The position numbers were made by a program, and so were the translations under genes. Below the pieces are notes generated by a model that was given only the letters and a program-made list of their open reading frames with translations, did no database searches and was not told the origin of the DNA. A DNA stretch of 37,034 bases from Sulfurimonas sp. Its GTDB lineage: Bacteria; Campylobacterota; Campylobacteria; Campylobacterales; Sulfurimonadaceae. How positions within the stretch are numbered: position 1 is the first letter of the stretch; each line of letters begins with the position of its first letter. Where the stretch lies: contig NZ_JALUKE010000068.1 of assembly GCF_027056685.1 (NCBI RefSeq), positions 1 to 37,034 on the forward strand. Reading direction: 5' to 3'. Below, piece after piece: positions 1 to 37,034 of this stretch.

Positions 1-29
1 TCAACTTCAATAACATCTGCTTTAGCCAT
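1..29 (-). CDS. infA: translation initiation factor IF-1, N-terminal fragment (truncated by window edge)
   Basis: Reverse complement of 1-29 reads ATGGCTAAAGCAGATGTTATTGAAGT.. = MAKADVIEV, directly after map in the spc-type operon. Confidence 0.75.
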
Positions 30-50
30 TATAAGTCCTTTTTTTTACTC

Positions 51-809
51 TTAAGCAAGAGATAATATTTCAGCTTTACCGTTGATAACTGCAACAGTAT
101 GCTCATAGTGTGAACCGCGTAAACCATCGGTACTAACAACATCCCACCCATTTTCTAAAATAACAGGTTTCGCCTCTTTTTGACATATCATAGGTTCCAA
201 ACAAAAAACCATTCCATTTTTTATCTTCGGTCCAGCTTTTGCTTTTCCACCTTCAAGATAATTTGGAATCTCTGGTTCTTCATGAGGTTTTCGCCCTATT
301 CCATGTCCACAAAAGTTACGAAGAGGTACAAAACCACGCTCTAATATAAACTGCTCCATCATTGAAGAGAGTTCTTTAAAACGCATTCCCTGTTTAATAT
401 TTTCTATTGCATAATAGAGCGTATCTTTTGAACAGGCAATTAAATCTTCATCCTCTTTTGTAATTTCTCCTACACCCATACTAATTGCAGCATCACCAAA
501 CCAACCCTCAAGCTCTGTACCGACATCATAGCCAATAACATCACCCTCTTGGAGTTTATAGTCTGAAGGAATACCATGAATGATAACCTCATTAAGTGAA
601 GTACATACTGCGTTTGGAAAGCCGTAAAGACCTTTAAAAGATGGTTTTGCACCATGAGAGCGAATATAATCCTCTGCCATAGCATCCATCTCTTTAAGAG
701 TCATACCAACCTTTGTATTTTCACGAAGAAGTTCTAGCGTGCCACCAACAATTTTGTTGGCAGCTCTTAGTTTTTCTATTTCTGCTGGTTTTTTAAGTCC
801 GATAGCCAT
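51..809 (-). CDS. map: methionine aminopeptidase type I
   Basis: 252 aa; 'IIHGIP', 'GDVIGYDVGTELEGWFGDAA', 'CGHGIGRKPHEEPEIPNY' typical of MetAP; position after secY. Confidence 0.95.
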   Translation of the reverse strand: MAIGLKKPAEIEKLRAANKIVGGTLELLRENTKVGMTLKEMDAMAEDYIRSHGAKPSFKGLYGFPNAVCTSLNEVIIHGIPSDYKLQEGDVIGYDVGTELEGWFGDAAISMGVGEITKEDEDLIACSKDTLYYAIENIKQGMRFKELSSMMEQFILERGFVPLRNFCGHGIGRKPHEEPEIPNYLEGGKAKAGPKIKNGMVFCLEPMICQKEAKPVILENGWDVVSTDGLRGSHYEHTVAVINGKAEILSLA

Positions 810-811
810 AG

Positions 812-2074
812 TTATAGACCAACCGCACTTAAAGTTTCATATTTACTCATATAGATTTGCGCTTCAATTTTTCTCATAGTGTCAAGAGCAACTTGAACCA
901 CAATAAGAACCGCAGTACCACCAAAGAAAAATGGTACACCCATACCTTTAATAATCATAAATGGTAAAGTAGCCACAAGTCCAAGATACAAAGCACCTGT
1001 AAAAGTTAAATTACTCGCTGTTGTATTTAAAAACTCTTTTGTAGCATTACCAGTACGAATACCAGGAATAAAACCACCCTGTCGTTTAAGATTATCTGCT
1101 ATATCTTTTGCATTAAATGTAATAGATGCATAAAAGAATGCAAAGAAAATTACAAATGTAAATGTCAAGAAGTTAAAGAAGTAACCACCAGGATGTAAAA
1201 AGTCAGCTATTGCTTGAATAGTTGGATTTGTACTACTTCCTAAAACAGTCATTGGGAACATTAAAATCGCACTTGCAAAGATAACTGGAATAACACCAGC
1301 TAAGTTTACTTTAATTGGAATGTAATTCATAACTCGTTTATTTTGATTTTGCATCATAGTTTTTTTAGCATAGGTAACAGGTACACGGCGTTCGCCAAGT
1401 TCTACATAAATAATAATACCAACAGTTGCTAAAACTAATACAATTATAGCTATTACAGTTAAGAAACTCATAGCACCCGTATTTACCATTTCAACAGTTT
1501 GACCGATGGCTCTAGGAATTGCAGATACAATACCAGCAAAGATAATTAAAGAGATACCATTACCTATACCACTTTGAGTAATTTGTTCACCAATCCACAT
1601 AAGAAGCATAGTCCCTGCAAGCATAGAAACAGCAGAAAGAAGAATAAATGTGTTGTGATCAGCTAAAATAGCACTGTTACCACTAGGTCCTGTTAAACTC
1701 TCTAATCCAACACTCACACCTACTGCCTGAACTAAAGTAATAGCAATTGTTGCATAACGAATAATTTGCATATACTTAGTCATACCATCACGCTCTTTTT
1801 TCATTTGACCTAAAGTAGGAAAAGTTGCAGCAAGAAGCTCCATAATAATTGAAGCAGTGATGTAAGGCATAATACCAAGAGAAATTACAGATAATCTTTG
1901 AATAGCATTACCGCTAAACATATTCATAAGACCTAAGGCATCTGATTGGTGAGAGTTGAAGAATGAAGCAATAACAGAAGTATCTACGCCTGGAACTGGC
2001 ACATAAGCCAGAAGGCGGTAGATAAATAAAAAACCGATAGTAATAAGGATCTTATTAACTAGATTTTTATTCAT
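812..2074 (-). CDS. secY: preprotein translocase subunit SecY
   Basis: 420 aa multi-TM; 'YVPVPGVD', 'GIMPYITASIIMEL', 'GIGNGISLIIFAGI' motifs. Confidence 0.97.
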   Translation of the reverse strand: MNKNLVNKILITIGFLFIYRLLAYVPVPGVDTSVIASFFNSHQSDALGLMNMFSGNAIQRLSVISLGIMPYITASIIMELLAATFPTLGQMKKERDGMTKYMQIIRYATIAITLVQAVGVSVGLESLTGPSGNSAILADHNTFILLSAVSMLAGTMLLMWIGEQITQSGIGNGISLIIFAGIVSAIPRAIGQTVEMVNTGAMSFLTVIAIIVLVLATVGIIIYVELGERRVPVTYAKKTMMQNQNKRVMNYIPIKVNLAGVIPVIFASAILMFPMTVLGSSTNPTIQAIADFLHPGGYFFNFLTFTFVIFFAFFYASITFNAKDIADNLKRQGGFIPGIRTGNATKEFLNTTASNLTFTGALYLGLVATLPFMIIKGMGVPFFFGGTAVLIVVQVALDTMRKIEAQIYMSKYETLSAVGL

Positions 2075-2079
2075 AATAT

Positions 2080-2478
2080 TTAGTTACCTGTAGTAGTAAC
2101 GTTTTCGTCTTTAATTTTCGATGCTAAATCTTTCGCTTTTGCACCTACTAGTTTAATTTTAGCTACTGAATTTGCAACTTTATGAACACCACGGATTGTC
2201 TCCATTGTGATCTCTTCAAGTTCAGCTACAGCTTTAATTTTTTCTATGTTTATTACATATGGTTTCACTGTATTAGAGTGAAAACCAATTTTTGGTAAAC
2301 GTTTTGCAAGTGGTTGTTGCCCACCTTCAAAGTTTCTTTTTCTTTTGTAACCTGTACGAGACTTTTGACCTTTTTGACCACGAGCTGCAGTCTTACCAGT
2401 ACCAGAAGCTTGTCCACGACCAACTCTTTTACGAGAGTGAGTTGAACCCTCTGCAGGTTTTAAGTTTTCAATACCCAT
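2080..2478 (-). CDS. rplO: 50S ribosomal protein L15
   Basis: '[25 protein letters not shown]' L15 N-terminus. Confidence 0.95.
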
Positions 2479-2481
2479 TTT

Positions 2482-2931
2482 CTATCCTTTAATACGAGAA
2501 AGTGCTTCAACTGTAGCACGAACTAGTGTGTTTGGATTGTTTGAACCAATTGACTTAGTTAGTAAATCTTGGAAACCTGCAAGCTCAAGAACTGGACGAG
2601 CCGCACCACCTGCGATAAGTCCTGTACCTTCAGATGCTGGTTTTAAAAGAATTGTACTAGCATTGTACTTGTGTTCAATATCGTGAGCGATTGTAGTACC
2701 TTTAATCTTAACAGTAGTTAAGTTTTTAAATGCATTATCAACTGCTTTACGAATAGCATCAGGAACCTCTTTCGCTTTTCCTACACCATATCCAACAGTA
2801 CCGTTTTTATTACCAACGACAATAAGTGCAGTAAAACGAAATCTTCTACCACCCTTAACAACTTTTGTTACACGACCAATGTTTACAATTGATTCTTCAA
2901 ATTCATCTCTATTGATTTCTGTCATAGCCAT
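2482..2931 (-). CDS. rpsE: 30S ribosomal protein S5
   Basis: '[40 protein letters not shown]'. Confidence 0.97.
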
Positions 2932-2937
2932 GCGCTC

Positions 2938-3294
2938 CTAGAACTTAATTTCGTTTGCACGAAGTGAATCACCAAACGCAGCAATAACGCCGTGATATTG
3001 GTAACCATTACGATCAAAAACAATTTCAGTGATGTTTGCTTCTTTTAGTTTAGCAGCGAATGCTTCACCAAGTGCAGCAGCACCTTCTTTGTTTGCTTTA
3101 TGACCAGTAGCCTTTGAATGTAGTGCGCATAAAGTTGTTGCAGTTGCATCATCTATAGCTTGTACACTGAGGTAACGGTTTGATTTAAATACAGAAACAC
3201 GAGGAAGTTCAGCACTACCAGATATCTTTGCACGAATACGACGCTTACGTTTTAAACGGTTAGCAATTTTGCTTTTTAATACTTTAGCATTCAT
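2938..3294 (-). CDS. rplR: 50S ribosomal protein L18
   Basis: '[18 protein letters not shown]...[20 protein letters not shown]'. Confidence 0.95.
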
Positions 3295-3307
3295 TTATCT
3301 TCCTCCC

Positions 3308-3844
3308 TTATTTCTTAGCAGTTTTACCGGCTTTACGCACGATATGTTCTTCCATGTATTTAACACCTTTACCTTTATACGGCTCTGGTGGACGGAATGA
3401 ACGGATTTCAGCAGCAACTTGACCTAACATTTGTTTGTCATGGCTTTTGAGTGTAATTACATTCTTCTCAACAACTGCTTCGAGACCTTCTGGTAAATCA
3501 TAGTTAATATCATGAGAGAAACCAAGTTGTAAATTAAGAACTCTACCTTTAACAGCAGCTCTATAACCAACACCATTGATTTCAAGTTTTTTCTCATAAC
3601 CAGTAGTCAAACCAGTAACTATATTTTGAGCTAATGCTCTAAAAGTTCCCCAGAAAGCTCTGTGTTCACGAGAGTCAGATATATTTTTAAAAGTTAAAGT
3701 ATTTCCTTCAACATCAAAAGTAACATACCCTTTAGTGTCTAAATCAACACTAGTTTTACCTTTTGTAAAAGTGATAACATTTCCATTTGTAGTAACAGTG
3801 ATGTCACTAGCAAATTCTACAGGATTTTTTCCAATTCTTGACAT
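3308..3844 (-). CDS. rplF: 50S ribosomal protein L6
   Basis: 'MSRIGKNPV...FRPPEPYKGKGVKYMEEHIVRKAGKTAKK'. Confidence 0.97.
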   Translation of the reverse strand: MSRIGKNPVEFASDITVTTNGNVITFTKGKTSVDLDTKGYVTFDVEGNTLTFKNISDSREHRAFWGTFRALAQNIVTGLTTGYEKKLEINGVGYRAAVKGRVLNLQLGFSHDINYDLPEGLEAVVEKNVITLKSHDKQMLGQVAAEIRSFRPPEPYKGKGVKYMEEHIVRKAGKTAKK

Positions 3845-3853
3845 GCTATACTC

Positions 3854-4252
3854 CTACCATACCGTACACATAACTTCACCACCAATACCAAGCTCATAAG
3901 CTTTGTCATTTGGTAGTACGCCATGTGAAGTACTTACTATAATAGTTCCGTAACCATTTTTGAAACGCTTAATATCTTCTTTACCTTTGTAAACACGACG
4001 ACCAGGTTTAGAAACTCTTTTCATTTCATTAATTACACATTTTTCATTATCATCATACTTAAGTACAACTTTAATAGTTTTTTTAACGCCATCTTCGATA
4101 ACATTATAAGATTCAATGTAACCTTTATCAGCTAAGATATTTGCTACAGCTTCAACGCTCTTAGAGTGTACTAAAGTTGTAACTGGTAATCTTCTCATAC
4201 CAGCATTACGAATACGCGTTAACGCATCTGATACTAGATCATTTATTGCCAT
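3854..4252 (-). CDS. rpsH: 30S ribosomal protein S8
   Basis: '[13 protein letters not shown]...[33 protein letters not shown]'. Confidence 0.97.
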
Positions 4253-4271
4253 TTTATTATTCCTTGTTTGT

Positions 4272-4301
4272 AGTTAGCACTTTATAAATAAATTGCTAAC
4301 T
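4272..4301 (-). promoter_or_regulatory. 8 bp stem / 14 nt loop hairpin in the rpsH 5' leader (rpsN-rpsH gap)
   Basis: AGTTAGCA ... TGCTAACT inside the only sizeable (76 bp) gap of the operon. Confidence 0.4.
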
Positions 4302-4328
4302 GCTAATGATTAGAAGTTTCCTCTTGGC

Positions 4329-4514
4329 TTACCAAGAAGACTTTCTAACACCTGGGATTAATCCCTCGTTTGCCATTTTTCTAAAACAAATACGACAAAT
4401 TCCAAAATCTCTAAGAACAGAGTGTGGACGACCACAAATCTGACAACGTGTATATCCACGTACTTTAAATTTTGGAGTTCTGTTAGCTTTAGCTATCATA
4501 GACTTTTTAGCCAT
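4329..4514 (-). CDS. rpsN: 30S ribosomal protein S14, zinc-binding (C+) type
   Basis: 61 aa with CQIC..CRIC zinc-ribbon cysteines. Confidence 0.95.
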
Positions 4515-5059
4515 TAGTTACTCCCTTTAGTAAAAGGCATTCCCATTTTCTCTAGTAGAGTAAACGCAGCCTTATCAGAATCAGCAGTTGTAACAACTGT
4601 GATATTCATACCGTGGATTTGCATGATTGAATCATAGCTAACCTCTGGGAAAATAAGTTGTTCTTGAAGACCGAAGTTATAGTTACCACGACCGTCAAAT
4701 CCATTACTTGGAACGCCACGGAAATCTTTTACACGAGGAAGTGCAATAGATACGAGGCGATCAAAGAAGTTATACATATTTTCACCACGAAGAGTTACAC
4801 GAACACCAACTGGCATACCTTCACGAACCTTGAAACCTGCAACAGATTTCTTAGCGATTACTGTAGAAGCTTTTTGACCAGCGATAGTTGTAATAGTATC
4901 TTCAATGTTTTGAATAAGTTTGTTATCTTTCATAGCAAAACCAGCACCAACAGAGATAATAACTTTATCTAATGCAGGAATCTGCATTACATTTTTAATA
5001 TCTAAAGCTGCTTGAATCTCTGGCTTGAGAGATAAATATTTTTCTTTTAAACGAGCCAT
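4514..5059 (-). CDS. rplE: 50S ribosomal protein L5
   Basis: '[32 protein letters not shown]'. Confidence 0.97.
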
Positions 5060-5063
5060 CTAA

Positions 5064-5294
5064 TTATGCCTCCACTTTACGTACATTTGAAACATCGATA
5101 GGCATTTCTTTATTGATATGCCCACCTTTAGTGTTCTCTTCAGTTGGTTTAATCGCTTTTTTAGCAATTTTACAACCCTCTACGATTACTTTGTTTTTCT
5201 TTGGCATAACTGCAAGTACAGCTGCTTTTGTACCCTTGTCATCACCAGCGATAATTTCTACCATATCGCCTTTTTTGAAATTAAATTTTGCCAT
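5064..5294 (-). CDS. rplX: 50S ribosomal protein L24
   Basis: KOW-type '[23 protein letters not shown]'. Confidence 0.95.
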
Positions 5295-5662
5295 TACACA
5301 ACCTCCGGAGCAAGAGATACAATTTTCATGAATCCAGCGTAACGCACTTCACGACCAATTGGTCCAAAAATACGAGTACCGATAGGCTCTCTCTTGTCAT
5401 CAAGTATTACAGCTGCATTGTCATCAAAACGGATTAGTGAACCATTTTCACGCTGAACTTCTTTATGAGTTCTTACAACAACAGCTTTTACAACTTTACC
5501 TTTTTTAACTTTAGCAGTTGGAATCGCTTTTTTTACAGAAGCGACAATAACATCACCTACTGAAGCATAACGACGCTTAGAACCACCAAGTACCTTAATA
5601 CACATAATCTCTTTAGCACCTGTATTATCAGCTACATTCAGACGAGTAAAACCTTGAATCAT
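5294..5662 (-). CDS. rplN: 50S ribosomal protein L14
   Basis: '[33 protein letters not shown]'. Confidence 0.97.
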
Positions 5663-5663
5663 A

Positions 5664-5909
5664 CTACGCTCCTTTTACAACTGACTTAAGTCTAAAAGAT
5701 TTAGTCTTAGAAAGTGGACGACATTCGATTGCAATAATCTCATCTCCAACTTTTACTTCATTACGCTCATCATGTACCAAGTACTTTTTGAAACGTTTTA
5801 CAACTTTATGATAACGAGGATGCATTACACGGCGTTCAACAACAATAGATACTGTTTTATCACCTGCAATTTTAATTACGTTACCTTGAATTTCACGTTT
5901 ATTAGCCAT
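5664..5909 (-). CDS. rpsQ: 30S ribosomal protein S17
   Basis: '[35 protein letters not shown]'. Confidence 0.95.
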
Positions 5910-5919
5910 CGCTCGTCCC

Positions 5920-6108
5920 CTAGTTTGCTACTGCAGCAAGTGCAGTATTGATTCTAGCAATATCTTTTTTAGCAACACGAAGTTCGCTAGTATTTTGTAA
6001 TTGCATCATCTTTTGTTTAATTTTTAAAGTAAACAATTCAGTTTTTTTCTCTTTAAGCATTGCTTGAAGCTCTGCTGCTGTTTTATCTGCTAAATCAGAA
6101 TATTTCAT
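5920..6108 (-). CDS. rpmC: 50S ribosomal protein L29
   Basis: 62 aa; '[41 protein letters not shown]'. Confidence 0.93.
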
Positions 6109-6514
6109 TGCTCATCTCCGCAGTAATAATTTTTGTTTTGAATGGTAACTTGTGCATAGCAAGAGTTAACGCTTCACGAGCGATATCATGTGGCACACCA
6201 CCCATTTCAAAAATGATACGACCTGGTTTGATGTTCATTACCCATTGATCAACTGCACCTTTACCTTTACCCATACGAGTTTCAAGAGGTTTAGCAGTTA
6301 ATGGTTTAGCAGGGAATACACGAATCCAAATTTTACCATTTCTTTTAATGTGACGAGTAGAAGAGATACGAGCCGATTCAATCTGACGAGAGTTGATACG
6401 ACCAGCTTCTACTGCTTTTAATGCAATGTCACCAAAAGCTAATTTGTAACCTGAACGAGCATAACCACGGTTACGACCTTTCATTACCTTACGATATTTT
6501 GTTCTTTTTGGCAT
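6095..6514 (-). CDS. rplP: 50S ribosomal protein L16 (start taken at MPKRTKYRK)
   Basis: '[19 protein letters not shown]'; ORF track starts 2 codons earlier. Confidence 0.95.
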
Positions 6515-6522
6515 TAACATAA

Positions 6523-7236
6523 TTATTCAGCCTTTTCACTATTTTCACGACGCGGTTTTCTTGGACGGCGTTCTTTTTTCTCTTCTTTTGCTTCTGCAGG
6601 AATACCTTTAGTAAGTACTTCACCTTTGAAGATCCATACTTTTACACCGATAATACCGTATGTAGTATGCGCTTCAGCAAAACCATAATCGATTTTTGCA
6701 CGAAGTGTATGAAGAGGAACACGACCTTCTAAATACCACTCAGTACGAGCCATTTCAGCACCACCAAGACGACCAGCAACTGCTACTTTGATACCTTTAG
6801 CACCAGATCTTTGCGCACCTTGCATAACTTTTTTCATAGCTCTTCTAAACGCAATACGACGCTCAAGTTGAGTAGCAACATTTTCAGCAACTAATTGCGC
6901 TGAAGTTTGTGCTTTTTTCTCTTCTTTAATGTTAATAGAGATAGCTTTACCAACTAACTTTTGAAGAGCAGTTTTAAGTTTCTCAATATCAGCACCTTTT
7001 TTCCCAATAATAATACCAGGACGAGCTGCAACGATAGTTACACGAAGTCTTTTCACTGTTCTTTCAATGATGATGTTAGAAACACCAGCATAGTAAAGTT
7101 CTTTCTTTAAAAATGTTCTTATCTTGTGATCTTCACCTAAAGCTGCCGGAGCAGTTTTAAAATTAGGAAACCATCTTGATTCCCAGTTACGGTTGATTCC
7201 AAGACGCAAACCAATAGGATTAACTTTTTGACCCAT
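6523..7236 (-). CDS. rpsC: 30S ribosomal protein S3
   Basis: '[23 protein letters not shown]', KH-domain '[16 protein letters not shown]'. Confidence 0.97.
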
Positions 7237-7237
7237 A

Positions 7238-7555
7238 CTATTTACCCTCTACTTCTACTAAGATATGTGCTGTTGGTTTTCTAATACCTGAAGCCATACC
7301 ACGAGCTCGTGGACGGAAACGCTTAAGTACAGGACCATTGTCAACACGACATGATGTAATTACACAATCTTCAGCTTCACTACCACTGTTAGCAACTGCA
7401 GATGCAATTACTTTAGAGATAATTTTTGCTGCCTTATTTGGAGTGAATTCTAAAGCTGCCATAGCCTCTTCAGCATTCATACCCTGCACTTCACGAGCAA
7501 TAAGACGAGATTTGATCGGAGATACACGGATAAATTTTAATAATGCTCTAGCCAT
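7238..7555 (-). CDS. rplV: 50S ribosomal protein L22
   Basis: '[28 protein letters not shown]'. Confidence 0.95.
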
Positions 7556-7557
7556 GA

Positions 7558-7833
7558 CTACCCCTTCTTCTGAACAGAGCCCTTATGGCCCTTAAATGTA
7601 CGAGTTGGTGCAAATTCACCAAGTTTATAACCAATGTGATTCTCTGTAACATATACAGGAACAAATTGGCGACCATTATGAACATTTAATGTTAAACCAA
7701 CCATTTCAGGAAGAACCATAGATCTTCTTGACCAAGTTTTAATAGGTTTTTTATCTCCACTAGCTTTCGCTGCTTCAACTTTTTTCATTAAATGAGCATC
7801 TACGAATGGACCTTTTTTTACTGAACGAGCCAT
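7558..7833 (-). CDS. rpsS: 30S ribosomal protein S19
   Basis: '[19 protein letters not shown]...[12 protein letters not shown]'. Confidence 0.97.
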
Positions 7834-7834
7834 A

Positions 7835-8680
7835 TTAGCCTACCCTTTTTGCATTTGGTTTACGACGAGTGATGATTAATTTATCACTTGCTTTCTTACG
7901 ACGAGTTTTAGCACCCTTAGTTGGTTTACCCCAAGGAGTAACTGGATGACGACCTGAATTCGTTTTACCTTCACCACCACCATGTGGGTGATCAATAGGG
8001 TTCATAGCAGAACCACGAGTTTGAGGACGAATACCCAAGTGACGTTGACGACCAGCTTTTGCTATTACTATATTTGAAAATTCTTCATTCCCAACAATAC
8101 CAACTGTTGCCATACATTCACCAAGAACTAAACGCATTTCAGATGAAGGCATACGTAATGAAACATATTTACCATCACGACCCATAATTTGAGCAGATGT
8201 TCCAGCTGAACGTACCATTTGTCCACCTTTTCCAACTTTTAACTCAACATTATGAACAAGTGTACCAACAGGAATGTTTTGAAGTTTCATAGCATTACCT
8301 GCTTTAACATCTAAACCAGTATCTGCAGATGCAATTTTATCGCCTACACTTAAACCTTTTGGTTGTAAAATATATCTTTTTTCACCATCAGCATAAGTGA
8401 TAAGTGCAATACGACAGTTACGGTACGGATCATATTCGATTGTACTTACTGTTCCTTCAATACCAAATTTATCTCTTTTAAAATCGATAATACGGTAAAG
8501 TTTTTTAGCACCTGCTTGTTTATGACGAGATGTGATACGACCATTATTGTTACGACCAGCAGTTGTTGGAAGTTTTGTTAATAATGAACGAACGCTCGCT
8601 TTAGCAGTGATATCTGAACTATCTACATTCGTATAAAAACGACGAGATGGAGTTATCGGTCTATAAGTTTTAATTGCCAT
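7835..8680 (-). CDS. rplB: 50S ribosomal protein L2 (start taken at MAIKTYRP, 8680)
   Basis: '[14 protein letters not shown]...[13 protein letters not shown]'; the 10-aa ORF extension overlaps rplW and is unlikely. Confidence 0.97.
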
Positions 8681-8681
8681 C

Positions 8682-8963
8682 TTATACCGCCAAACTTTCG
8701 ATTTGTGCACCCTCAGGTAAAGTTACATAAAACTTTTTAAAGTCATTTTGTTTACCAGCTACACCACGGAATCGTTTTACTTTTCCGCTTTGATTTAGAG
8801 AGTTTATTTTTGTTGGAATAATTCCGAAATACTCTCTAAAAACCTCTTTAAGACCTGTTTTACTCATACGAGGTGATGTTTGAACAACAATAACACCATC
8901 TTCTTGTAAACCTAAAGTCTTTTCTGTATAAAGTATAGATTTAATATCTGTAATATCAGCCAT
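8682..8963 (-). CDS. rplW: 50S ribosomal protein L23
   Basis: Position and '[18 protein letters not shown]...[34 protein letters not shown]'. Confidence 0.93.
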
Positions 8964-9577
8964 TACTTAGCCTCACTTGTCAAAGTTTCCCATACAGCTT
9001 TTTCTATCACGATAGAGCGATAGTTTGCAGCTAAGTATGCATTTAACTCATTTGATTCGATTACATATGTTGCATTTAAATTTTCAAATGCTAAAAATGT
9101 TTTCTCATCTAATAAAGATTTAACAAAAAGTGTATCTCTTTGGTTAAGTGCTTTGAACATTGCTGCAGCGTCTTTAGTTTTACCAGACTCAACAGAGATG
9201 CTATCTACAACAAAAAGAGTACCATTTTGTGCATGCTCATTTAAAGCAAAGTTTAAAGCAAGTTTCTTTTGCTTTTTATTTACTTTTAAATCATAGTTGC
9301 GGTTGTTTTGAGAACCAAAAGCTTTACCACCACCTACGAAGATTGGAGAACGACGTGAACCAGCACGAGCGCGTCCGCCACCTTTTTGAGCCCATGGTTT
9401 TTTACCACCACCACGCACTTCACTTCTACCTTTAGTAGTCGCTGTATTTGCACGTTGTGCAGCTTGAGCAGACTTAACATAAAGGTAAAGGTTGTGAGGG
9501 TTGATTCCTGAGAAATTCTCAGGTAATGCTAACTCAGATGCTTTTTCCATTTTTTCATTTAAAACGATTGCGCTCAT
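8963..9577 (-). CDS. rplD: 50S ribosomal protein L4
   Basis: '[34 protein letters not shown]'. Confidence 0.97.
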
Positions 9578-10152
9578 TATTTAGCTACCTTTACACGACC
9601 TAAAGCACCGTTTGCACCACTTACTGAACCTAAAACCGCGATGATTTTATTTTCAGCATCGAAAGAAACGATCTCATTTTTTACGCTATTTTTTGTGTTT
9701 CCGTAATGACCTGGCATTTTTTTACCTTTCATTACGCGACCTGGCCATTCAGCATTACCGATTGAACCTGTTCTACGACCAAATCTATGACCGTGAGATG
9801 CAGGACCACCACCGAAATTCCAGCGCTTCATTGCACCTGAAAAACCACGACCTTTAGTGTTGAAAGTAGATCTGACTACACTAGCTTCTGCTAATGGAGC
9901 GATATCTAAATCACCAGCTTCAGTGTTTGCTACTTCTAAAGTAACAAAACGGTTAAATTCAGATGGAAGGCTGTATTTCTTTTGTTGACCTTCAATTGCT
10001 TTATTCATTTTTTTACCGCTGTTGTAAGCAACAATAGCAGTACCTTCATTCACTTCACACACTTTCGCATCTAAAACTCTTAATAGAGTGACTGGTTTAG
10101 ATGGAACTGTGATAGTACGGCTCATTCCGATTTTTTCAACAATATATTCCAC
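9577..10152 (-). CDS. rplC: 50S ribosomal protein L3
   Basis: '[34 protein letters not shown]'. Confidence 0.97.
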
Positions 10153-10160
10153 GATTACTC

Positions 10161-10472
10161 CTATTTGTCCATAGAGCGAACTTCAACGTCCACTTCTGGT
10201 GCAAGATCTAGTTTCATTAATGAATCTACAGTTTCAGGTGTAGCAGAAACGATGTCGATCATTCTTGCGTGCATACGAATTTCAAATTGCTCACGAGCTT
10301 TTTTGTTAACGTGAACTGATTTCAAAACAGTATATTTACGAATTTTTGTTGGTAAAGGGATTGGACCACGAATTGCAGCACCTGTACGCTTTACAGCCTC
10401 AACTATTGACGCTACTGATCTATCAAGTACACGATGATCGTAAGCTTTCAATTTTAAACGAATTTTTTCCAT
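10161..10472 (-). CDS. rpsJ: 30S ribosomal protein S10
   Basis: '[39 protein letters not shown]'. Confidence 0.97.
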
Positions 10473-10527
10473 GTTTTTCCTTCTAAAGAACTCGTTGGAT
10501 CCTAGCCCAACTATTTAAGGGAGCGGA

Positions 10528-10556
10528 ATTATACTCCATTCACTCGAATTATTCAA
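10528..10556 (-). promoter_or_regulatory. sigma70-type promoter of the ribosomal protein operon
   Basis: Minus strand reads TTGAAT (10556-10551), 17 nt, TATAAT (10533-10528), about 56 nt upstream of the rpsJ ATG; RBS AGAAGGA precedes the start. Confidence 0.8.
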
Positions 10557-10593
10557 GGATTTGGGGGGTAAAAAGTGATTTTATTGTAAATTT

Positions 10594-10614
10594 ATTTCCT
10601 TTTAATAAGGAAAT
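10594..10614. promoter_or_regulatory. 8+8 bp inverted repeat ATTTCCTT-TTAAT-AAGGAAAT, possible operator
   Basis: Perfect dyad in the divergent intergenic region, 34 bp upstream of the ATPase ATG. Confidence 0.4.
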
Positions 10615-10647
10615 GATAACATTGTAATTCTAAAAAATAGGAAAATT

Positions 10648-11712
10648 ATGGAAATATTATTAGAAGAATTTTACAAAACCGACCTCATTGTTGAAAAATT
10701 TCATGAAAGAAAAGTGCAAATTGATAAAAAATCTTACCAAATCAATGGAATAACGAACAGTGGCAAAACACAATTGGCTAAAAATTATCTGCTTGGTTTA
10801 AAAAAAAGTAGTTATCTTTACATAGATTGTTCAGATATTCGTATAAATATTAAACTACTCAACCATTCACTCAACTCATTTTGTTTTGTAAATAAGATCC
10901 AAACACTTATTTTAGATAATTACATTCAGGATATAGAGTTTGTAAATGTATCGCAGTTAATCGTTATTAGCGATATTCATTATGAAATTGATATACTTGA
11001 GACTCTACATCTTTATCCTTTAGACTATGAAGAATTTCTCGCTTATGAACACAAATATGACTCTTCAGCGCTTAATCATTTTGTTCAACTAGGTGCTTTT
11101 GCGTCTATGCATAAAATCAATGCAGATGAGAGAATTTTATATATCCAAAAAATGTTACAGCTAGCATTAACACCCATAGAGTTTGATATAGTCATTTTAG
11201 CTGCAAAATTTATATCACAAAAAATTTCTGCTTATACAATGTATGAACGGCTCAAATCTATACGAAAAATTTCCAAGGACAAACTCTATTCCTCTTTTGA
11301 ACTCTTAATAAAAAAGGGCTACATTCACCAACTTCAGAAGTTTGAACACTCCCGTGCCGTAAAAAAAATTTATCTTTGTGATACCTCCCTGAAAACCGCC
11401 CTCTCGACTGAGAAAAATTTTGCAAGATTATTTGAAAATATGGTTTTTTTAGAGTTACTAAAATCACAAAAAGAGTGCTATTACTATGAAGGTATAGATT
11501 TTTATCTTCCAAAGGATGACACTATTTTGCTTTGTAAACCTTTTGTTGATGAGAGACGGCTCTTTAAAAAACTAGAGAGTATTGAGCCTTTTATATTTAC
11601 ACGCAGAGTCAAACAGATAACCGTTATTAGTATGAACAAAGAGAGCTCAATCTCGCATCCAATTGCAAAGGTGGATATAATTCCTTTTGATATTTGGGCA
11701 TTAGGAGATTAG
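10648..11712 (+). CDS. P-loop ATPase, AAA_14/DUF4143-like
   Basis: Walker A-like 'NGITNSGKTQLAKNYLL', Walker B-like 'IQTLILDNY'; stop abuts the rnhB ATG. Confidence 0.6.
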   Translation: MEILLEEFYKTDLIVEKFHERKVQIDKKSYQINGITNSGKTQLAKNYLLGLKKSSYLYIDCSDIRINIKLLNHSLNSFCFVNKIQTLILDNYIQDIEFVNVSQLIVISDIHYEIDILETLHLYPLDYEEFLAYEHKYDSSALNHFVQLGAFASMHKINADERILYIQKMLQLALTPIEFDIVILAAKFISQKISAYTMYERLKSIRKISKDKLYSSFELLIKKGYIHQLQKFEHSRAVKKIYLCDTSLKTALSTEKNFARLFENMVFLELLKSQKECYYYEGIDFYLPKDDTILLCKPFVDERRLFKKLESIEPFIFTRRVKQITVISMNKESSISHPIAKVDIIPFDIWALGD

Positions 11713-12264
11713 ATGGGAAGTTTATGTGGTATTGATGAAGCAGGACGAGGACCTTTAGCAGGTAATCTCGTTGTGGCAGGGTGTATTCTAAACGCAGCGG
11801 TAGATGGGCTCAATGATTCCAAAAAGCTCAGTGAAAAAAAGCGTGAACTTCTTTATGAACAGATAATTCTAAACGCAGCTTATCATATAGTAGAGTTTTC
11901 TGCGCAAGATGTAGATGAAAAAGGCATTTCATATTGCATTAAAAGTGCTTTAGAAGAGATTATGGCTACTTTAGATGCGCAAAGCTATCTATTTGATGGC
12001 AATAGTAGCTTTGGTGTAAAAAATTTAGAAACAATGATAAAAGCTGATGCACATATTGCAGAAGTAAGTGCTGCTTCCATCCTTGCAAAGGTAACACACG
12101 ATAGAGATATTCTCAAAAAAGCCCTCATCTATCCACAATACCATTTTGACAAGCACAAAGGATATGGTACAAAACTCCATATAGAGATGATTAAAAAATA
12201 TGGATATTGTGATATTCATAGAAAGACTTATAAGATAAAGGCACTTGAAAAAACTCTCTTTTAA
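11713..12264 (+). CDS. rnhB: ribonuclease HII
   Basis: 'CGIDEAGRGPLAGNLVVAGC', 'DSKKLSEKKR', 'VSAASILAKVTHDR'. Confidence 0.95.
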   Translation: MGSLCGIDEAGRGPLAGNLVVAGCILNAAVDGLNDSKKLSEKKRELLYEQIILNAAYHIVEFSAQDVDEKGISYCIKSALEEIMATLDAQSYLFDGNSSFGVKNLETMIKADAHIAEVSAASILAKVTHDRDILKKALIYPQYHFDKHKGYGTKLHIEMIKKYGYCDIHRKTYKIKALEKTLF

Positions 12265-12350
12265 TATAAACGAAAATAATAACAACACTACAGTTAACAT
12301 TATTTTAATAATAAACATAATATAATAAAATAAAATTTCAAGGTGCTCAA

Positions 12351-12866
12351 ATGAAAAATCTACTCCTACTTGTTCTTGCTACTCTGTTTATTACAGGATG
12401 TTCAAGCACAGCAATGATAGCTACAAACAGGGAACTACCTCAAGTATATGTTGATGTAAACGCAACACATCAAGTGAAAAATGATGTCAAAATCACGCTG
12501 ATAACACTTAGTAATTATACAGACACCCCAAAAGCAGGACAACGGGCGACGAACATCATTGAAGGTGTGCTTTTAGCAAAAGGGTATGTGGTAAATACCG
12601 ATATTGCAAGCAATACAAACTCATTAATATCTGCTCAAACTAAAGCACAACAAAACGGTTCGAACTACTTCTTAACTGGTGGCGTTAGTGAGTGGAGATA
12701 CAAAACTGGAATTGATGGAGAGCCTGCAGTAAGTTTAAAATTGAGCCTCTATAAAACAAACAGCAGAGCGCTTGTTTGGAGCGCCACAGGTGCAGATAGT
12801 GATTGGGGAACTGGTTCTATTGGAACAACAGCGCAGAACCTTATAGAAAAAATGACAACGAAGTAG
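12351..12866 (+). CDS. pelC: Pel polysaccharide outer-membrane lipoprotein PelC
   Basis: 171 aa; lipobox 'LFITGC'; 'NYTDTPKAGQRATNIIEGVLLAKGYVV', 'YFLTGGVSEWRYKTGIDGEPAVSLKLSLYKTNSRALVWSATGA'; first gene of the pel cluster. Confidence 0.85.
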   Translation: MKNLLLLVLATLFITGCSSTAMIATNRELPQVYVDVNATHQVKNDVKITLITLSNYTDTPKAGQRATNIIEGVLLAKGYVVNTDIASNTNSLISAQTKAQQNGSNYFLTGGVSEWRYKTGIDGEPAVSLKLSLYKTNSRALVWSATGADSDWGTGSIGTTAQNLIEKMTTK

Positions 12867-12878
12867 CTAAAACAAGCT

Positions 12879-14234
12879 ATGAACTTTACAAATAAGCGGA
12901 TAAAAAAATTATCAAAGAGTGACATACTACTCAATAAAATAAAAAAATATGCATATCTTGAGACAATTAGTATTGTTAGTTTTTTTCTTTTTATAGGATA
13001 TATTTTTAATCCACAAGATATTTGTTTTATTAAGACACAAGTCTCTTATGCACTCATTCTTTTAGCTATTATTACACTCTTTCACGGTTTTGAAAATGGA
13101 CTTATGGCAGTAGGTATGCTCGCTGCAGCAATGTGGATTTTTTACCCACAGTTTCCCTCTACTGACTTTTTAATTTTACTTATGATGACAATGATTTTTA
13201 GTGAATTTCATTACTTTTGGACAAAAAAAATTAAAGAACTTAAAGTCGAAGCGAACTATAAAACCACAAAGCTCAATGAACTCTCAAAAGCATTTTATAC
13301 CCTCAAAATTTCTCATGACCAACTTGAAAAAAACTATGTTGTAAAACCTATGAGTATTCGTAATGCAATTGAGGAGATTATAGGAAATAATAGGCATCTT
13401 GATAGAGATAAAAGTGACAAAAATAGAGAAAAATTTTATAAAGAATTTTTAGCCTTACTTGAAAAATCTTTTAATGTAAACAGTGCCCTTATTTTACATA
13501 AAAACCAAGAGTATGAAAATGAAGAGCTTAGTGCACAAAACACAGCTATTACTTATAGTGCTATTTGCGAAAAATATGCAAAAGATGAAATATTTAATTC
13601 ATACTTATTCAACAGAGCCACACATTTTAAACAACCTGTTTACATAAGCGATAAAGAAGGTGAGCCGACACTACATGCCAAAGAGGATTCTAAATTTTTA
13701 GTTGCCATTCCTTTTGGAATGGGAGACAATATCTCTTCTGTATTGCTCATAGATAAAATGCCATTTATGTCGTTTAACAGAGAAAATCTTATCTCTATCT
13801 CTATTTTACTTGAGTATTTTTCCATCTCCATTTCACAAGTTAATATACCTAAGAATTTTTACAAAATAAGTTCAGTTGGAAATATAGATTTTACCTATGA
13901 ATACAATCGCTTACGCTATATATATGACAAATACAATATAAATTCAAGCATGATGGTTTTAAAATTAGAGAGTGAACTGCAAACACTTAAAGTACACAAA
14001 ACTATTCTACAGATGCTCCGTGCGCTCGACCTTGTGACTATTAGTAAATACAATAATTTTCACTATATTATTTTACTCTTTCCTCTAAGCGACAGTTCTT
14101 CAGCATTAGGATTTTTAAAACGACTCCAGCACAATATAAAATATGATAAAGATAGAGAGTTTGAGAGTATGCAATTTAAGCTCAACCAAATAGAACTCCT
14201 CAATAAATATATAGAAGATGATTATGGCAAGTAA
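12879..14234 (+). CDS. pelD: c-di-GMP receptor PelD (TM + GAF + degenerate GGDEF)
   Basis: N-terminal TM helices, GAF-like middle, C-terminal degenerate GGDEF-like domain with RALD (RxxD) at 14019-14030. Confidence 0.85.
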   Translation: MNFTNKRIKKLSKSDILLNKIKKYAYLETISIVSFFLFIGYIFNPQDICFIKTQVSYALILLAIITLFHGFENGLMAVGMLAAAMWIFYPQFPSTDFLILLMMTMIFSEFHYFWTKKIKELKVEANYKTTKLNELSKAFYTLKISHDQLEKNYVVKPMSIRNAIEEIIGNNRHLDRDKSDKNREKFYKEFLALLEKSFNVNSALILHKNQEYENEELSAQNTAITYSAICEKYAKDEIFNSYLFNRATHFKQPVYISDKEGEPTLHAKEDSKFLVAIPFGMGDNISSVLLIDKMPFMSFNRENLISISILLEYFSISISQVNIPKNFYKISSVGNIDFTYEYNRLRYIYDKYNINSSMMVLKLESELQTLKVHKTILQMLRALDLVTISKYNNFHYIILLFPLSDSSSALGFLKRLQHNIKYDKDREFESMQFKLNQIELLNKYIEDDYGK

Positions 14235-15402
14235 TCCATTTGTCTATTATGAGCATCATGTTGATGTTATTTTACTAATTCATCTCATAATCTCTTTTTT
14301 TGTCTCCTTGATTATCTCTTTCTATGCACTTAAAAGATTTAAAAAATCAACAAAAAAAATTGATTTACAAGATGCACAAAGAGTAGCAGGCATCCAAGAT
14401 CGTAGTTGGTTTTTTAAAATTTTATTCAAGGCTTCTCTGCATAAAAATAATCAAATTGCCATTTTTCTCTTTAGCTTTTTATTTAATTTAAGTGTTCCTT
14501 TTTTAGGATACTTTTTTACGCTATGGGTCTTTTGGTATATGGTAAATGTCAAGTATGAAGAAAAAGTCCTTGACACAAATATTTTAGACCTTGACGAGTT
14601 TCAAGACTCCTTTTTAGAAGTAGAAAGACTCTTTGGAGAAGGTTCTATGATAAATATCATGAACAATGACTACATTCCTAAATCAAAAAAAATCAAAGCA
14701 CTCTCCGCGCTTGCAAATACAAATTCACCAATGAGTCTGCAAGTGGTCAAGCAAACGCTCTCAAGCAGGGATGATGAAATACGAATGTTTGGATATACAA
14801 TTATTAATAAAGCTGAAACAGCTATCAACTCAAAAATCAACAAAAATCTTGCCATAATCTCTAGTGAAATTGCAAAAGGAGAGGCAAAGGATAAAAAAAT
14901 TATTGCCTTTGCCGCAAAAGAGCTTGCGTATCTTTACTGGGAAATGGTATATACTGAACTTGTACACGAAAGCTTAAAGATAAACTTTTTAAATTCAGTA
15001 ATAGCCTACTTAGAAATTGCCAAAGAGTATTATGTTCCTCAACTTGATAATATAGTAGAAAAAATCAAACTTTGTGATGAAGAAGAGACAGATATGAGTA
15101 ATCTCAATCAAATCAGGAATGAGAGAGAAAACCTTGAAGATACTTATGCAATTTGTGCAAGTCTGTTTAGTTTAATGGGGCGCGTCTATATGCATAGAAA
15201 AGAGTATGAAGCGGCAAAAGCTGAACTAACTGTAGCAAAAGAGTTACTCTCAGAACATTCTACATTTTTAATTCCTTACTTAGCAGAGCTTTATTTTATA
15301 ACAAAAAAATACAACATTACCCGAACACTTATGACACAGGCACAAGGACTAGAGTACAATGCTAAACTCTATCCTGTAGTGGCGCAGTGGAGGAATGTAT
15401 AA
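14218..15402 (+). CDS. pelE: Pel biosynthesis inner-membrane TPR protein PelE
   Basis: Two N-terminal TM segments then helical repeats; position between pelD and pelF; overlaps pelD. Confidence 0.8.
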   Translation: MIMASNPFVYYEHHVDVILLIHLIISFFVSLIISFYALKRFKKSTKKIDLQDAQRVAGIQDRSWFFKILFKASLHKNNQIAIFLFSFLFNLSVPFLGYFFTLWVFWYMVNVKYEEKVLDTNILDLDEFQDSFLEVERLFGEGSMINIMNNDYIPKSKKIKALSALANTNSPMSLQVVKQTLSSRDDEIRMFGYTIINKAETAINSKINKNLAIISSEIAKGEAKDKKIIAFAAKELAYLYWEMVYTELVHESLKINFLNSVIAYLEIAKEYYVPQLDNIVEKIKLCDEEETDMSNLNQIRNERENLEDTYAICASLFSLMGRVYMHRKEYEAAKAELTVAKELLSEHSTFLIPYLAELYFITKKYNITRTLMTQAQGLEYNAKLYPVVAQWRNV

Positions 15403-17030
15403 TGAATCAACAATTTCCCACAAGTCGTAGTGTTGATATTATGCTCTTTTCCGAGGGTACATATCCTTATGTCAAAGGTGGTGTATCTAGTTGGATACTT
15501 CAATTAATGAAAGGATTACCAGAGTTTTCATTTGGAGTCTGTTTTATTGGAGCCACTCCTTATCTTGATGGAGAACTTATGCAAATAAGTTATGAGTTTC
15601 CAGAAAATTTAAAGCATTTAGAAGTTCATTATCTTTTTGATGACAATGATAAAAAAGTGCCAAAACCAAAGAAGAAAAAAGGAAATATAGAAGGCTTTAA
15701 AGCCATTGAAAAACTTTACAAAGCATTTCAAAATAACAGTGGCGAAATTCCAGAAGTTTTAAAAAATCTTGATTTTTATACAAAAGAGGTTACTTTTGAT
15801 GACTTTTTACACTCAGAACTTGCTTGGGAGTTTTTAACAAAAATTTATAGTAAAAATTGTCCAGATGTTCCTTTTGTTGATTATTTTTGGACACTGAGAA
15901 ATATTCATAAACCTATTTGGACACTTGCAAATATTGTAAAAAATCTTCCTACAACAAAAATCTACCATGCCCCTTCAACTGGATATGCTGGTTTTATAGG
16001 CTCACTAGCCTCTTACACTAACAATAGACCATTTTTTCTTACCGAGCATGGCATATATACAAGAGAGAGAAAAATAGATATGCTCTCTGCTGATTGGATA
16101 GAGTTTAAAAAGCCTGCCTTACTACAGCAGCCTCAGGAGTATAACTACATCAAAAAAATGTGGATTACTTTTTTTGATAAAATTGGTCTCTTTTGTTATC
16201 ACCGTTCTAACCACATTCTCTCCCTCTTTTCAGGTGCCCGTGCTATTCAAATAAATTTCGGAGCCCCACAACAAAGAACTATGATAATCCCAAATGGGGT
16301 TGATGTTGATGGACTTATGCAGACTATGAAAAAAAGACAAGATCCACCAAAACCTATTATCACTCTTATTGGACGGGTTGTTCCTATTAAAGATATTAAG
16401 ACATTTATACGCGCCATTAAAATCGCTTCACAAACCATTCCTGACATACAAGGATGGATAGTCGGTGCAGTCGAGGAGGATAGAGAGTATGTTCAAGAGT
16501 GCCAACAGATGGCATTTGCTCTTGATTTGAAAGGCGCTATACAAAATTTTGATGGCAACAAGAGTAAACTAACTCTTGAAGAGTTAGAAAAGAATGAAGA
16601 TAAAATCAAATTTTTTGGACATAGCAATATTAAAGAGATTCTACCAAAATCAGCTCTACAGACACTCTCATCCATCAGTGAGGGTATGCCTCTTGTTATT
16701 TTAGAAGGTTTTGCCGCAGGTGTGCCTTGCGTTGCCACTGATGTTGGAAGTTGCCGTGACCTTATTGAAGGTGGTATTAACGGTGAAGACAAAGCCATAG
16801 GCGTTGCTGGTGCCATAACAGGAATTGCAAATCCGGACGCTTTAGCAAAAGAGTATGTTCGATTTTTAAACTTTGAAAATGGAGTATGGGCAAAAGCGCA
16901 GGCAGCTGGGCTTAAAAGAGTACAAAAGTATTACAGACAAGAGATGTTCTTACAAGAGTATAGAAAACTTTATGACGAAGCACTCTCCCTTACATGGGAT
17001 CAACTCAATTCAAAAAGAGAGGGGATTTAA
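15402..17030 (+). CDS. pelF: Pel polysaccharide glycosyltransferase PelF (start at 15402; pelE stop overlaps as TAATG)
   Basis: 'DIMLFSEGTYPYVKGGVSSWILQLMKGLPEFSFGVCFIGA', GT4-like 'SSISEGMPLVILEGFAAGVPCVATDVGSCRDLI'. Confidence 0.95.
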   Translation: MNQQFPTSRSVDIMLFSEGTYPYVKGGVSSWILQLMKGLPEFSFGVCFIGATPYLDGELMQISYEFPENLKHLEVHYLFDDNDKKVPKPKKKKGNIEGFKAIEKLYKAFQNNSGEIPEVLKNLDFYTKEVTFDDFLHSELAWEFLTKIYSKNCPDVPFVDYFWTLRNIHKPIWTLANIVKNLPTTKIYHAPSTGYAGFIGSLASYTNNRPFFLTEHGIYTRERKIDMLSADWIEFKKPALLQQPQEYNYIKKMWITFFDKIGLFCYHRSNHILSLFSGARAIQINFGAPQQRTMIIPNGVDVDGLMQTMKKRQDPPKPIITLIGRVVPIKDIKTFIRAIKIASQTIPDIQGWIVGAVEEDREYVQECQQMAFALDLKGAIQNFDGNKSKLTLEELEKNEDKIKFFGHSNIKEILPKSALQTLSSISEGMPLVILEGFAAGVPCVATDVGSCRDLIEGGINGEDKAIGVAGAITGIANPDALAKEYVRFLNFENGVWAKAQAAGLKRVQKYYRQEMFLQEYRKLYDEALSLTWDQLNSKREGI

Positions 17031-18403
17031 TGGCTGGTATAGGTTTTGAGCTCAAAAAAATCCTTAAAGAGGACAGACTTCTTTCGCTGGCAAAGGTTTA
17101 TGGCTACTCTGCGATTTTAAGTTCTGGACCTTGGGTCGTCTCTATTGTTGCTATCTTGCTTGTTGGTTTTATTAACCTTGCAAATTATGGTGCAGATAGT
17201 GATGCCTATAGATTTCAAGTTGTTATTACTTACGCTATTGCTCTGGCTTCTAGCCTTATTATCACCGGTATTGTACAGCTTCCTCTTACTAGGTATATAG
17301 CAGACCTGATCTTTAACCATAGAGAAGATGAAATACTACCGGCCTATTTTGGTGCACTCTTTTTATCTTGGATTATAGGTTTACCCCTTGTTATTCCCTT
17401 CTACCTTTGGATGTTTGATGGACAGAGTATGGTATTTATTATCGGAGTTGTAGCAACTTTTTTAGTACTTTGCGGTGTCTGGATTTCAAGCATCCTCGCA
17501 ACAAGTTTAAAGTACTACAATGGTGTTGTCTGGTCATACTTTATAGCTTATGCACTTATTGTGTTTGTCTCTATCTATGCAGGAGATACTATTGAAAAGC
17601 TTATCTACATCTTCTTTATAGGAAATGCCTTTTTACTTGTCATTCTTATGACACTTATTATTAAGAGCTACGACTCAACTATCTTTTTTAAAGTTGATTT
17701 CTTTTTAGCAAAAAACTTCTACTGGACTCTTGCCATTGCAGGGCTTACTTACAATCTTGGAGCATGGGTAGATAAGTTTATATTCTGGTACAATCCAGCT
17801 ACCGGCTATGCCGTCATTGGAAAGTTGCATGCCTCTTTGGTCTATGATATGCCAATATTTTTAGCATATCTCTCTATCATTCCTGGAATGGCTATCTTTT
17901 TTTACAGACTTGAAGCTGATTTTTCAGAAAAATATGACCTCTATTATAACTCAGTAAGAAATGGGGGAACACTCAAAGCAATACAAACATATAGAGATGA
18001 CATGGTCTATATTATTCGCCATGCTATTCATGAAATAATCATCATACAATCAATTGTAGATATTATTTTATTTCTAACAGTCCCTTATTTATTTACTTAT
18101 CTGCATATTCCGCAGCTCTACCTTGGTCTACTCTATATACTCACTATTGGGGCAATGCTCCAACTAGCTTTTATGTCAGTGTTGGCAATTTTATACTATT
18201 TAGATAGAAAAGTAGTTGCTATGTGGCTATGTATTGCCTTTTTTGTTCTCAATACTGTTTTAACCCTACTCTCCATTGATATGGGACCAGCAATGTTTGG
18301 ATATGGTTATACAGTATCACTTTTACTTGTGTTTACTGCAAGTGTTATAATAATTAGAAAAGAAATGGATAGGTTGAATTATGAAACTTTCATGTTGCAA
18401 TAG
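17030..18403 (+). CDS. pelG: Pel polysaccharide membrane transporter PelG (start at MAGIGFELKK; TAATG overlap with pelF)
   Basis: 'MAGIGFELKKILKEDRLLSLAKVYGYSAILSSGPWVVSI', ~12 TM, MATE/MOP-like. Confidence 0.93.
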   Translation: MAGIGFELKKILKEDRLLSLAKVYGYSAILSSGPWVVSIVAILLVGFINLANYGADSDAYRFQVVITYAIALASSLIITGIVQLPLTRYIADLIFNHREDEILPAYFGALFLSWIIGLPLVIPFYLWMFDGQSMVFIIGVVATFLVLCGVWISSILATSLKYYNGVVWSYFIAYALIVFVSIYAGDTIEKLIYIFFIGNAFLLVILMTLIIKSYDSTIFFKVDFFLAKNFYWTLAIAGLTYNLGAWVDKFIFWYNPATGYAVIGKLHASLVYDMPIFLAYLSIIPGMAIFFYRLEADFSEKYDLYYNSVRNGGTLKAIQTYRDDMVYIIRHAIHEIIIIQSIVDIILFLTVPYLFTYLHIPQLYLGLLYILTIGAMLQLAFMSVLAILYYLDRKVVAMWLCIAFFVLNTVLTLLSIDMGPAMFGYGYTVSLLLVFTASVIIIRKEMDRLNYETFMLQ

Positions 18404-21146
18404 ATTTTTACTACTTTTACTACTTTTGTGTAGTGCTGCGTTTGGTGCGCTCAATGATAAAAGTGCCATCGTCTATTATGGGAAAAACATATCTTATCCC
18501 ATGGTAGGTATTCATAACTATATTATAGTCCAACCCTCTCTAACAGACACAAATACCCATGGATTTAGAGTCTATAAAGACAAAATGTATGCCTATGTAA
18601 GTATTGGTGAAATTGACAAAAATATTCCTGAGTATAAAAAGATAAAGCAGACATGGATTCTTGGAAAAAATAAAGCATGGGATTCTGTTGTACTTGATCT
18701 GACAAATCCTAAGTATAAAGCCTTTTTATTTAATGATGTCATTGCCCCACAGATAAAAAGAGGATTTAAAAACTTCTTTTTTGATACACTAGATTCTTAT
18801 CAACTTGTCGCAAAAACAGATAAACAAAGAGCAGAAAGTGAAGCTGCTTTAGTAGATATTATTAAGACTTTTCATAAACGCTACCCTACTTCAAAACTAA
18901 TTATAAATAGAGGATTTAACATAATTGATAGTGTTCATAATGATATAAACGCAGTGCTTTTTGAATCATACTATCATGGTATAAATGGTGAAAAACTAGG
19001 CTATAAAGATGTTACTAGCAAAGATAGGAAATGGTTAGATACTTACATTAAGAAAATTCACCACTACAAACTAGACATTATCTGTGTTGATTATTTAAAA
19101 CTCAAAGATTTAACATCAAAAGAAGCCAGCAATACTATAGCAAAAATTAAAGCAAAGGGAATGATTCCTTATATTGCTACAAAAGATTTGAAAGTATATG
19201 GTCAATCATCCAAAAATCCTATTAAACGAGAAATTTTAACGCTTATAGACGAGAGTGTGCATGACAGAAGATTTCTCGCCGCACATCAAAGTGGTGCACT
19301 GCCACTAGAGTATGAAGGATATATACAGAAGCTTTATGACATTCATAAACATAAATTGCCAACTATGGAGCAGATGCAACAGTATGGTGGGGTTATTGTC
19401 TGGTTTTCCAAAACATATAAACATCCAGCAGAGTTCACAAATTGGGTTTTAGAGCTTCAAAAATACAATATAAAAGTTGTCTTTGCAGCAAATTTACCCC
19501 TCCCTCTAAATAACTTACTTTCAAAACTTTCAATAAAAGTAAACACTACCCCTATAGATTTAACACATTCAAGCAAAATTATTACAAAATCTGCAATGAT
19601 TGGCTATGAAATCAAACCATCGCTTACACAAAGTGAAAATTTCATAAACATAACAAAGGGGCAAAGTCTTCTCACGCTCAAATCTCAAAATGGTGTTACA
19701 AACACCTATGCAGCCATAATGCCTTGGGGTGGATTTGCATTAAGAAATGGATTTATGCAGGAGTTTGGTGATGATAATCTATGGGTTATTAACCCTTTTA
19801 AATTTTTTACAAAAGCGCTGCGTTTAAAAAAGATTATAGTTCCTGATGTAACAACACAATATGGTAAAAGAATTTTTATTAGCCATATTGATGGTGATGG
19901 AAGTATGAATAGAGTGGAGTGGGATCCAAAACTTTTCTCAATAGATGTTATATATAACAAAATCCTTAAAAAATATCCCCTACCGGTCTCTGCTTCTATA
20001 GTGGGGGCAGAAGATGATGATAATGGTCTCTATCCAAAATTAGCACCAGCCTTACAAAAAACAATCAAGGCAATGTACAAACTACCAAATGTGGAACCCG
20101 CTTCACACACCTTTTCTCATCCATTCTTTTGGGGAAAAATCCATAATGGAAATTTAGCTCCAAAATATAGACTTGATCCAAAAGGCTACCACTTCTCTTT
20201 AGAAAATGAGATCAAAGGGATGATAGACCTCATTAATGTAAAATACCTTACAAAAGAGAAAGAGCCAAGAGCAAAAACAGTTTTTTGGAGCGGAGACTGT
20301 GCGCCACCAGAAAATATTTTAGCCTATGTTTATAAACTCCATCTTCTTAACTTTAATGGAGGCGATACATATATTACAAATAGGCATCCTTGGCTTTTAT
20401 ATATAGCACCATTAGGATTAGGCAGAGGAGAGTATTATCAAATCTATACAGGTGCACAAGATGAAAATGTCTACACAAATGATTGGCGTGGACCTTTTTG
20501 GGGATTTAAAAAAGTTGTGCAGACATTTAAACTTACAGAGTCACCTCGCAGACTTAAAGTTATTGACATATACTTTCACTACTATTCAGGTTCTAAGCGT
20601 GCCTCGCTAACTGCACTTGACTATGTTTTTCGTTGGGCTATGAAACAAGATATAAATCCAATGTTTACATCTTTGTATATTCCAAAGGTAATGGATTACT
20701 ATACACTCTCTCTCGCTCAAGGGAAGAATAGTTATTTTGTAGCAGGTGTCAAAAACCTTAAAACACTGCGTTTAGATAATTCGAAAATGTATGTAGATAT
20801 GAATAGTTCTAAGAATATTCTTGGGTTTAAAGATAATAAGAGTCATAAATATATTCATATAGGTAATAAAAGTGAAGCATTTGTAAAACTCTCAAAAAAT
20901 ATGCATAATACAGAAGCTTATCTTGTTAGTACAAACGCAGCAATACTCAAAAGTGAAAAAAACGCAAATGGTTTTAGTATGGAGCTAAGTTCTTATTTAC
21001 CTATTCGCCTTGAGTTAAACATTCCAAAAAATTGTCATTACCAGTTCACAGATATAGCTCCAACTATAACGAAAAAAGGTAATATCATCAGTTTTAGCTA
21101 TAAGTATAAGAAAGAAGTTGGTTTTAATGTCAAATGTAAACCATAA
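18381..21146 (+). CDS. pelA: PelA-like bifunctional glycoside hydrolase / polysaccharide deacetylase
   Basis: Signal peptide; GH114/GH166-like N-terminus ('MYAYVSIGEID', 'NFFFDTLDSYQ', 'VLFESYYHG'); deacetylase motifs HIDGDG (~19884) and SHTFSH (HxxxH, 20106-20120). Confidence 0.88.
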   Translation: MKLSCCNRFLLLLLLLCSAAFGALNDKSAIVYYGKNISYPMVGIHNYIIVQPSLTDTNTHGFRVYKDKMYAYVSIGEIDKNIPEYKKIKQTWILGKNKAWDSVVLDLTNPKYKAFLFNDVIAPQIKRGFKNFFFDTLDSYQLVAKTDKQRAESEAALVDIIKTFHKRYPTSKLIINRGFNIIDSVHNDINAVLFESYYHGINGEKLGYKDVTSKDRKWLDTYIKKIHHYKLDIICVDYLKLKDLTSKEASNTIAKIKAKGMIPYIATKDLKVYGQSSKNPIKREILTLIDESVHDRRFLAAHQSGALPLEYEGYIQKLYDIHKHKLPTMEQMQQYGGVIVWFSKTYKHPAEFTNWVLELQKYNIKVVFAANLPLPLNNLLSKLSIKVNTTPIDLTHSSKIITKSAMIGYEIKPSLTQSENFINITKGQSLLTLKSQNGVTNTYAAIMPWGGFALRNGFMQEFGDDNLWVINPFKFFTKALRLKKIIVPDVTTQYGKRIFISHIDGDGSMNRVEWDPKLFSIDVIYNKILKKYPLPVSASIVGAEDDDNGLYPKLAPALQKTIKAMYKLPNVEPASHTFSHPFFWGKIHNGNLAPKYRLDPKGYHFSLENEIKGMIDLINVKYLTKEKEPRAKTVFWSGDCAPPENILAYVYKLHLLNFNGGDTYITNRHPWLLYIAPLGLGRGEYYQIYTGAQDENVYTNDWRGPFWGFKKVVQTFKLTESPRRLKVIDIYFHYYSGSKRASLTALDYVFRWAMKQDINPMFTSLYIPKVMDYYTLSLAQGKNSYFVAGVKNLKTLRLDNSKMYVDMNSSKNILGFKDNKSHKYIHIGNKSEAFVKLSKNMHNTEAYLVSTNAAILKSEKNANGFSMELSSYLPIRLELNIPKNCHYQFTDIAPTITKKGNIISFSYKYKKEVGFNVKCKP

Positions 21147-22185
21147 TAAAATGTATGTTGCAACATACAAAGAGATACTCCTCGGTTTTATTGTATTTTG
21201 TGTTATTCTTGTTATCTTATATCCAAAAGAGTCACTTACAAAACAGGTACTTTCAGAGCAGTCCAACTACGATTTAAGCGTTCTTTACCTGAAAAATATG
21301 CTTAAAAACGACCCCTCAAATGAAACACTGATGCTTACGCTTGCAAAACAAGCTTTCCAAGCGAAAAAGAAAGATCTCTCATTTAAACTTTTAAGACTTC
21401 TGCGAAATTCACAAAAGAGAGAGATACGAGAAAAAGCCTACCAACTCAGTTATAAAATTGCCAAAGAGGATTACCTTTATTTGAGGCGCAAAAACAAAAC
21501 AACAGCATTTATACAAAAGTACACCCAACTGCAGAATATTTTTAATATTATTATTAGCCAACATCTTTACAAAGAGAGTGATATTGTAAGACTCTACAAA
21601 GAGAGCTATTTTGTAAATAATAAAAAAGATAGCTATCTTTTAGTACAAAAACTACTCCAAAAAAGACCTTATGATGTAAAACTATTAGGCGATGCTTTTT
21701 ATCTCTCATATAAGCTTAAAGATTATGCACAGAGTATGCTCTACCTAGATAAATTAGCTGTACAAGATAAGGCAAATAGAAAAAAATGGCTTGATGAAAG
21801 TTACTTTTTACTCACAAAACATTATTCATATAAAGAGACAGAGTCCTATATTATTAGCCATGCGCAAAACTCTCCATATTGGAGTAAGAAACTCATATCA
21901 TTTTATCTGCAACATAAACAATACAAAAAAGTTTCACAACTCTATATGAATCAATTTCAAAACACCACTTCTTATGCTAAACGCAGAAAATACTGGTTTA
22001 AAGCTATTGCCGTACTCCAAGCGGGAGGAGAGCTTAAGTCAGCTGTTCGTTTAGGGTATAGGTATGAGAACTATTTTATTCTAGATAAGAGGGCATCCAC
22101 AATGCTATTAAAACTTTATATATCTGCTAATGATCTAAAAAGAGCAAATGCTCTCTCACAAAAACTTTTACAGATGAAGAGGTAA
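21118..22185 (+). CDS. membrane-anchored TPR protein resembling the N-terminal part of PelB (true start perhaps 21127 or 21151)
   Basis: One N-terminal TM ('ILLGFIVFCVILVILYP') then TPR-like helices ('LSVLYLKNMLKNDPSNETLMLTLAKQAFQAKKKDLSFKLL'); overlaps pelA. Confidence 0.7.
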   Translation: MVLMSNVNHNKMYVATYKEILLGFIVFCVILVILYPKESLTKQVLSEQSNYDLSVLYLKNMLKNDPSNETLMLTLAKQAFQAKKKDLSFKLLRLLRNSQKREIREKAYQLSYKIAKEDYLYLRRKNKTTAFIQKYTQLQNIFNIIISQHLYKESDIVRLYKESYFVNNKKDSYLLVQKLLQKRPYDVKLLGDAFYLSYKLKDYAQSMLYLDKLAVQDKANRKKWLDESYFLLTKHYSYKETESYIISHAQNSPYWSKKLISFYLQHKQYKKVSQLYMNQFQNTTSYAKRRKYWFKAIAVLQAGGELKSAVRLGYRYENYFILDKRASTMLLKLYISANDLKRANALSQKLLQMKR

Positions 22186-22187
22186 CT

Positions 22188-25100
22188 ATGCGTATTATTT
22201 TTTTACTATTTCTTTTTTTACTTACTCTTTATGCAAAAAGTACAGATAGCTGTTATACTGTACAATTGCAAAGTGCTCTTTACTCTCCCAGTAGCCTTAG
22301 TCAACTAGAGAAAAAAAGATTCCCTACTGAATGTACGCTAATGCGTATTTCAAATACACTCACAGTAAGATGTGGATGCTTTAATCATATAAAAGAAGCA
22401 GCAAAAGGATTACCAAAGTATAAATCAAAATATAAATATGCCTATATAGCTACAAGTTATAAATATAGATTTAATAAAAAAGCGATAAACAAAGCAAATC
22501 TCACACAACCATCACATAGTGCATATAGCAGCAATGAAGAGCTAAAACTGATGCTACAAGCATTTTTATACTCCAATGATTTACCACATGCATACCAGAC
22601 TGCAAAATTAGGCTATAAAAAACATCCTAATTCATACTACTGGAACCAAAAAATGGCTGAAGTTTGTAGATGGAGCGGTAAAACTACTGAGTCTATAAAA
22701 TATATGAAATTTATGTACCATACAAAACATAATCCAAAAGTTGCCAATAACATCATAAATCTTGCATTACAAGATTACCAGTATGAATCTATAAAAAATC
22801 TTACAAGAGAAGAGGTAAAGCGAAATCCTTCAAAAAAAAATATAGATAGAATGGTCTATATCTATTCACAAATAGGTGAGCCAGAAGCAGCTGCACAATT
22901 TTTAGAAAATCTTTACACAAAAGATAAACAACATCCTCAATATCTCGATAAAGCACTGCAGATTTATATGAATATGTCTGATTTGGATGCAGCAGGTAAA
23001 ATCATATCTATTATTGAGACAAACAAGCTTTATACTCTTAACAATGTAAAACTTATCTCTTATTATTACTACTCTAAACGCAGCGTTTCTAAATCTTTTG
23101 AGGTTCTTGAAGAGATTAAAAATCCTAATAAATATGACAAGCAGTATTTAAAATTAAAAAGTGATTTGGGTTGGTATTTAGAAAAATTTGCACCGGCAGC
23201 AAATGCATCTTTAGAGCTTATCAAACACAAAGAGGGCAGACTCGTTGATTATGAGAGAGTTATAGCGTTTAACAGAACGAAAAATAAAACTTTAGCTGGT
23301 AAAATGGCATTAAAGGCATATAATAAATTTCATCTCTCGTATCTTTTTTACCTCTTTGCAAATAAGTTGATACAAGAAAATGATATGCAAACATTGCAAA
23401 CAGAGATACTGAGCATAGATAAACAAGCAAATTCTCAACTTCTTAATGATCCAAATTATTGGTTTATTAAAGCAAAACTTTATCATTATGAAAAAAAGAA
23501 TTTCCTAGCAAAAAATGCAATAGAACAAGCAGTTTTACGAAAACCAAACTCTTTGCAAGTAAAATTTACCGCTATCAATCTCTACCAAGAGTATGGCATG
23601 TTTAATGCCTTACGCCAAGAGTTAATCAAACTCAACACAGATACTACATTACCACATGAGTTTTATTTTCCAATGGCATCTTTTTCTTTTGCAATAAATG
23701 ATATTAATCTTGCAAATTACTATGTTCAAAAGCTCATTCAAGAGAAAAATCAGATTATCAATACGACAGAGTTTAAATTCTTACAAGCAGACATCTACAA
23801 TATTAGAAATAATCACAATGCTTATCTAACTATGCTCCATACTATAGTTGCACAACTAGATAAAGACGCAGTACTAGATCCAGAAATTAAAAAAGATGAT
23901 ATGTATCTCTACAATCTACTCAGAGCAAAAATGAGTCTACTTACTTCTGACGATTTTATACAAAAGCTTAAACAAGCAAAACCCTACCTTACACAAGCAC
24001 ATTATGATGATTTAGCTTACTCTTTAGCACTTAAGAATGGTAGTTTAGAAAAAGCACACTCTATCTACCTTCGTACAAAAAATAGAGCTATATGGCTTCA
24101 GTTTTCTGATGCTCTTAATCAACAAAATCATACAAAAATTGAAAATCTTCTTAGTGCATATCTCTATAGTATATCTAGCGGTGATGCTTCGTATGCAGCA
24201 GAACTTGATGGACAAATTGCACTAGCACAGAGTATGAGTTACAAAACACTGGCACACAATGATGATAATCAAAATGCCTATATATCTCTGCTTGGACTTG
24301 TCAAAAAACGCGCAGATCTTACCTCTATTAAGAGTGCCTATTACCTACGCGACCCGCTTCTTAGAAAATATATAGCAATTAAGAACTCAAATTATATTAA
24401 TGATAGTTACTACTTACTTAGTAACCTCAACTACTACCGCAATAGCGACTTAGATAAAAATTTACTTAGAGAAGTTCCTGATGATACTCTTGAGCTTAAT
24501 CTTGGTTTGAAAAAGCTGTTTGACAAAGGTATGCTTACCTTTATAGCGGGATATGCAAATAGTATGGATAGCTATTTTGTGTATTCTCTCTTTGGCAAAT
24601 ATCAGCTTACAAAAGAGTTGAATGTTGGTGGGGGATACTACAAAAATGTGAGAACAGATGAGTCAACACAGCTACTTCTTGGTGGTAAAAAAGATAAAAT
24701 CGAACTCAAAGCAAATTATGCAATTTTAAATTCCACAGATTTAGATATTTTATACGAATACAATCGCTACAACTCGCAAGATGATGTTTATCTCGGTAAT
24801 GGTGAATATGTAAGAGTAAACCTTGGACACCAAATTCGTAATGGATACCCAGATATGAGACTCTCTCTTTTTAGTGATGGCGCTATTTACAATGAAACTT
24901 CTGGTAAAAAAGGAGTTATAGATAAACTCCAAGCACCACGCTCACAAGTTTTACCAAACAATTTTATGAATTTAGGTGTTGATTTTGCCTATGGTATGCA
25001 AAACAGTGACATTTATACAAGAGTTTGGAGACCATACTTTGAAGTAAGTAGCTACTACAACACAGACATTGCTGCGTTTAGTTATGGTTTTAATGCTGGC

Positions 25101-25229
25101 TATGGAGGAAAAGTTTACTCACAAGACCATCTCGTCATCGGTACAAGTTACACAAACTCTGTAAATGGTATTGGAGGCAGTATTTTTGAACTCTTTTTAA
25201 ATTACAAATTTCTCTATGCACCTAGATAG
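22188..25229 (+). CDS. pelB: PelB-like outer-membrane exporter: signal peptide, SPOR-like domain, TPRs, C-terminal beta-barrel
   Basis: 1013 aa; signal peptide 'FLLFLFLLTLYAKS'; TPR middle; C-terminal aromatic/alternating strands ending 'ELFLNYKFLYAPR'. Confidence 0.8.
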   Translation: MRIIFLLFLFLLTLYAKSTDSCYTVQLQSALYSPSSLSQLEKKRFPTECTLMRISNTLTVRCGCFNHIKEAAKGLPKYKSKYKYAYIATSYKYRFNKKAINKANLTQPSHSAYSSNEELKLMLQAFLYSNDLPHAYQTAKLGYKKHPNSYYWNQKMAEVCRWSGKTTESIKYMKFMYHTKHNPKVANNIINLALQDYQYESIKNLTREEVKRNPSKKNIDRMVYIYSQIGEPEAAAQFLENLYTKDKQHPQYLDKALQIYMNMSDLDAAGKIISIIETNKLYTLNNVKLISYYYYSKRSVSKSFEVLEEIKNPNKYDKQYLKLKSDLGWYLEKFAPAANASLELIKHKEGRLVDYERVIAFNRTKNKTLAGKMALKAYNKFHLSYLFYLFANKLIQENDMQTLQTEILSIDKQANSQLLNDPNYWFIKAKLYHYEKKNFLAKNAIEQAVLRKPNSLQVKFTAINLYQEYGMFNALRQELIKLNTDTTLPHEFYFPMASFSFAINDINLANYYVQKLIQEKNQIINTTEFKFLQADIYNIRNNHNAYLTMLHTIVAQLDKDAVLDPEIKKDDMYLYNLLRAKMSLLTSDDFIQKLKQAKPYLTQAHYDDLAYSLALKNGSLEKAHSIYLRTKNRAIWLQFSDALNQQNHTKIENLLSAYLYSISSGDASYAAELDGQIALAQSMSYKTLAHNDDNQNAYISLLGLVKKRADLTSIKSAYYLRDPLLRKYIAIKNSNYINDSYYLLSNLNYYRNSDLDKNLLREVPDDTLELNLGLKKLFDKGMLTFIAGYANSMDSYFVYSLFGKYQLTKELNVGGGYYKNVRTDESTQLLLGGKKDKIELKANYAILNSTDLDILYEYNRYNSQDDVYLGNGEYVRVNLGHQIRNGYPDMRLSLFSDGAIYNETSGKKGVIDKLQAPRSQVLPNNFMNLGVDFAYGMQNSDIYTRVWRPYFEVSSYYNTDIAAFSYGFNAGYGGKVYSQDHLVIGTSYTNSVNGIGGSIFELFLNYKFLYAPR

Positions 25230-25242
25230 GATTATCCTATCT
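25224..25242. terminator. inverted repeat AGATAGGA-TTA-TCCTATCT between convergent pelB and galE (no clear T-tract)
   Basis: 8 bp perfect stem, 3 nt loop, overlapping the pelB stop (25227-25229) and the last base of the galE stop (25242). Confidence 0.45.
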
Positions 25243-26255
25243 TAATGTGTCTTATATCCATTAGGGTTATTTGACTGCCATCTCCATATATCTGCACACA
25301 TTTCATCAATACCACGCGTAGCTTCCCAACCTAAGCTCTCTTTTGCATAACTTGGGTCTGCATAACATTTTGCAATATCCCCTGCGCGTCTTGGAGCAAT
25401 CTCATAGGGTACTTTTTTTCCAGAAGCTTTCTCAAATGCCTTGACCATATCTAACACGGAGTAGCCATTTCCCGTTCCAAGATTTACAGTAAGAACATCA
25501 TCTAAAGCATCTATTTTATTGAGTGCTTTTACATGCCCTTGTGCTAAATCAACAACATGAATATAATCTCTTACACCAGTTCCATCATGAGTGTCATAAT
25601 CCCCACCAAAGACACTTAACTTCGCTCTTTTACCAACAGCAGTTTGCGAAATAAAGGGCATAAGATTATTTGGAATACCATTTGGATCTTCACCAATAGT
25701 GCCAGATTTATGTGCACCAACTGGATTAAAATAACGAAGTAGTACAATTTTCCACTCATTGTCTGAGACAAAAACATCGCGTAAAATCTCTTCTATAAAG
25801 AGTTTACTACGCCCATAAGGATTTGTAGCACTCAGAGGAAAATCCTCTTTTATAGGCGTTGTTGCAGGGTCACCATAAACCGTAGCAGAAGAGCTAAATA
25901 CTATCTTTTTACAGCTATTCTTTTGCATCACTTCACCAAGTATTACTGTTCCAGAGACATTATTGTCATAATACTCTAAAGGTTTTTGCACAGATTCACC
26001 AACAGCTTTAAGTCCTGCAAAGTGAATTACTGAGTCTATTTTATAAGTATCAAAAACATTTTGTAAAGCATCTCTATCACGAATATCACCCTCTACAAAT
26101 TTTACCTCTTTACCTATAATTTTCTCTACTCTTTTTAAGCTCTCTTTTGAAGCGTTACAAAGATTGTCATACACCACAAAATCAAATCCGGCAGCATCTA
26201 GCTCCACACATGTGTGCGAACCAATATATCCAGCGCCTCCTGTTACAAGTACCAT
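25242..26255 (-). CDS. galE: UDP-hexose 4-epimerase (GalE family; PelX candidate)
   Basis: '[21 protein letters not shown]', 'SSSATVYG', YGRSK catalytic motif; C-terminal '[19 protein letters not shown]'. Confidence 0.95.
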
Positions 26256-26279
26256 TTTCTCTCCCTTTATTTATTTCGC

Positions 26280-26825
26280 TTATACAGCCACATTCATAGC
26301 TAATTGTGCCATCTTTTGCATATATACTGCCACATCACCATCTACTTCAAGCACTTTTTTTAACTCATTTATAAAGTACTCTTTTGTTCTCTCATCTGCG
26401 ATGTTAAAAGTATAAAGTACCCACTCTGTATTGAGCATAATTTTCTCACCATTTTTCTCTACTTCAAATGCTCTATAGAGATTTATATCAGTAGTAGCAA
26501 GGAGGGCTAAAACCTCTTTATAAAAATCATTAACATCCCTCTTTACTAAAGAAGCTAACTCGGCTTGCTTTATTTTAGCATCAACATCATTAAAATCTTC
26601 GCGTCCAAAAATAAGAGCATCTCCGATGATAAGCTGTTCACCTAAAAAATAGGCACTTTTTTTCTCGCTCAAAGCATTTGCATCAGCATAAATCACATGC
26701 TCTTTTATACTTTCAAGCTCATCTATTAAAATAGAACTAAAAAAGGTGTAGAGTGTATTCGCCGCCATCTCAAGTTCTATCTCTTTTACCTCTTGCGTTT
26801 GTGCGTCTATTGTGAGTGCTTTCAT
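26280..26825 (-). CDS. hypothetical protein, N-terminal part DUF3846-like
   Basis: 181 aa; 'MKALTIDAQTQEVKEIEL....HVIYADANALSEKKSAYFLGEQLIIGDALIFGRED'; abuts moeA. Confidence 0.6.
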   Translation of the reverse strand: MKALTIDAQTQEVKEIELEMAANTLYTFFSSILIDELESIKEHVIYADANALSEKKSAYFLGEQLIIGDALIFGREDFNDVDAKIKQAELASLVKRDVNDFYKEVLALLATTDINLYRAFEVEKNGEKIMLNTEWVLYTFNIADERTKEYFINELKKVLEVDGDVAVYMQKMAQLAMNVAV

Positions 26826-28054
26826 TAAAATTCATCCAAAAGTATTACATTTACATAAGTCCCAGCTTCGAGAAACTTATCATCTTCTCCAGCTACCATA
26901 AGAGCAGAATTATCAAGCATATTGACTAAAATTGCCGAGCTTCCCACCTTTTTACCCTCAAAGTTAATGTAGTATTCACCATCTTCTACCACAACATTAC
27001 AAGCAGTAAACTCAGTAAATCGGCTGCGTTTTTTAAAATCACTTTGCAGTTTTGCAGCAACCATTTTATAGGGTGCATCTTTTGCTAGCATTTTGGCAAT
27101 AAGTGGAAGTACATACAAAATTGCAGTAACAGTTGAAGAGTAAGCAAATCCAGGAAGGGCAATTATAAATTTATTTTCACGCTGTGCTACAAGAATATGA
27201 CGACCAGGTTTGATGCCGACACCTTTATAGACTATTTGAGCCCCTAAACGAGGAATAATATCTTTTACAAAATCATAATCCCCTACACTTACTCCGCCGG
27301 TACTTACAACTATATCTGCTGATTCAAGTGCATTCTCAAAAGTATGCATAATAGCATCTCTATCATCAGGAGCAGTTCCAAGTTGTACCGGCTCTGCACC
27401 AGCTGATTCAAAAAGGGCTGCTAGTGTGTAGTTGTTTGAACTTCTAATCTGTGCTGGATTATCAGAGTTTTCACCCAAATCAAGTATTTCACTTCCTGTT
27501 GCTATCACTGCTACGCGAGGGCGAAGCGCTACTTTTACCATTACCTTGTTTAACCCTGCCATTACACCAATTTCAGCAAAACCAATCTTTGTACCTTTTT
27601 TAATAAGCACTTCACCAGCTCTGTAACCTTCACCAATAGGACGGACTGCGTTTGCAAGTTCTACCATTTCATTGATGATAATTTTTCCATCTTCAAAAGT
27701 TACATTTTCTATCTGAATTAAAGTATCAGCACCTGCTGGCATCATGGAACCTGTAAAAGTTTTAATACACTCATTTGCTTGAAGCTCTCTTGTTTCGTCA
27801 TGTCCTGCAGGATTATCACCAAGAACTACAAACTCTTTGCCCTCTTCTAAATCTTCATATCTTACTGCATACCCATCCATAGACGCAGTAGGAAACTGAG
27901 GGTCATTAAACTCTGCTGCTATGTCCTCAGCGAGTACACGTCCAAGAGAATCACTCAATGGCACTCTCTCAAAGCGTACTGCGTTTACACAAAGTAAATC
28001 CAACATATTTTGACTTGTCTCATACGAAATAAAATCTACACCCGTTATACTCAT
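26825..28054 (-). CDS. moeA: molybdopterin molybdenumtransferase
   Basis: 'FPTASMDGYAV', 'FTGSMMPAGADTLIQIE', 'VSTGGVSVGDYDFVKDI', 'KPGRHILVAQ'. Confidence 0.95.
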   Translation of the reverse strand: MSITGVDFISYETSQNMLDLLCVNAVRFERVPLSDSLGRVLAEDIAAEFNDPQFPTASMDGYAVRYEDLEEGKEFVVLGDNPAGHDETRELQANECIKTFTGSMMPAGADTLIQIENVTFEDGKIIINEMVELANAVRPIGEGYRAGEVLIKKGTKIGFAEIGVMAGLNKVMVKVALRPRVAVIATGSEILDLGENSDNPAQIRSSNNYTLAALFESAGAEPVQLGTAPDDRDAIMHTFENALESADIVVSTGGVSVGDYDFVKDIIPRLGAQIVYKGVGIKPGRHILVAQRENKFIIALPGFAYSSTVTAILYVLPLIAKMLAKDAPYKMVAAKLQSDFKKRSRFTEFTACNVVVEDGEYYINFEGKKVGSSAILVNMLDNSALMVAGEDDKFLEAGTYVNVILLDEF

Positions 28055-28500
28055 GATTTTGCTCCTAAAATTCCGCTACCTTTAATAGCAGTTGATCTCT
28101 TCTTTGCATAAACTCTTTTGCCATCTATCAAATCATATTTCCAGATGGGAGCACTTGCCTTAAAATCTTCAACAAATGCATCAATAAACTCCAGAGCAAC
28201 CCTGCGTTTAGGAGAGAAAACTGCTGCAATATAAGAAGATTCATGAAGCATTACATCCCCACGAGAGTGTGCCATTTTTATTACGGCACCCCTCTCCTTT
28301 GCTTTTGTCTGCCACGCTTCAAACCAAGAGTTTAAAATCGGCTCATAAATGTCAAAACTAAGCCCATCTATGCCATCTTCACTACGCACAGTTCCCACAA
28401 ACGGAATATATGCACCGTAATTACTTTGAGCTTCGGCTTCATACCACTCTTTTAAAAGTTTAGGCACATCTAATGAACCATTATAAAGACTAAGCATCAC
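28051..28500 (-). CDS. moaE: molybdopterin synthase catalytic subunit
   Basis: 'GAYIPFVGTVRSEDG', 'HSRGDVMLHESSYIAAVFSPKRRVALEFIDAFVEDFKASAPIWKYD'. Confidence 0.93.
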   Translation of the reverse strand: MMLSLYNGSLDVPKLLKEWYEAEAQSNYGAYIPFVGTVRSEDGIDGLSFDIYEPILNSWFEAWQTKAKERGAVIKMAHSRGDVMLHESSYIAAVFSPKRRVALEFIDAFVEDFKASAPIWKYDLIDGKRVYAKKRSTAIKGSGILGAKS

Positions 28501-28722
28501 TCAACCTCCACATACAGGTGGTAAAAGTGAAATTTTATCCCCATCTTTAAGTGGACACTCGAGCGATGCAACAAGTGTGTCATTCACTGCTACTGCACAA
28601 CTCTCTAACCACTCATTTACCTCTTCATCTTTTTGTAAAATTGCTGCTAATTCATTTAAGTCTGCTATCTCTAGCTCTAATGCTTCTTTTTGTATTGGTC
28701 CTAAAAATTCTACTTTTACCAC
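28501..28722 (-). CDS. moaD: molybdopterin synthase sulfur carrier subunit
   Basis: 73 aa ubiquitin-like ending in LLPPVCGG. Confidence 0.92.
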   Translation of the reverse strand: MVKVEFLGPIQKEALELEIADLNELAAILQKDEEVNEWLESCAVAVNDTLVASLECPLKDGDKISLLPPVCGG

Positions 28723-28789
28723 AAGAACATCCTATTTATTTATTAAAACAATTATATCTAAGATAAGTTAAGTGCTGTATAATTGCAGT

Positions 28790-29452
28790 ATGATTTTTGG
28801 AAAAATAGAATACCTTAACCTCCTCCCTTTTCATGTCTTCATGAAACGCTTTACAAAAAACTCCCAACAAAAACTTACTATGGAGTACAAAAAGAATGTT
28901 CCTGCAAAGGTAAATAGAGACTTTTTACGCAAAAGTGTTGATGCTGCGTTTATATCAAGCATTAAAGCAAAAAAGCAAAAGCATCTGAATTTAGGCATTA
29001 TTGCAAAGAAAAATGTACGAAGTGTATTGGTAATTCCAAGCAAAGAGTCAAAGTCTGATGTAGAGTCTGCCTCTTCTAATCTTTTAGCAAATATATTAAA
29101 TATTCAAGGTGAAGTTCTTATTGGAGATAAAGCACTAAGATATGCCCTTAAAAACAGTGATTACATAGATTTAGCAGAAGTATGGCATGAAAAATATAAT
29201 TTACCTTTTGTATTTGCACTTTTATGTTATCACAAAGATAAAAGATTATATAAAAAAATAGAAAAAGAGTTTTTAAAAAGAGAGGTTAAAATTCCGCAAT
29301 ACCTCTTAAAAGAGGCATCTAAACGGACAAGTGTAGAGACAAAAGAGATACAAAACTACCTCAAACTTATCTCATACAAAGTAGATTATAAAGCACAAAA
29401 AGCACTTAAAAAATTCTACAAAGAGGAAAAAGCGTTACGCTTTTCCATCTAA
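28790..29452 (+). CDS. mqnA: chorismate dehydratase MqnA-like (futalosine menaquinone pathway); ATG at 28790 preferred over the GTG at 28772
   Basis: 'FGKIEYLNLLPFHVFMKR', 'DAAFISSIKAK', 'LAEVWHEKYNLPFVFALLCYHK'. Confidence 0.75.
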   Translation: MIFGKIEYLNLLPFHVFMKRFTKNSQQKLTMEYKKNVPAKVNRDFLRKSVDAAFISSIKAKKQKHLNLGIIAKKNVRSVLVIPSKESKSDVESASSNLLANILNIQGEVLIGDKALRYALKNSDYIDLAEVWHEKYNLPFVFALLCYHKDKRLYKKIEKEFLKREVKIPQYLLKEASKRTSVETKEIQNYLKLISYKVDYKAQKALKKFYKEEKALRFSI

Positions 29453-30739
29453 GTGAGCTGCAAGTCTTTCAAGTTTTGCTTTATAAGCATCTAAATCAAA
29501 CTCTTTTACGCGAGAAACACCATCTTCAACAGCAGCCTGTGCAACAGCAGAAGCAACATATACAAGAACGCGTCTATCAAATGGTGAAGGAATGATATAT
29601 TCAGTTCCAAACTCCATATTTTCACGACCATGTGCTTTTTTAACGCTATCAGGAACTGTCTCTTTTGCAAGTGAAGCCAATGCGCGTGACGCTGCCATTT
29701 TCATATTTTCTGTAATTTTTGTAGCACGAACATCTAAAGCACCACGGAAAATTTGAGGGAAACCAAGAACATTATTTACTTGATTTGCATAATCACTTCT
29801 ACCAGTACCGATGATAACATCTGAGCGAACCTCTTTTGCAAGTGGTGGTTTGATTTCAGGATTCGGATTTGCACAAGCAAAAATAATTGGGTTTTTATCA
29901 CTCATTGTTGCTACCCATTCAGGTTTGATTAAATCAGGGCCAGAGAGTCCAAGAACCATATCTGCACCTTTCATAGCATCTTCAAGAGTTCTATCTGGAG
30001 TATCAAAAGCAAACATCTGTTTTTGTTTGTTCAAATCATCTCTACCACTATGAATTACACCTTTAGAGTCAAGCATAGTAATGTTTTTTACACCAAGTGT
30101 TTTGTACATACTAGCACATGCAATTCCAGAAGCTCCAGCACCAATAACTACAACTTTTAAATCCTCAGCTTTTTTGCCTGTCATATCAAGAACATTTATA
30201 AGACCCGCTGTTGTAATAACTGCCGTTCCATGTTGATCATCATGAAATACTGGAACATTACAAATCTCTTTAAGTCTATCTTCAATCTCAAAACATCTAG
30301 GAGCTGAAATATCTTCAAGATTAATTCCACCAAAACTATCAGCCATAGCCGCTACAATTTTAATAATCTCTTCAGTATCTTTAGTATTAAGCTCAATATC
30401 AACTGCATCTACATTTGCAAATGATTTAAAAAGAACACCCTTTCCTTCCATAACAGGTTTTCCAGCTAAATGACCGATGTCACCAAGACCAAGAACAGCA
30501 GTCCCATCACTAACAACTGCAACAAGATTTCCCTTATTTGTATACTCATATGCTAAATCAGCATCTTTTTCTATTTCAAGACATGGATACGCAACACCTG
30601 GGCTATATGCCATAGATAGTTCATCTTCTGTATTACATGGTTTTGTAAGTAGCGTCCCCGTTTTCCCGTTTGTATCAAATTCACTTTGTGCTTTGTGATA
30701 CTCTAATGATGCCTTTTCAAATGCCAAATTATCTCCCAT
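29435..30739 (-). CDS. maeB: malic enzyme (malate dehydrogenase, oxaloacetate-decarboxylating)
   Basis: 'SMAYSPGVAYPCLEI', 'VSDGTAVLGLGDIGHLAGKPVMEGKG', 'VFHDDQHGTAVI', 'VVIGAGASGIACA'. Confidence 0.93.
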   Translation of the reverse strand: MGDNLAFEKASLEYHKAQSEFDTNGKTGTLLTKPCNTEDELSMAYSPGVAYPCLEIEKDADLAYEYTNKGNLVAVVSDGTAVLGLGDIGHLAGKPVMEGKGVLFKSFANVDAVDIELNTKDTEEIIKIVAAMADSFGGINLEDISAPRCFEIEDRLKEICNVPVFHDDQHGTAVITTAGLINVLDMTGKKAEDLKVVVIGAGASGIACASMYKTLGVKNITMLDSKGVIHSGRDDLNKQKQMFAFDTPDRTLEDAMKGADMVLGLSGPDLIKPEWVATMSDKNPIIFACANPNPEIKPPLAKEVRSDVIIGTGRSDYANQVNNVLGFPQIFRGALDVRATKITENMKMAASRALASLAKETVPDSVKKAHGRENMEFGTEYIIPSPFDRRVLVYVASAVAQAAVEDGVSRVKEFDLDAYKAKLERLAAHLDGKA

Positions 30740-30768
30740 ATTTATTCCTTATTTTGATTAATAGGTAC

Positions 30769-30774
30769 ATTATA
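30769..30774 (-). promoter_or_regulatory. putative -10 (TATAAT) for the malic enzyme gene
   Basis: TATAAT on the minus strand ~30 nt upstream of the ATG; no good -35. Confidence 0.4.
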
Positions 30775-30793
30775 TAATATTTTTTATAAATAG

Positions 30794-32053
30794 CTAAATT
30801 TTATGTAAGAAAATAACACAATTTCCTTTAGGGTTGTAATAAATACCCATTGAATTTTTTCGAGAGACAAAAACACCTCGTCCATTAAACTTTAATGAGT
30901 TTCTAAAAATCTCACTAAGTATCTGTGTATCAAAACCATCTCCCTCATCAGCTATTTTAGTAACAATATACTCTGATTCTAACTCTTTGAGTTTAAATAT
31001 TTGGACTGAAATCTTTTTTTGAGACTCTTTTTCAAGTTTTTGTAGAGATTCAAAGTAAATATCTTCTTCAAGATACCTATGTTTTGTACGAGAATCCAAG
31101 CCTAAATTACCATGTTCATAAGCATTCATAAAAAGCTCACTAAAAACAAGACCTGCCCTATAAGCTATCTTAGTATCTACTTGTAAATTTTTCCAAATTT
31201 CTTCATACCAAACATTTGCTGCTTCAACTGCATCAAGCGTAGTTGCAAAAAGCTTTTTTTCTAAAAGTGTCTCTTCTCTCAAATCCAAACTATTAATAAA
31301 TATAAGAGTTAGATCATCCTCTTGCTCTGTTATTTTTGCAAAAAACTTCTCTTTAAACTCCTCTCTTGAAAAAGAAAATTTAAAATCCTCTTCTATAAAC
31401 GCAGCGTAGGTTATACCATGAGTATTAGTCTGATTTTCAACAACACCATCGCTATAAAAAAGGTATTTATCTATATCTTTAACATCTCTTCTATCTATGT
31501 TATAGCTACTTTGCCATTTACTCATAGGTGTATTGTTTGATTTTATTTTAATAATGTTCTCATTTTTATCTTGGAATAAAAAAGGAGGCATCGCAAATTT
31601 TGCATACTCTAACTCTTTGAAATAGGTATCAAAACAAATATAGTCTATAGCCAAAGCCTCTTCATCAAGTAAAATTGGCTGAATGTATGCCATTGATTCT
31701 TGAATAAGCAAGTCAAGAGAAAAACTCTCATGTTCAAGCATTTTATCTACTAGATGATTTATAAAAGTTGTCATAATAACAGCGGTAAAAGAGGCAGATA
31801 TTCCTTTGCCCATGCCATCAACAATCAAATAAAAAGTTTTATGTTCATTAATGCGTCTAGCGCTATATGCATCACCACTTAACACATCAAGAGGCTTATA
31901 AATAAAATCTACTAAAGAAGTAGCCTTTACATCTATAAGTTGGTAGTAAAAATCATTTCGCAAAATATTAAGCTCTTTTTTAAAAGCCAATTCAGACTGA
32001 TATGAAGAGTATGCTTCACTCTTTTCTAGCTGTTTATACCTCTGGAGTGTCAT
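30794..32053 (-). CDS. PP2C/SpoIIE-type phosphatase fused to a C-terminal SpoIIAB/RsbW-like HATPase
   Basis: 'YLIVDGMGKGISASFTAVIMTTFI', 'LFYSDGVVENQT'; N-box 'GLVFSELFMNAYEHGN', G-box 'IADEGDGFD'. Confidence 0.88.
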   Translation of the reverse strand: MTLQRYKQLEKSEAYSSYQSELAFKKELNILRNDFYYQLIDVKATSLVDFIYKPLDVLSGDAYSARRINEHKTFYLIVDGMGKGISASFTAVIMTTFINHLVDKMLEHESFSLDLLIQESMAYIQPILLDEEALAIDYICFDTYFKELEYAKFAMPPFLFQDKNENIIKIKSNNTPMSKWQSSYNIDRRDVKDIDKYLFYSDGVVENQTNTHGITYAAFIEEDFKFSFSREEFKEKFFAKITEQEDDLTLIFINSLDLREETLLEKKLFATTLDAVEAANVWYEEIWKNLQVDTKIAYRAGLVFSELFMNAYEHGNLGLDSRTKHRYLEEDIYFESLQKLEKESQKKISVQIFKLKELESEYIVTKIADEGDGFDTQILSEIFRNSLKFNGRGVFVSRKNSMGIYYNPKGNCVIFLHKI

Positions 32054-34023
32054 TAAATTTTAAATTTACTCAAAGCATTTTGTAGCGTTTTAGCATCATT
32101 GGTCAGTGCATCTACCGCTGCTTCTACTGTAGTACGCAGTTTACTGTTTTTAGAAGCCACTTCTACTATTTCATCCATTGTTTCTATCAATGTTTTTGTT
32201 TTTGTTGCGATGAAGACACTCTGATGCATTACCTCAGTTGATTTGTCTTTTGTAGAGCGTAAATTCTCTTTTGTCTCATTAGAAGAGACAATAAGCTCTT
32301 GCGCTGATGCTGAAATAGTGTCCATACTCTGTGAAGTAGTATCAGTCTCTTCAGCTATTTCAACAACATTTTGAGTGATAAGATTTACATTCGCACTGAT
32401 TTCACTTAAACTTTTTTGTGTACGCTCTGCAAGCTTTCTTACCTCATCTGCAACAACAGCAAAACCTCTACCATGTTCACCTGCACGGGCTGCTTCTATG
32501 GCTGCGTTTAGCGCAAGTAGATTTGTCTGATCTGCAATATCAGAGATAATTGCAAGCACATCTTTAATATTTTTTGCCTGTTCTGTTAAAGATGCCACTT
32601 TTTCTACAAGATTTTGCTGCTGCTCGCTACCATCTTCAATGGAAGAGACAACTGAACCAAGTTTTACAATAAAACCATCAAGCACATTAAATGTAGTATC
32701 TAAATCTTCAGTAACAGTAATAGTAGAATCTTCTACAATATCTAATTTTTCACCTATCTCTGCAACTAAACCATTTACAGCGCTAATGCCATTCTCTTCT
32801 TGCTTGCTATTTGTTGCCAAAGTATCTACAACTTTTTCTAGTTTAGCACTCTCGCGTGTATTTGCATTTGCCACATCTTGTGCTTCATAAACAGTCTCTT
32901 TAAAGGCAATTATCATAACATGTAGAGCTTTTGAAATCTGTGCTATTTCATCATTTCCTTCAACAACAACACTACAAGAGAGATCAAGTTCACTAGAGAT
33001 ACAGTGAATTTTATCAAGAGAACTTCGTACACTTTTATTTATACCTCGAGAAATTATCATAATGATAATAAAAATCGCAATGGCAAACAGTATATACCCC
33101 ACAAGTGTTATAAGTGTATCCATTTCATATTGTGATTCTACTGCTGCTAAAAGTTTATCATTTTGTTTTGCAAGAGTATCATCAACTTTTTTCAAAAGAT
33201 TTATTTTTTTTGTGATTGTTTTAAACCATACAACACTATCCACACCAAAATCAGATTGTCGCGATTTTGCTATGCTTCGCATTCTATCCACTTGCGCTAC
33301 AACAGGAGAGTCCATTGTTTTTTTATACATACGAACTGCATCATCACTCGCGATACTTTTAAAAGCATCAATATAAGCATTTTGCTGCGCAAGAAGTGTA
33401 ATAAACTTGGCATACATACCACTACCAAACTTATCGGATGCAAAAGTAGCACTTAAAACAGCACGCTCTATCCCTGCTCTCTCTTTAGATTTTAAAAAGT
33501 TGGTATAAGCACTCAAAGCTTTAACAAGTTCAGGAGTGTTTGCAAGTTTTGCTGTAAGAGAGACCACATCTAAAATGTTTTTATTAACACCACTATAATA
33601 TTTTACTTCATTTTTTACAGAAATTTTAAAACTATTTACCTCTGCTCTGACACTACTTAGTTTGTCCATTCCAGATACTATTAATCTAATACTTTTTTGT
33701 AGCTTACTTGGGTACTCAGATAAATTTAAAGTAGTAATATAAGCCTTTAAATTACTATATCGTGCATCTGTCAGCTTTCTCTGTTTTGGCAAAATATCAC
33801 CAAATTTTTTCCCATGAGAGCCAAGATACCCAGCACTTGCTCCTCTCTCTTTTTGTGTTTCATGAATGACTAAAGAGAGTTTTTGAGACAATACATTAAG
33901 CTCTTTTGCCTGATTGATTACTACTTCTTTGTTATAAGCTGTAACAACTGTTGCAATAATAATCACAAGCGCAAAAGAGACAACAATGCCCGTTATAAGA
34001 TTTAATTTGCCTTTAATAGTCAT
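32053..34023 (-). CDS. methyl-accepting chemotaxis-type protein with NIT sensor domain and HAMP
   Basis: NIT-like '[20 protein letters not shown]'; TM; HAMP; signalling tip '[34 protein letters not shown]'. Confidence 0.92.
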
Positions 34024-34313
34024 TATCTCTCCCTACTTACACGAAATAGTTGCACAAGATTAATTTCATCAAAGAGCTCATAAAGATTTGTATCTCCTAC
34101 TCTGATTTGAATATCAATATTGTCCTTTTGCACCAATTTTGTTAAATATCCAATAACGGATGATGTAATAGAGATAGAATCTTTAATAATGATAGTTACA
34201 TTTTTTGAACTAGCTACTACTTTCTCAAGCGTATCTTTTATTGTCTGATAATCTCCAATAGTTTTAATATTACCAGTAATTGTTACGCTGTTTCCTGATG
34301 TTACAATGTCCAT
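34023..34313 (-). CDS. STAS-domain anti-sigma factor antagonist-like protein
   Basis: 96 aa STAS-like alternation; '[21 protein letters not shown]' aligns with the SpoIIAA phospho-Ser region; TAATG coupling to the MCP gene. Confidence 0.75.
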
Positions 34314-34352
34314 TTTTCAACCTTTATTTTCGTTATACTAACATAGACGAAC

Positions 34353-35528
34353 TTAAGATTTTATTGCTTGTAGCCACTCCTTCATCTTCTTTTCATACCC
34401 GATCTCTTTAAGTTCCACGAACTGTAACGGCTCACTCAAATACTCTTGCTTGACATATCCTCCAAAATCATGTGGATAAAGATAGCCCTCATTTTGCTGT
34501 GAAATATTTTTTGGAATTTCAAGAATTTTTCCATCTCGTACACTTTGCAGTGCTTTGTTAATTGCCAAATATGCTGCGTTTGACTTTGGTGAAGCACAAA
34601 GATAGATGACAGCTTGAGCTAAGATTATTCTCGCTTCTGGGTAGCCTATTTTACTAACACTTGTTAGTGTAGAGGTTGTTAGTGTAAGGGCTTGTGGGTT
34701 TGCATTTCCTACATCTTCACTTGCTAAAATCACCAAACGCCTAGCAATAAACTCAGCACTCTCACCACCCTCAATTAATCGAGCAAGATAGTAAATAGCA
34801 GAATCAGCATCACTTCCACGAATAGACTTAATCATCGCAGAAGCCAAATCATAATGTACCCCTGCTTCAGAGCTTCCAGCCTGCAGAGCATTTGGACGAA
34901 GAGATTTTAAAAGTGCAAGTGTTATAGTGTTCGCTGCGTTTGAAGCAAACTCTAAAAGCTTTAACATAGCACGAGCATCGCCACCACTACTTAAAACAAG
35001 GTACTCTTTTGCATCATTTTCTATCGCTATGTCACCCTTTAATATTGCACGCAGAAGTAGATTATGTAAACTCTCATTTGAGATAGGTTTTAGTTCAAAA
35101 AGCATAGAGCGAGAACGGATGGCAGATGTTAGAGAAAAGAAAGGGTTTTCAGTTGAAGCACCTATAACTAACACGGAGTTGTTTTCCATAACAGGAAGCA
35201 GAACCTCTTGCTGATTTTTGGAGAGACGATGCACTTCATCTATAAATATAAGTGGTTTTTGTAGGGCATTTTTGTACTGTTCAAATATTTTTCGTAGCTG
35301 TTCTATTTTGAGAGAAGTTGCGTTTAGCTCATAAAAAGGGAGTTGCATACTCTTGGCAATAACTCTTGCCAATGATGTCTTTCCCACACCAGCAGGTCCA
35401 TAAAAAAAGCTATGCCCCAGTGCCTCTTTTTCACAGAGTAAACGCAGCGGCATCCCCTCTTGCACCAAATGCTCTTGACCTACAATATCATCAAAACCAG
35501 CAGGGCGTAAAAGATGTGTAAAGTCCAC
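34353..35528 (-). CDS. rarA: replication-associated recombination protein RarA/MgsA AAA+ ATPase
   Basis: 'LLRPAGFDDIVGQEHL', 'FFYGPAGVGKTSLARVIA', 'LIFIDEVHRLSKNQQE', 'VIGASTENPFFSL'. Confidence 0.93.
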   Translation of the reverse strand: MDFTHLLRPAGFDDIVGQEHLVQEGMPLRLLCEKEALGHSFFYGPAGVGKTSLARVIAKSMQLPFYELNATSLKIEQLRKIFEQYKNALQKPLIFIDEVHRLSKNQQEVLLPVMENNSVLVIGASTENPFFSLTSAIRSRSMLFELKPISNESLHNLLLRAILKGDIAIENDAKEYLVLSSGGDARAMLKLLEFASNAANTITLALLKSLRPNALQAGSSEAGVHYDLASAMIKSIRGSDADSAIYYLARLIEGGESAEFIARRLVILASEDVGNANPQALTLTTSTLTSVSKIGYPEARIILAQAVIYLCASPKSNAAYLAINKALQSVRDGKILEIPKNISQQNEGYLYPHDFGGYVKQEYLSEPLQFVELKEIGYEKKMKEWLQAIKS

Positions 35529-35531
35529 TTT

Positions 35532-36329
35532 TTAATCTTTGTCTTGGTATCTTTGTTCTTCTTTTATTCGCCTTTTTTCCGTTTTTAAAAATTTATATAA
35601 AGCAGAGTATTCACTGCGAGTGAGGTATCTTGTTTTTCCTGTTGGAAGGTTATTTAACTCTATTTCAGCAAAACTAAGACGCTTTAAGTCGGCAACTTCT
35701 GCTCCAAAATGGGCAAAAAAACGGCGAAGCTCACGGTTTTGTCCCTCTTTGAGTGCTACTTTTAGTATGGAGTAATCAGGTCGATTTTTTTGAACTTTAT
35801 ACCCAATAAAAGGCTTAATCTCCATAGATTTAATGCGAGAGTGAGAGTGTGCACCAGCACTAGCATCTTCAAGGTAAATACCATTAAGCATTGCATCTTC
35901 CATATCTGGTGTTACTTCACCTTTAATTTTTATTTTATAAATTCTCTCTAAATCAGACTCCATCAAAGCAGTAGCCACATGAGAAGCATCTGTTAAAAGA
36001 AGCAAACCCTCTGAAGCAAAGTCAAGACGACCAACAGAGATAAAGTGCTTAAACTCTTTAGAGAGTGAGTCATAAATTGTTCTTCTGCCTTTTGGATCAG
36101 ACTTTGTAACAAGTTCCCCTTTTGGTTTATTGTAAACAATTACTGTGTACTTTTCTTGAGGAGAGACCTGCTTACCACTAATGTAAACTATGTCTGTTCC
36201 CTCTTCAATCTGCGTTGCAGGATTCTCTTGTATTTCACCATTTACACGGACATAGCCATCTTGAATGGCACGGTCTGCTTCACGGCGTGAGTAGGTTGAG
36301 TAGTGTGCTATATATTTATTTAATCGCAT
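35532..36329 (-). CDS. rluB: pseudouridine synthase, RsuA/RluB family with S4 domain (start at MRLNKY; ORF track starts at 36353)
   Basis: S4 'MRLNKYIAHYSTYSRREADRAIQDGYVRVNG'; catalytic 'VGRLDFASEGLLLLT'. Confidence 0.85.
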   Translation of the reverse strand: MRLNKYIAHYSTYSRREADRAIQDGYVRVNGEIQENPATQIEEGTDIVYISGKQVSPQEKYTVIVYNKPKGELVTKSDPKGRRTIYDSLSKEFKHFISVGRLDFASEGLLLLTDASHVATALMESDLERIYKIKIKGEVTPDMEDAMLNGIYLEDASAGAHSHSRIKSMEIKPFIGYKVQKNRPDYSILKVALKEGQNRELRRFFAHFGAEVADLKRLSFAEIELNNLPTGKTRYLTRSEYSALYKFLKTEKRRIKEEQRYQDKD

Positions 36330-36333
36330 CATT

Positions 36334-37034
36334 TTATGAAATTCCTTTTTCAATCAGCGTATGAATATGGAGGACGCCTTGTATCTTTTTATTTTTGTCA
36401 GTTATGACTAAAAGTTGTATTTTTTTCTCTTCTATTAAAACAAGTGCATCTGAAGCCAGCATATCTGCATCATCTATACTCATAGGATTTTTTGTTGCAT
36501 ATTTAAGCACTTCATCTTCAAGTGAAAAATCTTTACTAAGTAGTGCACGGCGAACATCCCCATCACTTAAAAGTGCTGTTAATTTGTCATCTTTATCTCT
36601 AATAAGTACAGTACCAAGACGACCCTCACCTATTTGTAAAATGGCATCTTTCATCTTTGCATTTTGCGAAATAATAGGTAAGTGCTGTGTTTGCATTAAG
36701 TTTTTTACTTTAATAAAAAGCTGTTTACCAAGTGCACCACCTGGGTGAAAAGAGGCAAAGTCACTCTTTTGAAAATCGCGTGCACGCATAAGACAAACTG
36801 CCAATGCATCACCAAGAGCTAGAGTAAGTGTAGTAGAACTTGTAGGTGCAATATTAAGAGGACAAGCCTCTTTTTCTATCTCTACTTTTATAACTACATC
36901 GCTGTATCTGCCAAGGGTAGAGTTAGTATCTTTTGTCATCCCAATAAGTGGTGTACCAAAGCGTTTAATGTGTGGCAGGATTGAGCCTAACTCTTCACTT
37001 TCACCAGAATAACTAATGGCAATAACAACATCAT
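36334..37034 (-). CDS. kdsD: arabinose-5-phosphate isomerase (SIS + CBS), 5' end beyond window
   Basis: Frame continues past the ORF-track start into 'DDVVIAISYSGESEELGSILPHIKRFGTPLIGMTKD'; 'HPGGALGKQLFIKVKNLM' + two CBS motifs. Confidence 0.88.
   Translation of the reverse strand, partial: DVVIAISYSGESEELGSILPHIKRFGTPLIGMTKDTNSTLGRYSDVVIKVEIEKEACPLNIAPTSSTTLTLALGDALAVCLMRARDFQKSDFASFHPGGALGKQLFIKVKNLMQTQHLPIISQNAKMKDAILQIGEGRLGTVLIRDKDDKLTALLSDGDVRRALLSKDFSLEDEVLKYATKNPMSIDDADMLASDALVLIEEKKIQLLVITDKNKKIQGVLHIHTLIEKGIS

Follow-up and report, generated by a model that had tools for sequence, protein, structure and literature searches.

A dispersed ten-base word in Sulfurimonas genomes as a probable self-DNA uptake sequence, with different words in related species

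The known DNA uptake words occur in hundreds to thousands of copies, have no general orientation bias and favour one orientation within reading frames (PMC2346458), and their dialects follow phylogeny (PMC3630211). Neisseriaceae and Pasteurellaceae, both proteobacterial, were still given as the sole families with such words in a 2025 paper (PMC12616744), so the question of why uptake words exist and how they change could be approached from only two cases. For the Sulfurimonas genome analysed here (G000), which contains a window of 37,034 nucleotides, sequence comparisons suggest that the word YAAACGCAGY (dialect D1) is likely to be a self-DNA uptake sequence for natural transformation in a group of Sulfurimonas species. 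Since PMC12616744 names only the two families, Sulfurimonas would be a third, unrelated lineage, and these would be the first uptake words in its phylum. A literature search found nothing relevant on the D1 word or on the D3 word described below; the papers searched contained neither data on DNA uptake or transformation by these organisms nor any report of transformation in the genus Sulfurimonas.

The exact octamer AAACGCAG was counted on both strands of the window, giving 23 copies, 10 on the plus strand and 13 on the minus strand. A previous sequence-only reading of the window had reported the same 10 plus-strand copies but only 12 on the minus strand, 22 in total. Its claim that the word is far above chance was confirmed, as dinucleotide shuffles of the window gave a mean of 0.95 and a maximum of 4 copies, and under a third-order Markov model, which predicts 1.47 copies, AAACGCAG was the top over-represented octamer (n=23, z=17.7). 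Its placement of the DNA in Campylobacterota was correct as well, the host being Sulfurimonas. The base on the 5' side, claimed to be a pyrimidine in all copies, was a pyrimidine in 22 of the 23 and A in the copy at 27024-27031, while the base on the 3' side was C in 16 copies, T in 5, A in 1 and G in 1. All 23 copies were located in ORFs, in both sense and antisense orientation, in agreement with the same reading.

From the left end, the copies are found as CAAACGCAGT at 608..615 (minus strand; sense in ORF 51-809), CAAACGCAGC at 2974..2981 (plus; antisense in ORF 2938-3294) and TAAACGCAGC at 4562..4569 (plus; antisense in ORF 4514-5059), followed by TAAACGCAGC at both 11790..11797 and 11871..11878 (plus; sense in ORF 11713-12264). 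The ORF at 18381-21146 carries CAAACGCAGC at 18436..18443 (minus, antisense), TAAACGCAGT at 18947..18954 (plus, sense), TAAACGCAGC at 19818..19825 (minus, antisense), TAAACGCAGT at 20766..20773 (minus, antisense) and CAAACGCAGC at 20933..20940 (plus, sense). In ORF 21118-22185 there is TAAACGCAGA at 21979..21986 (plus, sense), and in ORF 22188-25229 there is TAAACGCAGC at 23076..23083 (plus, sense) and at 25072..25079 (minus, antisense). The minus-strand copies in ORF 26825-28054 are all sense and comprise AAAACGCAGC at 27024..27031, the only copy without a preceding pyrimidine, CAAACGCAGT at 27646..27653 and TAAACGCAGT at 27979..27986. Further copies are TAAACGCAGG at 28202..28209 (minus; sense in ORF 28051-28500) and TAAACGCAGC at 28944..28951 (minus; antisense in ORF 28772-29452), 31397..31404 (plus; antisense in ORF 30794-32053) and 32502..32509 (minus; sense in ORF 32053-34023). 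The rarA ORF (34353-35528) holds CAAACGCAGC at 34574..34581 and 34934..34941 (both minus, sense) and TAAACGCAGC at 35440..35447 (plus, antisense). By our estimate, the word-free stretches 4570-11789 and 11879-18435 are unremarkable because gaps between D1 sites in a genome sample average 1.2 kb with a CV of 1.23; a 7-kb gap is long but has no significance given the number of gaps. Inspected by eye, the low-word contigs of G000 (L088, L089 and L094) seem to carry core or secretion genes of an ordinary kind and do not look like mobile elements.

In the whole genome of 2.01 Mb, YAAACGCAG occurred 1,251 times, compared with 17 for the reversed control, so the copies are not confined to the window. 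The word is spread through the genome on both strands (629/622) at a density of about 1 per 1.6 kb. Its core, (T/C)AAACGCAG(C/T), is a sharp 10 bp, with information in the flanks near zero beyond this. Near misses had been described as much rarer, which holds in the window (AAACGCAA 5, AGACGCAG 2) but not throughout, since in a larger genome sample the single-base neighbours of AAACGCAG were at or near background except AAACGCAA, which was itself enriched (57 vs 15.5). Conservation in related genomes, proposed as a check in the same reading, was observed beyond that of controls. In near relatives 29 of 31 D1 sites were intact compared with 53% of control octamers (p=3e-6), and at 75% identity 4 of 10 were kept compared with 6.8% of controls (p=0.004). 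In relatives with other words, just 2 of 58 D1 sites were kept, the same as the control.

The D1 word is restricted to a part of the genus, and other Sulfurimonas species do not have it. Four words were recognised, namely D1, D3 (YTACATGTAR), and D2 and D4, which are CCACATGCC and CTCACGCAR. In the genomes richest in them, the other Sulfurimonas words number 500-1,400 copies, at a density similar to that of D1. Whole-genome counts gave up to 1,427 copies of CCACATGCC (control 2), 532-725 of CTCACGCAR (control 7-15) and 198-968 of YTACATGTAR in the richer Sulfurimonas genomes; YTACATGTAR is also spread through genomes of a second family, where counts reach 1,635. Wherever the words were counted they excluded one another, and on a rarA tree the dialect labels were clustered, with 20 changes compared with a shuffled mean of 32.9. 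Their cores are of two unrelated kinds, ACGC and ACATG. The idea that sites of D1 and of D4, its sister dialect, were converted into each other in place was rejected, as aligned sites were mostly unrelated words, indicating turnover by loss and new gain. D1, D2 and D4 are non-palindromic; YTACATGTAR is a 10-bp palindrome, a form not shared by the known uptake words, and may represent a different phenomenon. No clear word emerged from 40 kb samples of some complete Sulfurimonas genomes that encode the same uptake machinery. On balance, we lean towards the wider reading that self-DNA uptake signals arose in Campylobacterota separately from those of Neisseriaceae and Pasteurellaceae, with at least four words that replaced one another within Sulfurimonas, one of them a palindrome that also occurs in another family, and that a Cts-type apparatus reads them.

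Several other origins of the D1 word were considered. The word might be a side effect of coding or mutation bias, such as codon-pair preference or favoured peptides like N-A or A-F, as most D1 sites are located in genes and in two favoured frames, but this origin is hardly credible, because codon-preserving shuffles gave only 14.3±3.6 copies compared with the 176 observed, where AAACGCAG was the top octamer of all, and because of the background level of the single-base neighbours, the absence of the word from other species of the genus and the conservation of its sites. Codon or peptide preference was thus rejected, in line with the previous reading. The three checks which that reading had named as able to refute its word did not do so: counts greatly exceeded both the Markov and the codon expectation, and copies occurred outside the window as well. 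A dispersed mobile repeat or the binding site of a regulatory protein would account for the many copies and the patchy distribution across species; a mobile repeat is contradicted by the nearly information-free flanks, and operators are not expected nearly always inside genes and in both orientations, making this origin very improbable.

Chi-like sites, which switch the AddAB/RecBCD nuclease to recombination, are enriched in core DNA and vary among lineages, share more with D1, a short, non-palindromic, over-represented and partly codon-independent word that varies among lineages and whose neighbouring sites show a weak same-strand tendency (in neighbouring genes 144/234 share a strand vs 120 predicted from gene direction, p=0.001, the loci being partly homologous). 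A Chi-like role is nevertheless quite unlikely. The enrichment of the words, about 25-70 fold, is far above what is usual for Chi, and the D3 word is palindromic and therefore cannot be polar. In E. coli there is about one Chi site per 5 kb, with a strong bias to the leading strand (PMC8022716), whereas D1 is denser, and its maximum-likelihood strand bias was 0.54 (0.50-0.65) on the short contigs of G000 and 0.60 (0.50-0.68) in other D1 loci, compared with 0.50 for two other dialects. No link of D1 sites to GC skew was found (229 vs 209), which together with the even genome-wide split upholds the earlier claim of no strand bias; there is no general orientation to replication, with weak local strand clustering remaining on these short contigs. 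An architecture, segregation or modification word kept for genome maintenance (KOPS/FtsK, nucleoid protein, orphan methylase or HIP1-like repeat) has only a small chance of being correct. It would agree with the spread over the whole genome and with the 10-bp palindrome D3, whose up to 1,635 sites recall cyanobacterial HIP1. KOPS-type words are strictly polar, but the D1 word showed no ori-to-ter polarity on the short contigs; D1, D2 and D4 are not palindromes, and replacement by an unrelated word among sister species of one genus is not readily explained. Chi-like and segregation motifs thus fit worse than uptake sequences. The uptake-type word, the first choice of the sequence-only reading, is preferred because its abundance, non-polarity, codon independence, conservation at orthologous sites and sister-species dialects match uptake sequences, and the Chi-like or chromosome-architecture alternatives offered with it fit these features poorly. 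Like the known uptake words, D1 also favours one orientation in reading frames (109 sense, 67 antisense). Counting against the uptake reading are the scarcity of sites between genes (4 vs 8.4 expected), the slight excess of strand sharing by D1 sites in neighbouring genes, the palindromic form of D3, the complete genomes without a clear word in their samples and the behaviour of the two pilins described below.

Genes for competence and DNA uptake, including ComEC, a Cts-like operon and prepilins, are present in the hosts. ComEC was found in 122 of 134 genomes of the genus (78 of 79 of high quality) and PilC-type genes in 18 of 18 genomes searched; all genomes examined for a Campylobacter-Cts-like secretin/ATPase/platform apparatus had one. 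Six cts-operon loci were read closely (L184, L185, L189, L193, L199 and L201), and their genes for secretin, ATPase and platform are clustered in the same order; those of L184 match the MshL/PilQ-like secretin, GspE/PilB-like ATPase and GspF/PilC-like families. Two receptor candidates were compared across dialects, a 162-aa prepilin adjoining priA (on a contig that also carries ComEC) and a 208-aa prepilin, and neither tracked the dialect. One of the two pilins mirrors phylogeny; the other shows allelic variation inside a single dialect, with 41% to the near-sister G159 and 72% to the distant D1 genome G259.

Under the uptake reading, a surface protein of the Cts-like apparatus, probably a minor pilin or pseudopilin, would bind the local word on free DNA and thereby bias DNA uptake. 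The word would accumulate and be maintained by biased transformation because word-bearing DNA would be taken in and recombined more often. When the receptor preference shifts, a new word would spread and the old one decay, producing dialects. Such a lineage, consisting of free-living bacteria of vents and sediments with many related genomes and a succession of several words, would provide an independent test of whether words arise from biased uptake, how dialects switch, whether they genetically isolate species and which protein reads them. The word also suggests which DNA would transform Sulfurimonas.

Among the known systems, cyanobacterial HIP1 (GCGATCGC) is a very abundant genome-wide palindrome, resembling the Sulfurimonas words in abundance and D3 in symmetry, but D1, D2 and D4 are not palindromes, and phylum and sequence differ. 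Chi sites of RecBCD/AddAB are likewise short over-represented words that differ among lineages, whereas D1 is not polarised with replication and is sharper and much more strongly enriched (PMC8022716). The Pasteurellaceae USS (AAGTGCGGT and ACAAGCGGT, with a GCGG core; PMC1626085, PMC12616744) is unrelated in sequence to YAAACGCAGY, whose host is Sulfurimonas, and the Sulfurimonas word has no long flanking consensus; shared features are a 9-bp word, similar density, a similarly low G+C genome and an orientation bias in reading frames, and USS has two types within one family. Compared with the Neisseriaceae DUS (receptor ComP; PMC3630211, PMC12616744), YAAACGCAGY is unrelated to ATGCCGTCTGAA with its CTG core, the Sulfurimonas words have no core common to all dialects and belong to another phylum, D1 sites are mostly intragenic, one dialect is palindromic, and the machinery is Campylobacter-Cts-like with no ComP identified. 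The two systems share a 9-12 bp non-palindromic word in about 1-2 thousand copies, the lack of general strand bias, several dialects that follow phylogeny and inverted pairs between genes, here in dialect D2.

The exact octamer AAACGCAG was present 23 times in the window, 10 copies on the + strand and 13 on the - strand, against 0.95 in dinucleotide shuffles of the window, and it was the top window octamer under a third-order Markov model (z = 17.7). The over-representation described in the sequence-only reading was borne out, with a true count of 23 rather than 22, and the pyrimidine said to precede every copy precedes 22 of the 23. The copies were not confined to the window. Across the source Sulfurimonas genome (G000; 2.01 Mb, 252 contigs), YAAACGCAG occurred 629 + 622 times by strand and the control, the same pattern reversed, 12 + 5 times; the over-representation is therefore confirmed as a genome property rather than a window property. 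The window rarA (34353-35528) showed 98% identity to a Sulfurimonas metagenome-assembled genome, and its next-best matches were also Sulfurimonas.

In a 233-kb sample of G000, 180 octamers were counted against 7.3 expected, preceded by T or C in 165 and followed by C or T in 142, with almost no information in the flanks, and among 24 single-base variants only AAACGCAA was clearly raised (57 vs 15.5). Codon usage does not explain the word, since 176 sites were observed within genes and codon shuffles gave 14.3±3.6. Polarity, for which the sequence-only reading saw no sign but held 37 kb to be too little sequence, was weak or none: the strand bias fitted from per-contig strand counts was 0.54 (0.50-0.65) in G000, 0.60 (0.50-0.68) in other carriers of the word, and 0.50 for two words of relatives (D2 and D4, below), and there was no association with local GC skew (229 vs 209). 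As an oddity, 144 of the 234 pairs of neighbouring sites in different genes shared a strand, where gene directions predict 120; the p value of 0.001 is too strong because part of the loci are homologous.

The sites were kept beyond control octamers among relatives using the same word. In near relatives, 29 of 31 aligned sites were intact, compared with 53% of composition-matched octamers (p = 3e-6), and in a more distant locus (L006, 75% identity) 4 of 10 were intact, compared with 6.8% (p = 0.004). Where relatives use other words, only 2 of 58 were intact, equal to the control, indicating that the octamer is held only where the word is in use. No sites were shared between more distant genomes with the word (L006 vs L055; L184 vs L185), indicating that positions turn over.

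The over-represented word of a genome is here called its dialect: D1 is YAAACGCAG, D2 CCACATGCC, D3 YTACATGTAR and D4 CTCACGCAR. Among 228 genomes of the family, the D1 excess was limited to part of Sulfurimonas (up to 1,453 copies), and the other genera did not rise above background (about 2-60 copies per genome). In named relatives, word searches of 20-kb stretches found other words instead of D1, and whole-genome counts then confirmed three of these words: D2 (1,427 in G238 and 1,393 in G243; controls 2-3), D4 (532-725 in five genomes, S. indica among them) and D3 (968 in G264, 605 in G256, 543 in G267 and 347 in G242). Codon shuffles also rejected codon usage as the cause of D2, D3 and D4 (81 vs 6.8, 39 vs 3.4 and 82 vs 5.8). 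Each genome was high in at most one of these three (38-48 genomes counted), and the exclusivity of D1 is based on local 20-kb counts and low D2-D4 counts in genomes with D1-bearing loci.

Within the dialect picture, the palindromic D3 is the weakest point; a strong excess of it also showed in most genomes sampled from a second family (f10), where it reached 1,635 sites. The f10 genomes with 1,300-1,635 sites each include G326, G378, G465, G493 and G505, and locus L211 belongs with this observation. D2 was seen between genes 17 times against 9.3 expected (L011, L015, L022, L125) and makes close inverted intergenic pairs, like the neisserial DUS at terminators. Candidate words from samples in the 10-80 kb range were AACACGCAA (L042), AGATGCAG (L003), TAAACGCGA (G085) and AAACGCCA (L012). 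In other families of the phylum, AAGTCGCAA (L204) and AGATTCTA (L209, L210) were more weakly over-represented, in 20-kb samples that are too short for a judgement. In the complete Sulfurimonas genome G101, whose word is CTCACGCAA, YAAACGCAG was split 90 to 15 between the strands, an imbalance probably due to a repetitive gene or to a repeat array, for instance CRISPR.

On a rarA tree, a single-gene and weakly resolved one, the words clustered (20 changes vs a shuffled mean of 32.9). ACGC-type words lie for the most part in one half of the tree and ACATG-type words in the other; one D1 group (L055, L057, L059) falls among the ACATG-type genomes. Aligned D1 and D4 sites seldom coincide, which suggests that new dialects come about by site turnover.

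ComEC was found in 122 of 134 genomes of the genus (78 of 79 high-quality ones) and in 91 of 91 sampled across the phylum, and PilC-type proteins in 18 of 18 searched. A G000 operon (L184) encodes an MshL/PilQ-like secretin, a GspE/PilB-like ATPase, and platform and PilO-like proteins, in the same gene order as in five other loci read fully (L185, L189, L193, L199, L201); by the gene order of Campylobacter, it is putatively Cts-like. A prepilin pair adjoins priA on the comEC contig. Prepilins were present in 21 of 21 genomes searched, including genomes without a visible word, and the apparatus alone is thus no predictor of the word. Of two prepilins compared between dialects, neither looked like the dialect determinant: the 208-aa one follows phylogeny, and the 162-aa one of G000 is only 41% identical to that of G159, a near-sister using the same word, vs 72% to that of the distant G259. 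The latter gene, beside priA (L100:10656-11144, G000 contig C100, and orthologues), is hypervariable, as if alleles move between species. At L082:2557-8428 (G000 contig C7), a gene for a 1,443-aa protein, perhaps a pilus-tip protein, lies beside two genes for prepilin-like proteins of 306 and 208 aa, a possible place of the DNA receptor.

No report on Sulfurimonas and an uptake sequence was found in open papers, which is not proof of absence, and the titles and abstracts of open papers on natural transformation and on the phylum yielded nothing on such words. The word is genome-wide, non-polar, codon-independent, positionally conserved and split into dialects, and the organisms that carry it have competence machinery. 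Judged by the genomic tests applied here (abundance, non-polarity, codon independence, conservation, dialects), it looks like an uptake sequence, as the sequence-only reading had favoured, and we infer that it is recognised when DNA is taken up. It belongs to neither the DUS nor the USS family as defined by sequence and taxon. E. coli Chi is placed almost exclusively on the leading strand (PMC8022716), and D1 is far from that. All Pasteurellaceae and Neisseria uptake words are reported to favour one orientation in reading frames (PMC2346458), and the mostly intragenic D1 sites (109 sense, 67 antisense) show a similar orientation preference.
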